NCBI RefSeq assembly: GCF_010993735.1 | Contig: NZ_WQNI01000001.1 | Location: 434,001-498,000, forward strand | From: Chelativorans alearensis | GTDB taxonomy: Bacteria > Pseudomonadota > Alphaproteobacteria > Rhizobiales > Rhizobiaceae | Reading direction: 5' to 3' | Length of the DNA: 64,000 bases | Shown: piece after piece, positions 1 to 64,000 of the stretch | Numbering within the stretch: the first letter of the stretch is position 1 | Layout of the letters: every line of letters starts with the position of its first letter | Translations under genes and position numbers: made by a program | Notes under the pieces: generated by a model | Told to the model about the DNA's origin: nothing | The model's input: the letters and a program-made list of their open reading frames with translations, nothing else | Databases searched by the model: none

Positions 1-400
1 CGGATTTACGCTGAACATTGGCGCCTATACGTCGGAGACGATCCGCGCGACCATCTCCTCCGTGCCGAAGGGCCAGTGGGAGGCGGCCTACTCGATCGGC
101 ATGAGCTGGAGCCAGGTGATGCGCCGCACGATCCTGCCGCAAGCCGCGCGCGTGGCCGTGCCGCCACTGTCGAACACCTTCATTTCGCTGGTGAAGGACA
201 CCTCGCTGGCGGCCGCCATTACTGTGCCGGAGCTGTTTCAGGCCGCGCAGCGCATCGTGGCGACGACGTACGAGCCGCTGATCCTCTATATCGAGGCAGC
301 ACTTATTTATCTTCTGCTGAGTTCGGTGCTGTCGCAGCTTCAGGTGCGTCTGGAACAGCGTCTCGGTCGCTATGGTGGTTTTCTGGAAGCGCGGGCATGA
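1..400 (+). CDS. Amino-acid ABC transporter permease, 3' end only
   Basis: This is the C-terminal 132 residues of an inner-membrane permease of the polar amino acid (HisM/GlnP) type. The frame is open from base 2, so the start lies before the window. The cytoplasmic EAA loop that docks onto the ATPase is visible from about base 80 ([10 protein letters not shown], then [12 protein letters not shown]). It is followed by [18 protein letters not shown], typical of this family, and a last membrane helix ([15 protein letters not shown]). The stop codon overlaps the start of the ATPase gene (ATGA at 397-400), so the two are translationally coupled. The substrate cannot be read from this fragment. 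Confidence 0.92.
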
Positions 401-1155
401 TCGAGCTCACCGATATCGAAAAGCGCTTCGGCGACAATCTCGTTCTGAAGGGCGTCAGCCTGCGGATTCCCGAAGGCTCCGTCACGGCCCTGATCGGCCC
501 CTCGGGCGGCGGGAAAAGCACGCTGCTTCGCTGCATCAACCTTCTCGAGATTCCGACCTCCGGAAAAGTTCGCGTCGGCGAGGAGGCGCTTGAATTCCAC
601 CCCGGCATGAAGGTTGGCTGGAAGGATATAAGACGGCTGCGCAGCCAGACCGGTATGGTCTTCCAGAATTTCCAGCTGTTCCCGCATCGCACCGCGATCG
701 AGAACGTGATGGAAGGGCTGGTCACCGTGCTCAAATGGCCGAAGGCGAAGGCGCGGGAGCACGGCATGGCGCTGCTTGAGAAGGTCGGCCTCGCTCAGAA
801 GGCCGACGCATGGCCGGCGACGCTCTCGGGTGGCCAGCAGCAGCGCGTCGCGATCGCCCGTGCGCTCGCCCTTTCGCCGCGGGTGCTTTTGTGCGACGAG
901 CCGACCTCGGCGCTCGACCCGGAACTTGCCGGCGAGGTCGTGGAGGTCCTGACCCAGCTTGCACGCGAGGGAACGACCATGGTGATCGCCACCCATGACC
1001 TGCGTCTTGCCTCGCGCATTGCCCAGCAGGCCGCCTTCCTCGATGCCGGCTCCATTGTCGAGATCGGTTCAGCGCAGCACATCTTCACCAATCCCGCACG
1101 CGAGCGTACCAAACGCTTCGTGGCGACGTTGCTGCAAGATGCGAACGGGCAGTAG
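397..1155 (+). CDS. Amino-acid ABC transporter ATP-binding protein
   Basis: Cytoplasmic ATPase of a polar amino-acid importer (GlnQ/HisP type), 252 residues. Walker [10 protein letters not shown] is at residues 34-42, the signature LSGGQQQR at 143-150, Walker [13 protein letters not shown] at 163-174 and the switch histidine in ATHD near 200. The frame stays open further upstream, but the ATG at 397 starts exactly at the domain boundary ([12 protein letters not shown]) and overlaps the permease stop, so I chose it. It powers uptake together with the permease; the binding protein is presumably upstream, outside the window. Family assignment is secure, substrate unknown. Confidence 0.95.
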
Positions 1156-1182
1156 CTGGCAGTCGGCGCTCGGCTTGCCAGC
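1155..1182 (+). terminator. Stem-loop after ABC ATPase gene
   Basis: A perfect 7-bp inverted repeat (GCTGGCA 1155-1161, TGCCAGC 1176-1182) starts at the last base of the ATPase gene. The loop is 14 bases and no T run follows, so it is at best a weak terminator. It lies between two convergent genes, where termination is expected. Confidence 0.3.
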
Positions 1183-1253
1183 GCTGCGTCGCGCCCGATT
1201 CCAAGTCTTTGATCCATGCGGACGTCAGGCGATGCCACCTGACAGCAAATGCC

Positions 1254-3542
1254 TTAGACTTCGGTTTCTTCGAGAGCCCCCTGGCCTTCGTCGGCCGGTC
1301 CGTCTTGGACGACCCTGGATTTGCGTTGGCGCTTATGCGCCGCCCCGTCTACGCTACGCTTGCGGCTTTTCTCTCCGGTGCGCGGTGCGTCCACCACGCG
1401 TGTCGCCTGTGCCGGAGGCATGTTTTTGCCCTCCGGCAGGTGGAGCGTGACCTGCGGAAAGGGTATCTCGATGCCGCGCTCGTCGAACACCTCCTTGAGG
1501 ATTTCATTATAGGCGCGCCCCAGCGTCCACTGCTGGCCGGGCTTTGTCTTGATACGGGCACGAACGACCACGGCGGAATCGGCGAACTCGGTCACGCCAT
1601 GCATTTCCAGATCGTCGATGATATGCTCGCCGAACTCCGTCTCCTTCAGCCGCTCGAAGGCGTCCCGCATCGCCCGCTTCACATTGGAAATGTTTGCTCC
1701 GTAGCTCACGCCGATGGCGGCCACGTGGTAGCTGAAATTTCTCATGAAGTTGGACACGGATTCGACGGATGAGAATGGGATCAGGTGATAGGCGCCGTCG
1801 ACCGTGCGCAGCGATACCGACCGGATCGTCAGCCGCTCGACAACCCCGGTGATTCCCCCCACGGTGACCATGTCGCCTTCATTCATCGCGTTCTCGAACT
1901 GGATGAAGGCGCCGTTGATGACGTCCTGCACCAGCTTCTGCGAACCGAAGCCCACGGCCAGGCCAATGATGCCGGCGCCGGCAAGCAACGGTCCGACGTT
2001 GACGCCGAGCTGGGTCAGCACCAAGAGCAGGATGACGACGCTGAATACGATCGTGAATGCGTTGCGGAACAACCCCAGAAGGGTCCGCTCGCGCGGGCTC
2101 GGCATGCGACCGTAGGTTGGGTTGAGCCGGTATTCCACCCAGGACTGGACGGCAAGATGCACAAGGCCACCGGCTAAGAGGATAAGGAACGCGGCGATCA
2201 CCGAGGTCACAACCCTCTGGCCGAACTCGCTTGACAGCCAGCCGATAAAGTCGGCCAGCCGCCAGATCTGTGCGATAGCCAGCACGACGGTGACCATGAC
2301 GAGGCCACGGATGACCCGCAGGACGTTCGGTACAAACGCGTTGAGCCGTTGCTCAAGCAGCGGCAGCCGCGCCTTGATGTCGGCCGGCAGGTGCATGCCG
2401 CCAGTGGCGACGCGCACCACGACCACGCTTAGCGCAACACCAATGGCCATCGCGATGAGGGATTGAACGGTTGCCAGCAAAACAAAAGGGAGGGCCGCCT
2501 CCCGGTTGGCAAGCCACAGCACGAAGATGAGCGTGAGATAGCCGATCGCCACGATGTGCCAGAAAGTGGCGACGCCGGACAAGATCCGCACGAGCGGTTC
2601 CGCCTCCCCGCGCTCGACATAACGGCCCAGCCGGGCGCGCACGGCGTCGCGGTTCTGCAGGATGATGACCCATGCCATTGCGAGGGCACAGAACAGCACG
2701 AAAATACGGACCGCCTCGGCCGCGCTGCTTGACACGTTCGCCGCAAGAAGCGGCGCGACGAAAAACAAGGTATAGCCGATAGCGCTGACGAGGCGGCTCA
2801 GCCAGAAGTACCAGTAGGCTGCCGTTGTATCGTCGATGCGGCCGAGGCGTAGCGTCGTCCACCGCGGAGCGAGCAGGACGCGAGCGGCCACCTTTGCAAG
2901 CTCTATGAAGAGGAAGGCGTTGAGGAAAAGCGTCTGGCTGCTTCCCGCCTGGACGCCCGCATAGAGGGCGGGCAGGTATCCCATCACCCAGGCGCCGAGC
3001 ACCGTCAGAAGGTCCGCCCCCGCAGACAATCCGATGATCCCGGTGCGCCGGATTGTGCTCGTGCCTTGCGCGGCGCTCGCCAGAACGCGTTGCAACCGCC
3101 TGAAGGCGAGCCGCAGTATAAAATAGGCGGCAAAGGTAACCGTAACGACCAGAAGGACGCTACGCACCGAATTCCAGAGGCCGCTCACGCTGATGGTGGC
3201 GGCACCCGAAACGACCGCACCCAGGTGGTCTGCGAGCCGGATGATGGTGCCGATTAGCTCCGCACTACCTTCCACCGCGCTGCCGGTATAGGCGGTGATC
3301 CGGTCCAGGATGGTCATTTCGGGCGCAGTCTGCGGCGATGACTCACCCCCTTGCGCCTTCGGGATCGCGGCACGCATCCTTTCGATCAACTGCCCGCGGG
3401 CTTCGTCGTTCTCAAGGACCCGGATAAGAGCTTCGACATCAGCACCCACTTGAGCGGTCTGAGCGGCGCTCTGTCCGTTAGCCGGCTGTGCCACAGCCGG
3501 AGTCAAGGCGACCAGTAGCAAGAGAAGGGCGAGCAGCCGCAT
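1254..3542 (-). CDS. Large MscS-family mechanosensitive channel
   Basis: 762-residue inner-membrane channel of the MscS superfamily, similar in size and layout to YbiO-type proteins. A signal peptide (residues 1-18, cut after AVAQ) leads into a periplasmic stretch. Many hydrophobic helices follow between about 125 and 510, then the pore-lining helix and MscS core at about 515-600 (AGAGIIGLAVGFGSQKLVQD, then GDMVTVGG and a beta domain). The C-terminal 45 residues are a basic tail (TGEKSRKRS, KRQRKSR) not needed for the fold. Such channels open under membrane tension during hypo-osmotic shock. The gene stands alone, facing the ABC genes. Family is clear; gating strength is not predictable. Confidence 0.93.
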   Translation of the reverse strand: MRLLALLLLLVALTPAVAQPANGQSAAQTAQVGADVEALIRVLENDEARGQLIERMRAAIPKAQGGESSPQTAPEMTILDRITAYTGSAVEGSAELIGTIIRLADHLGAVVSGAATISVSGLWNSVRSVLLVVTVTFAAYFILRLAFRRLQRVLASAAQGTSTIRRTGIIGLSAGADLLTVLGAWVMGYLPALYAGVQAGSSQTLFLNAFLFIELAKVAARVLLAPRWTTLRLGRIDDTTAAYWYFWLSRLVSAIGYTLFFVAPLLAANVSSSAAEAVRIFVLFCALAMAWVIILQNRDAVRARLGRYVERGEAEPLVRILSGVATFWHIVAIGYLTLIFVLWLANREAALPFVLLATVQSLIAMAIGVALSVVVVRVATGGMHLPADIKARLPLLEQRLNAFVPNVLRVIRGLVMVTVVLAIAQIWRLADFIGWLSSEFGQRVVTSVIAAFLILLAGGLVHLAVQSWVEYRLNPTYGRMPSPRERTLLGLFRNAFTIVFSVVILLLVLTQLGVNVGPLLAGAGIIGLAVGFGSQKLVQDVINGAFIQFENAMNEGDMVTVGGITGVVERLTIRSVSLRTVDGAYHLIPFSSVESVSNFMRNFSYHVAAIGVSYGANISNVKRAMRDAFERLKETEFGEHIIDDLEMHGVTEFADSAVVVRARIKTKPGQQWTLGRAYNEILKEVFDERGIEIPFPQVTLHLPEGKNMPPAQATRVVDAPRTGEKSRKRSVDGAAHKRQRKSRVVQDGPADEGQGALEETEV

Positions 3543-3971
3543 ATTTTACCTCTGGGCAGAGTTTGGGGGGACCAGATTGGTACAGTACGACGCTGAATTA
3601 TTCTGATCACTCTGAGTCGAGATGTGTGTCTTTTTTCTTAACCGATGTTAAGACACCTTTCTTAACCGAAGTTAAGACACCGCGCTCTGGCACACCGTAG
3701 TCTACGCGGAACGGAGCGGCCGACCTGCACGATCTCGGCCTGCCGGAGAATCCGGCGTTCATCGAGCTGTTGCCGGTCCTTTTTTCAGCAGGAGTGTGGT
3801 TTTTTTTGGCTTTTGTTCTTCAGTTCATGGTTTCGAGTATTCCCGCGAGCGATTTCTCCATCCTTACGCAAACAAAGCGGGTCCGTTCGGAAGCCGGGGC
3901 GCTGTGGTTAGCTCCAAGACGCTCCGCGCTCCCTGGCCGAGGAGATGCGAACCAAAAGCCCTGGGGAGGCC
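3543..3971. other. Intergenic region with tandem palindromic repeat
   Basis: 429 bases between the 5' end of the MscS-type gene and the 3' end of the aldo/keto reductase gene (both minus strand). I see no credible gene. The main structure is a 24-base tandem repeat at 3634-3681, listed separately. The stretch 3722-3790 reads in one frame as a plausible protein tail (DLHDLGLPENPAFIELLPVL) but has no start or recognisable family, so it may be gene debris. Confidence 0.5.
3634..3681. repeat. Two tandem 24-bp repeats, each a CTTAAC-N4-GTTAAG palindrome
   Basis: Two adjacent 24-base units (3634-3657 and 3658-3681) differ at one base. Each contains a perfect 6-bp inverted repeat, CTTAAC-N4-GTTAAG, at 3637-3652 and 3661-3676. 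The palindromes are 24 bases centre to centre, a little over two helical turns. They lie about 95-135 bases upstream of the MscS-type gene on the minus strand. The form fits a paired operator for a dimeric repressor or activator; the protein is unknown. Confidence 0.5.
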
Positions 3972-5048
3972 TTATCGCGCCGCGATCTTCGCGTCGCCGA
4001 ACGTGACGTTTCGTGTCATCGGCCGGGCCAGAAACTCATGCGGGAAGCCGAGGTCGACCGCGCTTACCTCATCCAGACGGGCCCGCTGATCGTCGGTCAA
4101 GGTCACGTCAAGGGCGCCAAGGTTGTTCTCGAGTTGCGCCAATGTCCGCACGCCCATGATCGGAGACGCGACCGACGGATTTAAAAGCGTCCAGGCGAGC
4201 GCCACCTGTGACGGAGATTTGCCTGCTTCGACGGCGACCGCCTTGACCACGTCCGCGATTGCCAGGCCCCGCTCGCTGAGCGCCCCATTGGCGGCGGCAA
4301 CGTTCTTGCGCGTACCGACGGCGGAAGCGCTGCCGGTGCCGATTTCGAGGTCAGCTTTGCTGTATTTTCCGGTCAAGACACCGCTGGCGAGCGGCGACCA
4401 CGGGATCACGCCAAGCCCCATCTCGCGTGCCATGGGAATGAGATCGCGCTCCACGGTTCGTTCGATGAGGCTGTATTCGATCTGTAGTGCGATAAGCGGT
4501 GCCCAGCCACGCAGGTCGGCGATTGCCTGCATGCGCGAAACCTGCCAGGCCGGCGTATCGGATATGCCGACATAGACGATCTTGCCCGCACTGACGAGAT
4601 CGTCCATGGCACGCAAAATCTCTTCCACCGGCGTCGTGAAGTCCCACAAGTGAAGGTAGAGAATGTCGATATAATCGGTCTTCAGCCGTTCCAGGCTCGC
4701 CTCGACCGAACGCACCATGCTCTTGCGGTGATTCCCGCCGGAATTGGGGTCGCCCGGCCGAGAGGACAGGGTGTACTTGGTGGCGACCACCAGCCTGTCG
4801 CGTTTTTCTCTCGCGAACTCGCCGACGAAGCGTTCCGACGTGCCGTTCGTATACTGGTTGGCCGTATCGATGAAATTGCCGCCACGGTCGATATAAGCGT
4901 CAAAGATGCGACGCGCTTCGTGCTCGTCGGAGCCCCAGCCCCAGTCGGTTCCAAAGGTCATCGTACCGAGTGCAAGGGGGGAAATCCGCAGGCCGGAGCG
5001 GCCGAGAAGGCGGTAGGTGTCCAGGGAAAGGGATGTGGTCATGGTCAT
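3972..5048 (-). CDS. Aldo/keto reductase
   Basis: 358-residue cytoplasmic NADPH-dependent oxidoreductase of the aldo/keto reductase superfamily, which reduces aldehydes or ketones on a TIM barrel. The catalytic tetrad can be placed as Asp61, Tyr66 (DTANQY), Lys91 and His133 (YLHLWD). The late GKYSKADLE loop and the C-terminal cofactor region are typical of the larger, YghZ/PA1127-like group. A LysR regulator is divergently transcribed 89 bases away, a common pairing that suggests induction by a reactive carbonyl or aromatic compound. The physiological substrate is not evident. Confidence 0.93.
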   Translation of the reverse strand: MTMTTSLSLDTYRLLGRSGLRISPLALGTMTFGTDWGWGSDEHEARRIFDAYIDRGGNFIDTANQYTNGTSERFVGEFAREKRDRLVVATKYTLSSRPGDPNSGGNHRKSMVRSVEASLERLKTDYIDILYLHLWDFTTPVEEILRAMDDLVSAGKIVYVGISDTPAWQVSRMQAIADLRGWAPLIALQIEYSLIERTVERDLIPMAREMGLGVIPWSPLASGVLTGKYSKADLEIGTGSASAVGTRKNVAAANGALSERGLAIADVVKAVAVEAGKSPSQVALAWTLLNPSVASPIMGVRTLAQLENNLGALDVTLTDDQRARLDEVSAVDLGFPHEFLARPMTRNVTFGDAKIAAR

Positions 5049-5108
5049 CTCCGGTTAATGAGGCCGGCAAGATGCCACATCGCATTCATTTGATAATGTG
5101 CTATGAAT

Positions 5109-5131
5109 TTCGTTGGCTATGAAGAAACGAA
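5109..5131. promoter_or_regulatory. T-N11-A LysR box between reductase and LysR genes
   Basis: A perfect inverted repeat TTCGTT-N11-AACGAA sits just before the LysR start at 5138 and in front of the divergent reductase. It matches the T-N11-A form of LysR-family binding sites. A second, wider inverted repeat (ATTCAT 5084-5089, ATGAAT 5103-5108) overlaps it on the left. It probably serves autoregulation and control of the reductase; this is an inference from form and position. Confidence 0.45.
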
Positions 5132-5137
5132 TATAGA

Positions 5138-6043
5138 ATGCGTGGCAGTGACTATGCCGAGTTGAGAGCCTTCGCCGCAGTGGTCGAGCATGGCAGTTTC
5201 GCTCGCGCGGCCGCCCATCTCGGCATGTCGCCTTCAGCCTTGAGCCAGGTCATTCGGCGCCTGGAAGAGCGGCTCGGAGTGAGGCTGCTCAACCGGACGA
5301 CCCGCAGCGTCGCGCCGAGCGAGGCCGGGGAGCGCTTTCTCGGCCGCCTCCTTCCCGTGTTCGCGGATCTCGACGCAGCCGTTGCGGATGTTCGCAGCCT
5401 GCGCGATACGCCTTCGGGTCTGCTGCGGATCAACACAACTCGCATCGCCGCGATGCATTATCTCGCACCGATGATCGGGCCGTTCCTGAACAATTATCCC
5501 GAGATAACGCTCGACATTGTCGTCGACGACAAGCTGGTCGACATCGTGGCAAGCCGGTTCGACGCCGGTATCCGCCTCGGTGAGAAGGTGGAAAAGGATA
5601 TGATCGCCGTCAGGATCAGCGGCAAACTCCGACAGGTGGCGGTGGCAGCACCTTCCTATCTCGACCGTTTCGGCATGCCTGCAACGCCACACGATCTGCG
5701 GCGCCATCGGTGCATCAACTTCCGCTGGCCGACCGACTTCAGTCTCTATCGCTGGGAGTTCGAGCGCGACGGTGAAGAACTGGAGGTGGCCGTAGAGGGG
5801 CCCCTTATCGTGAATGAGCCGGAAATGGTGACGTCCGCCGTCCTCGATGGCGCCGGCATCGCCTATCTCTTCACGCATCAGGTCGAATCCCTGGTCGCAG
5901 CCGGAAGGCTGGTGCAGCTTCTGGAGGAGTGGTCGCCGGCCTTTCCGGGCTTCTATCTGTACTATCCAAGTCGTCGGCAGATGGCACCTCCATTGCGCGC
6001 ATTTCTGGATTTTGTTCGAAGGAAGCCCGCGGCCGCCAACTAG
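5138..6043 (+). CDS. LysR-family transcriptional regulator
   Basis: 301-residue LysR-type regulator. The N-terminal winged helix (residues about 5-65) has the family pattern FAAVVEHGSFARAAAHLGMS, then LSQVIRRLEERLGVRLLNRT. A periplasmic-binding-protein-like effector domain fills residues 90-295. It belongs to the group whose members often sit divergent to oxidoreductase genes (for example DsdC/AaeR-like). It most likely controls the aldo/keto reductase across the 89-base gap and its own gene through the inverted repeats there. The effector is unknown. Confidence 0.93.
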   Translation: MRGSDYAELRAFAAVVEHGSFARAAAHLGMSPSALSQVIRRLEERLGVRLLNRTTRSVAPSEAGERFLGRLLPVFADLDAAVADVRSLRDTPSGLLRINTTRIAAMHYLAPMIGPFLNNYPEITLDIVVDDKLVDIVASRFDAGIRLGEKVEKDMIAVRISGKLRQVAVAAPSYLDRFGMPATPHDLRRHRCINFRWPTDFSLYRWEFERDGEELEVAVEGPLIVNEPEMVTSAVLDGAGIAYLFTHQVESLVAAGRLVQLLEEWSPAFPGFYLYYPSRRQMAPPLRAFLDFVRRKPAAAN

Positions 6044-6371
6044 CCCCAGGCTGGTCGTGAAGAGCGGCGGGCGCGTCAAATCCGGCCGGGCATGCCGTTG
6101 ATCAGCGCGCGTTCATCGTCCGATAAGCACCCGTTGGGCCTGGTTTCCACTTGATCGGCCGGTAATCAATAGCCATATTTGACGATACCGATCCTCTTAT
6201 CACGGGGCGGCAGTCTTTTGGTTGAGGCCCTTTCGGGGCCTTTTGTCATCCGACATCTACATTGGCCAAGTCCGCGTACGCTTGTGACCAGGCCGCGCTT
6301 GAACGACAGATCACGCTGGTGGTGCGGGGGCTTTCCGCCACTGACTTCTGCTTCGGTTTTTCGGAGGGACT
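6044..6371. other. Intergenic region with promoter-like pair and hairpin
   Basis: 328 bases between the LysR gene and the small HTH gene, with no protein gene visible. A promoter-like pair (TTGATC 6151-6156, 17-base spacer, CATATT 6174-6179) precedes a terminator-like hairpin at 6225-6244. Together they could make a transcript of about 60 bases, or a leader with an attenuator for the HTH gene. Confidence 0.4.
6225..6244 (+). terminator. Rho-independent terminator-like hairpin
   Basis: A 6-bp stem AGGCCC (6225-6230) and GGGCCT (6236-6241) with a 5-base loop is followed by TTT. It lies 182 bases after the LysR stop and 128 bases before the HTH gene. It could end the LysR message, a small RNA, or act as an attenuator. 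Confidence 0.5.
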
Positions 6372-6620
6372 ATGAACGATATTGCCAAAATCCAACTCCC
6401 CGAGGCCGTGCTCGAGGCCATGTCTGGAGGGATACACATCGTCCGCGCCTACCGTGAATTCCTTGGGTACTCGGTCGAGGAGCTGGCGGTGGCTTGCGGG
6501 CTCTCTATCGAAGAAATCGAAAACATCGAGGCCGGCTACAGGTACGACAAGGGCTACCGTGAAAGAATCGCCAGGTCCCTGTCGCTGCCTGAGGACACGT
6601 TTTCGGTGGAAGTACCCTGA
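6372..6620 (+). CDS. Small Cro/CI-type helix-turn-helix protein
   Basis: 82-residue protein consisting almost only of an XRE-like helix-turn-helix. FLGYSVEELAVACGLSIEEI is the recognition unit (about residues 31-50), followed by ENIEAGYRYDKGYRERIARS and SLPEDTF, as in antitoxin-type or lone Cro/CI domains. A GGAGG ribosome site (6363-6367) precedes the ATG at good spacing, which is the main reason to accept this short gene. No toxin gene is adjacent. The target is unknown; it could be a lone regulator or a remnant antitoxin. Confidence 0.75.
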   Translation: MNDIAKIQLPEAVLEAMSGGIHIVRAYREFLGYSVEELAVACGLSIEEIENIEAGYRYDKGYRERIARSLSLPEDTFSVEVP

Positions 6621-6793
6621 GGAGAATTCAGGATCAACCGAAGAGCCAGGCCCGCTGATTGCAGGCACAGCATTCGCCGTTCTGCGCGGAGTTCAGCGGC
6701 TGCAAGGTTATTGGGGCCCGGCTGGTGGAGACCGGCTTACCCGAAAGGGCTGAGCTCCCTGCGGACGCTTGGTACCTAAAGTGATATGAGGGA

Positions 6794-6820
6794 AGGCGCG
6801 GCGGGGGACCGGCCGCGCCT
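6794..6820. terminator. GC-rich 9-bp hairpin before GST gene
   Basis: A perfect stem AGGCGCGGC (6794-6802) and GCCGCGCCT (6812-6820) with a 9-base loop lies 174 bases after the HTH gene and 33 bases before the GST start. There is no T run. It may end the upstream message or act in the GST leader. Confidence 0.35.
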
Positions 6821-6852
6821 CCCAGTCTACGGCAGCAAGGGTCTGATGCTCA

Positions 6853-7482
6853 ATGATCGATCTCTACACTTGGACGACACCGAACGGCCGCAAGGTTTCC
6901 ATCGCACTTGAGGAGATGGGCCTCGATTACGCGGTTCATCCGGTCGATATAGGCGACCGCCAGCAGTTCGAGCCCGACTTCCTCAAGATCTCGCCCAACA
7001 ACAAGATCCCCGCAATTGTCGACCGCGACAACGGTCTCAGCTTGATGGAATCGGGTGCGATCCTCATCTACCTTGCCGAAAAGACCGGGCTGCTGATGCC
7101 GCGTGAGGGGGTGGGCAGGCTCAGGACGATCGAGTGGCTGATGTGGCAGATGGGCGGATTCGGGCCGATGCTCGGCCAAGCCCATCAGTTTCTGAAGTTC
7201 AACCGGGGCAAGGCGCCCTTTGCGGAGGAGCGGTATGCCAAGGAGGCACGCCGCCTATATGGCGTGCTCGATCGGCAACTCGGCAGGGAAGGGTTTGTCG
7301 CTGGCGACTATTCGATAGCCGACATCGCCATCTGGCCCTGGGTGTCCCGCTACGAATGGCAGGATATCGTGCTCGACGAATTTCCAGAGGTGAAGCGCTG
7401 GTATGTCGAGATCGCCGCTCGCGAGCCCGTGGTGAAGGGCTACCACGTTCCCAAGTTCACGCAGGACATCCCGATGCCTTGA
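6853..7482 (+). CDS. Nu-class glutathione S-transferase / disulfide reductase (YfcG-like)
   Basis: 209-residue cytosolic GST-fold protein. The N-terminal thioredoxin-like domain carries the nu-class pattern TTPNGRK (residues 8-14), SPNNKIPAIVD (47-57) and ESGAILIYLAEKTG. The helical domain has IEWLMWQMGGFGPMLGQ and the conserved YSIADIAIWPW. By family knowledge, YfcG-type proteins bind two glutathiones and reduce disulfides rather than conjugate xenobiotics, and they lack a catalytic Ser/Tyr/Cys. The gene is solitary, facing the TRAP permease gene. The assignment rests on strong motif resemblance to E. coli YfcG. Confidence 0.92.
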   Translation: MIDLYTWTTPNGRKVSIALEEMGLDYAVHPVDIGDRQQFEPDFLKISPNNKIPAIVDRDNGLSLMESGAILIYLAEKTGLLMPREGVGRLRTIEWLMWQMGGFGPMLGQAHQFLKFNRGKAPFAEERYAKEARRLYGVLDRQLGREGFVAGDYSIADIAIWPWVSRYEWQDIVLDEFPEVKRWYVEIAAREPVVKGYHVPKFTQDIPMP

Positions 7483-7538
7483 TCCGTCCGCTGCGCCGCC
7501 GGCCGGCGGCGTAAAGGCATATGCGCCGGCACGACGCA

Positions 7539-9503
7539 TCATGGATCCGGCAGTTTCCGTGACGGATGCGCGGCCGGAGCCTGGAAGATGTCCGTCGGGT
7601 CGACCGGGGCGGCAATGGGAGCCTCGACTGGTCCGAGGTGTGGCTTGCCGCCCGCGGGCTGAAGGCGCACCGCTGCCGGCCAGCGCAGATTGATAAATAG
7701 CGCGACAGCGCCCAGAGCCAGGCCCGAAAGGTCGGTCCAGACCCCAGGCTTGATCAGCGTGAATGCCGCGGCGATGAAAAGGACCCGCGCCAACACGTTT
7801 GCCGGCTTCACGAAAAAGCCGCTCAATCCGCCGGCGAGCAATGCTACGCCCGCGGTCGCAGTGACGGCGGTCAGAGCAATCACGTGCCATTCGCCGATGA
7901 GAAGCAGCGACGGCCCGAACACGAACATGAAGGGAATAATGTAGCCGGTCAGCCCAAGCTTCACCGCTGCCCAACTCGTCGCCCAGACGGCCGAGCGGCT
8001 GATGCCGCAAGCTGCGTAGACCGCGATCGCCACTGGCGGGGTGATTGCGGACAGAATCGCGAAATAGAAGACGAACATATGCGCCGCTTCGACTGGGATG
8101 CCCAAGCGCACGAGCGCGGGCACCAACAGCGCAACCTGGACGATGTATGCAGGGGTCGTGGGCATGCCCATGCCGAGGATGATCCCCGCCACCATCGTCA
8201 GGATGAGCGCCGGCAACAAAAGGTCCTGGGCAGCCGCCCGCACGATGCCGGTGAAGGTGAGGCCGAGGCCGGTCTGGGCTATGACGCCGATGACGATACC
8301 GGCGGAGGCGCACGAGAGAGCGACGATGACCGAATTGATGGCACCCGATTCAAGCCCATCGATGACCCTGGCGATGGTGAGTTCGCCGCGTGTCGTGCTG
8401 CGCAAGAGCACCACGGGCACGATCGAGAAAATCCCCATGAGGGCGGAGTACGGCGCCGAGAACCCGGACATCAGCGTGCCGATGATGATCGCCAGCGGCA
8501 GGAAGAGGTGGCCGCGCTCCCTGAGCACCTGGCCAACGCGCGGCAGGTCGGCCTTGGGCAGCCCCTGCAGCCCCTGCCTGCGGGCCTCGAAATGCACCGC
8601 AAGAAAGACGGCGAGATAATAAAGCAGCGCCGGCAACAGCGCGAAAGCGGCCACGTTCAGATAGCTCGTTCCCAAAAACTCGGCCATCACGAAGGCGGCG
8701 GCGCCCATGATCGGCGGCATGATCTGGCCGCCGGTGGAGGCGACTGCCTCGACCGCTCCGGCAAAAGGAGCAGGGTAGCCGATCCTCTTCATCAGAGGGA
8801 TCGTGAACGTTCCGGTCGTCATCACATTGGCGACAGCCGAGCCTGACACGGATCCGAACAAGCCCGAGGTCACCACCGCGACCTTGGCCGGCCCGCCGGC
8901 CCTGTGCCCCGTCAAGGCCAGCGCGAAATCCATGAAGAGCTTGCCGATACCCAGCCGCTCGGCCAGAGCGCCGAAGATGACGAACAGCACCACATAGGTC
9001 GCCGAGACCTGCGCGGGAATGCCGAACAGCGCATCGGTCGTCATGTACTGGTACTCGAGGAGACGGACGATGCGGGTGTTGGTGAAGAATATCTGGTAGC
9101 CAAGGAATGCGAGCGCCGTAAGCGGGAGGATCGGCCCGATTGCGCGGCGGGTGGCCTCCAGCACGACGATGATCATCAGCATGGCGAAGGTCTGATCGGT
9201 GGCCGAGACCGGCCCAACATAGGCCATGCGGGTGTTGAAGTAGGTCTGTTCGATAATCGGATAGGCCGAGGCGGCCACCGAGGCGACGAGAAACACCCAG
9301 TCCAGGACGCCTGGTCCCTTGCCCTGACGGGAACGCAGGACCGGCAGCGAGAGGTAGGCGAGGACCAGGGCGAAGCCGAAATGGGTCGCGCGCAGCGTGA
9401 ACGCGTTTGGGGGGCCGAAATATGCAACGTAGAGGTGGAACAGACTCATGGTCACGGCCACAACCGTGATCATCCGCTTCAACCAGAATTCGTAGCGAAT
9501 CAT
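7539..9503 (-). CDS. TRAP transporter fused permease (DctQM, TAXI type)
   Basis: 654-residue inner-membrane protein in which the small (DctQ, 4 helices) and large (DctM, about 12 helices) TRAP subunits are fused, as usual for TAXI-type systems. The N-terminal helices start at MIRYEFWLKRMITVVAVTMS. DctM motifs include GHRAGGPAKVAVVTSGLFGS, SGSAVANVMTTGTFTIPLMK and GMGMPTTPAYI. The frame is open upstream of the ATG at 9503, but that extension is proline/arginine-rich and lies across two hairpins, so I rejected it. It works with the receptor encoded just upstream, using an ion gradient to import an organic acid or amino acid. The substrate is unknown. Confidence 0.93.
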   Translation of the reverse strand: MIRYEFWLKRMITVVAVTMSLFHLYVAYFGPPNAFTLRATHFGFALVLAYLSLPVLRSRQGKGPGVLDWVFLVASVAASAYPIIEQTYFNTRMAYVGPVSATDQTFAMLMIIVVLEATRRAIGPILPLTALAFLGYQIFFTNTRIVRLLEYQYMTTDALFGIPAQVSATYVVLFVIFGALAERLGIGKLFMDFALALTGHRAGGPAKVAVVTSGLFGSVSGSAVANVMTTGTFTIPLMKRIGYPAPFAGAVEAVASTGGQIMPPIMGAAAFVMAEFLGTSYLNVAAFALLPALLYYLAVFLAVHFEARRQGLQGLPKADLPRVGQVLRERGHLFLPLAIIIGTLMSGFSAPYSALMGIFSIVPVVLLRSTTRGELTIARVIDGLESGAINSVIVALSCASAGIVIGVIAQTGLGLTFTGIVRAAAQDLLLPALILTMVAGIILGMGMPTTPAYIVQVALLVPALVRLGIPVEAAHMFVFYFAILSAITPPVAIAVYAACGISRSAVWATSWAAVKLGLTGYIIPFMFVFGPSLLLIGEWHVIALTAVTATAGVALLAGGLSGFFVKPANVLARVLFIAAAFTLIKPGVWTDLSGLALGAVALFINLRWPAAVRLQPAGGKPHLGPVEAPIAAPVDPTDIFQAPAAHPSRKLPDP

Positions 9504-9518
9504 CGCGTGCTCCGATCG

Positions 9519-9539
9519 GCCTGCCGCCATGCGGCAGGC
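9519..9539 (-). terminator. Second hairpin between TAXI receptor and permease genes
   Basis: A perfect 9-bp stem GCCTGCCGC (9519-9527) and GCGGCAGGC (9531-9539) with a 3-base loop lies 15 bases before the permease start. It is a second structure in the same gap as 9569-9592, and may protect or partly terminate the receptor message. Confidence 0.5.
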
Positions 9540-9568
9540 AGCAATGTTCCAGGCGAGCAAAAGGGGTG

Positions 9569-9592
9569 GGGGAAGCCGCGACTGGCTTCCCC
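9569..9592 (-). terminator. Hairpin directly after TAXI receptor gene
   Basis: A perfect 9-bp stem GGGGAAGCC (9569-9577) and GGCTTCCCC (9584-9592) with a 6-base loop begins 11 bases after the receptor stop. On the minus strand it is followed closely by CACCCCTTTT, so it resembles a leaky Rho-independent terminator that would lower permease transcription relative to receptor. Confidence 0.6.
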
Positions 9593-9603
9593 GACATACG
9601 GTT

Positions 9604-10548
9604 CTACTGCGCGATTCCGTTGGCCGCGTAGAACGCCTTGGCACCTTCGTGCATGGGTACACCCACGTCCTGCGCCATCTTTTCGAGGGATGTATCCTTC
9701 ATGGCCGAGGCGATGGTGGCGAGGTCGGAACGGTTCTCCCACATCTGGGTGAGCAAGCCTTCGACGATCTGCGCATCGAGGTCACAGCGGGCGATGACGT
9801 GGGTTGCGTAACCGACCGTAACGATGTCTTCGTCCTGCTTCGGATACGTCCCGGTCGGAATGGTGATCGAGGTGTAGCCCGGATTGATCTCCGATCTCAT
9901 CTTGTCGATGAACTCCTGCTCGAGAGGCACCAGCTTGATGGCGGTGCTGTTCGCCAGGTCCATGATGGCGGAGGACGGGATGGTCGTACCGAGCGCGAAG
10001 ACCTCGGAATTGTTGTCTTGCATCAGGGCAACACCATCCGAGTACGACACGAAGTCGACGGCTTTCAGATCCTCATAGGAGATGCCAGCCGTCTGCAGCA
10101 CCGCCCGCGTCACCTGCTCTGCGGTGTTGCCGACGGGCTGGGTGTTCAGCCGCTTTCCGGCGAAATCCTCAACCGACGCGATGCCGCTATCCGCTGTTAC
10201 GACCATCTGGAAATACTGCGGATAAAGGGTGGCCAGATTGCAGACATTGTCGGCTTTGCCCTCGAAGGGCTCGCGCCCCTCGATGGCATCCACCGTGGAA
10301 ATGGAATTGGCAAATCCCAGATCGGCATCGCCGTTCTGCACGCCCTGCACATTCGCGACGCCGCCGCCCGGCAGGACCTGTATCGAGACGCCGAGCGCGT
10401 CGGATGCCATGCCCTGAATGGCGCCGCCCAGGGGATACCAAGCGCCGCCTTGCGGGCCGGTCATCATACGCAGTTGCTGCGCTTGTGCCGGCACGGACAT
10501 CGCCGCTCCGGCCGCGACCAGCGCAAATGTCAGGATGGTCTTTCGCAT
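9604..10548 (-). CDS. TAXI-family TRAP solute receptor
   Basis: 314-residue periplasmic binding protein of the TAXI (TRAP-associated extracytoplasmic immunogenic) family. A signal peptide (MRKTILTFALVAAGAAMSVPAQA) is followed by family features: TGPQGGAWYPLGGAI near residues 30-45, GVQNGDADLGFANS, and GKRLNTQPVGNTAEQVTRAV. The ATG at 10548 has a strong GGGAGG ribosome site. It delivers a solute (glutamate or other carboxylates in characterised cases) to the fused permease downstream. The two hairpins between the genes suggest the receptor is made in excess. Confidence 0.94.
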   Translation of the reverse strand: MRKTILTFALVAAGAAMSVPAQAQQLRMMTGPQGGAWYPLGGAIQGMASDALGVSIQVLPGGGVANVQGVQNGDADLGFANSISTVDAIEGREPFEGKADNVCNLATLYPQYFQMVVTADSGIASVEDFAGKRLNTQPVGNTAEQVTRAVLQTAGISYEDLKAVDFVSYSDGVALMQDNNSEVFALGTTIPSSAIMDLANSTAIKLVPLEQEFIDKMRSEINPGYTSITIPTGTYPKQDEDIVTVGYATHVIARCDLDAQIVEGLLTQMWENRSDLATIASAMKDTSLEKMAQDVGVPMHEGAKAFYAANGIAQ

Positions 10549-11172
10549 TCCTCATTCCTCCCTTGTCAAATCAGTCTTTCATCAAACCCTCACTTACGTC
10601 GATGCGCGCTCCTCCCTTGATTAGAAATGCCGCGTTCGCCTGCTCGGCGCCGCGCAGTTGCTCGGCAAAGCTTCGCAAGCAAGGGAATGCCGTGGGGGAG
10701 GCGCCCGGCCTCGCCGGCTGTTGATAGAGGGGGAGAGAGCCATCCCAAGGGGCGATGCCCATCAGGTCGGCAGCAACAAGCACGTCTGCGCTTACGTGTA
10801 CATGAGCGTCGCTCATGCACCGGATCTCCAACAACTGGCGCCGCCAGAGCGCGGCTGCGACGTGGAGGCCGAGTTCGGGTCGCATGCCGTTTCCTCGGGC
10901 GGGTTCTGGCGCGGCCTCATGCCGTTTGGCCGACCGCTCGATCGTCAGCGCATCATGAAGGCGCCCAGGTTGTCAAGCGCGTCGACGCGATTGGCAGCCG
11001 CGCGAGCACCTGAGGCTGCCGCGATTTACAGGCGGCGCGCGTTCTGCCAGTCTCGGTCCCTGTGGCAAAAATCTCAGCCGGCCATTGGACCAAATAAGCT
11101 AGGCGCTCTGCGCACGCCACCAGTCGCTGTTGCCGGAACCCCTTCCCGTTAAAATGCATTGGGCAATGGACG
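10549..11172. other. Intergenic region, possible debris
   Basis: 624 bases between the TAXI receptor and potassium-channel genes. The only sizeable frame (minus strand 10571-10885, 104 codons) has no recognisable domain and no convincing ribosome site at its first ATG. A Shine-Dalgarno for the TAXI receptor lies at its right-hand border. I see no RNA gene. The region must contain the promoters for the two divergent genes, but I could not identify clear boxes. Confidence 0.4.
10571..10885 (-). CDS. Doubtful small hypothetical protein
   Basis: A 104-codon open frame directly upstream of, and in the same direction as, the TAXI receptor (22-base gap). It has several methionines (residues 1, 24 and 42) and an arginine-rich first 20 residues that look non-coding. 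The part from residue 24 (CMSDAHVHVSADVLVAADL) to the end (FLIKGGARIDVSEGLMKD) looks more protein-like. I do not recognise a family. It may be a small operon-leading gene, a remnant of a decayed gene, or chance. Confidence 0.25.
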   Translation of the reverse strand: MRPELGLHVAAALWRRQLLEIRCMSDAHVHVSADVLVAADLMGIAPWDGSLPLYQQPARPGASPTAFPCLRSFAEQLRGAEQANAAFLIKGGARIDVSEGLMKD

Positions 11173-11982
11173 ATGGGTATCTCCTCAGAAACCGACGGCA
11201 CGGAACGGGAAGCAAATGCACTGGACCGCCTGCGGCGACGCTTGCGCATTCTTTACCATGGTCATTCACAAAATGCGTTGCGGTTCCAACTCGCAGTCAT
11301 GGTCGTCGATCTTCTGATCATAGCATTCTTCGTCGTGAGCCCGGTGCTGCGCGGGCGGCCATCCTTTCTCTGGATCGACTATTCCATCGCGGCTCTGCTC
11401 GCAGCGGATATCTCGGCTCGCGCCCTTGCCGCGAACGACATTCCGCGCTGGCTGCGGCAGCCCACAAGTCTCGTCGATCTTTTCATCCTGGTAACGTTGC
11501 TCGCGCCGCTCTGGCTGGCCAATCTTGGATTCCTGCGCGTCCTGCGGCTATGGTCGCTCTCGCGCAGCGGCTTTCTATGGCGCCCACTTACGCGGCGGGG
11601 TTACGGGCCCTGGCGCGAGATCATCCATTCGGCTCTCAATCTGGTCACCTTCCTGTTCGTGGTGACCGGCTTCATCTACACGTTCTTCTTCAGGGAAGGC
11701 TCAGGCCTCGCCGGCTATGTCGATGCCCTCTACTTTACGGTCGCGAGCATAACCACCACGGGCTACGGTGACATCCTCCTGCCGGGCACGTGGGGCAAGC
11801 TGACCTCGGTCGCTATCATGATCGCCGGCATCTCGCTTTTCATCCGTTTGGCCCAGGCGATTTTTCGGCCCTACAAGGTCCGGTATCCATGCCCGCAATG
11901 CGGGCTGCAGCGCCACGACCCCGATGCGGTCCACTGCAAGGCTTGCGGCTATCCACTGAAGATTCCCGATCCCGGCGATTGA
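11173..11982 (+). CDS. Potassium channel-like protein with C-terminal zinc ribbon
   Basis: 269-residue membrane protein of the voltage-gated-like ion channel fold. Five or six hydrophobic helices span about residues 38-230. The arginine-bearing S4-like stretch is FLRVLRLWSLSRSGF (120-134). The potassium selectivity filter TTTGYGD is at 194-200, between pore helix and last helix. After the last helix, at 240-258, comes a four-cysteine zinc ribbon (CPQC, then CKAC; Cys240, 243, 255, 258), where most bacterial channels carry an RCK domain or nothing. The ribbon could be a cytoplasmic gate or assembly element, possibly metal- or redox-sensing (inference). The gene is solitary. Confidence 0.9.
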   Translation: MGISSETDGTEREANALDRLRRRLRILYHGHSQNALRFQLAVMVVDLLIIAFFVVSPVLRGRPSFLWIDYSIAALLAADISARALAANDIPRWLRQPTSLVDLFILVTLLAPLWLANLGFLRVLRLWSLSRSGFLWRPLTRRGYGPWREIIHSALNLVTFLFVVTGFIYTFFFREGSGLAGYVDALYFTVASITTTGYGDILLPGTWGKLTSVAIMIAGISLFIRLAQAIFRPYKVRYPCPQCGLQRHDPDAVHCKACGYPLKIPDPGD

Positions 11983-12000
11983 GGAAGAGCGGGCGTGGCC

Positions 12001-12831
12001 CTATTCCGCGAGGAGACACCGAACGAGGGGGTGGCGCGGATCCGTGAGACCATCGACGACAGTGAAATGGTGGCGGTCTGGCTCCACCACCGCCGAGGTG
12101 ATCGCGCCGAGGCCTGCCCATATGTTTGCAAGCAGCTCGTTCTGGCGCAGGAACTCGGCGCGCTCGCTACCGCCCACCCAACAGGTGATGCGCGCGCTTT
12201 CCATCGGGCGCAGCAGTGCCGGACTTTCGGCCACTGCCTCGGCTTCGTCGATAAGGAGTTCCTGGCTCATGGTCGTGCGCATAAGTGGGCGCAGATCGTG
12301 CACCCCGGAAATCGAGACGACACGGCGGACGCGTTCCCGGACTTGAGAGGCAAGCGGCGTGGTGGCTGAAGCCATCCGGCTGACAAGATGGCCGCCGGCC
12401 GAATGGCCTGTCAGCATCAGCGGGCCCTCGACCATGGCCGCCGCCGCTTCGATTGCCGCGGCGACCTCCTCCACGATACCGCCGATGCGGATCTCCGGGC
12501 AGAGCCTGTAGGAAGGGATCGCGACGGCATAGCCGTTTTCAACGGCGCCTGCGGCAAGATGCGACCAGTAGCTCTTGTCGAACCGCAGCCAATAGCCGCC
12601 GTGGACATAGACGACGAGGCCCTTGGGCTTTCCAGTGGGAAGAAAGAGGTCGAGCCGATTGCGCGGCTTGTCGCCATAGGCGAGGTCGAGCTTTGCACGG
12701 CCGGCCGCGACAAGGCTCTCGCGAAAGCTTCGCGCCGGCACCACCCACGCCTCCGGCCAGCGGTCGCCGCCCGGGATGTTCGGGCCGTTGGCGTAAGCAT
12801 CGTCCCAGTCGGTTATCAAGCGCTCGAACAT
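12001..12831 (-). CDS. Kynurenine formamidase, alpha/beta-hydrolase (AFMID-like) type
   Basis: 276-residue alpha/beta hydrolase predicted to hydrolyse N-formylkynurenine to kynurenine plus formate. It has the HGGYW motif (residues 77-81) that marks the animal/fungal-type formamidases, the nucleophile elbow GHSAGGH (Ser144), and a C-terminal histidine (DRHHF, 254/255). This differs from bacterial KynB, a metal-dependent cyclase-fold enzyme. It is transcribed divergently from the 2-aminobenzoate-CoA ligase and tryptophan dioxygenase genes, and the shared 238-base gap carries the island's putative operator. Motif and context together make the function likely; a generic esterase is the alternative. 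Confidence 0.85.
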   Translation of the reverse strand: MFERLITDWDDAYANGPNIPGGDRWPEAWVVPARSFRESLVAAGRAKLDLAYGDKPRNRLDLFLPTGKPKGLVVYVHGGYWLRFDKSYWSHLAAGAVENGYAVAIPSYRLCPEIRIGGIVEEVAAAIEAAAAMVEGPLMLTGHSAGGHLVSRMASATTPLASQVRERVRRVVSISGVHDLRPLMRTTMSQELLIDEAEAVAESPALLRPMESARITCWVGGSERAEFLRQNELLANIWAGLGAITSAVVEPDRHHFTVVDGLTDPRHPLVRCLLAE

Positions 12832-12899
12832 GATGCTCCTCCTTGTTCCCGCATAGAAGCGGGAGGACAGGGGGTAAAGTCAACCTTACAGCTAGAAAT

Positions 12900-12911
12900 T
12901 TTAGGCTTGAA
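12900..12911. promoter_or_regulatory. Putative MarR operator, copy 1 (TTTAGGCTTGAA)
   Basis: The 12-base imperfect palindrome TTTAGGCTTGAA lies in the divergent gap between the formamidase and CoA-ligase genes, with AGCT 10 bases upstream (12890). The identical 12 bases, with AGCT at nearly the same offset, occur in front of the 2-aminobenzoyl-CoA monooxygenase operon (29382-29393, opposite strand). The MarR gene inside that operon is the obvious candidate to bind both. This is an inference from conservation and position. Confidence 0.6.
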
Positions 12912-12932
12912 GTAATTTGCGGCTGGTGCCAT

Positions 12933-12950
12933 CCTTGATAGGCTTCAAGG
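12933..12950. promoter_or_regulatory. CCTTGA-N6-TCAAGG palindrome in CoA-ligase leader
   Basis: A perfect 6-bp inverted repeat with a 6-base centre. Its centre and right arm read TAGGCTTCAA, one base from the TAGGCTTGAA core of the operator 22 bases to the left. It could be a second, weaker site for the same regulator. Confidence 0.4.
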
Positions 12951-13069
12951 AGGATGGGAGACCGCAGTGCCCTTTGCCGTTTCCGTGCCAGTGAAGTGCC
13001 GTTTGCGAACGCATCCAGCGGGATGCCGGCAAATCGGTCTCGCTGTCTCCGCACCATGAGGGAGGCCAC

Positions 13070-14698
13070 ATGATGCTCGGACCGACAGCGCATAAAGACA
13101 CCTTCACGCGCGACAATCTTCCGCCCGAGGAGGAGTGGCCGGATTTCCTGCTCGAGCGCTTCGAGTATCCCGAATATCTTAATGCCGCCGTCGAACTGAC
13201 TGACCGTATGGTGGAGAAAGGTTTCGGAGACCGCACGGCGTTGATCGGCAACGGCCGCCGTCGCACCTATAAAGAGCTTTCCGACTGGACGAACCGGCTC
13301 GCCCATGCGCTGGTCGAGAATTACGGCATCAAGCCCGGCAACCGGATTCTCATCCGCTCTGCTAACAACCCGGCCATGGTGGCCTGCTGGCTGGCCGCCA
13401 CCAAGGCAGGCGCCGTCGTCGTCAACACCATGCCGATGCTGCGCGCAAGCGAACTGGCCAAGATCATCGACAAGGCGGAGATCGGCCTCGCGCTTTGCGA
13501 TACCCGGCTGATGGACGAGCTCGTCGCTTGCGCCAAGGACAGCCGGTTCCTGAAACAGGTGGTGGGCTTCGACGGTACGGCTAACCACGACGCGGAATTC
13601 GACCGCATCGCGCTCGACAAGTCGGTGGTCTTTGAGGCTGTGAAAACCGGCCGTGACGATGTCGCCCTCCTCGGGTTTACCTCCGGCACCACGGGCGTGC
13701 CGAAGGCGACCATGCATTTCCACCGCGACCTGCTGGTCATCGCCGACGGCTACGCGAAAGAGATCCTGCGGGTAACGCCTGACGATATCTTTGTCGGCTC
13801 CCCTCCCCTCGCCTTCACTTTCGGCCTTGGCGGGCTTGCCATCTTCCCACTGCGTTTCGGCGCCGCCGCCACGCTCCTGGAGCAGGCGACGCCCGCCAAC
13901 ATGATCGATATCATCGAGACCTATCACGCGACCATCTCCTTCACCGCGCCCACCGCCTACCGCGCCATGCTGAAGGCGATGGACGAAGGCGCCGATCTCT
14001 CCTCGCTCCGAGCGGCGGTTTCGGCGGGGGAGACGTTGCCGGGGCCCGTCTTCGAGGAATGGATGGCGAAGACCGGCAAGCCGATCCTCGACGGCATCGG
14101 CGCCACCGAAATGCTGCACATCTTCATCTCCAACCGGTTCGAGGACCTGAAGCCCGGCTCGACCGGTCGCCCGGTCGGCGGCTACGAGGCGTGCATCGTC
14201 GGCGAGGATATGAACGAGCTTCCACGCGGCACGCCCGGCAGACTGGCGGTGCGCGGGCCGACCGGCTGCCGTTACCTCGCCGACGCGCGGCAGCGGGACT
14301 ATGTGCGCGACGGCTGGAACATTACGGGCGACACGTTTCTGGAGGACGAGGAAGGCTTCTTCCACTTCGTCGCGCGTTCCGACGACATGATCGTCAGCGC
14401 CGGCTACAATATCGCCGGTCCCGAGGTGGAGGCGGCGCTGCTGTCCCATGCCGATGTCGCCGAGTGCGCGGTGATCGGTGCGCCCGATGCCGAGCGCGGA
14501 CAGATCGTGGAGGCCCATGTCGTTTTGGTTCAGGGCATTGCGCGCGATGAATTGTGCATGAAGCGCCTGCAGGACCACGTGAAGGCTGCCATCGCGCCCT
14601 ATAAATATCCGCGCTCGATAAGGTTCGTCGACACCCTGCCCAAGACACAGACGGGCAAGATCCAGCGGTTCCGGCTGAGGACGGAGAAGACGCTTTGA
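13070..14698 (+). CDS. 2-aminobenzoate (anthranilate)-CoA ligase
   Basis: 542-residue adenylate-forming enzyme predicted to convert anthranilate, ATP and CoA to 2-aminobenzoyl-CoA. The P-loop TSGTTGVPK is at residues 204-212. [20 protein letters not shown] and [12 protein letters not shown] match the benzoate/2-aminobenzoate-CoA ligase group. The acyl-adenylate lysine lies in the C-terminal [20 protein letters not shown] site precedes the ATG at 13070. It is first in a plus-strand operon with tryptophan dioxygenase and a Liv-type transporter. Kynureninase and the CoA-ester hydroxylase lie in the facing operon, which strongly supports anthranilate over benzoate or salicylate. Confidence 0.9.
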
Positions 14699-15531
14699 GC
14701 AAACCATACGACCCCTCCGAAGAAGGAGCCGAGACGTCCTTCCGGGATCGCATGTCCTATAGCGACTATCTGCACCTGGAGCGGGTGCTCGATGCGCAGG
14801 AGCCGCTTTCCACCGCCCATGACGAGATGCTGTTCATCATCCAGCATCAGACCTCCGAACTGTGGATGAAGCTGGCGCTGCACGAGCTGGGCTCGGCCAT
14901 CCGGATGATCCGCGCAGACCAGCTCGAGCCTTCCTTCAAGATGCTGACGCGGGTTGCCCGTATCTTCGAACAGCTCAACAGTGCCTGGGATGTGCTGAGG
15001 ACGATGACGCCCAGCGAGTACACCGAGTTCCGCGATGCGCTCGGCCAGTCCTCGGGCTTTCAGTCCTGGCAATACCGCGCCATCGAGTTCTTGGCCGGGA
15101 ACCGCAACCCGGCGATGCTGCGCCCCCATACGCACGAGCCTGAACGCATCGCGAAACTGGAGGCGATCCTGGCGGAGCCTTCGCTCTACGACGAAGCGAT
15201 CCTGCTTCTTTCGCGCAACGGCTTCGACGTCGGCGCGGATGCGGAGCGGATCGACTGGCACGAAGCGCGGGCCGAAAGCGATGAGGTGCTGGAGGCCTGG
15301 CGGACCGTCTATCGCGATCCCCTGCGCTACTGGCAGCTCTATGAACTTGCCGAGAAGCTGGTCGACTTCGAGGATTATTTCCGCCGCTGGCGCTTCAATC
15401 ATGTGACGACCGTGGAGCGCATCATCGGCATGAAACGGGGCACCGGCGGCACGTCCGGCGTTTCCTATCTCAAGAAGATGCTGGAGGTTGAACTGTTTCC
15501 CGAACTCTGGAAAGTTCGCACCAGCCTCTGA
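14695..15531 (+). CDS. kynA: Tryptophan 2,3-dioxygenase
   Basis: 278-residue haem enzyme that opens the indole ring of L-tryptophan to give N-formylkynurenine. Residues align with the Xanthomonas campestris enzyme at a constant offset of four: His51 (FIIQHQ), Arg113 (EFR), haem-ligand His236 (RFNHVTT) and Thr250 in GTGGTSG. Length is normal for the bacterial family. Translation begins at a TTG (14695) overlapping the ligase stop, so the two are coupled. It starts the pathway that the formamidase and kynureninase continue. Confidence 0.96.
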
Positions 15532-15575
15532 ACCACCAGGGGAAAATAAGATGAAGAATGTTGGAGGGGAATAAA

Positions 15576-16715
15576 ATGAAGAACGTTCTTGCAACCGGCC
15601 TCATCGGGCTGTCGCTGGCCGTATCGGGCCATGCCTATGCCGAGCCGGTGAAGATCGGTGTCATCACCACGCTTTCGGGCGGCGGCGCCGGGCTCGGCAT
15701 CGACATGCGCGATGCCTTCACGCTGGCCATCAAGCAATCCGGCAACAAGGACATCGAACTCGTCATCGAGGACGATGCGCAGAAGCCCGAGCTTGCCGTT
15801 CAGATTGCCGAAAAGATGATCCAGAGCGACAAGGTCGACCTCATGACCGGCATCATCTGGTCGAACCTGGCCATGGCGGTGGTGCCCAATGCCGTGGCGC
15901 AGGACGTTATCTATCTGTCGCCCAACGCTGGCCCTTCGGCGCTCGCGGGCGCCAACTGCCATCCGAACTACTTCAACGTCGCCTATCAGAACGACAATTT
16001 CCACGAGGCGATGGGGCAATACGCCAACCAGGACTACAAGAACACCTTCATCCTCGCCCCCAACTATCCGGCGGGCAAGGACTCGCTTACCGGCTTCAAG
16101 CGCTTCTACAAGGGAGAGCTCGCCGGCGAGGTCTATACCCAGGTTGGACAGACCGACTATGCGGCCGAGATCGCGCAGATCCGCGCCTCGGGCGCCGACT
16201 CCGTCTTTTTCTTCCTGCCGGGCGGCATGGGCATAGCCTTCATGAAGCAATATGCCCAGTCGGGCGTCGACATCCCCGTGATGGGGCCGGGCTTCTCCTT
16301 CAGCCAGGACGTTCTGCCTGCCGTCGGCGATGCCGCGCTGGGCGTGAAGAACTCGGCCACGTGGGCGAAAGACCTGGACAACGAAGCCAGCAAGGAGTTC
16401 GTGGAGGCCTTCCAGAGCGAGTACAAACGCCTTCCCTCGATCTATGCGGCACAGAGCTGGGACACGGCGAACCTGATCCTTTCCGCGCTCTCCAAGGCGA
16501 GCGTGCAGGACAAGGAGGCGTTCCGGGCGGCACTGAAGGAAGCGGATTTCAACTCGGTTCGCGGGGAGTTCAAATTCAATACCAACAACCACCCTGTGCA
16601 GAACGTCTATATCCGCGAAGTGGTGAAGGAAGACAACGTGCTCACCAACACCATCGTCGGCACCGCCTTCGAGGACCACAAGGACGCTTACGCCGAACAG
16701 TGCAATATGCAGTAG
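15576..16715 (+). CDS. Branched-chain/aromatic ABC transporter substrate-binding protein (LivK-like)
   Basis: 379-residue periplasmic receptor of the Leu/Ile/Val-type (type I) family. A signal peptide (MKNVLATGLIGLSLAVSGHAYA) precedes KIGVITTLSGGGAGLGIDMR, the usual start of the mature fold. The ATG at 15576 has a GGAGGGG site. A near copy of the start context (ATGAAGAATGTT) occurs 25 bases upstream without a useful frame. It is followed by permease and ATPase genes and lies inside the tryptophan island, so the ligand is probably tryptophan, kynurenine or anthranilate rather than leucine (inference). Confidence 0.93.
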   Translation: MKNVLATGLIGLSLAVSGHAYAEPVKIGVITTLSGGGAGLGIDMRDAFTLAIKQSGNKDIELVIEDDAQKPELAVQIAEKMIQSDKVDLMTGIIWSNLAMAVVPNAVAQDVIYLSPNAGPSALAGANCHPNYFNVAYQNDNFHEAMGQYANQDYKNTFILAPNYPAGKDSLTGFKRFYKGELAGEVYTQVGQTDYAAEIAQIRASGADSVFFFLPGGMGIAFMKQYAQSGVDIPVMGPGFSFSQDVLPAVGDAALGVKNSATWAKDLDNEASKEFVEAFQSEYKRLPSIYAAQSWDTANLILSALSKASVQDKEAFRAALKEADFNSVRGEFKFNTNNHPVQNVYIREVVKEDNVLTNTIVGTAFEDHKDAYAEQCNMQ

Positions 16716-16734
16716 GCGGCACAGTTGCCTTCAT

Positions 16735-16762
16735 GCCGCGCCGTCGTGAATGACGGCGCGGC
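16735..16762 (+). terminator. Strong hairpin between receptor and permease genes
   Basis: A perfect 11-bp stem GCCGCGCCGTC (16735-16745) and GACGGCGCGGC (16752-16762) with a 6-base loop lies 20 bases after the receptor stop. There is no T run, so it probably acts as a 3' stabiliser or partial attenuator that keeps receptor mRNA above that of the membrane components. Confidence 0.6.
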
Positions 16763-16826
16763 CACTCCGCCAGCTTGACGCTGAGGAAACAGCGATGCGT
16801 CAAATCGCAGATCCGGATCGCCCTCC

Positions 16827-17747
16827 TTGTCCACCGCACTCCTGATCGAGCAACTGCTGAACGGACTCCAGCTCGGGGTCATGCTGTTCCTGATGGCGGC
16901 GGGGCTGACGCTCATCTTTGGCGTCATGGGTCTGATCAACCTCGCCCACGGATCGTTCTACATGGCAGGCGCCTTCGCCTGCGCGACCGTCGCTGCCGCC
17001 ACCGGCTCCTTCTGGATCGGGCTGATTGCGAGCTTGATCGCTGCTGCCGCTGCCGGCGCCATCGTCGAGATGGCTGTCATCCGACGGCTTTACGAACGCG
17101 ACCATCTCGACCAAGTGCTTGCCACCTTCGCGCTGATCCTGATCTTCTCGGAAGGCACGCGCTGGCTGTTCGGCTCCTTTCCGCTCTATCTCGATATCCC
17201 TCCCCTGCTCCAGGGCGCGGTGCCCCTGCCGGGGGGCGGGCAGTACCAGCTCTACCGGCTCGCCATCATCGGCGTCGGCATCGTCGTGGCGATCGGGCTC
17301 TACCTGCTCATTTCCCGCACCCGCCTTGGCATGCGCATCCGCGCCGGCGAATCCGACCGGGAGATGATCGCCGCGCTCGGCGTCGACATCTCGACCCTTT
17401 ACACGGTCGTCTTTGCGCTGGGTGCGGCACTTGCTGGCCTCGCGGGCGCGCTGGTCGGCGCGCTGCAATCGGTGCAGGTCGGCATGGGCGAACCGGTGCT
17501 GATCCTCGCATTCGTGGTCATCGTCATCGGCGGCATCGGCTCCATCAAGGGCGCGCTGTTCGGTGCCGTCCTCGTCGGTGTGGTCGATACGATGGGGCGC
17601 TTCCTCCTGCCGCAGGCGCTGTCGCTGGTGCTTCCTCCCTCGCAGACCGCACTCATCAGCGGTGCGCTGGCATCCATGCTGATCTACATCGTCATGGCGC
17701 TCATCCTTGCCTTCCGGCCAACCGGCCTCTTCGCCGCACAGCCATGA
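16827..17747 (+). CDS. Branched-chain-type ABC transporter permease (LivH-like)
   Basis: 306-residue inner-membrane permease with about eight helices and the LivH signature GLTLIFGVMGLINLAHGSFY near residues 26-45. The cytoplasmic coupling loop (RAGESDREMIAALGVD) is also present. The start is uncertain: the first usable codon in frame is a TTG at 16827 (STALLIEQLLNGLQLG), and no ATG precedes the first helix. Its stop overlaps the next gene. It forms the translocation pore with the LivM-like protein. Confidence 0.92.
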   Translation: MSTALLIEQLLNGLQLGVMLFLMAAGLTLIFGVMGLINLAHGSFYMAGAFACATVAAATGSFWIGLIASLIAAAAAGAIVEMAVIRRLYERDHLDQVLATFALILIFSEGTRWLFGSFPLYLDIPPLLQGAVPLPGGGQYQLYRLAIIGVGIVVAIGLYLLISRTRLGMRIRAGESDREMIAALGVDISTLYTVVFALGAALAGLAGALVGALQSVQVGMGEPVLILAFVVIVIGGIGSIKGALFGAVLVGVVDTMGRFLLPQALSLVLPPSQTALISGALASMLIYIVMALILAFRPTGLFAAQP

Positions 17748-18727
17748 GACAGACCGTGACGCGCGAAGCCATCACCAACGCGGGCCTTGCCCTCTTGCTC
17801 CTGGTGGTGCCGCTTGCGGCCTCCGTCATGGATGAACCCTTCTACGTAACGCTCGCCACGCGCATCGCCGTTCTGGCGCTCGCGGCAGTCGGGCTCAACA
17901 TCGCGCTCGGGCTCGGCGGTCTGGTCTCTTTCGGCCACGCTGCCTTTTTCGGCCTCGGTGGATACGCCGCCGGCATCCTTGCCACCCACGCCTTCAACGC
18001 CGAGCCGCTTTTCCTCGGCATTCCCGCCACCACCTCCATGCCGGCGATCTGGCTGGTGGCCGTCGTCGTCTGCGGTCTCGTGGCGCTTCCCATCGGCGCG
18101 ATAAGCCTGCGTACCTCCGGCGTGTACTTCATCATGATCACGCTCGCTTTCGCGCAGATGATCTACTACTTCGCCATCTCCTGGCCCGCCTATGGCGGCC
18201 AGGACGGGCTGTCGATCTATGTCCGGAACACCTTTCCGGGCGTCAACACGGCGCAGCCGCTCCCATTCTTCCTGATTTGCTACGCGCTGCTTCTTTTAGG
18301 GCTTGCGCTCTTTTGGGCGCTCAGCGGCTCGCGCTTCGGTGCCGCGCTTCACGCGGCACGGCAGAACGCAACCAGGCTAGCGGCCGTCGGCATCGCGCCC
18401 TTCAATATCCGGCTCACGGCTTTTGCCATCTCGGCAATGATCACCGGGCTTGCCGGCGCGCTCTTTGCCGACCTCAACCGGTTCACGAGCCCGTCCATGC
18501 TCTCCTGGCATATGTCGGGCGAATTGATCGTGCTCATCATCCTCGGCGGCAAAGGCCGGCTGTTCGGTCCGGTGGCGGGTGCAATGCTCTATGTGCTCTT
18601 CGAATTTGCGCTCGGCGGCATCACCGAGCGTTGGCAACTCTTCTTGGGCCTTATCCTTCTCGGTGTAGTGCTCTTCGCGCGCGGCGGGCTCATGGGCCTC
18701 GTTGCGGGAAAGGAGCGGTATGGCTGA
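17744..18727 (+). CDS. Branched-chain-type ABC transporter permease (LivM-like)
   Basis: 327-residue permease with the LivM pattern: N-terminal helices, then NIALGLGGLVSFGHAAFFGL, SLRTSGVYFIMITLAFAQM and a coupling loop (HAARQNATRLAAVGIAP). The last region ILGGKGRLFGPVAGAML is conserved. The ATG at 17744 overlaps the LivH-like stop (ATGA), and the gene overlaps the ATPase start at its end. It is the second half of the membrane pore. Confidence 0.95.
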   Translation: MRQTVTREAITNAGLALLLLVVPLAASVMDEPFYVTLATRIAVLALAAVGLNIALGLGGLVSFGHAAFFGLGGYAAGILATHAFNAEPLFLGIPATTSMPAIWLVAVVVCGLVALPIGAISLRTSGVYFIMITLAFAQMIYYFAISWPAYGGQDGLSIYVRNTFPGVNTAQPLPFFLICYALLLLGLALFWALSGSRFGAALHAARQNATRLAAVGIAPFNIRLTAFAISAMITGLAGALFADLNRFTSPSMLSWHMSGELIVLIILGGKGRLFGPVAGAMLYVLFEFALGGITERWQLFLGLILLGVVLFARGGLMGLVAGKERYG

Positions 18728-19465
18728 GCCGGTCCTCGAAATCCGCGATCTGAGGAAGAGCTTCGGCGCGCTGAAGGCAACCGACGGCGTGAGCCTTCAT
18801 CTCGTTTCCGGAGAGATCCACGCCCTTATCGGCCCTAACGGTGCCGGCAAGAGCACGCTCATCCACCAGATCTCCGGCTCACTGACGCCAGACAGCGGGA
18901 CGATCCGCTTCCTCGGGCAGGACATGGCGGGCCTCGACATGGCGGCGCGGGCGCGGCTGGGGCTGGCGCGCAGCTTCCAGACCTCGTCACTGGCGCAGGA
19001 GTTTTCCGCGCTGCGCAATGTGATGCTCGCGGTGCAGGCGAAGCAGGGATCGAGCCTGCGCTTCTTCCGCCCGGTGATGCGCGACAGGAGCCTTGAGGAA
19101 CCGGCCATGGCCATGCTGGAGCGCGCGGGCCTTGCGGACCGCGCGCATGTGCCCGCGGCGGAGCTGCCGCATGGCGAGCGACGGCAGCTCGAGATCGCCA
19201 TTGCGCTGGCGCTTGGCCCGAAGGCGTTCCTTTTGGACGAGCCGATGGCCGGCATGGGACCGGAGGGCTCGAAGAACCTGACGCGGTTTCTCGACACGCT
19301 GCGCCGGGAAGCGCCCATCCTTCTGGTCGAACACGACATGGATGCGGTGTTCGCGCTCGCCGATCGCGTTTCCGTCCTCGTCTATGGCCGCATCATCGCC
19401 ACGGGCAAGGTGGACGAGATTCGCAACGATCCCGAAGTCCGCCGGGCCTATCTCGGAGAACCGGC

Positions 19466-19469
<4 letters not shown>
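18720..19469 (+). CDS. ABC transporter ATP-binding protein (LivG-like)
   Basis: 249-residue ATPase. Walker A GPNGAGKST is near residues 38-46. The LivG-type signature region reads LPHGERRQLEIAIALA instead of LSGG, as is usual in this subfamily. Walker B is FLLDEPMAGMGP, and the switch histidine is in LVEHDMDAVF. The ATG at 18720 has an AGGAG site, so I chose it over a GTG/ATG-like start six codons upstream. It overlaps the LivM-like gene by 8 bases and the LivF-like gene by 4. Confidence 0.94.
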
Positions 19470-20152
<683 letters not shown>

Positions 20153-20161
20153 GAGCCCTCC

Positions 20162-21409
20162 TCACGTAACCGCGGCACGGGCGGCGAAGCGTTCATCCTT
20201 CCAGGCCTGCGTCCGTAGCACCTCTTCAAGCGTCTCGACCGCGCGCCAGACGTCCAGATAGCGGAGATAGAGCGGCGTGAAACCGAAGCGCATTGTGGCG
20301 GGCGCACGGAAGTCGCCGATCACACCACGGGCGATCAGCGCCTGCACGATTTCATAAGCGTGGCTATGGGCGAAGGAGACCTGACTGCCGCGCTTTGCGC
20401 CTTCGCGCGGGCTTTCGAGCACGAGGCCGAAGGGTTCGCACCTGGTCTCAACGAGCCGGATGAAGAGGTCCGTGAGCGCGAGGCTTTTCTTCCGCACCGC
20501 TGCCATATCTACGGCATCCCAAATGTCGAGCGCCGCTTTCAGCGCCCGCAATGAGAGGACGGGCTGCGTGCCGCACTGGAATTTGCGGATACCCGTATCC
20601 GCGTCGAAGCGCGGTTCGAAAGCGAACGGCCGCGCGTGGCCCCACCAGCCGCTGAGCGGCTGACGCGCCCCGGCCTGATGGCGCTTGGCGACATAGATGA
20701 AGGCCGGCGAGCCGGGGCCTCCGTTCAGGTATTTGTAGGTGCAGCCGACGGCGAAATCGACATTCGCGCCATCGAGATCGACAGCCAATGCGCCCGCCGA
20801 GTGGCAGAGGTCCCAGACGACGAGGGCGCCCGCTTCATGAGCCCTCTGCGTCAGCGCCGCCATATCGCGCAGTTCGCCGGACTTGTAGTTCACGTGGTTG
20901 ACGAGGACGACGGCGACGCGGTCGTCTATCAGTTCCTCGATCGTCGGCGCGTCCATACCTTCGAGGAGCAACCGCATCTCCGGCCGGGTGGAGACGACGC
21001 CTTCCGCCATATAGAGATCGGTCGGGAAACTGCCCCCTTCAGCGACGATGACCGGGCGGCCGGGTCGCAGACCCATCGCCGCATGGAGCGCCTTATAGAT
21101 GTTGATCGAGGTCGTGTCGCAGACGACCGTCTGGCCGGGCGCAGCGCCAATCAGTCGGCCGATCCGGTCGCCGAGTTCGATCGGCAGATCGAACCAGCCG
21201 GCGCTGTTCCAGCTGCCGATCAAGCCTTCGCCCCACTCCTTTCTCGCGGCCTTTTCCAGCTCGCCGAAGACGGAGGGCGATGCCGGCCCGAGAGAGTTGC
21301 CGTCGAGATAGACGACGCCCTCGGGCAGGCTGAACCGGCCGCGCATCGAGCGCAGGGGATCGGCCTCGTCCATGGCTTCAATGGCGGGGAGACCCGGAAG
21401 CTGGCTCAT
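20162..21409 (-). CDS. kynU: Kynureninase
   Basis: 415-residue PLP enzyme that cleaves kynurenine to anthranilate and L-alanine. The Schiff-base lysine is Lys226 in the diagnostic TYKYLNGGPG, and Asp200/His203 (WDLCHSAG) bind the cofactor. The N-terminal YLDGNSLGP is also typical. The ATG at 21409 overlaps the stop of the upstream hydratase/dehydrogenase gene, so it is the last gene of the minus-strand operon. Its product anthranilate feeds the CoA ligase encoded in the facing operon. No kynurenine 3-monooxygenase is present, so the flow is through anthranilate, not 3-hydroxykynurenine. Confidence 0.96.
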   Translation of the reverse strand: MSQLPGLPAIEAMDEADPLRSMRGRFSLPEGVVYLDGNSLGPASPSVFGELEKAARKEWGEGLIGSWNSAGWFDLPIELGDRIGRLIGAAPGQTVVCDTTSINIYKALHAAMGLRPGRPVIVAEGGSFPTDLYMAEGVVSTRPEMRLLLEGMDAPTIEELIDDRVAVVLVNHVNYKSGELRDMAALTQRAHEAGALVVWDLCHSAGALAVDLDGANVDFAVGCTYKYLNGGPGSPAFIYVAKRHQAGARQPLSGWWGHARPFAFEPRFDADTGIRKFQCGTQPVLSLRALKAALDIWDAVDMAAVRKKSLALTDLFIRLVETRCEPFGLVLESPREGAKRGSQVSFAHSHAYEIVQALIARGVIGDFRAPATMRFGFTPLYLRYLDVWRAVETLEEVLRTQAWKDERFAARAAVT

Positions 21410-23388
21410 GGGTGCAACCCTTCCTTCGCAACATACATCGGCCCGCCCTTGTGAGCGGGAAAGCCATAGCCGTTGATCATGACGAGATCGACATCGCTCG
21501 CCCTTTCGGCAATGCCTTCGGCCAAGAGGGCATCGCCTTCGGCAGCCATGACCGCAAGCAGGCGCGATACGATTTCGTCGGAAGAAACCCGCCGCGGAGC
21601 GATGCCCTTGGCCTTCCGGCACGCTTCGATCACAGCGGTTGCTTCCGGATCGACGGTGCGCTTTCCATCCGGATAGGCGTACCAGCCGCTGCCCGTCTTC
21701 TGGCCGAAACGGCCCATCTCGCAGAGCCGGTCCGCGATCTCGATATAGCGCTCCGAAGGATTGCGGGTGGCCGCCTGGCGCTTGCGCCGCGCCCAGGCGA
21801 TCTCAAGGCCTGCCAGATCGAAGACGGCAAACGGGCCCATGGCGAAACCGTAATCCTCCATTGCCGCGTCGATCTCCTGTGGCCAGGCGCCGTCCTCGAC
21901 CAGGAACTCGGCCTCACGGCGATAAGCGGAGAAGATGCGGTTGCCGATGAAACCTTCGCAGACGCCGCACACGACAGGCAGTTTCCCGAGCCGGCGCGCG
22001 ACCGCGATTCCGGTCGCAAGCACCTCCGGGGCGGTCTTGCCGCAGCGCACGACCTCGACTAGCCGCATCACATGCGCAGGTGAGAAGAAGTGGAGGCCGC
22101 AGAGGCGCTCCGGCCGCGATGTCGCCGCTGCGATGGCGTCGGGATCGAGGTAGCTTGTGTTGGTGGCGAGAACGGTGTCCGGCCGGACGATCTTATCCAG
22201 CTTCTCGAAAAGCTCCGTCTTGACATCCAGGTCGTCAAAGACGGCCTCGATGACGAGATCGGCGGTGGAGAGGTCTTGGACACTGCCGATAGAAAGGCGC
22301 AGAAGGCGCTCGGCCCGGCCCGCCGCATCGATACGCCCCGACTTTATTGCCCGATCCAAGAGCCCAGCGATCCGATCGAAGCCTTTCTCCGCCGCCTCCG
22401 CATCCTGCTCGACGACGATGACACGATAACCCGCGTTGAGCGCGGAGACGGCGATGCCGGAGCCCATTAGCCCACTTCCAATCACGCCGATGGTTCGCAC
22501 CGTTCGCGGTTCGACGCCTTCGAGGCCGGGCACTTTTGCTGCCGCGCGCTCAGCGAAGAAGACATGACGCAATGCCTTCGCCTGGTCGGAATCGCGCAAC
22601 CGCAGAAACGTCGCGCGCTCCTCGGCGAGCCCCTCCGCAAGGGAACGTTCGCCGGCACGTCTGATAAGCTGCACCGCTTCGGCCGGCGCCGCCCCTCTAC
22701 GCGCGCGTGATAGAGCCTTGTCGACCGCTTCATCAATCACTTGCGGGTCTTCCACCGGCAAGGCCAATTCGCCCGTCCGGCGCAACGGTTGAGATGCGAG
22801 ATCCCGTGCGGCGGCGACCGCGCCAGCGGCGGGATTTCCTGCCACCACCTGGTCTATGATGCCAAGGGAGAGGGCTTCGCTGACAGCCACGCTGCGCCCG
22901 GCGGCAATCAGTTCCACCGCCTTGGCGATACCGACGAGGCGTGGGAGGCGCTGGGTGCCGCCCGCCCCCGGCACAATGCCCAGTTTTACTTCGGGTAACC
23001 CGAGGATAGCCCTATCGCCGGCGATCCGATGATGGCAGGCAAGCGCGATCTCCAGACCGCCGCCAAGGGCGGCACCGTTGATGGCGGCCACAACAGGTTT
23101 ACTGCTCTTCTCGATCGCCTCGACAACCTCCGGCAAGATTGGCTCGGTTGCCGGCTGGCCGAACTCCTTGATATCGGCGCCGCCGACAAAGGTCTTGCCC
23201 GCGCCGGTGATGACCACCGCGCTGATGGCATCCTCGGTACCGGCATGGCGGATCGCCGCCAGGAGGCCGGAACGCATGTCCGCCGAGGCGGCGTTGACCG
23301 GCGGATTATCGATAGTGACCACCAGAACGCCGTCCTCCAGGCTTGCCGAAACAGCCTCGGAAAAACGAATCGGCGTCACCTCACCCAT
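21406..23388 (-). CDS. Fused enoyl-CoA hydratase / 3-hydroxyacyl-CoA dehydrogenase
   Basis: 660-residue bifunctional beta-oxidation enzyme. The N-terminal crotonase domain (residues about 10-185) has both catalytic glutamates in place, Glu113 ([14 protein letters not shown]) and Glu133 ([20 protein letters not shown]). The NAD domain begins with [13 protein letters not shown] (301-313), and the dehydrogenase His is in [11 protein letters not shown]. It is shorter than FadB, with no thiolase-binding extension. In this operon it probably hydrates and oxidises ring or ring-opened intermediates of 2-aminobenzoyl-CoA breakdown; the exact step is inferred. Confidence 0.93.
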
Positions 23389-23395
23389 GGAAACC

Positions 23396-23791
23396 TCACT
23401 CCGGTACGACGGCCGTCGCCTGGATCTCCACCTTGGCGCGATCCTCCATCAGCGCGACCACCTGAACGGCGGTCATGGCGGGATAGTACCAGCCCATCAC
23501 CTCCCGGTAGACGACACCGATCCCTTTGAGATTGGCGAGATACTCGGCCTTGTCGGTAAAATACCAGGTCATGGAGGTGACGTGTTCCGGCCGCGCATCG
23601 GCCTCAGCAAGCACGGCCGCCACATTGAGAAGCGTCTGCCGCACCTGCGCGACCAGATCGTCGCTCTCGAATTCGCCCTTCCCGTTCCAACCGATCTGAC
23701 CGCTGACGAAAACGAGCCTGCCTTGGGCGGCGATGCCGTTTGCATAACCTTTGGGCCTTGCCCATCCCCGGGGTTGCAGAACGCTATGCAT
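23396..23791 (-). CDS. Rid-family (YjgF/YER057c) protein, probable enamine deaminase
   Basis: 131-residue protein of the Rid superfamily (trimeric fold; members hydrolyse enamines/imines to ketones and ammonia). SGQIGWNGKGEF and TAVQVVALMEDRAKVEIQATA match the family. The catalytic arginine of RidA proper, normally in a LPRD-like stretch before VEIE, is replaced (LMEDRAKVEI), placing it among the other Rid subfamilies. The ATG at 23791 has a GAGGAG site. Reduction and hydroxylation of 2-aminobenzoyl-CoA yields a ring enamine, so a deaminating Rid protein here makes chemical sense (inference). Confidence 0.85.
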   Translation of the reverse strand: MHSVLQPRGWARPKGYANGIAAQGRLVFVSGQIGWNGKGEFESDDLVAQVRQTLLNVAAVLAEADARPEHVTSMTWYFTDKAEYLANLKGIGVVYREVMGWYYPAMTAVQVVALMEDRAKVEIQATAVVPE

Positions 23792-23835
23792 GAAACTCCT
23801 CAATTTGCGAAAACCTCAAGAATGCACGAGCGGCG

Positions 23836-24984
23836 TCATACCGCGCCCAATAGCTGCCTGGCGATCACCACCTTCTGCACGTCGGATGCGCCCTCGTAGA
23901 TACGCAGCGCCCGGATCTCGCGGTAAAGGCTTTCCACGATATGCCCACGGCGGACGCCGTCGCCGCCGTGAAGCTGGACGGCGCGGTCGATCACCTCTTG
24001 CGCACGGTCCGTGGCGAAGAGTTTCGCCATGGCCGCCTCGCGGGTGACGCGGGCAGCACCCATGTCCTTCGTCCAGGCCGCGCGGTAGACGAGAAGGGCC
24101 GCAGCGTCGACATCCAGCGCCATATCCGCCAGATGCCCCTGCACCATTTGTAACTCGGCCATCGGCGCACCGAAGAGCTGCCGCTCGGCCGCCCGCTTCA
24201 CGCTCTCATCGAGCGCGCGGCGGGCGAAGCCGAGAGCGGCCGCACCCACCGTCGAGCGGAACACGTCGAGCACCGACATGGCGATGCGGAACCCCTCGCC
24301 CGGCTTGCCGATCATCGCGGAGACCGGAACACGCGCGCCCTCGAAGGAAAGGCGGGCAAGCGGATGCGGCGCGATCACCTCCAGCCGCTCGGCGATTTTC
24401 AGGCCTTTCGTATCTGCCGGCACCAGGAAAGCGGAAATGCCCTTGGCACCCGCCGCCTCGCCGGTGCGGGCAAAGAGAACGTAGAGATCGGCGATGCCGC
24501 CATTGGAGATCCAGGTCTTCTCGCCGGTAAGAACGTAGGAGCCGCCGTCGCGTGTCGCGCTCATGTCCATATTCGCGACATCGGAGCCCGAGCGCGGCTC
24601 GGAAAGGGCGAAGGCGGCGATCGCCTCGCCGGCCCGCGTCTTGTCGAGCCAGCGCTGCTGCTCCAGCGTCCCGTAGAAACTGATGGCACCGGTGCCGAGC
24701 CCCTGCATGGCGAATGCGAAGTCGGCGAGCCCGTCGTATCGCGCCAGGGCCTCACGGGTGATGCAGAGCGTGCGCACGTCTAGGGGCGCGGGATCGGCAG
24801 GATCGACCGCGGTCGGCTTCAGCCAGCCGTCGCGCCCGAGCATTTGCACAAGCTCTCGGCATGCGGCGTCCACATCCGTGTGGTCAACTGGCAAGTTCGC
24901 CGCGCACCAGGCTTCAAGCCGCTCGGCGTATTGGCGGTGACGGTCCTCGAAAAAAGGCCAGGTGAGAAAGCTTTTGTCCGCCAT
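23836..24984 (-). CDS. Acyl-CoA dehydrogenase
   Basis: 382-residue FAD flavoprotein that introduces a double bond into an acyl-CoA thioester. It shows the family patterns [16 protein letters not shown] (FAD/substrate loop), [10 protein letters not shown], the C-terminal [20 protein letters not shown], and [20 protein letters not shown]. The catalytic glutamate would be that of YEGASD. The ATG at 24984 overlaps the stop of the upstream hydratase gene. In context it should act on an alicyclic CoA ester derived from anthranilate. Confidence 0.94.
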
Positions 24985-25802
24985 CAATCGCCCTCGAACA
25001 CCGGCTTTTGCTTGGCGACGAAGGCGCGGTAGGCGCGTTCGAAGTCGCGGGTCTGCATGCAGATCGCCTGCGCCTGGGCTTCGGCCTCGATCGCCTGGTC
25101 GAGGCTCATCGACCATTCCTGATTGAGCTGTGTCTTGGTGATGCCGTGCGCGAAAGTCGGGCCGGAGACGATGCGCGCGGCCAGGTCGAGGGCCTCCGCC
25201 TCCAATTTGTCGGCGGTGACGAGCCGGTTGTAAAAGCCCCAGCGCTCCCCCTCCTCCGCACTCATCGTTCGGCCGGTATAGAGAAGTTCCGCCGCCCGCC
25301 CCTGGCCGATGATGCGCGGCAGGATCGCACAGGCACCCATGTCGCAACCGGCAAGGCCAACCCGCGTGAAAAGAAAGCCGGTCTTGGCCTCGGGCGTTGC
25401 GAGGCGGATATCAGAGGCCATGGCAAGGATGGCGCCGGCCCCCACAGCGACGCCGTCTACCGCGGCAATGATCGGCTTGCCGCAATTGAGCATCGCCTTG
25501 ACGAGATCGCCCGTCATGCGGGTGAAGGCCAAAAGCTCCTTCATTTCCATGCCGACCAGCGGGCCGATGATGTCGTGCACGTCTCCGCCGGAGCAGAAAT
25601 TGCCACCGTTCGGCAAAAACACAACGGCATCGACATCCTCGGCGTAGGCGACATTGCGGAAAGTGTCGCGCAGCTCCGCGTAGGAAGCGAAGGTGAGCGG
25701 GTTCTTCCGCTCGGGCCGATCGAGTTTCACGACCGCGACCCGCCCCTCCATCCGCCAGAGGAAGTGTTCGGGCTCAAGGCCCGCCATCTCGATCGGGGTC
25801 AA
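24984..25802 (-). CDS. Enoyl-CoA hydratase/isomerase family protein
   Basis: 272-residue crotonase-fold enzyme. The oxyanion-hole segments are visible ([11 protein letters not shown] and [20 protein letters not shown]). At the positions of the two hydratase glutamates it has alanine and other residues ([20 protein letters not shown]), so it is not a classical hydratase; isomerase, ring hydrolase or lyase activity is possible. Translation probably starts at a TTG (25802) overlapping the MarR stop, with GGAGGGTGAG upstream; an ATG five codons later is the alternative. It lies in the anthranilate-CoA operon. Confidence 0.88.
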
Positions 25803-26275
25803 TGCTCACCCTCCCAGTTGCTGCGGAATGCGTGGAGCATTTCGGAAAGCCTGTGCACCTCGGCTGTGTCTACGCCGCCGAGGAGCTCGGCGATCCAGCG
25901 TTCATGCGCGGCCGCCATCCTCTCGAAGGCTTCCACACCTGACGGCGTCAGGCGCACCACGGAGGTGCGCTTGTCCCCGTCGCGCTTGGCGCGCACCACA
26001 TAGCCGTCGGCCACCAGCCGGTCGATAATGCCCGTGACATTGCCGTTGGAGACCAACAGGAAACGCGAAAGGTCGCTCATCAGCATACCTTCGCTCTCAC
26101 GGTAGAGCGCCGACATCACGTCGAAGCGTGGGAGAGTAGAATTGAAGTCGCGTTTGAGCCGTTCACGCAACTCGGCTTCAACGATGCGCGTGGTGCGCAG
26201 CATCCTGATCCAGAGGCGCAGGCGCTCCTTGTCGCCCGACCGTGCATCGATCACCGAAAGCGGCACGCTCACCAT
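25799..26275 (-). CDS. MarR-family transcriptional regulator of the anthraniloyl-CoA operons
   Basis: 158-residue winged-helix regulator. Recognition region [23 protein letters not shown] (about residues 65-87) and wing [19 protein letters not shown] are classic MarR features. It is embedded in the catabolic operon, overlapping both neighbours (7 bases with the SDR gene, 4 bases with the hydratase gene). MarR proteins in hybrid aromatic pathways commonly respond to the aroyl-CoA, so the likely effector is 2-aminobenzoyl-CoA. The TTTAGGCTTGAA motifs before both operons are its likely sites. Both points are inference. Confidence 0.92.
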
Positions 26276-27033
26276 GTCTCACCCCCCGAAACCGATATGG
26301 CCTGGCCGGTGATGGAGGCCGCCCCCGGACTGCAGAGCCAGAGCACCGCCGAGGCCACCTCCTCCGGCTGAATGAACCTGCCCTGCGGATTGGCGGCCAT
26401 CAAGCTCGCGCGCGCCTCCTCCTCCGTGCGTCCCGTCTTCTCCGCAATGCGGGCGATGGATCTGGCCACCATCTCCGTCTCGACGAAACTCGGGCAGACG
26501 GCGTTCACCGTGATCTCCGTCTTGGCAAATTCCACCGCGAGCGCACGCATGAGGCCGACCACCCCGTGCTTGGAAGCGACGTAGGGCGCGACATAGCCAT
26601 AGCCCTTGAGACCCGCGACGGAGGCGATAAAGATGATGCGTCCCCTCTTCCGCGTGGCCATTCCCTCAAGCGCCGGTTGGACGGTGAGGAAGGCGCCGGT
26701 GAGATTGATGTCGAGCGTCCTCCTCCAATCCTCAAGCGTTGTCTTCGCGGCAGGCGCGCTGGATGCAATGCCGGCGTTGGCGATGACGATGTCGATCGGG
26801 CCGCGCGCGGCCTCGGCGCCCCGGTAGAGCCAGTCCATCGAGGACTGGTCGGTCACATCGCCGATTGTCGCGTGGATATGCGGGTGCTCGTCGGCAACAG
26901 CCTGCAGCGGATCGATACGCCGGCCGCAGATGGTGACCTTAGCGCCGGCGTCGGCCAGCGCCAGCGCGATCGCCTTTCCGACACCCGAGCCGCCGCCAGT
27001 CACCAGCGCGTGCGTTCCGACGACAGCGGCCAT
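26269..27033 (-). CDS. Short-chain dehydrogenase/reductase
   Basis: 254-residue NAD(P)-dependent SDR. The cofactor motif TGGGSGVGKAI is near residue 12, NAG is in VIANAGIASS, and the catalytic Ser-Tyr-Lys set appears as SVAGLKGYGYVAPYVASKHG (Tyr-x3-Lys). The ATG at 27033 shares one base with the upstream stop (TGATG); a GTG one codon earlier is possible. Placed between the hydroxylase and MarR genes, it likely interconverts the ring hydroxyl and oxo groups of the CoA intermediate (inference). Confidence 0.92.
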   Translation of the reverse strand: MAAVVGTHALVTGGGSGVGKAIALALADAGAKVTICGRRIDPLQAVADEHPHIHATIGDVTDQSSMDWLYRGAEAARGPIDIVIANAGIASSAPAAKTTLEDWRRTLDINLTGAFLTVQPALEGMATRKRGRIIFIASVAGLKGYGYVAPYVASKHGVVGLMRALAVEFAKTEITVNAVCPSFVETEMVARSIARIAEKTGRTEEEARASLMAANPQGRFIQPEEVASAVLWLCSPGAASITGQAISVSGGETW

Positions 27034-29324
27034 CACACCTTCCCCGGCATGGTATCCCGCCGTTCCGCGAGCCGGTAGGCCTGCTCGCGGCCGCGCAGGT
27101 AGGGATCAGGCCATCTGACGTGGCGGTCGCCTAATTCCACGGCGGAATGCAGCGTCCAATAGGGATCGGCAAGGTGCGGCCGCGCGAGGCACACAAGGTC
27201 GGCACGGCCCGCCATCAGGATCGAGTTCACATGGTCCGGCTCGTAGATGTTGCCGACCGCCATGGTGGCCATGCCGGTCTCGTTGCGGATGCGGTCCGAG
27301 AACGGGGTCTGGAACATGCGGCCATAGACGGGCTCTGCCCGAAGCGAGGTCTGACCGGCCGAGACGTCGCAGATGTCGACACCGGCCGCCTGCAGCATCC
27401 GGGCAATCTCCACCGCGTCCTCCGGACGGATGCCCTCCTCGCCCACCCAGTCGTTCGCCGAGATGCGCACGGAGATCGGTTTTTCATCCGGCCACACCGC
27501 GCGTACCGCGTGGAACACCTCCAGCGGGTAGCGCATGCGGTTTTCCAGGCTGCCGCCATATTCGTCGGTGCGCCGGTTGGTAAGCGGCGTGATGAACGCC
27601 GACAGGAGATAGCCGTGCGCCATGTGAAGCTCCAGCATGTCGAAGCCGGCACGATTGGCCATCTTGGCCGAGGCAACGAAGGCGTCGCGCGCCTCGTCCA
27701 TATCCTGGCGCGTCATCTCCCTTGGGATCTGGTGGAGGTCGCTCCAAGGAACCGCCGAGGGCGCCAGCAGCGGCCAGTTGCCGGAGACGAGCGGCGCTTC
27801 GGAATCCTCCCACGGGACCTGGGTCGAACCCTTCGGGCCGGAATGGCCGATCTGGGCGCAGATCTTTGCTTCTGTCTCGCGATGGACGAAATCGACGATC
27901 CTCTTCCAGGCAGTTTCGTGCTCGGGCTTATAGAAGCCGGGGCATCCGGGCGATATCCGCCCCTCGGGCGTCACGCAGGTCATTTCGATATAGACGAGCC
28001 CCGCCCCGCCCTTGGCGCGCTCGGCATAGTGGACGAAATGCCAGTCGGTCGGGCAGCCGTCGACCGCCTTGTACTGGGCCATAGGCGAGACCACGATACG
28101 GTTGACGAGCCGCATGTCGCGCAGCCGGAAGGGCGCGAACATTGGCGGGCGGGCGCCGTTCACATTGCTGCCCGCCCGGTGCTGGAACCAGGCCTCGGCG
28201 CTTCCCAGCCATTCGGGGTCACGCAGGCGCAGGTTTTCGTGGCTGATGCGCTGCGAGCGGGTGAGGAGCGAATAGTTGAACTGAACCGGATCGAGATGGA
28301 GGTAGCGCTCCACATCCTCGAACCATTCGAGCGAGTTGCGCGCCGCCGACTGCAGCCGCAGCACCTCCGTGCGGCGGGCATCCTCGTACTTCACGAAGGC
28401 AGCCTCAAGCGTCGGCTCCGAATGGAGATAATCCGCCAACGCCACCGCGCTTTCGAGAGCGAGCTTGGTGCCCGAGCCGATGGAGAAATGCGCGCTCGCC
28501 GCCGCATCGCCCATGAGCGCCAGGTTCTTATGCGACCACCGCGCGCAGAGCACACGGGGGAAACTGATCCAGGCGGAGCCGCGGATGTGGCTGGCGTTGG
28601 ATATGAGCTCGTGGCCGCCAAGATGTGCGGCGAAGATCCTCTCGCAGGTGGCGATGGACTCTTCCTTGGACATCTCGCCGAAGCCGAATTTTTCCCATGT
28701 CTTCTGCGAGCATTCGACGATGAACGTGGCCGTGTCGTTATCGAACTGGTAGGCGTGTGCCCAGACCCAGCCGTGTTCCGTCTCTTCAAAGATGAAGGTG
28801 AAGGCGTCGTCGAATTTCTGGTGCGTACCGAGCCAGACGAACTTGCATTTGCGGACGTCGATGTCAGGCTGGAAAACATCGGCGAAGACCGTACGCGACT
28901 TGGAGTTCAGGCCGTCGGCGGCGATGACGACGTCATGGCTTTCCATGAAGGGGCGTGGATCGTCGATCTCCGCCTCAAAACGCAGATCGACACCAAGCTC
29001 GCGCGCCCGCTCCTGCAGGAGAACGAGCAGCATCTTGCGGCCGATGCCGCAGAAGCCGTGGCCGGTCGAGACCGTCCGCGTGCCGCGATAGAGGACGGCG
29101 ATATCGTCCCAATAGGCGAAATGCTCACGGATCGCGGCGGCGCTCACGGGATCGTTGGCCGTAAGGTTGGTGAGCGTCTCGTCCGACAGCACGACACCCC
29201 AACCGAAGGTGTCGTCCGGCCGATTGCGCTCATAGACGGTGACCTCGTGGCCAGCCTCCCGCAGCTTCATCGAGATCGCAAAGTAAAGGCCGGCTGGACC
29301 GCCTCCCAGAACCGCAACCTTCAT
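27033..29324 (-). CDS. Bifunctional 2-aminobenzoyl-CoA monooxygenase/reductase (salicylyl-CoA 5-hydroxylase-like)
   Basis: 763-residue fusion of two flavoprotein domains. The N-terminal half is an FAD monooxygenase: dinucleotide fold [10 protein letters not shown] at residues 7-16 and second FAD motif [19 protein letters not shown]. From about residue 395 it is an old-yellow-enzyme-like FMN reductase ([19 protein letters not shown], then [19 protein letters not shown] and [18 protein letters not shown]). This architecture is known for the Azoarcus evansii 2-aminobenzoyl-CoA enzyme, which hydroxylates and then reduces the ring, and for salicylyl-CoA 5-hydroxylase. With kynureninase and an anthranilate-type ligase in the island, 2-aminobenzoyl-CoA is the better substrate call. 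It is the first gene of the minus-strand operon. Confidence 0.92.
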
Positions 29325-29381
29325 CCTACATCCTCACTCTCGGCGAAAGCTTGAGGCAGGATCGCACCTGAGGTGAGATAT

Positions 29382-29393
29382 TTCAAGCCTAAA
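29382..29393. promoter_or_regulatory. Putative MarR operator, copy 2 (TTCAAGCCTAAA)
   Basis: This is the reverse complement of the 12-base motif at 12900-12911. It lies 58 bases upstream of the monooxygenase/reductase start. On the minus strand an AGCT sits upstream of TTTAGGCTTGAA with a 7-base spacing, against 6 at the other copy. The two copies precede exactly the two operons of one pathway, which supports a shared regulator. Confidence 0.6.
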
Positions 29394-29530
29394 GTATCAG
29401 AGCTAGAAAGTGTTGGCAAAGCCAGTGTACCGCCGTATGGGTGGAACGTTCGATGAGGAGGTGCAGAGCGTGCTTGCAGTTCTGCGGGCCTTCGCCTCTT
29501 GGCTTTCAACCCTCCTCGGAGTGCTGACTG

Positions 29531-30130
29531 ATGGCTCCAATCAACGTTAATCCCGACAAGGTCCGCGAGTTCGAGGATTCGGAGAGTTTTTACCGGTGGC
29601 TCGGCACGCACCACAACAAGGAAGATGAGGTCTGGATCAAGATTCACAAGGTCGGTTCGGGGCTCAAGTCGATCACGCCCAAAGAAGCTATCGACGTGGT
29701 GCTCTGCTGGGGCTGGATCGACGGGGTACGCAAGGGGTTCGACGACAGGAGCTATCTGCAACGCTATACGCCGCGGCGGGGCAAGAGCATCTGGAGCCAG
29801 ATCAACGTCGACAATGTCGCCCGGCTGATCAAGGAGGGCCGAATGACCGAGCACGGACTCAAGCAGGTCGATGCGGCGAAGGCCGACGGCCGCTGGGGCC
29901 GCGCTTATGCAAGCGGCAAGGACATGAGGATACCCGATGACCTCCAGTCGGCGATCGATGCCGACCCAAAGGCCCGGGAAATGCTAGAGAAACTGAACGC
30001 GCAGAACCGCTACGCGCTGGCCTTTCGCACCCAGCATATGAAGACCGAAGCGGGCCGGAAGAGGAAGATAGAGGCCTTCGTCGACATGCTCGCACGCGGC
30101 GAGACGATTTACCCGCAGTACAAGAAATGA
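29531..30130 (+). CDS. YdeI/OmdA-family protein
   Basis: 199-residue protein of the YdeI family (OmpD-associated / bacteriocin-protection type). The N-terminal domain (FYRWLGTHHNKEDEVWIKIHK, then DVVLCWGWIDGVRKGFD and RYTPRRGKSIWSQINVDNV) is joined to a C-terminal helical OmdA-like part ending LARGETIYPQYKK. The biochemical role of this family is not settled; it has been linked to resistance to cationic peptides and polymyxin. It is a single gene downstream of the operator region of the divergent catabolic operon, probably unrelated to it. Confidence 0.88.
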   Translation: MAPINVNPDKVREFEDSESFYRWLGTHHNKEDEVWIKIHKVGSGLKSITPKEAIDVVLCWGWIDGVRKGFDDRSYLQRYTPRRGKSIWSQINVDNVARLIKEGRMTEHGLKQVDAAKADGRWGRAYASGKDMRIPDDLQSAIDADPKAREMLEKLNAQNRYALAFRTQHMKTEAGRKRKIEAFVDMLARGETIYPQYKK

Positions 30131-30270
30131 GCCATGGAGAGATCTTTCCGCCAGCTACAGGAGGCAGCCGATTTCATGCCTCTTATGAGTGAACCCGAGC
30201 CGCGGGCGCCGTTCGGCTCATCAGTCACGCGGAGTTTGCCGATACCCAAGTCGTGGGATAATCGATCATC

Positions 30271-31818
30271 TCACTCGTCATTCAACGCACTGGCGCGACT
30301 GTCGGCGCCGGGTTCGAGCCCAAGCCACGCATAGCTTTCGGCCGGAGTGTCATGGGCCGCCATATAGGCACGAAGGCCCGCATAGAGCCGCGCCTCGACC
30401 GCGGGATCACGGATCGGCGTCGTCTGGCCGGGATCCGTGTCGAGGTCGTAGAGCCGGAAACCCTGGTCCTCGAACGAGCCGCCGAGATTGGGCGGCCTTG
30501 CGGCCTCTCGGGTGGCGGCAATCTTCAAAAGCGGCATTTTCTGCGTGAAGTCGAAAGGCGGGCTCAGTTCAGCGGTACGGAGCTCCTCTGCGGTGAAGGG
30601 ATCCACCATGTGCTGCGGCATGAGCGTATACTCATGAAGCCCCTCGCCCAGCACGTCCGGCGGATAATGAAACATCACGTATCGTCCGTCCGTGACGCCT
30701 ACGGGACCGGCGAAAAGGCCGAAGGCGACGATGCGGTCGGTTTCAGCCTCCAGCGTCGGCATGTGTGAGAGCAGCGACCGGCCGGTGACCTCGGCGGGGG
30801 CGTCGCAGCCGAAGATGTCGAGGATCGTCGGCATGATGTCGGGTGTCTGGGTCAGGGCGTTGCCCCGCCGGCCACCGGCGCCTGCATGGTCGGGGTGATA
30901 GACCATAAGGGGGACGTGGACGACTTCCTCGTAGTAGGGCATCCGGCTCTTGCCCCACCAGCCATGCTCGCCAAGCAGGAACCCATGGTCCGTGGAGAGC
31001 ACGATGGCGGTGTCCCTCCACATGTCGCGCTCGTCCATATAATCCAGCAAATGGCCGAAGTACTCGTCGCACATGCGGATCAGCGCGGCATAGTTGGCGC
31101 GGATTTCGGCAACTTCCTCCTCGGTCTCGCTCACCCGTCTGTAATCGGGCCAGTTGAGCATGGCGCCTCGGTAGGCGCTGTCGCCGTCGCGCCGAAACCT
31201 AGCCGGCGCATGGAAGGGCTCATGCGGGTCGAAGAGCTCGAGCTGAAGCATCCAGTTGTCGGCGCCGCGGTTGGCGTCGAGGAACTCGAAGGCCGAGGCG
31301 TAGCAGCGCGGCATCGGCAGGTCCGCCTCGCTTCTCTCATACTCGCGGTTGATGAGATGGCGCAGACGCCGCCTCTTCTTCACCGGGTCATAGTGGCGCG
31401 GGTCGTAGGTCTCGGCGAATTTCTCAAGCGGCGGCTCGGACATAGCCTTCCACGGGTCGTATTCCTGGCCGCGGATGAAATCCCAGGTGTCGTACTGGGT
31501 GTGATAGCCCGAGCCGCCCGGTTCGAAATAGTGGAAATGGTCGGTAACAAGATGCGTGTGTACGCCCTTCCTCCGCAGGCTCTCGCAAAACGACCTGTCG
31601 TACGGCTCCATCGGACCCCAGCTCCGGTGGAAGAAGCCTGCGCGCCCCGTCTGGATATCCCGCCGCGCCGGAATGCACGGAAGGCTACCAACATAGTGGC
31701 GATCGAAGGTGACCGCCCGTTCGGCGAAGCGGTCGAAATTCGGCGTTCCGATCGTCCCGCCATAGGGGCCGAGCGCCAGGCGGTTGAGGGAATCGAAGAG
31801 GACGAAGATCAGCCTCAT
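30271..31818 (-). CDS. Sulfatase (type I, formylglycine-dependent), no signal peptide
   Basis: 515-residue alkaline-phosphatase-fold sulfatase hydrolysing a sulfate ester. The formylglycine motif is C-I-P-A-R (Cys48 to Arg52) followed by TGR. The metal ligand is at Asp9 (VLFDSLN), and later TAIVLSTDHGFLLGEHGWWGKS supplies the second metal site. There is no signal peptide, so it acts in the cytoplasm on imported substrate. It is the last gene of the transporter-sulfatase operon, 30 bases after the formylglycine-generating enzyme that should activate it. The substrate is likely a sulfated sugar. Confidence 0.94.
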   Translation of the reverse strand: MRLIFVLFDSLNRLALGPYGGTIGTPNFDRFAERAVTFDRHYVGSLPCIPARRDIQTGRAGFFHRSWGPMEPYDRSFCESLRRKGVHTHLVTDHFHYFEPGGSGYHTQYDTWDFIRGQEYDPWKAMSEPPLEKFAETYDPRHYDPVKKRRRLRHLINREYERSEADLPMPRCYASAFEFLDANRGADNWMLQLELFDPHEPFHAPARFRRDGDSAYRGAMLNWPDYRRVSETEEEVAEIRANYAALIRMCDEYFGHLLDYMDERDMWRDTAIVLSTDHGFLLGEHGWWGKSRMPYYEEVVHVPLMVYHPDHAGAGGRRGNALTQTPDIMPTILDIFGCDAPAEVTGRSLLSHMPTLEAETDRIVAFGLFAGPVGVTDGRYVMFHYPPDVLGEGLHEYTLMPQHMVDPFTAEELRTAELSPPFDFTQKMPLLKIAATREAARPPNLGGSFEDQGFRLYDLDTDPGQTTPIRDPAVEARLYAGLRAYMAAHDTPAESYAWLGLEPGADSRASALNDE

Positions 31819-31848
31819 GGGAGTTCCGTTGGGTCGATAGGAGCTTGG

Positions 31849-32796
31849 TCAGGCATCGTAGAAGACCCTGAGGCCGGAATTGCTGGCCCCGCTGTCGGCC
31901 GGAACGCCCGAGCGGGCGGCGATGCGGTAACGATAACAATAGCTTCGGTGGCACAGGAAGCTACCGCCCTTCAACAGCTTCTGCTTCATCGCCCGCGCCT
32001 CCTCGTTCCTGAGCCGCGCCGCACGGGTCTGCGAGCGCACCATAAAGGGCTCCGACGTCCATTCCCACACATTGCCGGCCATGTCGTGGAGACCGGCTCT
32101 GTTGGGGGCGAAGGCGGTGACGGGTGACGTGCCGAGCCAGCCGTCGGCGCGGGTGTTTTCGTAGGGAAAGCGTCCTTGCCAGATGTTGCAGGGCATGAAA
32201 TCCCGTTCGTCGGGTTCCCGGTCACCCCAGGGAAAGCGCGGGTCCTCGAGCCCGCCGCGCGCCGCGTGCTCCCACTCTGCCTCGGTCGGCAGGCGCCCGC
32301 CCGCCCAGGCCGCAAATGCCTGCGCATCGGCCCAGGAGATATGTGTGACCGGGTGGTCCGCGCGGTCGCGGACATGGCTGCCGGGCCCCTCCGGGGCGAA
32401 CCAGGCAGCGCCGTCGCACATGACCCACCAGGGCGTGGCGGATGCCGAAGGCGAGATCGCCTCGGGGTCGGGCAAAAGTCTGCGGAAGACGAGCCCCCAG
32501 CCGAATGTCTCGGCCTCGGTCACGTATCCGGTCTCGGCCACGAAAGCGGCAAAGCGCGCATTGGTGACCAGGCAAGCCTCAACCGCAAAGGGACGGAGCT
32601 TCACCGTGCGCAACAGCCCCTCCCCGTCCTGCGGTATCTCCGCCCGGCGGGTGCCGACATGGCTCGATCCGCCCGAGAAATGAACGATCTCCGGCCGGCG
32701 GGCATCGGCGATCGCAAGCGCTTCCGAAGCGTCCGCCTGCACGGTTGAAGGTGCCGCCGAACCAATCACCGTACGGGAAGCGCCACAGCAGCTCAT
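31849..32796 (-). CDS. Formylglycine-generating enzyme (sulfatase maturation)
   Basis: 315-residue copper-dependent oxidase that converts the sulfatase active-site cysteine to formylglycine. The two copper-binding cysteines Cys282 and Cys287 are in GGSFLCHRSYC. The FGE-fold signatures are GRLPTEAEWEHAARGG, DMAGNVWEWT and the C-terminal SGLRVFYDA. The N-terminal MSCCGAS is typical of rhizobial homologues, and no signal peptide is present. It sits between the two sulfatase genes, one base from the upstream stop, so all three are made together in the cytoplasm. Confidence 0.95.
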   Translation of the reverse strand: MSCCGASRTVIGSAAPSTVQADASEALAIADARRPEIVHFSGGSSHVGTRRAEIPQDGEGLLRTVKLRPFAVEACLVTNARFAAFVAETGYVTEAETFGWGLVFRRLLPDPEAISPSASATPWWVMCDGAAWFAPEGPGSHVRDRADHPVTHISWADAQAFAAWAGGRLPTEAEWEHAARGGLEDPRFPWGDREPDERDFMPCNIWQGRFPYENTRADGWLGTSPVTAFAPNRAGLHDMAGNVWEWTSEPFMVRSQTRAARLRNEEARAMKQKLLKGGSFLCHRSYCYRYRIAARSGVPADSGASNSGLRVFYDA

Positions 32797-32797
32797 C

Positions 32798-34351
<1,554 letters not shown>

Positions 34352-34374
34352 CCTCGTCCTCGTATGTGCGGAAA

Positions 34375-35484
34375 TTATGCGGAGAGCCTTGCTTCTGAAA
34401 TGGTGTTGCCAGGGGTGACACCGGTCAGCCCGCGGCCGTCGGCATCGAAGAAATGGGTACGACCGCCAAGGGCGAAGCTGATCCGCTCGCCGACGCGGAC
34501 CTTCGCACCCGGCTCGAAGCGCGCCACGATCTCCTGACCCCAGGGGGTGCGGACATAGACGAACACCGCATCGCCGAGTTGCTCGACCACGGTGATCTCG
34601 CCGGTGAACACGCCGTCGCGGTCGACGGGCTTAAGTCCGTCCGCCCGCACACCGAGCGTCGCGGCACCGTTTGCTTCCGGACCCGACAGCGCAAACCGGC
34701 TGCCGTCCGGCAGTTCTGCTGCGGGCTGCCCGCCATCGCCTGTAGCGCGGAGCTTGATGAAGTTCATCTTCGGGCTGCCGATGAAGCCCGCGACGAAGAG
34801 GTTCGCCGGCCGTTCGTAAAGCTCCATCGGCTCGCCCATCTGCTCCACCCGCCCGTCGCGCAGCACCACGATCCGGTCCGCCAGCGTCATCGCCTCGACC
34901 TGATCGTGCGTGACGTAGATCATGGTCGAGCCCTGAAGCTGGCCGTGCAGCTTGGCGATCTCGAGCCGGGTCGCAACGCGCAGTTCGGCATCGAGGTTCG
35001 ACAGGGGCTCGTCGAACAGGAATACCTGCGGGTCGCGGACGATGGCGCGGCCGATGGCGACGCGCTGGCGCTGCCCACCGGAAAGCTGCTTTGGCTTGCG
35101 GTCGAGCAGAGGTTCGATCTGCAGGATGCGCGCGGCCTCGGCCACGCGCTTGGCGATTTCCGGTTTCGGCACGCCGTTCATGCGCAGGCCGAAGCCCATG
35201 TTCTGCGACACGGTCATGTGTGGATAGAGCGCATAGGTCTGGAAGACCATCGCCGTGCCGCGTTCGGAGGGGTCGATATCGTTCACCCGGCGGCCGCCGA
35301 TCTCCACCGAGCCGGCGGTGATCTCCTCGAGCCCGGCGATCATGCGCAGAAGGGTTGACTTGCCGCAGCCGGAAGGCCCGACGAAGACGCAGAATTCGCC
35401 TTCTCCGATCTCGATGTCGACACCGCGGATCACCTCGACGGCACCGAACTTCTTGGCTACGCCCGTTAGCTTGACACCGGCCAT
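34375..35484 (-). CDS. Sugar ABC transporter ATP-binding protein (MalK/UgpC type)
   Basis: 369-residue ATPase of CUT1 carbohydrate importers. Walker A is GPSGCGKST (residues 36-44), the signature LSGGQRQRVAIGRA, Walker B VFLFDEPLSNLDAELR and the switch YVTHDQVEAM. A C-terminal TOBE/OB regulatory domain extends from about residue 240. These ATPases energise the two permeases encoded just upstream. It lies between permease and sulfatase genes, linking uptake to desulfation. Confidence 0.95.
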   Translation of the reverse strand: MAGVKLTGVAKKFGAVEVIRGVDIEIGEGEFCVFVGPSGCGKSTLLRMIAGLEEITAGSVEIGGRRVNDIDPSERGTAMVFQTYALYPHMTVSQNMGFGLRMNGVPKPEIAKRVAEAARILQIEPLLDRKPKQLSGGQRQRVAIGRAIVRDPQVFLFDEPLSNLDAELRVATRLEIAKLHGQLQGSTMIYVTHDQVEAMTLADRIVVLRDGRVEQMGEPMELYERPANLFVAGFIGSPKMNFIKLRATGDGGQPAAELPDGSRFALSGPEANGAATLGVRADGLKPVDRDGVFTGEITVVEQLGDAVFVYVRTPWGQEIVARFEPGAKVRVGERISFALGGRTHFFDADGRGLTGVTPGNTISEARLSA

Positions 35485-35497
35485 TTTCTTCTCCTTG

Positions 35498-36376
35498 TCA
35501 GCCCTTCACCGCGCCAGCCAGGCCGTCGATGAAGTAGCGCTGAAGAAACAGGAACAGGATGATGACCGGCACGATGGTGATGGTCGAACCGGCCGTCATG
35601 CCGCCCCAATCGATGAAGTGCTCGCCCCGGAAGGAGTAGATGCCGACCGAGAGCGTGCGCAGCGCCGGGTTGGCGAGCGTGATGACCAGCGGCAGCAGGA
35701 AGTCGTTCCAGGCCTGCAGCGTCTGCATCACGACCACCGTCACGATGATCGGCTTCGACAGGGGCAGCATCACGTACCAGAAGGTCTTGACCGGGCCGAC
35801 GCCGTCCATGCGCGAGGCTTCCTCGAGTTCCTTCGGCATCTGGCTGAAGTAGCCGGCGAAGAGCAGCGTGAAGATCACGATGGAATGGCCGCAGGTGGCG
35901 AGCATCAGGCCCCACAGCGACTGGCCGAGCCCTAAATTCGACAATAGCTCGAAGACCGGAATGATGGTGTAGCCCTGCGGGATGAAGAGCGTGAAGAGCA
36001 TCAGGCCGAAGAGCGTCGCCCGCCCCGGAAACGGCCGCCGGCCGAGCGCATAGCCCATCAGCGCCGCCGAGATGGTCGTGATGAGAACCGAACCGACCGT
36101 CACGAAGAGCGTATTGAAGAAATACGCGCCAATGTTGGCTTCATGCCAGGCCCGCACGAAATTCTCGAAGGTCGGGTTCTCGGGGATCAGTCCGCCACCT
36201 GCGAAGATCTCGCTGTTCGACTTGAACGAGGCCGAGACCATCCAGACGAGCGGATAGACCCAGACGATGCAGATCGCGGCAAGCACGACCGAGGTGATAA
36301 GCCGCCGGCGGCGCGGATTGAGGAAAGACTGCCGGCTCGTGATCGCCGAACTGTGGGACAGAGCGACATCAGCCAT
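35498..36376 (-). CDS. Sugar ABC transporter permease (MalG type)
   Basis: 292-residue inner-membrane permease with six helices. The EAA loop reads ELEEASRMDGVGPVKTFWYV and is followed by LPLSKPIIVTVVV. The last helix precedes YFIDGLAGAVKG, the usual MalG-type end. It overlaps the MalF-type gene by 8 bases. The N-terminal 30 residues (SSAITSRQSFLNPRRRR) are a basic cytoplasmic leader. Confidence 0.95.
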   Translation of the reverse strand: MADVALSHSSAITSRQSFLNPRRRRLITSVVLAAICIVWVYPLVWMVSASFKSNSEIFAGGGLIPENPTFENFVRAWHEANIGAYFFNTLFVTVGSVLITTISAALMGYALGRRPFPGRATLFGLMLFTLFIPQGYTIIPVFELLSNLGLGQSLWGLMLATCGHSIVIFTLLFAGYFSQMPKELEEASRMDGVGPVKTFWYVMLPLSKPIIVTVVVMQTLQAWNDFLLPLVITLANPALRTLSVGIYSFRGEHFIDWGGMTAGSTITIVPVIILFLFLQRYFIDGLAGAVKG

Positions 36377-37337
36377 TGGCCGGATCCTTCCTGCGGGCGC
36401 GGCGCACCGCGACGATCTGGAAGATGGTGAGGATCATGACGGCAAGGCCGAACAAGACGCCTGCGGCGCTTGCATAGCCCAGTTGAGGGACCATGCCACC
36501 CGACGGCGCGAAGGCGATGCGGAAGATGAAGACCTCCATCACCTCCGAGGCGAAGAAGGGGCCGCCCTGCGTCGTCGACTGGATCAGCGGAAAGACGTTG
36601 AGCGCGGCAATGGCCGAGATCAGCCCGATCACGACCGCAAAGGGGGCGATGATCGGCAGGACGACAAAGACCGTCACCTGCCAGGTTTTCACACCATCGA
36701 GCTTGGCTGCCTCGTAAAGCTCTTCCGGCACCGTCTGAAGCGCTGCAAGCCAGTAGATCAGCGTCACGCCCGTCCATTTCCACACGAAGACGCCGGCAAG
36801 CGTCCAGAGCACGAGTTGCGGGCTGCCGAGGAAGTCGACCGCACGTTCGAAGAGCCCGGCATCGAGCAGGAGGCCGTTGATCGGCCCGTTGAAGGGGCTC
36901 AGCATGAGCGCGATAACAATGGCGATAACGACCACCGGCGTGACCACCGGCAGGAAGATCATCGTGCGGAAGAGCGTGGAGAGCTTGAGAAGCTTGTTGT
37001 TGAGCAGGATCGCGAAGACCAGGCTTATGAACATCTGCAGCGGCACGGTCGCCAGGGTGAAGAGGAAGGACCGCTTGAAGGCGTTGAGGAAGAACTCATC
37101 CTGCAGGAGCTCACGGTAGTTCTGCAGGCCGACGAATTTCTTGGCCGCGCCGAAGCCCGTCCAATTGAGCAGCGAGTAGTATTCGGAGGCAATCAGCGGC
37201 CAGACGATGAAAGCGCCGAAGATGAGGAGCCCCGGAACGAGGAACAAATAGTCGATCCGCGATTTCCAGATGCGGGCCGCAAGGCCCTGTCTCGTCGCGG
37301 CCGGCGTGTGCGGGATATGCAACTCTGTGGCGCTCAT
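36369..37337 (-). CDS. Sugar ABC transporter permease (MalF type)
   Basis: 322-residue inner-membrane permease with six helices. The first helix starts at about residue 30 (YLFLVPGLLIFGAFIVWPL), and the EAA loop is ELYEAAKLDGVKTWQVTVFV with LPIIAPFAVVIG after it. It pairs with the MalG-type protein to form the pore. A 224-base gap with a long palindromic element separates it from the binding-protein gene, which probably lowers its expression relative to the receptor. Confidence 0.95.
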   Translation of the reverse strand: MSATELHIPHTPAATRQGLAARIWKSRIDYLFLVPGLLIFGAFIVWPLIASEYYSLLNWTGFGAAKKFVGLQNYRELLQDEFFLNAFKRSFLFTLATVPLQMFISLVFAILLNNKLLKLSTLFRTMIFLPVVTPVVVIAIVIALMLSPFNGPINGLLLDAGLFERAVDFLGSPQLVLWTLAGVFVWKWTGVTLIYWLAALQTVPEELYEAAKLDGVKTWQVTVFVVLPIIAPFAVVIGLISAIAALNVFPLIQSTTQGGPFFASEVMEVFIFRIAFAPSGGMVPQLGYASAAGVLFGLAVMILTIFQIVAVRRARRKDPANG

Positions 37338-37402
37338 CGGATTGTGCTGCCTCGTGTTTCCCGGGAGCTATCGCCACATGGCCCCTTAACCGGGACATTC
37401 CC

Positions 37403-37526
37403 CGTCATCCCGGAAACCGGAGCGAAGCGGAGGTTGTCCGGGACCCACTCCGTGACTCGTCCATATTCCGGAATAGATCCCGGACAGCCACCTTTCGCTT
37501 CGCTCCAGCCGGCTTTCGGGATGACG
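37403..37526. repeat. 124-bp palindromic intergenic element
   Basis: A long imperfect palindrome: CGTCATCCC (37403-37411) mirrors GGGATGACG (37518-37526). Inside, AGCGAAGCG, TCCGGGA and their complements mirror each other, and a smaller palindrome (TCCGGA, 37467-37472) lies off centre. Such GTCATCCCGG...CCGGGATGAC elements recur between genes in many alphaproteobacterial genomes (my recollection of the general class). It lies between the binding-protein and permease genes of one operon and could fold in either strand. Confidence 0.75.
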
Positions 37527-37561
37527 CGCACAGGGTTAACCCGACCGGAATTCATCATGCT

Positions 37562-39106
37562 CTAGGAAGCGTAGTCGACGCTTGGATCCCAGTCCGAGTA
37601 GACAAGGTCCTCGCGACGGACATTCGCCCCTTCCGCATTGGCGTCGGTAATCGCCTTGTCGAGCGCCGCATTCATGGCGTCCTTGAGCTTCGAGAGGCTC
37701 TCCTTCACGCCGCTGAGCTGGCCGGTGTAGAGACCTTGCACGACGTTCGCCAGGTTCGGCGTCGGCTCTTCGTAGAGCTGCGCCACCTTGGTGAAGCCGG
37801 GGCTGCGCGCGTAGACCACCGGGCTGACGCGCACCTGCTTTTCCTGCAGCGCGATGACGGCCTTCGAGCGCTCCGACATTTCGGCCTCCTCGGCTGCCTT
37901 CGGGAAGATCGGCGGGTCCGAGGGGCCGACGACATTGCCCCAGGCGACCTGGCCATCGAGCGTGCCCATGTAGTGAAAGACGTCGGCCGCATAGGCGGGG
38001 TTCTTTGCCGCGGCGTTCACATACATGGTGTTGGCCGCCGAGGGCAGCGCGTCGACGATGGTCTTGCCGTCCTTGCCCTCGGGCGCCGGCGTCGGGGCGA
38101 GGCCGAAGTCGAAGTCCGGATTGTTGGCCTCCCAGATCGGCACGTTCCACGGGCCTTGCAGGATCATGCCCGCGCCGCCCTGTTCGACGAAGGCACGTGC
38201 CTGCGGCGCGTTGAGGCTCATGATGCCGGGGAACATGCTGCCGTCGTCGCGGATGGCCAGCAGAAGCTCCATCGCCTCTACGAACTCGTCCTTGTCGACG
38301 ACGATTTCGCCGGTCCTGTAGTCGACGCAGCTCAGACATCCGGCAACGCTGCTGGCGCAGGCGGCGCCCCCGCGGTTGGCGAGCTGGACCAGATTGGCGG
38401 ACCAGCGGTTCCCTTGATTGCCGCCCATGATCAGGCCGAACATGGAGCCGCCGGAATTCTTCGTGATCTGCGCTGCCGCCGTGCGGAACTGGTCCCAGGT
38501 GAGCGGCGCGCCCGGACCCGGGTCAAACTCGGTCAGTTCCATTGCTTTCCTGCTGAACAAAAGCAGAGACGAGCAGCGGCGTTCGGACGTGTAGGGCAAG
38601 CCGTAGGTCTTGCCTTCGATCACGTTGACGCCTTCAACGAAGGAACCGGCCGGGAAACCCGCCTTCCAGGCATCAAGGTCGGGGATCAGATCGTCGAGCG
38701 GCTGAACCCAGCCCTCCGCCACGGCGACCGCCGGCGGCATTCCATTCGGCAGGTTGAAGGCATCGGGCGCCGAGCCGTTGCGGATGCCGAGCGGCAGCAC
38801 GGTCGCGATCTCGTTCCAGGGCAGCCCGTCATAGACGACCTCTATTCCCCGCGTCTCGGCGTATTTCGGGAAGAACTGCCGGTAGAACACGCCCTTCTGG
38901 CCGCCGCTGTCCAGCCATCGGAACGGGCCGTCGGCCGGCGGCAGGTCGAGGCTCGGGTCGGCGATCGTTATCTTCTCGGCAATGCTCGGGTCGATGTTCT
39001 TGACTTCCTGCGCGAGGCTCCGCCCCGCGAGCGCGGCAAGCGCGAAGGCGCTGCTCGACGCCAGAAAGGCACGGCGCGAAAGGCCGTCGATTTGTCTGGT
39101 GGACAT
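37562..39106 (-). CDS. Sugar ABC transporter substrate-binding protein, Tat-type signal
   Basis: 514-residue extracellular solute-binding protein of the CUT1 type. The N-terminus carries a twin-arginine signal (LSRRAFLASSSAFALAALAG, processed near SLAQ), so it is probably exported folded. The ATG at 39106 is preceded by GGAGGAAA, which decides against an open extension upstream. At over 500 residues it is longer than typical MalE proteins, as in receptors for larger oligosaccharides. It opens the operon that includes two sulfatases, suggesting a sulfated sugar ligand (inference). Confidence 0.92.
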   Translation of the reverse strand: MSTRQIDGLSRRAFLASSSAFALAALAGRSLAQEVKNIDPSIAEKITIADPSLDLPPADGPFRWLDSGGQKGVFYRQFFPKYAETRGIEVVYDGLPWNEIATVLPLGIRNGSAPDAFNLPNGMPPAVAVAEGWVQPLDDLIPDLDAWKAGFPAGSFVEGVNVIEGKTYGLPYTSERRCSSLLLFSRKAMELTEFDPGPGAPLTWDQFRTAAAQITKNSGGSMFGLIMGGNQGNRWSANLVQLANRGGAACASSVAGCLSCVDYRTGEIVVDKDEFVEAMELLLAIRDDGSMFPGIMSLNAPQARAFVEQGGAGMILQGPWNVPIWEANNPDFDFGLAPTPAPEGKDGKTIVDALPSAANTMYVNAAAKNPAYAADVFHYMGTLDGQVAWGNVVGPSDPPIFPKAAEEAEMSERSKAVIALQEKQVRVSPVVYARSPGFTKVAQLYEEPTPNLANVVQGLYTGQLSGVKESLSKLKDAMNAALDKAITDANAEGANVRREDLVYSDWDPSVDYAS

Positions 39107-39183
39107 ATTTTCCTCCGTGGACCGCTGCTGCCCGCCTCCCGCGAGCCGTTGAGCGCCGGCAGCCACACTAGCGATTGCAGCCA

Positions 39184-39198
39184 TGCATGAATAATGCA
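39184..39198. promoter_or_regulatory. TGCAT-N5-ATGCA palindrome, LysR-type site
   Basis: A perfect 15-base inverted repeat lies in the 130-base divergent gap between the sugar-binding protein and LysR genes, 39 bases before the LysR start. Size and position fit a LysR recognition site for both promoters. Confidence 0.45.
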
Positions 39199-39236
39199 AA
39201 AAAGCGCATCCGCGATGTCATAAAGTTATCGCCCAG

Positions 39237-40172
39237 ATGCTCGATCTCATGACCCATCTTTTCCGCCTGCAGGCCATCGTCGAGGAGGGCAGCCTGCGGC
39301 GTGCGGCGGAAAGATTGAGCATCACCCAGCCGGCCCTCTCGCGCTCACTGGCAAAGCTTGAAAAGCGGTTCGGGCAGCCGCTCCTGGAACGCGGCGCCCG
39401 CGGCGTCACGCCCACACCCTTTGGCGCGAAGGTTCTGTCGTCGGTGCTGCGGCTATCGCGCCACTGGGAACTGGCCGAGCAGGAGCTGCAGTCCAGCGAT
39501 ACCAGCAAGAAGATGCGTTTGCGCATCCGGGCGGGACCGCTGTGGCGGGCCGTCGTTCTTCCCGGGCTGATCGGCGAACTCCAGCGAGCATTTCCGAACC
39601 TGGTGATCGAGCTGCAGAACGCTGATTTCGAGACGGCGATTCCCGACCTTCTGGAAGGTCGGGTCGATGTGTTTTTCGGCGGGTTGCAAATCGCCGACGA
39701 GATCGACAAACGGCTCAGCCGAAGGCAGTTCACGGTCGTTCATGACCGTGTCGTCGCGCGGGCGGATCACCCTCTCTTCGGCCGACTGAGACCGAACGGT
39801 TCTCTGGAACCGCAGGTTCTGCTGGACTATCCGTGGCTGATTTACTCCATCGATCCGGCGTACGAGAGCGCGACGGTGCATGCCTCGATCGAACGGTTGG
39901 GCCGCGCACCCGAGATCCGCATCACGTGCGAATCCCTCATCTCCGCGATTGGCCTGCTTCAGAAGAGCGACTGCCTGAGCATCCTGCCGGACGCGGCAGT
40001 CACGGAAGCGCGCGGTCCGCAGATCATCCCCGTCCCGGTCCAGCTCGGCCGGAAGCGGACACGCTCCGGCGCGATCTTTCGCGATGAGATGGCGGACTGG
40101 CCGCCTCTCGCGTATCTCCTGGCCCTGTGCTCCGCGCGCTTCGCTGAAACTGAATCTCACACCGGCCGATAG
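39237..40172 (+). CDS. LysR-family regulator of the sulfatase/sugar operon
   Basis: 311-residue LysR-type regulator. The DNA-binding region is FRLQAIVEEGSLRRAAERLS and ITQPALSRSLAKLEKRFGQP (about residues 8-50), and the effector domain spans 90-300. It is divergent from the sugar-binding-protein gene and so is the expected regulator of the transporter-sulfatase operon, like the galactose-binding-type LysR group. An ATG four codons later (MTHLFRL) could also be used. Its 3' end overlaps the convergent amidohydrolase gene by 16 bases. Confidence 0.92.
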   Translation: MLDLMTHLFRLQAIVEEGSLRRAAERLSITQPALSRSLAKLEKRFGQPLLERGARGVTPTPFGAKVLSSVLRLSRHWELAEQELQSSDTSKKMRLRIRAGPLWRAVVLPGLIGELQRAFPNLVIELQNADFETAIPDLLEGRVDVFFGGLQIADEIDKRLSRRQFTVVHDRVVARADHPLFGRLRPNGSLEPQVLLDYPWLIYSIDPAYESATVHASIERLGRAPEIRITCESLISAIGLLQKSDCLSILPDAAVTEARGPQIIPVPVQLGRKRTRSGAIFRDEMADWPPLAYLLALCSARFAETESHTGR

Positions 40173-41044
40173 ATGCGTTCGGCGGTGTTCCGGAAGATGT
40201 TGGCCCGATCTTCAGCGGAGAGCGGTGCGGCGGCAGCGCGGTATGCGTTCATCATCGACAGGTGATCGGTCCACAGCTTCTCGATCGGGAAGTTGGAACC
40301 GAACATCAGCCGGCTACTGCCGAAGATGTCCACTGCCCTGGTGACGACGAAGGAAACCAGCTCCGGATCGTTCCTGTGAACGAAGGTGCCGAGACCGGAA
40401 AGCTTCGCCGAAACGTTGGGTTGGGCGGCCAGCATCCGCAGCCCCGCCTCCCATTCGGCGACCGTATCGGGCGACATGTCGGTGAGCATACCTGTATGCG
40501 TCAGGATGAACTGCGTTTCCGGATTTTCGGCAACCATCGTAGCGCCGTCGCGCATCTGGCCTGGAAAGAGCTGGAGATCGAAGGAGAAGCCGTAGTCCTT
40601 CAAGTGCGCGATGTTGGCACGGACCGTCGGGTCGATGACCTGGCGCGGCGAGGCGGCGAACCGGTAATCCGGCACCTCGTGCCAGTGAAGCTGCATGCGC
40701 ACGCCGCGGATAAGCGGATAGCGTTTCAGCCGGTCGAGCTGCGGGCGGACGTCTTCCACCGTCATATCGGCGTAGCCGACGATGGCGTGCGGCCATCCGG
40801 TCTCCTCCGCCGTCGCCTGCACCCAGGCCGCCTCGTCCTCGAAGCGCTCCTTAGCCCAGTTGGTCTGCACGTAGACGGCCTTCTCGATGCCCGAATCCTT
40901 CTGGTCGTCGAGGAATTCCTCGATCGTATAGTCGCGCCGGATCGGCTCGTAGGGGCCGAAGATGCGCGGCACCATGGGGCCGAGAAGCCAGGGCAGGTCT
41001 TCCTGCCGCCAGATGTGGAAATGGGTATCGATGGCTTTCTGCAT
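40157..41044 (-). CDS. Amidohydrolase family protein (COG3618/PDC hydrolase-like)
   Basis: 295-residue TIM-barrel hydrolase of the 2-pyrone-4,6-dicarboxylate hydrolase/lactonase-like group. The N-terminal HxH metal site is in IDTHFHIW (His8, His10), a strand histidine is in FILTHTGM, and a C-terminal metal aspartate or asparagine region is LMFGSNFPIEKL, where Asn replaces the more usual Asp. It is the last gene of the molybdenum-hydroxylase operon, starting at a TAATG overlap with the VWA gene. It would hydrolyse a lactone or amide ring product made by the hydroxylase (inference). Confidence 0.88.
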   Translation of the reverse strand: MQKAIDTHFHIWRQEDLPWLLGPMVPRIFGPYEPIRRDYTIEEFLDDQKDSGIEKAVYVQTNWAKERFEDEAAWVQATAEETGWPHAIVGYADMTVEDVRPQLDRLKRYPLIRGVRMQLHWHEVPDYRFAASPRQVIDPTVRANIAHLKDYGFSFDLQLFPGQMRDGATMVAENPETQFILTHTGMLTDMSPDTVAEWEAGLRMLAAQPNVSAKLSGLGTFVHRNDPELVSFVVTRAVDIFGSSRLMFGSNFPIEKLWTDHLSMMNAYRAAAAPLSAEDRANIFRNTAERIYRPV

Positions 41045-42183
41045 TATGTTGCCCTCTGCCAGATCTCGGCGGCCGGCCTGGCGGGCCTTCCGAGCGAAAG
41101 CATGAAGCGCGTCAGCTCCGCCGTGGAGGAGCCGTCGACAAGATCGTCGAGCGCGGGAAGGATGGCCTGCAGCCCCGCCGTTTCAGGCCGGAAATGCGGG
41201 TCGCCGGCCAGCGGCGTGCACAGCGAGAGCCGGTGCGCCTTGGCCGAGAGCCGACGCATCGCAATCGCCATCTCCGCATGATCGCCCCGCTCGAGACCGT
41301 CGGAGAGGACCAGCACCGCCGCGCCGCGCGCGAAGGCGGCGAAGCGCGGGACGGACAGAAAGGCGAGCAAGGTCGGCCCGATGCGCGTGCCGCCGTCCCA
41401 GTCCTCCACGCACCCGGCCGCGCGCGTCAGCGCCTGATCGCGGTCGCGGATCCTGAGCGCCGGGGTGATGCGCGTCAGCCGCGTGCCGAAGGTGAATACC
41501 TCGGCCGCCCTGACGCCCTGAACGGCGGCGTGGGCGACCTTCAGATAGGCCTCGGTGTGAAGTTTCATCGACCCGGATATGTCGATCAGGACGAGCAGCC
41601 GACGCGGCATCACCTGACGACGGCGCAGAATGGGTTCGGGAATGTCGCCGTCGAAACGCACGATCTCCCGCAGCGACCGGCGCAAATCGATCCGCCCACG
41701 CGAGCGCACGCGCAGATGCCGAAACGTCCGGCGTTGCGGCAGCGCCTTTGCCAGGCGGTGGCCAAACGCGCCCGACGCCGTGTCCGGCGTCCGCGCGAAA
41801 CGGCGTACCGCCAGTTGCTCGGCGGCGGAGGAGCGCGCTCCGCCCTCTTCATGCGCACGAATCTCGATATGCTCTTCGCAGGATTTCCCCTCGTCTTTGA
41901 CCTGTGTTTTCTCCTCGTCGGCGTCATCAGAAACCGTTACAGCCGCCTCGCCATAAAAATGGCCGCGGAAAAGCGCCTCGAACTCCGTGAATCGCTCCGG
42001 CGGCGGCGCGAACGTCGCAATGGCCGCCCGGCGAATGTCTTCCATGGATTTCGGACCCAGTAGCGACACCGCTGCCATGAAACTCTCGATCTGCTCGGGC
42101 GCCGCACTGTGGCCGAAGCCGCGCAACAGCCGGCCGAACCCCACAAAGGGTTGCGCGCCTTTCGGGAGCGGGCGGGCCGGCAT
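41044..42183 (-). CDS. VWA-domain protein, CoxE-like maturation factor
   Basis: 379-residue protein with a C-terminal von Willebrand A domain. The metal-ion-dependent adhesion site DISGSM is at residues 201-206, and DWDGGTRIG and LVLSDGLERGD supply further metal-site residues. The N-terminal 200 residues are charged and helical, as in CoxE. CoxE-type proteins work with the CoxD-type MoxR ATPase in maturing the active site of CO dehydrogenase. The ATG at 42183 overlaps the MoxR stop, confirming the pair. Here they accompany a hydroxylase that is not a CO dehydrogenase. Confidence 0.9.
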   Translation of the reverse strand: MPARPLPKGAQPFVGFGRLLRGFGHSAAPEQIESFMAAVSLLGPKSMEDIRRAAIATFAPPPERFTEFEALFRGHFYGEAAVTVSDDADEEKTQVKDEGKSCEEHIEIRAHEEGGARSSAAEQLAVRRFARTPDTASGAFGHRLAKALPQRRTFRHLRVRSRGRIDLRRSLREIVRFDGDIPEPILRRRQVMPRRLLVLIDISGSMKLHTEAYLKVAHAAVQGVRAAEVFTFGTRLTRITPALRIRDRDQALTRAAGCVEDWDGGTRIGPTLLAFLSVPRFAAFARGAAVLVLSDGLERGDHAEMAIAMRRLSAKAHRLSLCTPLAGDPHFRPETAGLQAILPALDDLVDGSSTAELTRFMLSLGRPARPAAEIWQRAT

Positions 42184-43064
42184 CACTCCAGCGCCTCCTC
42201 GACCACGCGGCCGAGTTCGGGCGCGAGGAAGGTCAGGTCCTCCTCGTCCTTGATCAAAACGCCGACCGCCCTGCGGAAGGCTTCCGGCCACGGGCTGCCG
42301 CCCTTCTCCAATACCGTCGCCGCGTTGGCCCATTCGATGGCCTCGGAAATGCCCGGCGGCTTGGCCAGCGGCCGCGAGCGGATTTCGCGCACCGCCTTTG
42401 CCGCCGCCCGTGCCGTCCGCTCGGCGACGTCTCCGGCGCGCAGCATGATGATTTCGGCCTCCCTCTCGGGATCCGGATAGCCGATCCAATGATAGACGCA
42501 GCGCCGCCGCAAGGCCTCGGCGAGCTCGCGCGTGCGGTTGGAGGTGAGAACGACGACCGGCCGCGCCGTGGCATAGATCGTGCCGCGTTCGGGGATGGAG
42601 ATCTGGAAGTCGGACAGGAACTCCAAGAGCAGCGCCTCGAACTCGTGGTCCGTCCGGTCGATCTCATCGACCAGCAGGATGTTTTCTTCAGGCCCCTTCA
42701 GGACCTGCAAGAGCGGACGGGCGATCAGGAAACGGTCGTCGTAAAGGTCGACCTCGCCCTCGCCGGCCTGACGGATGGCGAGTAGCTGGCGCTGGTAGTT
42801 CCACTCGTAGATGGCATGCGCGGGGTCTATGCCCTCATAGCATTGCAGACGGATCAGGCTTCGGCCGAAGATCTCGGCGATCGCCTTCGCCGCTTCCGTC
42901 TTGCCGACGCCCGGCGCGCCTTCCAGAAGCAACGGCTTGCCAAGGCGGATCGCCAGGAAAATCGCGGTCGCCAAGCCGTCATCCGTCACATAGCGCGCCC
43001 TCGCCAGGCCCGCGGCGATCGCCTCGGGAGAGGCCGTGAGGGATGCGGCCGGCTTGCGCGCCAT
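42183..43064 (-). CDS. MoxR-family AAA+ ATPase, CoxD-like
   Basis: 293-residue AAA+ ATPase with Walker A GAPGVGKTE (residues 49-57), Walker B ILLVDEIDRTD, and sensor 1 in VVLTSNRTRELAEALRRRC. It is of the CoxD type, which acts as a chaperone-like unfoldase in inserting or modifying the metal centre of molybdenum hydroxylases. It starts 3 bases after the stop of the large-subunit C-terminal gene and overlaps the VWA gene. Confidence 0.92.
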   Translation of the reverse strand: MARKPAASLTASPEAIAAGLARARYVTDDGLATAIFLAIRLGKPLLLEGAPGVGKTEAAKAIAEIFGRSLIRLQCYEGIDPAHAIYEWNYQRQLLAIRQAGEGEVDLYDDRFLIARPLLQVLKGPEENILLVDEIDRTDHEFEALLLEFLSDFQISIPERGTIYATARPVVVLTSNRTRELAEALRRRCVYHWIGYPDPEREAEIIMLRAGDVAERTARAAAKAVREIRSRPLAKPPGISEAIEWANAATVLEKGGSPWPEAFRRAVGVLIKDEEDLTFLAPELGRVVEEALE

Positions 43065-43067
43065 GGC

Positions 43068-44081
43068 TCAGGCCGTCGCGCCGGCGTCGCGCTGTCTCAG
43101 GGCCCGCAACACGCGCTCAGGCGTGATGGGGAGCGTGTCGACGCGCACGCCGACAGCATCGAAGATGGCGTTGGCGACGGCCGGTATCTGCGGGTTGGCG
43201 CACATCTCGCCAGGCCCCTTCGCCCCGAACGGACCGTCTCCTGACGGACGCTCCAGGACCGCGATCTCGGTCTCCGCGAGGTCTCCCGGCCCGGGCATCA
43301 GGTATTCGTTGTAATCGCGCGCGCCGTGCTCCCGATCCGGATAGTAGGGCTCCGTCGTCTCGTAGAGCGCGTGGCTGATTCCCATCCACGACCCGCCTAT
43401 GAGCTGCTGCTCGACCATCTTCGGGTTGAGCGCACGGCCGATCTCAAAGACGTTCTTGACCGAAAGCACAACGACCTCGCCGGTCTCCTCGTCCACCTCC
43501 ACCTCGGCCACCGTGCAGGCATGCGCATAGCAGGTCGATGGCTTCATGGCGCCCGTCTCCGTCTCCGGATAGGAGCGCGGGACGAGGAACATGCCGCGTC
43601 CCGAAATCGAACGGCCATGCTTGAAGTGCGCGGCAAGTGCCGTGTCGAAGATCGAGATGGAGCGCGACGGCGCGCCCTTCACATGGATGTTGCCGCTGCC
43701 GTCGGTATCGAGGTCGGAAGCGTTCACCTCCAGTTCCTCGGCTGCAACCTCCAGCATCACCTGCCGCGCCTCGCGCGCCGCCTGGATGACGGCATTGCCG
43801 GCGCGGTGCGTGCCGCGCGAGGCGAAGGTGCCCATGCAATGCGGCCCGGTGTCGGTGTCGGCCGTGTCGACGGTGACGCTCTCGGTCGGCACGCCGATCG
43901 TCTCGGCGCAGATCTGCGCCATGATCTGCTTCAGCCCCTGCCCGAGGTCCACGCTCGACAGCGTCACCATGAAGCTGCCGGTGGGGGTGGAGTGGACGAG
44001 CGCCTGGGTGGGATCACCACCCAGATTCATGCCGGTCGGGTAGTTGACCGCCGCCACGCCGCGGCCGCGCTTTACAGCCAT
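43068..44081 (-). CDS. Molybdenum hydroxylase large subunit, C-terminal half
   Basis: 337-residue polypeptide matching the second half of xanthine dehydrogenase-type molybdopterin subunits. It has RGRGVAAVNYPTGMNLGG at the start, the Mo-site glutamine region (VDLGQGLKQI), SRGTHRAGNAV, and the catalytic glutamate Glu292 in GAKGPGEMC. It begins at an ATG with GGGAGGG just upstream, only one codon (GCG) after the in-frame TGA ending the N-terminal half. The two parts together make one complete subunit of about 790 residues. They may be separately translated subunits, as in nicotinate dehydrogenase of Eubacterium barkeri. Confidence 0.9.
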   Translation of the reverse strand: MAVKRGRGVAAVNYPTGMNLGGDPTQALVHSTPTGSFMVTLSSVDLGQGLKQIMAQICAETIGVPTESVTVDTADTDTGPHCMGTFASRGTHRAGNAVIQAAREARQVMLEVAAEELEVNASDLDTDGSGNIHVKGAPSRSISIFDTALAAHFKHGRSISGRGMFLVPRSYPETETGAMKPSTCYAHACTVAEVEVDEETGEVVVLSVKNVFEIGRALNPKMVEQQLIGGSWMGISHALYETTEPYYPDREHGARDYNEYLMPGPGDLAETEIAVLERPSGDGPFGAKGPGEMCANPQIPAVANAIFDAVGVRVDTLPITPERVLRALRQRDAGATA

Positions 44082-44084
44082 CGC

Positions 44085-45452
44085 TCAGCCCTCCCTCGTT
44101 CGTGAGGACATCTTCATGAAGCGCTCGCTCACCGGCCAGCCGGCGATGACGGAAGCCTCCTGCATGCATTCGATCAGCGCGGCACCCTCCGTCGGCTGGC
44201 GGTGCGCTTTCATGTCGCCGTCGCGATAGGCGTTGATGAAGCGGAACTCCAGCGGATCCATGCCGATCAGCCGCGCCAACTTGTCCGTCTGCACCTCGAG
44301 CGCAAAGTCGCCGATCGTCACGCCGAAGCCGCGCATGGCGCTCGACGGCGTGCGGTTGGTGTAGACGCAGTAGCTGTCGATCGCGACGTTCGAGATCGTA
44401 TACGGCCCTGGAAAATGCGCCGCCGATTTCTGCGCGCCGTAGGGGGAATGGCGGGAATAGGCGCCGGCGTCGATGTAGGCCGTGACCTGGCGCGCGACGA
44501 TGCGCCCGTCCTTCATCACCCCGTCCTTGATGACGATCCTCTCCGCCGCGCGCGGCGAGGAGACCTGCATCTCCTCCTCTCTGGAGTAGATGAAGGATAC
44601 CGGGCGTCCCGTGAGCTTGGCGGCGAGGATCGCGACTGGCTCGATGGTCACATCCACCTTGCCGCCAAAGCCGCCGCCGACCGTTCCGCCCACCATGTGC
44701 AGCTTGTGGCCCGGCATCTGCAGGATGATCGAGGCGTTGTCGAGGGTGAAGAACATCGCCTGTGTGTTGGTATAGCAGGTGAAACGGCCGTTCGCTTCGG
44801 GCGTGACGATGCAGCCGCTGGTCTCGAGCGGCGCATGCTCGATCGGGCCGGAGGAGTAGCTCTCCTCCAATATATGGTCGGCCTGCGCAAAACCTTTCTC
44901 GACGTCGCCGAAGCGGACTTTCCGGCATTCGCCGCTGTCGTAGAGATAGTAGTTGCGGCCGTGATGCTCGTTGACGATGGGTGCATCGGGCTTCAGCGCG
45001 TCCTCGATGCTGAGCACGGCGGGCAGAACCTCGTAGTCCACCTTGACCTTGGCGGCTGCCTCCTCCGCCGCGCGCGCGGTCTCGGCGAGCACGGCCACCA
45101 CCGCCTCGCCCTTCCAGCGCACCTTGTCCTCGGCGAGCACGTGCTCGTCCTCCGGTCCCACGTGGATCAGGATCAGTATGGTGTAGAGGTTCTGCGGCAC
45201 GTCCTTCGCCGTAATGATCCTGGCGACGCCCGGATGCTTCTCCGCCTCGCTCGTGTCGATGCCGCGGATGCGTGCGTGGTGGTGCGGGCTGCGCACCATC
45301 TTCAGATGAAGGAGGCCCGGAAAGGTGCGGTCTGCGAAATAGGCGGTCCTGCCGGTGACATGGCCCCTGATGTCGGAACGCGGGCGCGGCTGGCCGATCT
45401 CGGTGAAATCGTCTGTGCGCTCGTCGGCAAAATAGTTTTTCGACAGCTTCAT
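44085..45452 (-). CDS. Molybdenum hydroxylase large subunit, N-terminal half
   Basis: 455-residue first half of a xanthine dehydrogenase-family molybdopterin-binding subunit. It includes the cofactor-binding GGTVGGGFGGK (residues 255-265) and SSAMRGFGV (371-379). The MRGFG sequence stands where CO dehydrogenases have AYRCSFR, so this is not form I CoxL. It ends at a TGA with the C-terminal half in the same frame after one codon. The ATG at 45452 is 11 bases after the small-subunit stop and begins MKLSKNYFADERTDD. The substrate is unknown, probably an N-heterocycle or aldehyde. Confidence 0.9.
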   Translation of the reverse strand: MKLSKNYFADERTDDFTEIGQPRPRSDIRGHVTGRTAYFADRTFPGLLHLKMVRSPHHHARIRGIDTSEAEKHPGVARIITAKDVPQNLYTILILIHVGPEDEHVLAEDKVRWKGEAVVAVLAETARAAEEAAAKVKVDYEVLPAVLSIEDALKPDAPIVNEHHGRNYYLYDSGECRKVRFGDVEKGFAQADHILEESYSSGPIEHAPLETSGCIVTPEANGRFTCYTNTQAMFFTLDNASIILQMPGHKLHMVGGTVGGGFGGKVDVTIEPVAILAAKLTGRPVSFIYSREEEMQVSSPRAAERIVIKDGVMKDGRIVARQVTAYIDAGAYSRHSPYGAQKSAAHFPGPYTISNVAIDSYCVYTNRTPSSAMRGFGVTIGDFALEVQTDKLARLIGMDPLEFRFINAYRDGDMKAHRQPTEGAALIECMQEASVIAGWPVSERFMKMSSRTREG

Positions 45453-45463
45453 TCCCGTCTCCC

Positions 45464-45946
45464 TCAAGCAGCGGACGTGGAATTGGCGCGTGCGGCAAGA
45501 AGCACGGCCTGGATAATCGGCTCGTACCCCGTGCAGCGGCAGACGTTGCCGGAGATCGCCTCCACCACATCGGCCCTGTCCGGATTGGGATTGCGTTCCA
45601 GCAAGGCCGCGGCGGCCATGATCATGCCCGGCGTGCAGAAGCCGCATTGCGCCGCGAATGCGTCCTCGAAAGCGCGCTGCAGAGGATGTAGCACCTCACC
45701 GTTTGCAAGCCCCGCCGTGGTTCGGATTTGCGCGCCGTTGCACGTCTCCGCCAATGTCAGACACGACAGTCGCAATTCCCCGTCGATCATGACGGTGCAG
45801 GCGCCGCAGGCGCCTTGGTGGCACCCGCCCTTGGGTGAGGTGTCGTCCATCTTGTCGCGCAGCGCGGCGAGCAGCGTGGTTCCGCTTTCCACGAACTCGG
45901 CCCGCTCGCTGCCGTTCAGCGTGAATTGAACCGAAATCTTTGCCAT
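45464..45946 (-). CDS. Molybdenum hydroxylase small subunit, 2x[2Fe-2S] (CoxS-like)
   Basis: 160-residue electron-transfer subunit. The plant-type ferredoxin domain has Cys42, 47, 50 and 62 (GCHQGACGAC then SC). The second cluster domain has Cys101, 104, 136 and 138 (CGFCTPG and CRCTGY). All eight ligands are present and the length is typical. It passes electrons from the molybdenum centre to the FAD subunit encoded just upstream. Confidence 0.96.
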   Translation of the reverse strand: MAKISVQFTLNGSERAEFVESGTTLLAALRDKMDDTSPKGGCHQGACGACTVMIDGELRLSCLTLAETCNGAQIRTTAGLANGEVLHPLQRAFEDAFAAQCGFCTPGMIMAAAALLERNPNPDRADVVEAISGNVCRCTGYEPIIQAVLLAARANSTSAA

Positions 45947-45995
45947 CGCTTCCTCCCAGTCGATGGTGTGGTGGCCTGGCTTCTTCCAGGCCTCC

Positions 45996-46796
45996 CTAGC
46001 TGAGCAGCAGTCTGCCCAGATGAACGGGCAGGACCTCGCGCCGGTACCAGGCGCTGGCGATCGCGTCTGTCGGCGGAGCGATGCCCTCGAGCGCAGCGGT
46101 CAGCGCGGGCGCTATGCCTTCCTTCGTGCGCGGACGCCCAACGAGTGCCACTTCGGCCGCGTGCGCACGGATTGCGCGGTCAGCCATGCAGCCAAGGGCG
46201 ATCCTTGCCTGAACGACCGAGCCGGCTTCTTCGCGGATATCGGCTGCGATCGTGAGAACGGCCGCACCCTTGGGATGCACCCGGCTGACCTTCAGAAACC
46301 GGAAGCTGTCAGGTGTCGGCGCCGCGAAGGTCACGGACGTCACGAGCGCTGAAGCGCCGAGGCTGTCTCGTTCCTGCAGGAAAGCTTCGAGCGCCATCTC
46401 GCCGCTGCCGCTGATGGACACTTTCGCGTCGAGAGCGAGAAGTGCGACCGTGAAATCCCCATAGGGCGCGGGCGCAAACAGATTGCCGCCCACCGTCGCC
46501 ATATTGCGAACCGCGGGACCGCCCACCGCACGCGCCGCCGGCGCGAGATAGCTCAGCCCGGGATGCGCGAGGACCATGCTCATCGTCACGGAAGCACCGA
46601 TCCTCACGCCGGCGTCGGATGTTCCAATCGCCGACAGGGCAGGATCGGTCGTCCTGACAATGGTCGAAAACAAGAGGTCCCCTTCATTCACAGCCCGGAC
46701 CACGAGCGTCCCGCCGCCCATATAACGAGCGCCGGACACACCAAGAGCCGCCTGCGCTTCGCTTGCAGTTGAAAAGGTCTGAAGGCTGATGCCCAT
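45996..46796 (-). CDS. Molybdenum hydroxylase FAD subunit (CoxM-like)
   Basis: 266-residue FAD-binding medium subunit. The pyrophosphate loop is RYMGGGTLVV (residues 24-33), the second FAD motif is RNMATVGGNLFAPAPYGD, and the C-terminal CO dehydrogenase flavoprotein domain follows. The family's usual AGGTDL-type loop is here GGGTLV. It starts 15 bases after the SRPBCC gene stop. It takes electrons from the iron-sulfur subunit. Confidence 0.92.
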   Translation of the reverse strand: MGISLQTFSTASEAQAALGVSGARYMGGGTLVVRAVNEGDLLFSTIVRTTDPALSAIGTSDAGVRIGASVTMSMVLAHPGLSYLAPAARAVGGPAVRNMATVGGNLFAPAPYGDFTVALLALDAKVSISGSGEMALEAFLQERDSLGASALVTSVTFAAPTPDSFRFLKVSRVHPKGAAVLTIAADIREEAGSVVQARIALGCMADRAIRAHAAEVALVGRPRTKEGIAPALTAALEGIAPPTDAIASAWYRREVLPVHLGRLLLS

Positions 46797-46811
46797 CGCC
46801 GGTCCTCCCGC

Positions 46812-47252
46812 TCAGCCTCCCGCGAAGCGCTTCTTCAGCGCGTCGAACCCGCCCTGGAAAACATTCGCTCCCATCCCCTCGGCGATCTTTTCGGCTTCCT
46901 CGGCGGGCGCGTCGAAACTTGCCGTCCAGATGGCGCAGGTGCGCTCACCGTCGGTGATCGGGATGAGCTTCAGCGTAGCGACATGGTTCGAGATCGGCTG
47001 GGGCGTCTCGAGAATGGAATAGGTGACGCTATAATCGCGATCGGAGAGGCCCAGCAGCTTCTCCCTGATCGTCGCCCCGCTAGCGATCTCGAACTTGCGC
47101 ACGCATCCGATCTCGCTCGATGGCCCGCCGCCCTCGATTTCACTCTTGACCATTCGCGGATGCCAGTCAGGAAGGCCGTTGAAGTCACGGATGCACGTCC
47201 AGACATCGGAGGCAGGTGCATCGATGACGCTTGAGACCGTGACGGTCGCCAT
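46812..47252 (-). CDS. SRPBCC-family protein (CoxG/polyketide-cyclase-like)
   Basis: 146-residue START-like hydrophobic-pocket protein: VSSVIDAPASDVWTCIRDFN at the N-terminus, the pocket strand GCVRKFEIASGATIREKLLG, and a C-terminal long helix (AEGMGANVFQGGFDALKKRF). The ATG at 47252 has an AAGGAGCG site. It is the first gene of the hydroxylase operon. CoxG, a relative in CO dehydrogenase clusters, helps attach the enzyme to the membrane; a similar role, or binding of a hydrophobic substrate, is possible. Confidence 0.88.
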   Translation of the reverse strand: MATVTVSSVIDAPASDVWTCIRDFNGLPDWHPRMVKSEIEGGGPSSEIGCVRKFEIASGATIREKLLGLSDRDYSVTYSILETPQPISNHVATLKLIPITDGERTCAIWTASFDAPAEEAEKIAEGMGANVFQGGFDALKKRFAGG

Positions 47253-47372
47253 GAGAAAACGCTCCTTGCTGCCAGCCCTCACTGCGATCATAGCCAGCCA
47301 GGCGGACGATGCTTATCAATGCGTCTGGAACGCCTATCAAACAGTCTGAAAAAAATGGAGCGGAGCCGCGCA

Positions 47373-48203
47373 CTAATGCCGAAGCCTGCGGGCGGCCGAA
47401 CGGTAGGCGTTTGGCGGCACGCCGAAATGGTCGCGGAAAAAGCGGGAGAAATTTCCCTGTGTTGAAAAACCGAGCCCGCAGGCGATGTCGATCAGCGACT
47501 GTTCCGAGGCCCGCAACCGGCGCGCCGCCTCGGCCATGCGCATCGAGTTCCAGTAGACGTTGGGGGTGAGCCCCATCTGCTCCTTGAACAGCGCGAAGAA
47601 GTGCGGACGTGACAGGCCAACACTGCGCGCGACCTGGTCGAGGCAGGCCCGTTCGCAGACGTGGCTTTTCATCAGCGCGGCAGCCTTGCGCACGCGATGG
47701 TCCCGCGCGGCCACGCGGACGCGCACGCTCCTGCGCCGCTGCTGCGAGACGGCGGTGTCGAACACCGAGTCGATGAAGCGCTCGGTCTCGTATTCGACCA
47801 GATGAGCAGGCAGGTTGCCGCTCGTCAGGCTTTCGAGGAGCCTGAAGGCGGATTCGTTCAAGCGCTTGTCGGTGGAAATCGCGCTCGCGGCGAAGACATT
47901 TTCCTCGCGACGGCTGCCCCTGCGGCCGGCAATCCAGTCCGGATCGATGTAAAAGGCGAGAAATCGCCCTTCCTTGCCGCCGGCTGGAAAGTCATGACGA
48001 TGCGGCTGCAGCGAATTGACCCCCACGGCGACATGCTCGCCGGGCAGCACGCGCTCGTTGCCGACCGTCATCTCTCCAGCCGCGCCGGCCAGCCAGATGA
48101 TGATGTGAACCTCCTCGTGGGCGTGGGTCACGAGGTCGTTCGCCACGTTCAGGATCGAGACATGGCCGAACGCGCCATCAAACAGCTTAATGGAGCTGGT
48201 CAT
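47373..48203 (-). CDS. AraC-family regulator of the molybdenum hydroxylase cluster
   Basis: 276-residue regulator. The N-terminal cupin-like sensor has THAHEEVHIIIWLAGAAGEM and PGEHVAVGVNSLQPHRH (residues about 25-75). The C-terminal pair of helix-turn-helix units covers 180-275 (LDQVARSVGLSRPHFFALFK, then DIACGLGFSTQGNFSRFFRD). The ATG at 48203 has GGGAGGAAA upstream, so I reject the longer open frame. It is upstream of, and co-oriented with, the hydroxylase operon (120-base gap), and divergent from an ABC transporter, so it may control both. Confidence 0.93.
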   Translation of the reverse strand: MTSSIKLFDGAFGHVSILNVANDLVTHAHEEVHIIIWLAGAAGEMTVGNERVLPGEHVAVGVNSLQPHRHDFPAGGKEGRFLAFYIDPDWIAGRRGSRREENVFAASAISTDKRLNESAFRLLESLTSGNLPAHLVEYETERFIDSVFDTAVSQQRRRSVRVRVAARDHRVRKAAALMKSHVCERACLDQVARSVGLSRPHFFALFKEQMGLTPNVYWNSMRMAEAARRLRASEQSLIDIACGLGFSTQGNFSRFFRDHFGVPPNAYRSAARRLRH

Positions 48204-48522
48204 CGTTTCCTCCCGGGCCTTTGACGGCCCTTTGAGGAGAATACTCGTTACGCTTCGGGATCCAGTCAAGCCGGGAAACGGCCGATGCTATGCGTGACGG
48301 CAGTCGACGACGGAGACAAAACGCCTGTGCAGCGCATGGGGTGCCCACCAGTTTTCCCGCCCGCCGAGTGTAATACGACTGTTGCAAAAGAGTGATCTCT
48401 TCGAACGGTGTCTGACATCTCGCTGCCTGCCGACAGGCGGGCTGCGGGTGTTGCTGTGCAATCCATCGGGCGAAGAACCAGCGGGATGCCGATCGCGCCG
48501 AGGCAAACGGGAGAACGGAATC
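48204..48522. other. Divergent control region
   Basis: 319 bases between the AraC gene and the ABC receptor gene, with no gene visible. A small palindrome AAGAG-TGAT-CTCTT at 48388-48401 is the clearest symmetric element and could be a regulator site or a leader hairpin. The receptor's ribosome site is GGGAG just before 48523. No clear promoter boxes were found. Confidence 0.4.
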
Positions 48523-49671
48523 ATGAAAAGACGTGAATTCATGCTTGCGACGGCCGCCACGGCAGGCACGCTGATCCTGCCGCGCATGACCTCGGCAGCC
48601 GAAGGGGTCATCGACTGGTACACCAGCTCGGACTCGAACATCTACGATTTCTGGGCCAACACCGTGAAGCCTGCCTTCGAGGCGGCCAATCCGGGCATCA
48701 CCATCAATCTGGTGGACGCCGGCGACGGCGCGGGCATCATCGCCATCGGCGAGCGCGCCATTGCCGCCAAGCAGACCGGAACCGATCCCCAGGCCGATTA
48801 TTTCGAAACCGCCAATCCGCGCCTGCCCGCGGGTGCCATCGAGGCCGGCATCTACACCAACGTCAAGGCTGCCGGGCTTTCGAACTATTCCAAGATCAAT
48901 CCGCTGGCCATCGACAGCGACTACAGCCTGCCATATCGCGGCTCGCAGGTGCTGCTTGCCTATGACAGCACCAAGCTGGACCCGGCCAATACGCCCAAGG
49001 ATTGGGATGCGCTGGTCGAGTGGATCAAGGCCAATCCAGGCGCGTTCGTCTACAACCGCCCCGACAAGGGCGGATCGGGCGGCAATTTCGTCCGTCGTGC
49101 CATCCATCAGGCCAATGGGCTCGACCCCTCCCTGTTCACGGTTGACAACTACACCGAGGAGTTCGGCAACGAGGCGCTCGGCAAGGCCTGGGCCATTCTT
49201 TCCGACATCGCGCCCTCGCTCTATGACAGCGGCGCCTATTCGTCGGGCAACACCCAGTCCATCCAGCTCCTCGCCCAGGGCGTGGTGACCATGACCCCGG
49301 TGTGGTCCGATCAGGTGCTCCAGGCAATCGACCAAGGCGTGCTGCCGCCGGAAACCGGCCTCGTGCAGCTTCAGGACCTGGCGCTGTGCGGCGACTTCTC
49401 GCGCGCCGTGATCATCGAGAACGGCACCAACAAGGATGCCGCGCTCAAGCTGGCCGATTTCGTCCTCAGCGAAGCCATCCAGAGCGCCATCCTCACTGAG
49501 CTTGGCGGCTTCCCCGGTGTGTCCTGGGACTATGTGGAGCCCGCGCTGCGCGAGCGCTTCTCAGACATCGTGCCCACGACCATCCCCACCTTCCCGAGTG
49601 GCCAGTGGGAGGCGGCCATCAATGATGGCTGGTACCGGAACGTAGCACCCAACGTCGCTCGCGACTCGTGA
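48523..49671 (+). CDS. AfuA-type ABC transporter substrate-binding protein
   Basis: 382-residue periplasmic receptor of the iron/sugar-phosphate (FbpA/AfuA) family. A signal sequence with a double arginine (KRREFMLATAATAGTLILPR) is followed by GVIDWYTSSDSNIYDFWANT. The ATG at 48523 has GGGAG before it and fits the signal peptide, so the longer open frame is rejected. AfuA itself is known to bind hexose phosphates rather than iron. The downstream glycerophosphodiesterase and facing phosphatase point to a phosphorylated organic ligand (inference). Confidence 0.9.
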   Translation: MKRREFMLATAATAGTLILPRMTSAAEGVIDWYTSSDSNIYDFWANTVKPAFEAANPGITINLVDAGDGAGIIAIGERAIAAKQTGTDPQADYFETANPRLPAGAIEAGIYTNVKAAGLSNYSKINPLAIDSDYSLPYRGSQVLLAYDSTKLDPANTPKDWDALVEWIKANPGAFVYNRPDKGGSGGNFVRRAIHQANGLDPSLFTVDNYTEEFGNEALGKAWAILSDIAPSLYDSGAYSSGNTQSIQLLAQGVVTMTPVWSDQVLQAIDQGVLPPETGLVQLQDLALCGDFSRAVIIENGTNKDAALKLADFVLSEAIQSAILTELGGFPGVSWDYVEPALRERFSDIVPTTIPTFPSGQWEAAINDGWYRNVAPNVARDS

Positions 49672-50555
49672 CCGACCTGACCCAGGCAGCCGCCTCCCGG
49701 CTGCTGACCGATACCAATCACAACAGGAGGCCGTGGGGCCTCCTGCTCGTTGCTGTTCCGGTGTTCCTGGTCGGGTGGCTGGTGATCTGGCCGACCATCA
49801 GCGCCATCGCGCGCACCGTCTGGCGGCTCGACGCCGAAGGCAATTACGGCTTCAATCTTTCGAGCTACGTCTTCTTCTTTTCCGACCAATACAGCCTCAA
49901 CAACCTCGCCATCACGCTGTGGACCACAGGCATGTGCGCCTTGCTGCTTCTGGTGATTTGCCTCCCCATCGCGCTTTATCTTCGCTTCTCCAGCGGCCGG
50001 CTGCCCGCCTATGTGCAGGGCCTGGCGATCTTCCCTCTATTCGTGCCCTCGATCATCCTGGCCTACGCTTTCATCCGCGTGCTCGGCCCGAATGGCATGG
50101 TGGATATCTTGTTCAACGCGGTGGGCCTGCCCAAGATCCGCACGCCCTACCTGACGCCCTGGGGGCCGGTCATCGGGCTCGTCTGGGACAATATCCCATT
50201 GACCGTGCTGATCCTCCTTGCGGGGCTCGGCAACGTCGCCAATCAGTCGATCGAGGCGGCCCGCGACGTGGGCGCGAACAGGCTGCAGGTGTTCTGGCAC
50301 ATCATCCTGCCACGCATCTCCAATTCCGTTCTGGTGGCGCTCTCCTTTTCCATTCTGGGCATCTTCTCCGCGTTCACTCTGCCTTACCTTCTGGGCCCGG
50401 CCTCACCGGAGATGATGGGCCCGTTCATGCAGCGCACCTTCCGCGAGGTGAACGACCCGCTCAACGCCATCACCCAGGCGGTGATCGCCTTCGGCTTCTG
50501 CATCGTGTTCGGCCTGTTCTACGTGCGCTCGGTCGCGCGCAACCGGGGTGGGTGA
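49668..50555 (+). CDS. ABC transporter permease (AfuB first half-type)
   Basis: 295-residue inner-membrane permease with six helices and EAA loop SIEAARDVGANRLQVFWHII followed by LPRISNSVLVALSFS. It starts at a GTG overlapping the receptor stop by four bases, so receptor and permease are translationally coupled without any intervening hairpin. It pairs with the next gene to form the channel. Confidence 0.93.
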   Translation: MTDLTQAAASRLLTDTNHNRRPWGLLLVAVPVFLVGWLVIWPTISAIARTVWRLDAEGNYGFNLSSYVFFFSDQYSLNNLAITLWTTGMCALLLLVICLPIALYLRFSSGRLPAYVQGLAIFPLFVPSIILAYAFIRVLGPNGMVDILFNAVGLPKIRTPYLTPWGPVIGLVWDNIPLTVLILLAGLGNVANQSIEAARDVGANRLQVFWHIILPRISNSVLVALSFSILGIFSAFTLPYLLGPASPEMMGPFMQRTFREVNDPLNAITQAVIAFGFCIVFGLFYVRSVARNRGG

Positions 50556-50557
50556 TC

Positions 50558-51382
50558 ATGGTGGTGCTCTCCCCCGACCGCCAGCGCATCGACTGGCCCG
50601 GCATCGCCTTTGCCATGCTGCTGTCGGCCGCAATCATCCTTCCGCTTTTGGTGGTGGGCACATGGGCCTTCACCGAGGTCTGGCGCTATCCGGCCGTGGT
50701 GCCGCAGCAATTCGGGCTGCGGTTCTGGAACCAGACGCTCAGCCGGTCGGACGTATGGGGGGCGCTGACGCTCAGCCTGCAGCTTTCCACCGTGGTCACG
50801 CTGCTCTCGGCGCTTATCTGCCTGCCGGCGGCCTATGCCTTCGCGCGCCTCAACTTTCCCGGCCGCAACATTTTGTTCTTCTCGTTCCTTGCCGGCCACG
50901 CCTTCCCCAAATTCGGTCTGCTCATCGCCATTGCGGCGATCTTCCTCCAGCTCAACCTCATCGGTACGTTCTGGGGCGTGGTTCTGATCCAGCTCGTGGG
51001 CACGCTGATGTTCATGATCTGGATTCCGGTCGCCACCTTCCAGGGCGTGGATCGGCGGATGGAGGAGGCAGCCCGTGATGCGGGCGCCGGTCCCTTGCGG
51101 GTGTTCTGGTCCATCACCTTGCCGCAGGCAGGCCCCACTATCGTCGCCGCGCTTCTTTTGAGCTTCGTCGGCACCTTCTACGAGACCGAGGGGGCATGGC
51201 TCATCGGCGCCCCCGGCATCCGCACCATGCCGGTACTGATGATCAGTTTCATCAACAACCAGATGGTCATCCAATATGGAGCGGTGCTCTCCGTGCTGCT
51301 CTGGGTGCCGTCATTCATCGCCCTGATGTTTGCCCGCAGGGTCATAGGTGGCAGCGCGTTCGCGCGCGGCTTCGGAGCGTGA
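50558..51382 (+). CDS. ABC transporter permease, second subunit
   Basis: 274-residue inner-membrane permease with six helices. The EAA loop is RMEEAARDAGAGPLRVFWSI with LPQAGPTIVAALLL after it, and the C-terminus is basic (ARRVIGGSAFARGFGA). The start is either ATG 50558 or a GTG at 50552 that overlaps the previous stop; I chose the ATG. It completes the membrane pore. Confidence 0.92.
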   Translation: MVVLSPDRQRIDWPGIAFAMLLSAAIILPLLVVGTWAFTEVWRYPAVVPQQFGLRFWNQTLSRSDVWGALTLSLQLSTVVTLLSALICLPAAYAFARLNFPGRNILFFSFLAGHAFPKFGLLIAIAAIFLQLNLIGTFWGVVLIQLVGTLMFMIWIPVATFQGVDRRMEEAARDAGAGPLRVFWSITLPQAGPTIVAALLLSFVGTFYETEGAWLIGAPGIRTMPVLMISFINNQMVIQYGAVLSVLLWVPSFIALMFARRVIGGSAFARGFGA

Positions 51383-51399
51383 ACGGGAAGGTTCGGATC

Positions 51400-52491
51400 A
51401 TGGCGCGTTTGGAAATAACAGGGGTTTCCAAGCAGTTCGATACAACGACGGCCGTCGCCGATTTCACCCTTGAGGTGGATAACGGTGAGCTCGTCTGCCT
51501 GCTCGGTCCCTCGGGATCGGGAAAATCGACGCTTCTGCGCATGGTGGGCGGCTTCGAGCGCCCCACCGCCGGCTCGATACGGATCGACGGGGAGGAGATC
51601 ATCCATCTGCCGCCCGAAAAGCGGCCCACGGGCATGGTCTTCCAGAGCCACGCGCTCTGGACCCATATGAACGTTTTCAAGAATATCGCCTTCGGGCTCA
51701 GGCTGCGCCACCTTCCGCGCGACGAAATCCGCCGCCGCGTGGAAGCGGTGCTCGAACTGGTCGGCCTTACGGGCTACGGCTCTCGTCTCACGCACCAATT
51801 GTCCGGCGGCCAGCAACAGCGCGTGGCCTTGGCCCGCTCGCTGGTGCTGGAGCCCAAGATCCTGCTGCTTGACGAACCCTTCGCCAGCCTCGACCAGCAT
51901 CTGCGGGAAAGGCTGCGCGAGGACGTGCGCGATATCCAGCAACGGCTAGGCATCACCACTTTGTTTGTCACCCACGGACAGGACGAAGCGCTGGCCATGG
52001 CTGACCGGATCGTGGTGATGCGCGACGGGCGCATCGAGCAGGTGGGTCCTCCCTCCGAGGTCTATCGCGCACCTGCTACCCCGTTCGTCGCCGGCTTCAT
52101 CGGCCAGATGAACCTGCTCGAAGGTGTCGTAGACACCCAGGTCTTTGCATGTCCCGGCCTTGCCGCCCGCATTCCCATTGCCGATGGCCCGGCGACCCTT
52201 GCTGTCCGTCCCGAGGCTCTCGGCCTCTCGCCGGCCCGGGGACAAGGGATGGGTGTGATTCATCGCGCAGTCGATTATGGTTCGCATGTCATGATCGATG
52301 TCGAACTGCCCGACGGATACAGGGTGAAATCCATGATGCCACAGAGCGAAGCTTGGACAGCAGGCCGACCGGTCGATTTCAACGTCGGTACCATCGTTGC
52401 CTACCGCGACAACGCGCTGATCTATCGCGGGGCCCAGGTCGAGGAGCAATCGCGCCCCGCCGGAAGACGCGTGGTCCGCAGCAATGGCTGA
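51400..52491 (+). CDS. ABC transporter ATP-binding protein (FbpC/PotA type)
   Basis: 363-residue ATPase. Walker A is GPSGSGKST (near residues 36-44), the signature [14 protein letters not shown], Walker B ILLLDEPFASLDQHLR and the switch FVTHGQDEALA, with Gly where Asp is usual. The C-terminal TOBE domain (about 285-350) is complete. The ATG at 51400 lies 17 bases after the permease stop; the open frame before it is not part of the protein. Its end overlaps the phosphodiesterase start by 8 bases. Confidence 0.94.
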   Translation: MARLEITGVSKQFDTTTAVADFTLEVDNGELVCLLGPSGSGKSTLLRMVGGFERPTAGSIRIDGEEIIHLPPEKRPTGMVFQSHALWTHMNVFKNIAFGLRLRHLPRDEIRRRVEAVLELVGLTGYGSRLTHQLSGGQQQRVALARSLVLEPKILLLDEPFASLDQHLRERLREDVRDIQQRLGITTLFVTHGQDEALAMADRIVVMRDGRIEQVGPPSEVYRAPATPFVAGFIGQMNLLEGVVDTQVFACPGLAARIPIADGPATLAVRPEALGLSPARGQGMGVIHRAVDYGSHVMIDVELPDGYRVKSMMPQSEAWTAGRPVDFNVGTIVAYRDNALIYRGAQVEEQSRPAGRRVVRSNG

Positions 52492-53335
52492 CCCTCGCGT
52501 GATCATCCGCAATGGCCACCGCACCTGGCTCAAATGGCATCGCGGCCGGCGCCGGGCCAGCGATCCGGTGTTCACCGGCCGCCGCATCCACGAAGGTATG
52601 CGCCTTGGCGCCAGCGTCGAGGTGGACCTGGTGATCCACGCCGACCGCGGCTATGCCATCCTGCACGACCTGACGCTGGAGCGGGAGACGACAGGAGCCG
52701 GCCGCGTCGCCGATTGCCGCGCCGAAACCCTGCGCGCGCTCAATCTTCGCGGTAACGACGGCCGGCCCATCCCGGACCGCGTGATGTTGCTGGAGGATCT
52801 GGGCGCCCTGCTCACCGAAGGCCCCATCCATCCCGATGCGCTGCTTCAGCTCGATTTCAAGGAAGATGCCGCGGCGCTGGACGCTGCCGCCATTGCCGCC
52901 TTCAAGGCCAGTGTCAAGCCCGTCGCCCACCACATGATCCTGTCCTCGGGCGATGCGGAGGCCGTCCGGCTGCTGGCCGAAGGCGTAGAAGGGCTCCGTG
53001 TTGGCTACGATCCCTGCTATGGCCCAATCTTCGAGCACCTGGAAGCCTCGCGTGACTTCTCCGCCTTCGCCGCCGAAGCCCTCGCTGCTGCTCCCGAAGC
53101 GGAAATGATCTATCTCGACTACCGCCTGGTGCTGGCGGCCGATCGAGCCGGCTTCGACCTTATCGGCGCCTTCCATAATGGCGGCCGGCGCGTCGATGCC
53201 TGGACGCTTCCCGACGCAAGCCCAACGAGCCTCGCCGCAGCCGAGCGCCTGCTGGCGCTCAAGGCGGACCAGATCAGCACCGACGATCCGGAGGGGCTCG
53301 CGATGGCCCTTGAGGCGTCCTCCATGAAACGATGA
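52484..53335 (+). CDS. Glycerophosphodiester phosphodiesterase family protein
   Basis: 283-residue TIM-barrel hydrolase of the GDPD family, which cleaves glycerophosphodiesters to glycerol 3-phosphate and an alcohol. The N-terminal catalytic HRG (WHRGRR, residues 19-23) and the metal/substrate segment SVEVDLVIHADRGYAILHDL (about 45-64, family Glu and Asp) with TLERETTGAG are present, as is the later QLDFKED. There is no signal peptide, so it acts inside the cell. The 8-base overlap with the ATPase gene ties it to the transporter, whose cargo is therefore probably a glycerophosphodiester. Confidence 0.9.
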   Translation: MADPRVIIRNGHRTWLKWHRGRRRASDPVFTGRRIHEGMRLGASVEVDLVIHADRGYAILHDLTLERETTGAGRVADCRAETLRALNLRGNDGRPIPDRVMLLEDLGALLTEGPIHPDALLQLDFKEDAAALDAAAIAAFKASVKPVAHHMILSSGDAEAVRLLAEGVEGLRVGYDPCYGPIFEHLEASRDFSAFAAEALAAAPEAEMIYLDYRLVLAADRAGFDLIGAFHNGGRRVDAWTLPDASPTSLAAAERLLALKADQISTDDPEGLAMALEASSMKR

Positions 53336-53346
53336 ACTGTTCTGGT

Positions 53347-54159
53347 CTAACGCGGGTCCCTGCGCGGGGCATCCTTGAGTTTTTCGAGAAGATAGGCGTG
53401 ACAAGCCGGGTTGGCGACGATCACCGCGCCGGTCTTTTCATAAAATTCCGGCCCGCGTCCCCACCAGTCGGTGACGATCCCGCCTGCTTCCTGCACCAGT
53501 AGGACGCCCACGGCCCAGTCGAGCAGGCCGGACTCCTCGAAATACCCGCTCAGACGCCCACAGGCCACATGCGCGCAACTGTTGGCGCTCGACCCCACGA
53601 CCCGCACCGCACCGATGGGGTTGCGAATTCGGTCAAGCCGCTCATAGGCGCCCGGGTAAAGGGCAAGGTTGCTAGTGGGCAGTCCGGTTCCCACGGCAAA
53701 AAAGCGCGGATCCGCCTGCCGCGATACCGACAAACGCCGCCCGTTGAGATAGGCGCCGGCGCCCCTGATGGCGGTAAACATTTCGTCGGCGACCGGATTA
53801 TAGAGCGCGCCGCATACTGTCTCGTCCCCGCGGCGCAGGGCGATCGAAATGGTGTAATGCATGCCGTTGATGAAATTGGTGGTGCCGTCGATAGGATCGA
53901 CCAGCCAGCGATAGCGGGTGTCCGCGCCTTCGATTGCCGCGAATTCCTCGCCGGTGAAGCTCCATTCGGGATATTTGCCGAGCAGCCTTTCGCGGATCAG
54001 CGTCTCGGATTCCATATCCGCTTCGGACAGGAAATCAGCCGGTCCCTTGACCTGGATTTCCAGATCACGAAACCGTCCGAAATGCTCAAGCGTCAGCGCC
54101 CCCGCCTCGCGGGCTGCGGAAACCATGTCGGCAAGGACGGCATCGTAGGAAACAGGCAA
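53347..54159 (-). CDS. Inositol monophosphatase family protein
   Basis: 270-residue Mg-dependent phosphatase of the IMPase superfamily. The metal motifs are GEEFAAIEG (about 70-78), the diagnostic WLVDPIDGTTNF (85-96) and LLDWAVGVLLVQEAGG near 215-230. It probably starts at a TTG (54159) with GGAGGG upstream; the next methionine is 11 residues in. It is convergent with the phosphodiesterase gene (11-base gap) and could dephosphorylate inositol phosphate or another sugar phosphate released from imported diesters. HisN- or CysQ-like roles are alternatives. Confidence 0.9.
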   Translation of the reverse strand: MPVSYDAVLADMVSAAREAGALTLEHFGRFRDLEIQVKGPADFLSEADMESETLIRERLLGKYPEWSFTGEEFAAIEGADTRYRWLVDPIDGTTNFINGMHYTISIALRRGDETVCGALYNPVADEMFTAIRGAGAYLNGRRLSVSRQADPRFFAVGTGLPTSNLALYPGAYERLDRIRNPIGAVRVVGSSANSCAHVACGRLSGYFEESGLLDWAVGVLLVQEAGGIVTDWWGRGPEFYEKTGAVIVANPACHAYLLEKLKDAPRRDPR

Positions 54160-54208
54160 GGAGGCCCTCCACTCATCTCAAGAGGACAGACCATGTCGCC
54201 CCTTTATG

Positions 54209-55489
54209 TCACGTGCGCGACACATCCGTGCCGGCAGTCGCCGCGACCTCGGCCCGCGCCGCCGGCCTGATGTTCGGAAGCAGAACGGTCAGAAGCCCGA
54301 GCAGCGGCAGGAACGAGCAGAGCCAATACACGTAACCGATACCCTTCGCGTCAGCCACCACGCCCAGCAGCGCCGCCGCGACGCCGGCAATGCCGAAAGC
54401 GAAACCGAAGAAAATACCGGCCACCATCCCAACCCGCCCGGGAACGAGTTCCTGCGCCATCACGACGATGGCGGGGAAGGCCGAGGCGAGCACCAAGCCG
54501 ATAATGGCGGAGAGCACGATGGTCCATTCGAGGTTGGCATAGGGCAGCGCGAGGGTGAACGGCACCACCCCCAGAATAGAAACCCAGATCACCACCTTGG
54601 CGCCGAGACGGTCACCGACCGCCCCGCCGAGGATCGTTCCGGCCGCGGCCGCCCCGAGAAAGACGAAGAGGAGCACCTGCGAGGTCTGTACCGATACGGC
54701 GAACTTGTCGATGACATAGAAGGTGTAATAGCTTGAAAAGCTGGCGACATAGATATTCTTCGAGAAAGTGAGGATCGTCAGCACGACAAGCGCGATCACG
54801 ACCTTTCGCCGCGGAACGGCTACTGTGGGGATAGCCTTGGGCCGCCGTGCCGCGGTGGCCTGATAGCGGGCGTACCAGTTACCGACCTGCCAGAGGATCA
54901 TCATCCCGACGAGCGCGGCGACGGAGAACCAGGCAACGCTGGCCTGGCCTCGTGGCACGACGATGAAAGCGGCAAGCAGCGGCCCGACGGCGGAGCCGAA
55001 ATTGCCGCCCACCTGGAACAGGGACTGCGCGAGCCCGTAGCGCCCGCCGGAGGCAAGCCGCGCCACGCGTGATGATTCGGGATGGAAAACCGCCGAGCCA
55101 AGTCCGATCAGCGCAGCCCCGAGGACGAGGAGGGCATACTGGCCGGCGAAAGCGAGGAACATCAGTCCCACGAAGGTCGCGCCCATGCCGACGGGCAACG
55201 AATAGGGCAGCGGGCGCTTGTCGGCGAAAAGCCCGATCATCGGCTGCAGCAGCGATGCCGTTCCCTGGAACGTCATCGTCAGCAGCCCGATCTGCCAGAA
55301 GTCGAGCCCGTAGTCCTGCTTCAGCATCGGATAGATCGCCGCGAGCAGCGACTGCATCACATCGTTGATGAGATGACAGACGCTGACGGCAGCGATCACA
55401 ACGAAGGCTGTGGTCTCGGCGGAGCTTCTGGCGGTGACTGCGGACGTGTCGCTCAAGATCGGTTCCATGACGTTGCGATGGTTCCTCAT
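54209..55489 (-). CDS. Major facilitator exporter, fosmidomycin-resistance (Fsr) type
   Basis: Roughly 426-residue, 12-helix MFS protein. VSVCHLINDVMQSLLAAIYPMLKQ near residues 36-59, FQGTASLLQPMIGLFADKRP and GSAVFHPESSRVA are the hallmarks of the Fsr branch, known for efflux of fosmidomycin. The start is uncertain: ATG 55489 or ATG 55468 (MEPILSDTS), with GAGGAA about 14 bases before the latter. An AraC regulator is divergently transcribed 63 bases away and probably controls it. Confidence 0.93.
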   Translation of the reverse strand: MRNHRNVMEPILSDTSAVTARSSAETTAFVVIAAVSVCHLINDVMQSLLAAIYPMLKQDYGLDFWQIGLLTMTFQGTASLLQPMIGLFADKRPLPYSLPVGMGATFVGLMFLAFAGQYALLVLGAALIGLGSAVFHPESSRVARLASGGRYGLAQSLFQVGGNFGSAVGPLLAAFIVVPRGQASVAWFSVAALVGMMILWQVGNWYARYQATAARRPKAIPTVAVPRRKVVIALVVLTILTFSKNIYVASFSSYYTFYVIDKFAVSVQTSQVLLFVFLGAAAAGTILGGAVGDRLGAKVVIWVSILGVVPFTLALPYANLEWTIVLSAIIGLVLASAFPAIVVMAQELVPGRVGMVAGIFFGFAFGIAGVAAALLGVVADAKGIGYVYWLCSFLPLLGLLTVLLPNIRPAARAEVAATAGTDVSRT

Positions 55490-55518
55490 AGGCCGATTGC
55501 TTGTGTTCTTCTTTCGTG

Positions 55519-55540
55519 TTTTGGTCCAAAAGTTTCGAAA
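55519..55540. promoter_or_regulatory. Palindromes in the MFS-AraC divergent gap
   Basis: The perfect repeat TTTTGG-T-CCAAAA (55519-55531) is followed at once by TTTCGAAA (55533-55540). They occupy the middle of the 63-base gap between the divergent MFS and AraC genes, so both promoters must overlap them. They are likely operator sequence. Confidence 0.45.
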
Positions 55541-55552
55541 GTGGGCCAAGCA

Positions 55553-56398
55553 ATGGTGGAATTGCGCGCGCATGAGACGGACGACGGGCCGCTGGTCGGC
55601 GCCGACCGGTGGCGGCGTCAATGGATTGAGGCAGCGGAAGCCAATGTGGTTGCACTGCCGGCCGACTATCCGGATGGGCACCATGTAGAAACGCACCGCC
55701 ACAACCGATCGCAGCTTCTCTATGCGCTCTCCGGAGTCGTGATGGTGAGCACCGGCAACGGGCGCTGGATGGTGCCGCCGGAACACGCGATCTGGCTGCC
55801 GGCCGGCGTCGACCATGCGGTGGACATGCTGGGCGACGTCCAGATGCGCTCCGTCTACGTGCGGCTGGGCGCGATCGCCGGACTGCCGGAGGACCTGCGC
55901 GTATTCTCCATCACCGGTTTGATGCGGAACCTCATCGTCGAGGCGATGGCGCTGCCGCGTGAGGAACCGCCCGCCGGCCGCGGCACACTTATCCTGGATC
56001 TCCTCCTGCACGAGATCCCGAACCTGCCGGAGCGGCCGCTGGCACTCCCCTTTCCCGCCAACCGACAGCTCGCCCTCCTCTGCCGGCGCTTCCTCGAGGC
56101 GCCCTCGCCGCACACCACGATCGATGAATGGGCTAAGGCGGCGGGGATGAGCCGCCGCAGCTTCACCCGCACGTTCCATCGTGAAACCGGGCTGAGCCTT
56201 TCCATGTGGCGGCAGCAGGCATGCCTGTTCGCCGCGCTGCCGCGCCTTGCCGATGGTGAGCCGGTCACCACCATCGCGCTCGATCTCGGCTATGACAGCG
56301 TCGCCGCCTTTATCACCATGTTTCGGCGTATGATTGGCGAACCGCCGCGGACTTGGCTCAAACGCGGGCAGCGCAACACGGCGACAGTGCCCAGATGA
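55553..56398 (+). CDS. AraC-family regulator (cupin sensor type)
   Basis: 281-residue regulator. The N-terminal cupin domain has the metal-binding-like pattern HHVETHRHNRSQLLYALSGV, then PPEHAIWLPAGVDHAVDM (residues about 42-95). The C-terminal helix-turn-helix pair is WAKAAGMSRRSFTRTFHRET and IALDLGYDSVAAFITMFRRM. This group (NimR/YdeC-like) commonly lies next to and regulates an exporter gene, here the divergent Fsr-type MFS gene. The ATG at 55553 has only a weak ribosome site. Confidence 0.92.
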   Translation: MVELRAHETDDGPLVGADRWRRQWIEAAEANVVALPADYPDGHHVETHRHNRSQLLYALSGVVMVSTGNGRWMVPPEHAIWLPAGVDHAVDMLGDVQMRSVYVRLGAIAGLPEDLRVFSITGLMRNLIVEAMALPREEPPAGRGTLILDLLLHEIPNLPERPLALPFPANRQLALLCRRFLEAPSPHTTIDEWAKAAGMSRRSFTRTFHRETGLSLSMWRQQACLFAALPRLADGEPVTTIALDLGYDSVAAFITMFRRMIGEPPRTWLKRGQRNTATVPR

Positions 56399-56610
56399 AT
56401 CGCGTAAGCCAGGCGCATAGCAGCCATGCAGACGCGCCATTGCGGCAACGGCACCGCTTCAGTATGGCGTAGCCATCCATCAGGACCCGGTGAAATCCCG
56501 GGTGGCTCTTCCGGCCGCCGATCCGCCGGACTACCGTTTGAACAAAGCCGTTGCCCTGTGTGGCCCACTCTTCGGCCGCGCACCCTCCAAAGATCGGAAC
56601 CATCACTGAC

Positions 56611-58095
56611 ATGCCCTTTCTGTCCGCCTATCGCGCGCAGTGGTTCGGCAATGTGCGCGGAGACCTGCTCTCCGGCCTCGTCGTCGCCCTCGCGCTCATT
56701 CCAGAGGCCATCGCCTTTTCCATTATCGCCGGCGTCGATCCAAAGATCGGCCTTTACGCCTCCTTTTCGATCGCCGTCCTGATTGCCTTCGTTGGCGGGC
56801 GGCCCGGCATGATTTCGGCGGCGACCGCGGCAACCGCCGTGCTGATGGTCACGCTCGTGCGTGATTACGGTCTGGAATATCTTCTCGCCGCGACGGTGCT
56901 TGCCGGCCTTCTCCAGATTGCCGCCGGGCTCTTGAAGCTCGGCTATGTCATGCGCTTCGTCTCGCGCTCGGTGATGACCGGCTTCGTCAACGCCCTGGCG
57001 ATCCTGATCTTCATGGCGCAAATCCCGGAACTGACCGGCGTGCCATGGCTCACCTATGTCATGGTCGCCGCGGGCCTGGCGATCATCTACCTCTTTCCAT
57101 ATCTCACCAAGGCGATCCCCTCGCCGCTTGTCTGCATCATCGCGCTCACATCCGTCGCCATGATCTTCGGCTTCGACCTGCGTACCGTCGGCGACATGGG
57201 CGAACTGCCGTCGACGCTGCCGGTCTTCCTGATCCCCGACATCCCGCTCAACCTCGAAACGCTGATGATCATCCTGCCCTATTCGGCGGCGGTCGCGGCT
57301 GTCGGGCTTCTGGAATCGCTGATGACGGCACAGATCGTCGACGACCTCACCGATACGCCGTCGAACCGTAACCAGGAATGCATCGGTCAGGGTATCGCCA
57401 ATACGGCCACCGGCTTCATAGGCGGCATGGCCGGTTGTGCCATGATCGGCCAGTCGATCATCAACGTGAAATCCGGTGGCCGAGGGCGGCTCTCCGCCTT
57501 CGCCGCCGGCGCGTTCCTGCTGTTTATGGTGGTCGTGCTCGGCGATCTCGTGAGTGCCATTCCCATGGCGGCGCTGGTGTCGATCATGATCATGGTGTCG
57601 ATCGGCACCTTCTCCTGGTCGTCGATCAAAAGCCTGCGGACCCACCCGAAATCGTCCTCGATCGTCATGCTGGCGACCGTCGTCTGCGTGGTTGTCACGC
57701 ACAACCTTGCGATCGGGGTGGGCGCCGGCGTGCTTCTGTCCGGTCTCTTCTTCGCCTGGAAGATCGCGCAGATCTTCCGCGTCTCCTCCACGCTCCTTGA
57801 AGACGGCCGCGAGCGCCGCTACACCGTCGAGGGTCAAATCTTCTTCGCCTCGGCGGAGGACTTCACCGCTGCCTTCGACTTCAAGGAGGCGCTGGAGAAG
57901 GTCACGATCGACGTCAGTCGCGCGCATATCTGGGATATCTCCAGCGTTGCGGCCCTCGACATGATCGTGCTCAAGTTCCGCCGGGAGGGGGCGGATGTCG
58001 AGATCATCGGTCTCAACGAAGCGAGCGAAACCATCGTCGACCGGCTTGCGATCCATGACAAGCCCGGCGCGATGGAACGCCTGATGGGCCACTAG
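56611..58095 (+). CDS. SulP-family anion transporter with STAS domain
   Basis: 494-residue membrane protein of the SLC26/SulP family (sulfate, bicarbonate or other anions). It has the typical start DLLSGLVVALALIPEAIAFSIIAGV and SRSVMTGFVNALAI. A conserved gate region lies at VGLLESLMTAQIVDDLTDT, NQECIGQGIANTATGFIGGM. The C-terminal STAS domain begins near residue 405 (YTVEGQIFFASAEDF). The next gene, a universal stress protein, follows by 17 bases and is probably cotranscribed. Substrate is open; bicarbonate uptake (BicA-like) is common for this length. Confidence 0.93.
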   Translation: MPFLSAYRAQWFGNVRGDLLSGLVVALALIPEAIAFSIIAGVDPKIGLYASFSIAVLIAFVGGRPGMISAATAATAVLMVTLVRDYGLEYLLAATVLAGLLQIAAGLLKLGYVMRFVSRSVMTGFVNALAILIFMAQIPELTGVPWLTYVMVAAGLAIIYLFPYLTKAIPSPLVCIIALTSVAMIFGFDLRTVGDMGELPSTLPVFLIPDIPLNLETLMIILPYSAAVAAVGLLESLMTAQIVDDLTDTPSNRNQECIGQGIANTATGFIGGMAGCAMIGQSIINVKSGGRGRLSAFAAGAFLLFMVVVLGDLVSAIPMAALVSIMIMVSIGTFSWSSIKSLRTHPKSSSIVMLATVVCVVVTHNLAIGVGAGVLLSGLFFAWKIAQIFRVSSTLLEDGRERRYTVEGQIFFASAEDFTAAFDFKEALEKVTIDVSRAHIWDISSVAALDMIVLKFRREGADVEIIGLNEASETIVDRLAIHDKPGAMERLMGH

Positions 58096-58112
58096 GCCAA
58101 GGAGGGGAAACC

Positions 58113-58967
58113 ATGACGAAAATCACAGCCCTTATCGATGGCTCCGTCTATGCATCGAGCGTATGTGACCATGCAGCCTGGATCGCCGGCCGTACCCAAG
58201 TCGGGATAGAGCTGCTTCACGTGATCGGCCGGCGCGACACCTCCAGCGAACCGGCAAACCTTTCCGGGAACATTGCGCTCGGCGCGCGCTCGGCGCTTCT
58301 CGAAGAGTTGAGCGCCCTCGACGAAGCGCGCGCAAAGCTTGCGCAGAAGCGTGGCCGGGCCATTCTCGAAGATGCGAAGGCGCGTTTGGTCGAGGCCGGT
58401 GTCGATGACATTTCATTGCTGCTTCGCATCGGCGACGTGGTCGAGACAGCGACCGAGTTCGAGGCGCAGTCGGAGATGCTGGTCATCGGCAAGCGCGGCG
58501 AAGCGGCCGACTTCGCCAAGCTGCATCTCGGCTCCAATCTTGAACGTGTGGTGCGCGCCGCGAAAAAGCAGGTCTTCGTCGCCTCACGGGCCTTCAAACC
58601 GATACAGAAGTTGCTGATCGCTTACGATGGCGGGACGAGCAGCATGATGGCGCTCGACCATGTAGCGCGCAGCCCGCTCTATGCGGGGCTCGACTGCCAT
58701 CTGGTGACCGTCGGTCCGGACACGCCCGAGAACACGAAGAAGCTCGATGACGCCCGGCGCCTTCTCGAAGGCGGCGGCTACGATGTGACGTCCCGGCTTT
58801 TGCCGGGTGAGCCTCACAAGGTCATCAGCGGGATCGTTGAAGAGGAGGGCATCGACTTGCTCATCATGGGCGCTTATGGGCACAACCGCATCCGCAACCT
58901 CATCATCGGTTCGACGACGACCGAGATGATACGCTCGTGCAAGATACCGGTGGTGCTGTACCGATAG
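58113..58967 (+). CDS. Universal stress protein, two tandem UspA domains
   Basis: 284-residue cytoplasmic protein with two Usp units (about 1-150 and 165-284). The second carries the ATP-binding pattern LIMGAYGHNRIRNLIIGSTT (about residues 250-269); the first has a degenerate version (LVIGKRGEAADFAKLHLGS). AAGGAGGGG precedes the ATG. Coexpression with the SulP gene is common and suggests that it modulates transport or responds to stress with it. The precise role is unknown. Confidence 0.92.
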   Translation: MTKITALIDGSVYASSVCDHAAWIAGRTQVGIELLHVIGRRDTSSEPANLSGNIALGARSALLEELSALDEARAKLAQKRGRAILEDAKARLVEAGVDDISLLLRIGDVVETATEFEAQSEMLVIGKRGEAADFAKLHLGSNLERVVRAAKKQVFVASRAFKPIQKLLIAYDGGTSSMMALDHVARSPLYAGLDCHLVTVGPDTPENTKKLDDARRLLEGGGYDVTSRLLPGEPHKVISGIVEEEGIDLLIMGAYGHNRIRNLIIGSTTTEMIRSCKIPVVLYR

Positions 58968-59001
58968 GACTGAAGCCCGAGCGGCCGGCCGGCATATCAC
59001 G

Positions 59002-59454
59002 CTATGGAGGCGGGGCGCGCTCGGAGAGCAACTGCTTCATCGCCCTGACTGCCGCTGGATAGCCGCTCGGGCCGAGACCGGCGATCACGGCGGTGGCGAC
59101 CCTGGACACGAGCGAGCGGTGATAGATTTCCTCGCGGCGGTGGATGTTGGAAATGTGCAGCTCGATGACCGGGCCGGGGAACATCTTGAGCGCATCGAGA
59201 ATGGCGATCGAGGTGAAGGTAAAGGCGGCCGGATTGATGATGATCCCCGCCGCCGGTGTGTCAATTGCCTCATGCACCCACTCGACGATCTCGTACTCGC
59301 GGTTGGACTGGCGGAACTCCAGCTGGATCACATCGGCCGCCTCCCTGCACATTGCCTCAACCTCGGCGAGCGTTGTTCGGCCGTAAATCTCGGGCTCCCG
59401 CTTACCGAGACGATTGAGATTAGGGCCGTTGAGGACGTAGATCGGCGCGGTCAT
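59002..59454 (-). CDS. aroQ: Type II 3-dehydroquinate dehydratase, variant active site
   Basis: 150-residue enzyme of the AroQ family, which interconverts 3-dehydroquinate and 3-dehydroshikimate. The catalytic Tyr24 (EPEIYG) and His100 (ELHISNIH), plus Arg19 and Asn74, are in place. In the substrate loop, normally THTS, the conserved histidine is Phe80 (FTFTS). It is the last gene of a TRAP-transporter operon, so it probably serves catabolism of quinate/dehydroquinate-like cyclitols rather than aromatic biosynthesis (inference). Altered specificity is possible. Confidence 0.88.
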
Positions 59455-59458
59455 GGGG

Positions 59459-60754
59459 TCATCCTTGATAGCCGAGAAGGCGCGGGAGAAAGAGGACGAG
59501 ACCGGGGAAGAAGGTGATCAGCGCCAGCGACACCAGCATCGCGTAGAGGAACGGAAGGATGTTGCGCACCAGCGCGCGCAACGAGACTTTGCCGATATTC
59601 GTCATGATGAAGAGCAGCAGGCCGTACGGCGGCGTGATCAGCCCGATCATGATGTTCACCACGCAGACGACGCCGAAATGGACCAGATCGACGCCGAGCG
59701 CCTCGGCGGTCGGGATGAGGACCGGCAGGACGATCAGGATGATGGTCGTGCCTTCCAGCAGACAGCCCAGCGCAAGAAGCAGCACGTTGACCATGATCAG
59801 AAATGCCGTCGGGGAGAGATCGAGGCCCTGCATGAACGCCGTCAGCGTGCGCGGGATGTTCTCCACGGTCACCACATAGTTGAACACCAACGCACCGGCG
59901 ATGAGCATGCCGATCGAGGCCGTGGTGCGGGCGCTGGACAGCAATGTCTGGTAGGTGCCGCGCAGCGTTACGGTCCGATAGAGCAGCGCCGAGATGAGGA
60001 ATGCATAGGCCGCCGCGATCGCCGCCGCTTCCGTCGGTGTCGTGATCCCGGAATAGATGCCGCCGAGGAGCACCACCGGCATGAAAAGCGCGGGCAACGC
60101 CCTGATCGTGATACGGGGTATCTGTCGCAGCGGGGCGGGTTCCTCGACCGGAAAATCGCGTCGCCGGGCCGACCAGACGACGAGTGTCATCTGCAGCAGG
60201 CCCATGAGCAGCCCCGGAATCATGCCGCCGAGAAACAGGTACCCAATCGAGGCATCCGAGACGAGCGCATAGAGCACCATCGGGATCGACGGCGGGATGA
60301 TCGGGCCGATGACGGCCGTGGCGGCGGTGAGGGCCGCGGCGAAACTGGCGGGGTAGCGTCCCCCATCCGTCATCATCTTCTGCATCATCTTGCCGATGCC
60401 GGCGGCGTCGGCGATTGCCGATCCCGACATTCCGGCGAAGATGATCGACTGAACCACGTTGACCTGGGCCAGGCCGCCGCGGAACCGCCCGACCAGCGCA
60501 TTGCAAAAGCGCAACAGCCTTTCCGTCATGGAGCCGCTGTTCATGATCTCCGCCGAGAGGATGAAAAGCGGCACGGCGAGCAGGATATAGCTGGTGTATA
60601 TACCGTTCAGCAGCTGCTCGGCGGCGGTGCCCATGTCGAGCCCGGCGAGGTAGAGATAGAGGATGGACGCCGCGATCATGGCGTGGCCGATCGGCAACCC
60701 CAGCAGGCTGAGCGCAATGATCGTGAGAATGCAGATCAGAAAGGGATCCGGCAT
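59459..60754 (-). CDS. TRAP transporter large permease (DctM)
   Basis: 431-residue inner-membrane protein with about 12 helices. DctM hallmarks are [41 protein letters not shown] and [12 protein letters not shown], with the C-terminal [11 protein letters not shown]. It forms the ion-coupled translocation unit with the DctQ-like protein encoded 2 bases upstream. It lies 4 bases before the dehydroquinase gene, so all are in one operon. Confidence 0.95.
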
Positions 60755-60756
60755 GC

Positions 60757-61275
60757 CTAGGTTCCGGAACCGGGGCGTATGGCGATCCCGGTCTCACCGG
60801 CGCTCGGGCTACAACGCAGCGCACGCCAGACAATCCAGCAGTAGCGGACGATGACGGCGCTCACGAAGATCAGATAGATGGAGAAGAGATAGTCGAAGCG
60901 GATTTTCATATAGGCCGTTGCCTGGACCTTCATGAAGGTCACGTAATCCACGACTGCCGGCAGCGAGAACAAGTAGAGGACGAGCAGCGCGATCGATCCC
61001 GCGACCGTCATGAAGCGACGCACCCTCGGCCCGACGCCTCCGTAGACGAGGTCGAAGCGGATTTCCTCGTCCTCCGTCAGAACCAGGGACGCCCCCCACA
61101 GCACCAACCAGAGCCACATGATGACCGTAAGTTCCGAAGCCCAGCCGATCGGCAGGTTAAGGAGATAGCGAAAGACGATCTGCGCGATAAAGGCCAGGAA
61201 CATGATGGCGAGCATCAGCGCGAGAATATTCTCCGCCCGCCGGTAGAGGAATTGTCCAACGCTAGACAGCCGCAT
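60757..61275 (-). CDS. TRAP transporter small permease (DctQ)
   Basis: 172-residue membrane protein with four helices and the DctQ pattern IVFRYLLNLPIGWASELTVIMWLWLV across residues 36-61. GGAGG lies 6 bases before the ATG at 61275, which decides the start against an open upstream extension. The C-terminus is a short polar tail. It is required with DctM for transport. Confidence 0.93.
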   Translation of the reverse strand: MRLSSVGQFLYRRAENILALMLAIMFLAFIAQIVFRYLLNLPIGWASELTVIMWLWLVLWGASLVLTEDEEIRFDLVYGGVGPRVRRFMTVAGSIALLVLYLFSLPAVVDYVTFMKVQATAYMKIRFDYLFSIYLIFVSAVIVRYCWIVWRALRCSPSAGETGIAIRPGSGT

Positions 61276-61299
61276 GCAGACCTCCAGGCAAGACCAACG

Positions 61300-61342
61300 T
61301 GCCGCGTGCGCGGCAAGATAATGTGACCCGCCGCAAGGCGGG
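61300..61342 (-). terminator. Two hairpins between dctP-like and dctQ-like genes
   Basis: Nearest the receptor gene is CCCGCC (61327-61332) / GGCGGG (61337-61342) with a 4-base loop. Further on is TGCCGC (61300-61305) / GCGGCA (61310-61315), also with a 4-base loop. Neither has a T run on the minus strand. They begin 24 bases after the receptor stop and fit partial termination or 3' protection of receptor mRNA. Confidence 0.5.
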
Positions 61343-61366
61343 CCACGGCACCTCCAAACCCTGAAG

Positions 61367-62353
61367 TCAAAGAGCGTTGATGCGATCGACCATGCCTTCC
61401 GGCCAGTCCTTTGCGAGATCCGATCCCAGATAGATCTCCTGCGCGTGGGCGCGGAAAGCATCAACATCCGGCTTGTAAAGATCCAATCCCTGTTCGCGGA
61501 AGAAGGCTGCCAGTTCGTCCTCCTGCTTCAGGTGCTCCTCGGTGCTCCACTCGATCGCGGAATCGGCGGCCGCCTGCACCTTCTCCTGCTGCTCCGGCGT
61601 CAGCTCATTCCATGTGTCCAGCGAGATGGTAAGCAGGTCGTAGCCGACGAGGTGCGACGTCAGAACGATCTGCTTCATCACCTCGTAGAACTTCATGTTC
61701 TGGACGTTCGGCAGCGGGTTGTCCTGCCCGTCGATCGCTCCCGTCTGCAACCCGGTATAGACCTCCGCATAGGCCATCGGAACCGGATTGGCGCCGAGCG
61801 CCCGGCCAAGAAACTGCCAGGCATCGCCGCCGGGCATCCGCAACTTGATCCCGGACATGTCCTCCGGCGTTTCGATCTTCTTGTCGAGATTGAGCCCGAC
61901 CTGGCGGGAGCCGAAATAGGTGGGGCCGAGGATCTTCACCCCAAGCTGATCTTCCACCATCTGCTTCATTTCCGCGCCAGGCTCGCTTTCAAAAAACGTG
62001 CGCAGGTGATCGGCATCGCGGAAGAGGTAGGCCGAGGTCAGCACCGACCATGCGGGAATCTGGTTGGAGATATCCTGCGGCGCGATGTTGCCCATCTCCA
62101 GATTGCCGCGCTGCAACGCGACCAGTTCGGTACCCTGCTTGAACAGCGTGCCGCCGTAGTAGCCCTGGTAGTCGAACTCGTCACCGATCGCCTCGGCGAA
62201 TTTATTCATCATCTCCGCCCGGATGTCCTGCTCGGAGAAGACCGCCGAGAACCGCAGCTGGATCTTGTCCTGAGCCACGGCCGTGGTGGCGAAGCCGGCA
62301 AGCGCCAGGGCAGCGCCTGCCGCCACCAGCGTTCGTCTGGTCAAATTGATCAT
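61367..62353 (-). CDS. TRAP transporter solute receptor (DctP)
   Basis: 328-residue periplasmic binding protein. A signal peptide (INLTRRTLVAAGAALALAGF, processed after TTAVA) is followed by the DctP fold. The carboxylate-binding region is KLRMPGGDAWQFLGRALGAN (about residues 165-184), where the family arginine is Arg167, and GLQTGAIDGQDNPL follows. The ligand is an organic acid; the dehydroquinase gene in the operon suggests quinate, shikimate or a related cyclic acid. Two GntR genes are divergent. Confidence 0.94.
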   Translation of the reverse strand: MINLTRRTLVAAGAALALAGFATTAVAQDKIQLRFSAVFSEQDIRAEMMNKFAEAIGDEFDYQGYYGGTLFKQGTELVALQRGNLEMGNIAPQDISNQIPAWSVLTSAYLFRDADHLRTFFESEPGAEMKQMVEDQLGVKILGPTYFGSRQVGLNLDKKIETPEDMSGIKLRMPGGDAWQFLGRALGANPVPMAYAEVYTGLQTGAIDGQDNPLPNVQNMKFYEVMKQIVLTSHLVGYDLLTISLDTWNELTPEQQEKVQAAADSAIEWSTEEHLKQEDELAAFFREQGLDLYKPDVDAFRAHAQEIYLGSDLAKDWPEGMVDRINAL

Positions 62354-62454
62354 GGCATTCCTCCCTGGCCATTTCGCGACGGTGGCCGGCAGCCGAAAAC
62401 CGTCGAGAACGGACTCTCGCCACTAGATAGATCGGCGATCAATATATATTTCTC

Positions 62455-62471
62455 ATAATATCTGGTATTAT
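62455..62471. promoter_or_regulatory. ATAATA-N5-TATTAT operator-like palindrome
   Basis: A perfect 6-bp inverted repeat with a 5-base centre lies in the unusually AT-rich part (62425-62495) of the gap between the dctP-like and first GntR genes. It is a good candidate site for a FadR-type GntR dimer acting on both promoters. Confidence 0.45.
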
Positions 62472-62561
62472 TGCTTACATCATTCATATTTCAAATCCCG
62501 ACACGATCTTGCCGAACCCCGCCGAACCTGCCATGAGCTTCGAAGATCAGGATGGCAGCAT

Positions 62562-63236
62562 ATGGCAAAGTCGGTTCCCGCCGTTGATACGGCAGGCGAG
62601 AATGCCTACAGGCAGATTCGCCATGACATCATTTTCGGTAAGCTGCAGCCGGGCGCGCGACTGCGCCTGGATGGGCTGAAACCTGCCTATCTGGCGAGCA
62701 TCAGCACGCTGCGCGAGATTCTCAGCCGGCTTTCGTCCGAGCGATTTGTCGTTGCCGAGGGGCAGCGGGGCTTTGAGGTCGCGCCCGTTTCGCAGCAGCA
62801 CTTCCGCGAGGTGGCCGTAATGCGCGAGCTTCTCGAAGGGCATGCATTGAAGGAGTCTTTCGAGCGTGGCGATGTCGAATGGGAAGGGCGCGTCGTTGCC
62901 GCACATCATAAGCTGGCGCGCATGGAAGCGCGCATGGGCGCGGGCGATCGCAGCGAGACCGAACTGTGGAAGCGCTATGACCGCGAGTTTCACGGCGCAC
63001 TGATATCCGCCTGCGGCTCCCGCGCGCTGATGGAGGCCCATAGACAGATATTCGATCACTATCTGCGCTATCAGATCATCGCCGTGATCTACCGGGGACA
63101 GGCAGCATCCGATGAGCACCGGCAACTGCTCGCATGCGCGGTCGAGCGCAACCATGCCACAGCAATGGAAGTTCTAGGCCACCACATCCGTTCCTGCGTT
63201 GAGCATACGCTCAGTGCCGGCCTGCTCGCTGGATAA
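62562..63236 (+). CDS. GntR-family (FCD) regulator, first paralogue
   Basis: 224-residue regulator of the FadR/VanR type. The winged helix (residues about 8-75) contains YRQIRHDIIFGKLQPGARLR and SISTLREILSRLSSERFVV. An all-helical FCD ligand domain (82-215) includes RYDREFHGALISACGS. FCD domains bind carboxylic acids, often through a metal held by Asp/His residues. It is divergent from the TRAP-AroQ operon and probably represses it until the imported acid is present. A close paralogue follows directly. Confidence 0.93.
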   Translation: MAKSVPAVDTAGENAYRQIRHDIIFGKLQPGARLRLDGLKPAYLASISTLREILSRLSSERFVVAEGQRGFEVAPVSQQHFREVAVMRELLEGHALKESFERGDVEWEGRVVAAHHKLARMEARMGAGDRSETELWKRYDREFHGALISACGSRALMEAHRQIFDHYLRYQIIAVIYRGQAASDEHRQLLACAVERNHATAMEVLGHHIRSCVEHTLSAGLLAG

Positions 63237-63269
63237 TTTGGCGAATGCCGTTGCACGGCCTTCTCTCCG

Positions 63270-63287
63270 ATATTATCAGAATCATAT
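63270..63287. promoter_or_regulatory. Near-palindrome overlapping second GntR start
   Basis: ATATTAT-CAGA-ATCATAT (one mismatch) covers the ATG at 63286. It shares the ATANTATC core with the palindrome at 62455-62471, so the two GntR genes may be controlled by the same protein, with this one blocking the start directly. No classical ribosome site is visible here. Confidence 0.35.
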
Positions 63288-63972
63288 GAAACACGATGCG
63301 CCTCAGGGTCAGAGCGGTCAGATTCCGACCGTCGGAGAAAACGCCTATCGTCGGATAAGGGCGGATATCGTGTTCGGGCGGCTCGCACCGCGCCAGAAGC
63401 TCAAGCTCGAGAAATTGCGGGACAGCTACGGCGCAAGCATCAGCACGCTGCGCGAAATCCTGAACAGGCTTGCCTCCGAGAGCCTTGTCCTGGCGGAGGG
63501 CCAACGCGGCTTCGAGGTCGCGCCGGTCTCGGTGGAGAACCTGCGCGAAATCGCCGCCCTGCGCCTGCTGCTCGAAAATCACGCACTTGAGCAGTCCTTG
63601 GCGGCGGGAGACATGGAATGGGAGGGGCGCGTGGTGGCCGCCCATCACAAGCTCGCCACACTGGAGAGGCGCATGAGTGAGGGAGACCGCAGCGAGACCG
63701 AGCTATGGAAGCGGTACGACTGGGAATTCCATCAAGCGCTCATCTCGGCCTGCGGCTCCTCGGTTCTGATGGATACGCACGCAGGCGTGTTCGATAAATA
63801 CCTCCGCTACCAGATGATAGCCCTTTCCTTCCGAGGCGACATAGCGGCCGAAGAGCACAGAATTCTCCTCGAGTGCGCGCTCGAGCGGGATTCGGTGCGC
63901 GCGCGCGAGGTGCTCGTGCGACATGTCGAAGGCGGCGTCGAACACGCCTTGGCGACGGGCACGATCCGCTAG
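63286..63972 (+). CDS. GntR-family (FCD) regulator, second paralogue
   Basis: 228-residue regulator colinear with the gene just before it. Long identical blocks (SISTLREIL, AEGQRGFEVAPVS, EWEGRVVAAHHKLA, GDRSETELWKRYD, ALISACGS) show a tandem duplication followed by divergence. The ATG at 63286 matches the paralogue's start; the frame is open further upstream but the added residues have no counterpart. It differs mostly in the first 15 residues and in the ligand-domain helices, so it may respond to a different acid or form heterodimers. Confidence 0.92.
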   Translation: MKHDAPQGQSGQIPTVGENAYRRIRADIVFGRLAPRQKLKLEKLRDSYGASISTLREILNRLASESLVLAEGQRGFEVAPVSVENLREIAALRLLLENHALEQSLAAGDMEWEGRVVAAHHKLATLERRMSEGDRSETELWKRYDWEFHQALISACGSSVLMDTHAGVFDKYLRYQMIALSFRGDIAAEEHRILLECALERDSVRAREVLVRHVEGGVEHALATGTIR

Positions 63973-64000
63973 ACCATAGATATGAGATAATAGAAAACAC

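Follow-up and report, generated by a model that had tools for sequence, protein, structure and literature searches.

A predicted tryptophan and anthranilate catabolic locus in Chelativorans alearensis with an operator-like palindrome common to upper and lower pathway genes

Aerobic degradation of 2-aminobenzoate (anthranilate) through CoA thioesters is known from Azoarcus evansii, in which a fused monooxygenase/reductase (here called ACMR) hydroxylates and reduces anthraniloyl-CoA. The clusters reported by Schuhle et al. in 2001 are said to encode a CoA ligase, ACMR, beta-oxidation enzymes, a MarR protein, an ABC binding protein, and a "translation inhibitor" (Rid), a list which we take to define this type of cluster. 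They are summarized in PMC4539516. The genome of Cupriavidus metallidurans CH34 has both kyn genes for tryptophan and abm genes for 2-aminobenzoyl-CoA, and C. necator JMP134 carries abm genes; the accessible parts of these sources make no mention of linkage or coregulation of kyn and abm in CH34 (PMC8879955, PMC2842291). For anthranilate, the indole degrader of Qu et al. (2017) was found by proteomics and genetics to use a 2-aminobenzoyl-CoA cluster, according to the available text of PMC6221969. In Arthrobacter sp. Rue61a, ligases had demonstrated activity, a monooxygenase/reductase was putative, and a C7H8O4-CoA ester was detected (PMC3534580, in part). Within the literature searched, which included few subscription papers and some sources only in excerpt, we found no description of a cluster that combines tryptophan genes with ACMR.

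We analyzed a 64,000-nucleotide stretch of the C. alearensis genome (the window). A sequence-only reading had proposed a tryptophan degradation island at positions 12001 to 29324, and each of its genes is an intact frame where that reading placed it. Its "four or five" beta-oxidation-type enzymes come down to four genes, of which one is a fusion. The features are as follows.

12001..12831, minus strand: AFMID-like alpha/beta hydrolase, probable N-formylkynurenine formamidase (NF058665, 4e11, conserved motifs, kynU adjacency)
12898..12913, no strand: operator-like palindrome ATTTTAGGCTTGAAGT, in the gap that separates the ligase gene from the formamidase-like gene
13070..14698, plus strand: probable 2-aminobenzoate (anthranilate)-CoA ligase (AMP-binding domains; best PDB match, 4wv3)
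14695..15531, plus strand: tryptophan 2,3-dioxygenase (TIGR03036)
15558..16715, plus strand: Liv-type periplasmic binding protein (PF13458, 266.1 bits)
16827..17747, plus strand: Liv-type permease 1 (PF02653)
17744..18727, plus strand: Liv-type permease 2 (PF02653)
18720..19469, plus strand: ABC ATPase 1 (PF00005, PF12399)
19466..20152, plus strand: ABC ATPase 2 (PF00005)
20162..21409, minus strand: kynureninase (TIGR01814)
21406..23388, minus strand: enoyl-CoA hydratase/3-hydroxyacyl-CoA dehydrogenase fusion (PF00378, PF02737, PF00725; both hydratase Glu motifs kept)
23396..23803, minus strand: Rid protein that lacks the Arg of RidA and is proposed to hydrolyze the enamine made by ACMR (PF01042)
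23836..24984, minus strand: acyl-CoA dehydrogenase (PF00441, PF02770; domain scan on a longer frame to 25347)
24984..25802, minus strand: crotonase-family protein with neither hydratase Glu, a proposed C-C hydrolase for ring opening (NF006107, 478.4 bits)
25799..26275, minus strand: MarR-family regulator (PF12802, PF01047)
26269..27036, minus strand: short-chain dehydrogenase, SDR (PF00106, 192.7 bits)
27033..29324, minus strand: ACMR, fused 2-aminobenzoyl-CoA monooxygenase/reductase (NF006101; FAD_binding_3 and Oxidored_FMN)
29380..29395, no strand: operator-like palindrome upstream of ACMR

By family profile matches, the window holds the full gene list given above for the aerobic 2-aminobenzoyl-CoA cluster. 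The core (ligase, ACMR, acyl-CoA dehydrogenase, crotonase, MarR, and Rid) is the cluster known from A. evansii, with which the window shares the CoA ligase, the fused monooxygenase/reductase, and beta-oxidation. The A. evansii clusters are not known to include tryptophan genes, whereas the window's predicted regulon adds the dioxygenase, kynureninase, and formamidase-like genes; the window also has a complete importer (genes spanning 15558 to 20152, plus strand) and the hydratase/dehydrogenase fusion. The island is a variant of a system already known, and a widespread one. The lower pathway had been called rare, a description at odds with our finding of ACMR over cut-off in 64 of the 398 genomes sampled from the phylum. 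Anthranilate comes from indole in the degrader of Qu et al. and would come from kynurenine here, the CoA ester being common to both. The pathway of Arthrobacter sp. Rue61a is fed by quinaldine, and PaaX-related regulators are named in the accessible text, in contrast to the tryptophan genes and MarR protein of the window. CH34 resembles the window in having both gene sets but also has a 3-hydroxyanthranilate route, according to the available parts of its sources.

We found no 3-hydroxyanthranilate dioxygenase over cut-off in the whole C. alearensis genome (99.87% complete); as a positive control, 7 of 120 genomes exceeded the cut-off. The same genome had no KynB formamidase over the TIGR03035 cut-off (best, 47 of 223 bits) and no anthranilate dioxygenase over its cut-off (best, 176 of 672 bits), the latter in agreement with the absence claimed earlier. 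In Pseudomonas and Cupriavidus, the anthranilate pathway encoded by kynB, kynA, and kynU likewise has a dioxygenase, a formamidase, and a kynureninase but uses the KynB-type formamidase and a catechol route. In the window, the dioxygenase scored 425.1 bits against TIGR03036 (equivalog cut-off, 390.7), and the kynureninase scored 348.6 bits against TIGR01814 (equivalog cut-off, 246.4). The formamidase-like gene matched NF058665, "hormone-sensitive lipase," at 371.5 bits (cut-off, 320). Its product was closest in the PDB to 2pbl, of unknown function; "Lipase 1" (9n8r) also ranked above Drosophila kynurenine formamidase (4e11; E, 4e-15). HGG, GHSAGG, and a His pair (254-255) were conserved in 33 of 33 aligned proteins and the Trp of HGG[YF]W in 32 of 33; HGG[YF]W and GHSAGG are motifs of AFMID-type formamidases. 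The gene adjoins kynU, remote from ACMR, in two loci (L206 and L207). Dioxygenase and kynureninase were present in 21 of the 22 genomes with the formamidase-like gene in the ACMR locus, a count in which L003, L004, and L006 were scored as lacking it, although it lies just beyond the region taken (L190 to L192). L016 retains it in a genome without a dioxygenase or kynureninase match.

Together, the gene set supports a predicted route from tryptophan through formylkynurenine, kynurenine, anthranilate, and anthraniloyl-CoA to a dearomatized product. The dioxygenase, AFMID-like hydrolase, and kynureninase would convert tryptophan to anthranilate, formate, and alanine; the ligase would form anthraniloyl-CoA, and ACMR would hydroxylate and reduce it to 2-amino-5-oxocyclohex-1-ene-1-carboxyl-CoA. 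To this extent the proposed flow of tryptophan into CoA thioesters is supported by sequence. The ligase fell just below the cut-off of the benzoate-CoA-ligase subfamily TIGR02262 (369.2 versus 375.25 bits), so we assigned its probable substrate from context and from its best PDB match, anthranilate-CoA ligase 4wv3 (280.7 bits; the next, a benzoate-CoA ligase, 255.7).

ACMR exceeded the cut-off of NF006101 (1272.2 versus 1078 bits), which is titled bifunctional salicylyl-CoA 5-hydroxylase/oxidoreductase. It is very improbable, despite that name, that ACMR acts on salicylyl-CoA and that the cluster degrades salicylate. The product of salicylyl-CoA 5-hydroxylation is gentisyl-CoA, whereas ACMR is a flavin monooxygenase (PF01494 at residues 2 to 301) fused to an old-yellow-enzyme-type reductase (PF00724 at 395 to 725), and such a fusion suits a dearomatizing step. 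Linkage to kynureninase and dioxygenase would be useless for salicylate, and the ligase's best PDB relative also argues against it. If our assignments are right, two misleading family names, salicylyl-CoA hydroxylase and hormone-sensitive lipase, would be corrected. It is also unlikely, though less so, that the cluster serves primarily anthranilate taken up from outside, or N-formylanthranilate derived from indoles, quinolines, or auxin, with the tryptophan genes secondary and the hydrolase acting on N-formylanthranilate or esters. The importer is linked to the core in three genomes (L016, L030, and L041) that have no dioxygenase or kynureninase over cut-off, and one of these (L016) keeps the hydrolase; both upper genes are missing from six of the 47 ACMR genomes; and anthranilate is also formed by iad auxin loci (PMC9613470, in part). 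Against this, the window's dioxygenase and kynureninase genes lie inside its two operons, the hydrolase co-occurs with both upper genes in the 21 of 22 genomes, and it adjoins kynU in L206 and L207. We favor tryptophan as a source of anthranilate for the pathway, with an importer that probably carries anthranilate, the better guess as cargo because of the three genomes lacking upper genes.

Of 81 ACMR regions, 66 have the palindrome ATTTCAAGCTTGAAAT upstream of the gene with at most three mismatches, against 9 of 6559 controls; the control was mostly coding DNA, so it somewhat understates the background expected between genes. A 9-base core with one mismatch occurred in 67 of 1860 shuffles versus 56 of 93 real sequences. 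Both divergent operons of the window bear the palindrome, and no other site in 5.7 Mb comes within one mismatch of the window form. Of 13 dioxygenase genes unlinked to ACMR, four also have it upstream, with one or two mismatches, and these are the four closest to that of the window (77 to 79% identity). At two or fewer mismatches we found none at the remaining nine unlinked dioxygenase genes or in four unlinked kynU regions. Fifteen of the 81 ACMR regions lacked a site within three mismatches, and three of these lacked one within six. On the ligase side, L190, L191, and L005 have the palindrome with three to four mismatches, and L192 has no site within four. A literature search with the string TTCAAGCTTGAA matched only unrelated papers. 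The sharing of the palindrome among ACMR, both window operons, and 4 of 13 unlinked dioxygenases suggests that the upper and lower pathway genes are probably one regulon. These are signs of the single regulated unit proposed earlier. We propose that the MarR protein would repress both operons at the palindrome, probably with relief by anthraniloyl-CoA. The MarR repressor CouR controls an aromatic-CoA pathway and senses p-coumaroyl-CoA (PMC4737184, in part); the window's MarR likewise accompanies genes of an aromatic-CoA pathway, with a predicted ligand and operator.

The steps after ACMR, and their order, are proposed here. Rid would hydrolyze the enamine to 2,5-dioxocyclohexane-1-carboxyl-CoA, and the crotonase would open the ring of this beta-keto acyl-CoA to give 4-oxopimeloyl-CoA. 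The acyl-CoA dehydrogenase, fusion protein, and SDR would then oxidize the chain, and the route would finish close to 2-oxoglutarate and acetyl-CoA, with final cleavage perhaps by an enzyme encoded elsewhere or by hydrolysis. Rid scored 77.8 bits against PF01042 (cut-off, 27.3). In 55 of 55 linked Rid proteins, Met110 replaces the catalytic Arg of RidA (Arg105), and Trp14 and Trp39 complete the signature; of five paralogues in the same genome, the three aligned by profile have Arg (L088 and L089) or Ala (L090) at that position. RutC requires the Arg for 3-aminoacrylate (PMC8113886, in part). That Rid is a general damage-control protein, with the enamine hydrolyzed spontaneously or by the crotonase, is a real if lesser possibility: neither imine hydrolase nor deaminase activity has been seen in Arg-less subfamilies (Rid4-7, no deaminase activity to date), and the ACMR product is unstable below pH 5, according to the accessible parts of the sources (PMC4433059, PMC8113886, PMC3534580). 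However, Rid is found repeatedly alongside the core, in alphaproteobacteria, in the gammaproteobacterium L030, and in loci of other classes, with its own signature, and its proposed substrate, a CoA thioester, lacks the carboxylate to which Arg binds in RidA-type proteins.

Enoyl-CoA hydratases have two catalytic glutamates. The linked crotonases lack both, having Ile125 in 92 of 99, Phe145 in 99 of 99, and Asp154 in 99 of 99, whereas the hydratase domain of the fusion has Glu at the positions of Ile125 and Phe145. The closest PDB entries were 3g64, a putative enoyl-CoA hydratase (E, 8e-64), and PaaG 4fzw_C (E, 7e-37). PaaG has an Asp aligned with Asp154, and the crotonase may conceivably be a PaaG-like isomerase, an idea to which we give about as much credence as to a damage-control Rid; the core, however, holds no second obvious recurring candidate for ring opening, which argues for a ring-opening hydrolase. 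No thiolase was found in 111 of 112 ACMR neighborhoods, the sole match being L059; the queries were four frames of the C. alearensis genome (that of L214 doubtful, none from L211), and many loci were truncated.

We consider it likely that the locus is a tryptophan/anthranilate catabolic regulon with the pathway up to the ACMR product. Only tentatively do we suggest a partly new lower pathway in which an Arg-free Met Rid acts on a beta-enamine CoA thioester, a Glu-free crotonase opens the ring, and 2-oxoglutarate and acetyl-CoA are reached without a dedicated thiolase, all together with the tryptophan genes under one anthraniloyl-CoA-sensing MarR repressor, the palindrome joining them even when they are not neighbors. 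What is new is the palindrome common to upper and lower pathway genes, the Met-bearing linked Rid, and the Glu-less linked crotonase without a nearby thiolase. What the locus offers is testable: a short list of genes, a candidate operator, and specific predictions for two enzymes. Tryptophan use could be annotated from it in many alphaproteobacterial genomes.

Among 80 ACMR loci, truncated ones included, we found SDR in 75, MarR in 77, crotonase in 77, dehydrogenase in 69, ligase in 69, and Rid in 36; in 32 more loci of the phylum, the counts were MarR 23, crotonase 23, dehydrogenase 22, ligase 20, Rid 19, and SDR 18. Loci within one genus are not independent in these counts. No further gene recurred in more than 11 of the 80 loci, with clusters judged by eye from first residues. 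SDR was absent from 5 of the 12 loci L124 to L135, which have the rest of the core, and the fusion (at least 60% identity) occurred in 3 of 80 loci and in L140, so the later steps appear to vary between hosts. Of the 47 genomes with close ACMRs, 25 have a dioxygenase gene no more than 25 kb from ACMR; in this survey the G033 dioxygenase and one of the pair in G029 scored slightly below cut-off. The search suggested earlier for kynU near ACMR gave a positive result: both dioxygenase and kynureninase lay within 25 kb in 18 of the 47. A unique arrangement was ruled out, since linkage recurs in many alphaproteobacterial loci and also in L129 and L149. In a FastTree kynureninase phylogeny (46 rows, midpoint root), the four Chelativorans kynureninases (window, L003, L004, and L006) fell within one clade with six unlinked ones (support of 1.0 for the ten), separate from the large linked clade. 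A single origin of kynU linkage is unlikely given this nesting, and the window-type kynU probably joined the cluster separately.

We found that the genes named in the sequence-only reading are all intact frames within 12001-29324 (the source is contig C1, bases 434001-498000, in a 5.7-Mb assembly with 99.87% completeness). By these frames, two gene blocks converge at 20152/20162. Most adjacent genes overlap, and the largest gap within a block is 111 bases. The ligase and the formamidase-like gene are divergently oriented.

Features of the island
12001-12831, minus strand: alpha/beta hydrolase (formamidase-like gene)
12898-12913: operator-like palindrome between the formamidase-like gene and the ligase
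Plus-strand block: probable 2-aminobenzoate-CoA ligase, tryptophan 2,3-dioxygenase, five-gene Liv-type importer (15558-20152)
Minus-strand block: fused 2-aminobenzoyl-CoA monooxygenase/reductase (ACMR; 27033-29324), SDR, MarR, crotonase (24984-25802), acyl-CoA dehydrogenase, Rid (23396-23803), hydratase/dehydrogenase fusion (21406-23388), kynureninase (kynU)
29380-29395: operator-like palindrome upstream of ACMR

Directly outside the island lies a TAXI-type TRAP solute-binding protein (9604-10548; TIGR02122). A small ion-channel protein, whose C-terminus may form a zinc ribbon (PF13248, below cut-off), adjoins the formamidase-like gene at 11173-11982, and a sulfatase-family hydrolase (PF00884) adjoins the island at 30271-31818.

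Searches of the whole genome gave no match to 3-hydroxyanthranilate dioxygenase, which was above the cut-off in 7 of 120 sampled genomes. The proposed absence of anthranilate dioxygenase held genome-wide, with nothing above the cut-off (best, 176 versus 672 bits), and a search for a KynB formamidase above its cut-off also found none (best, 47 versus 223 bits). The tryptophan-to-anthraniloyl-CoA reading is well supported in silico.

To follow the cluster in relatives, we compared the best 80 of 588 confirmed loci, a choice that biases the set toward close relatives; the nearest named ACMR is that of Chelativorans salis (95% identity). With incomplete neighbourhoods counted, MarR and crotonase were each present in 77/80, SDR in 75/80, and acyl-CoA dehydrogenase and ligase each in 69/80. 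Rid, the importer and the upper genes often lie beyond the end of the compared neighbourhood, and their counts are therefore lower bounds: at least 36/80 for Rid, 40/80 for the binding protein, 28/80 for the dioxygenase and 23/80 for kynureninase. The formamidase-like gene was found in at least 33/80. Across the phylum, ACMR exceeded the cut-off in 64 of 398 sampled genomes; the lower pathway, which had been called rare, is instead widespread. The island represents a known cluster in variant form. We took 32 further ACMR neighbourhoods from this sample, 20 ranking near the top by score and 12 with lower scores (7 of these below the cut-off). MarR and crotonase each occurred in 23/32, the dehydrogenase in 22/32, ligase in 20/32, Rid in 19/32 and SDR in 18/32. 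The core is almost or wholly gone in L139, L143, L146, L150 and L152; the neighbourhoods L142 and L155 end at a contig end. Seven neighbourhoods (L144-L150; genomes G088, G422, G373, G349, G129, G213 and G438) carry lower-scoring, full-length ACMR homologues (969-1054 bits, below the cut-off). Four of these adjoin Rid, crotonase and dehydrogenase, and the group may act on a different substrate. The C. alearensis genome also encodes a stand-alone FAD hydroxylase resembling the ACMR front half (G000:C34:175894-177003; L156:8876-10012; 378 bits). Its neighbours, named by eye, are TRAP-type transporter genes and a fumarylacetoacetate-hydrolase-like gene, and the region is perhaps a second aromatic hydroxylase locus.

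We then asked how often the upper genes accompany ACMR in 47 genomes, namely that of the window and 46 picked from the best 80 of 588 loci. The dioxygenase was present in 38/47, and in 25/47 it lay no more than 25 kb from ACMR. Kynureninase was present in 41/47, and the kynU-ACMR linkage, which the sequence-only reading suggested checking, was seen at 25 kb or less in 19/47. Both were linked in 18/47, and thus linkage is frequent, not unique. Six of the 47 lacked both upper genes.

TTTAGGCTTGAARTA occurs in both promoter regions of the window; at up to 2 mismatches it matched twice in the 64 kb and never in 100 shuffles. In relatives, it sits within the palindrome ATTTCAAGCTTGAAAT, found with up to 3 mismatches upstream of ACMR in 66/81 regions (best 80 of 588 loci plus the window) and in 9/6559 control stretches. 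Within the C. alearensis genome, only the two window sites differed from the window form by no more than 1 mismatch, the next best having 2. Matches with up to 3 mismatches numbered 19, versus 9 for the backwards-read pattern, and the weaker ones therefore mean little. In other Chelativorans, the ligase-side site has 3 mismatches in L190, is weak (4 mismatches) in L191 and L005, and was not found in L192. Among 13 regions whose dioxygenase is unlinked (more than 25 kb from ACMR), four (L202-L205) have the palindrome with 1 or 2 mismatches about 70 to 95 bases upstream of the dioxygenase. In these, dioxygenase and ACMR are on different contigs, and the dioxygenases are the closest of the 13 to that of the window (77-79% identity). 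The other nine regions (54-69% identity) had no palindrome within 2 mismatches; one of them, L198, has a site with 3 mismatches before kynU. Nor was the palindrome found within 2 mismatches in four unlinked kynU regions. The MarR protein of the ACMR operon is the obvious candidate to bind the palindrome, which had no match as an operator in the literature searched. The tryptophan genes and the lower-pathway core would then probably belong to a single regulon.

The kynureninase tree places the enzyme of the window, with those of three other Chelativorans, in a clade of ten rows (support, 1.0) whose other members are unlinked and come from Mesorhizobium, Pseudaminobacter and Aquamicrobium; the main linked clade lies elsewhere. 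This placement and the palindrome upstream of unlinked dioxygenases suggest that the genes came together on more than one occasion. According to the available portion of PMC8879955, Cupriavidus metallidurans CH34 carries kyn genes serving tryptophan as well as abm genes serving anthranilate, so their combination within one genome is not new. That portion mentions neither physical linkage nor a shared operator.

NCBIfam names the alpha/beta hydrolase of the formamidase-like gene "hormone-sensitive lipase", and its closest solved relative has no assigned function; Drosophila kynurenine formamidase ranked third (E, 4e-15). Gene context favours a formamidase. Among the best 80 of 588 loci, 47 of 104 palindrome sites stood before both this gene and ACMR, and both upper genes were present in 21 of 22 genomes with the gene in the ACMR locus (Fisher p 0.023; the test takes no account of kinship, and three Chelativorans were wrongly scored as lacking the hydrolase). 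Two Mesorhizobium genomes (L206 and L207) pair it with kynU away from ACMR; their dioxygenase matches are partial and weak (about 80 bits). Against a formamidase, L016 carries the hydrolase without dioxygenase or kynureninase.

The steps after ACMR are given only as "beta-oxidation" in the available part of PMC4539516. We propose that the ACMR product would pass through 2,5-dioxocyclohexanecarboxyl-CoA and 4-oxopimeloyl-CoA to 2-oxoglutarate and acetyl-CoA, a route that would leave none of the seven carbons of anthranilate unexplained. This route is supported by a C7H8O4 CoA ester in Arthrobacter grown on anthranilate (PMC3534580). The reactions proposed for two enzymes of the cluster are easy to test. 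In Rid, aligned to canonical proteins, Met replaces the RidA catalytic Arg in 55/55 sequences (window plus 54 loci), and Pro11, Trp14, Tyr20, Asn22, Trp39 and Glu126 are invariant in all 55; of five own-genome paralogues, the three that aligned have Arg (two) or Ala (one) there. The carboxylate-binding residue of RidA-type proteins is this Arg (PMC4433059, in part), and the proposed substrate would be a thioester with no carboxylate for it. Counting against Rid as an enamine hydrolase, the accessible part of PMC8113886 reports that RutC R104A lacks activity toward 3-aminoacrylate and that deaminase activity has not been seen in any Rid4-7 protein. The crotonase has Ile (92/99) and Phe (99/99) at the hydratase glutamate positions, with Asp154 invariant, and its best solved relative with a named activity is the isomerase PaaG. 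Both glutamates are retained in the fusion protein that this operon encodes, so the work is probably split, with ring chemistry by the crotonase and hydration by the fusion. The fusion, however, is restricted to few loci, namely 3 of the best 80 of 588 and L140. No thiolase matched in 111 of 112 neighbourhoods; the genome has 11 thiolase-like matches, none inside the window.

The importer's binding protein was core-linked in 29/46 genomes, and three of these 29 (L016, L030 and L041) lack dioxygenase and kynureninase. Anthranilate is the simplest predicted substrate common to importer-bearing genomes. In 11 of the best 80 of 588 loci, we noted by eye a small protein resembling 4-hydroxybenzoyl-CoA-type thioesterases (for example, L063:21858-22268), directly 3' of the last importer gene in 8 of the 11. 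In Phyllobacterium sp. 628 (L044), the ACMR cluster and importer are on the 316-kb plasmid p_3, as is the dioxygenase-kynureninase pair, which hints at mobility.
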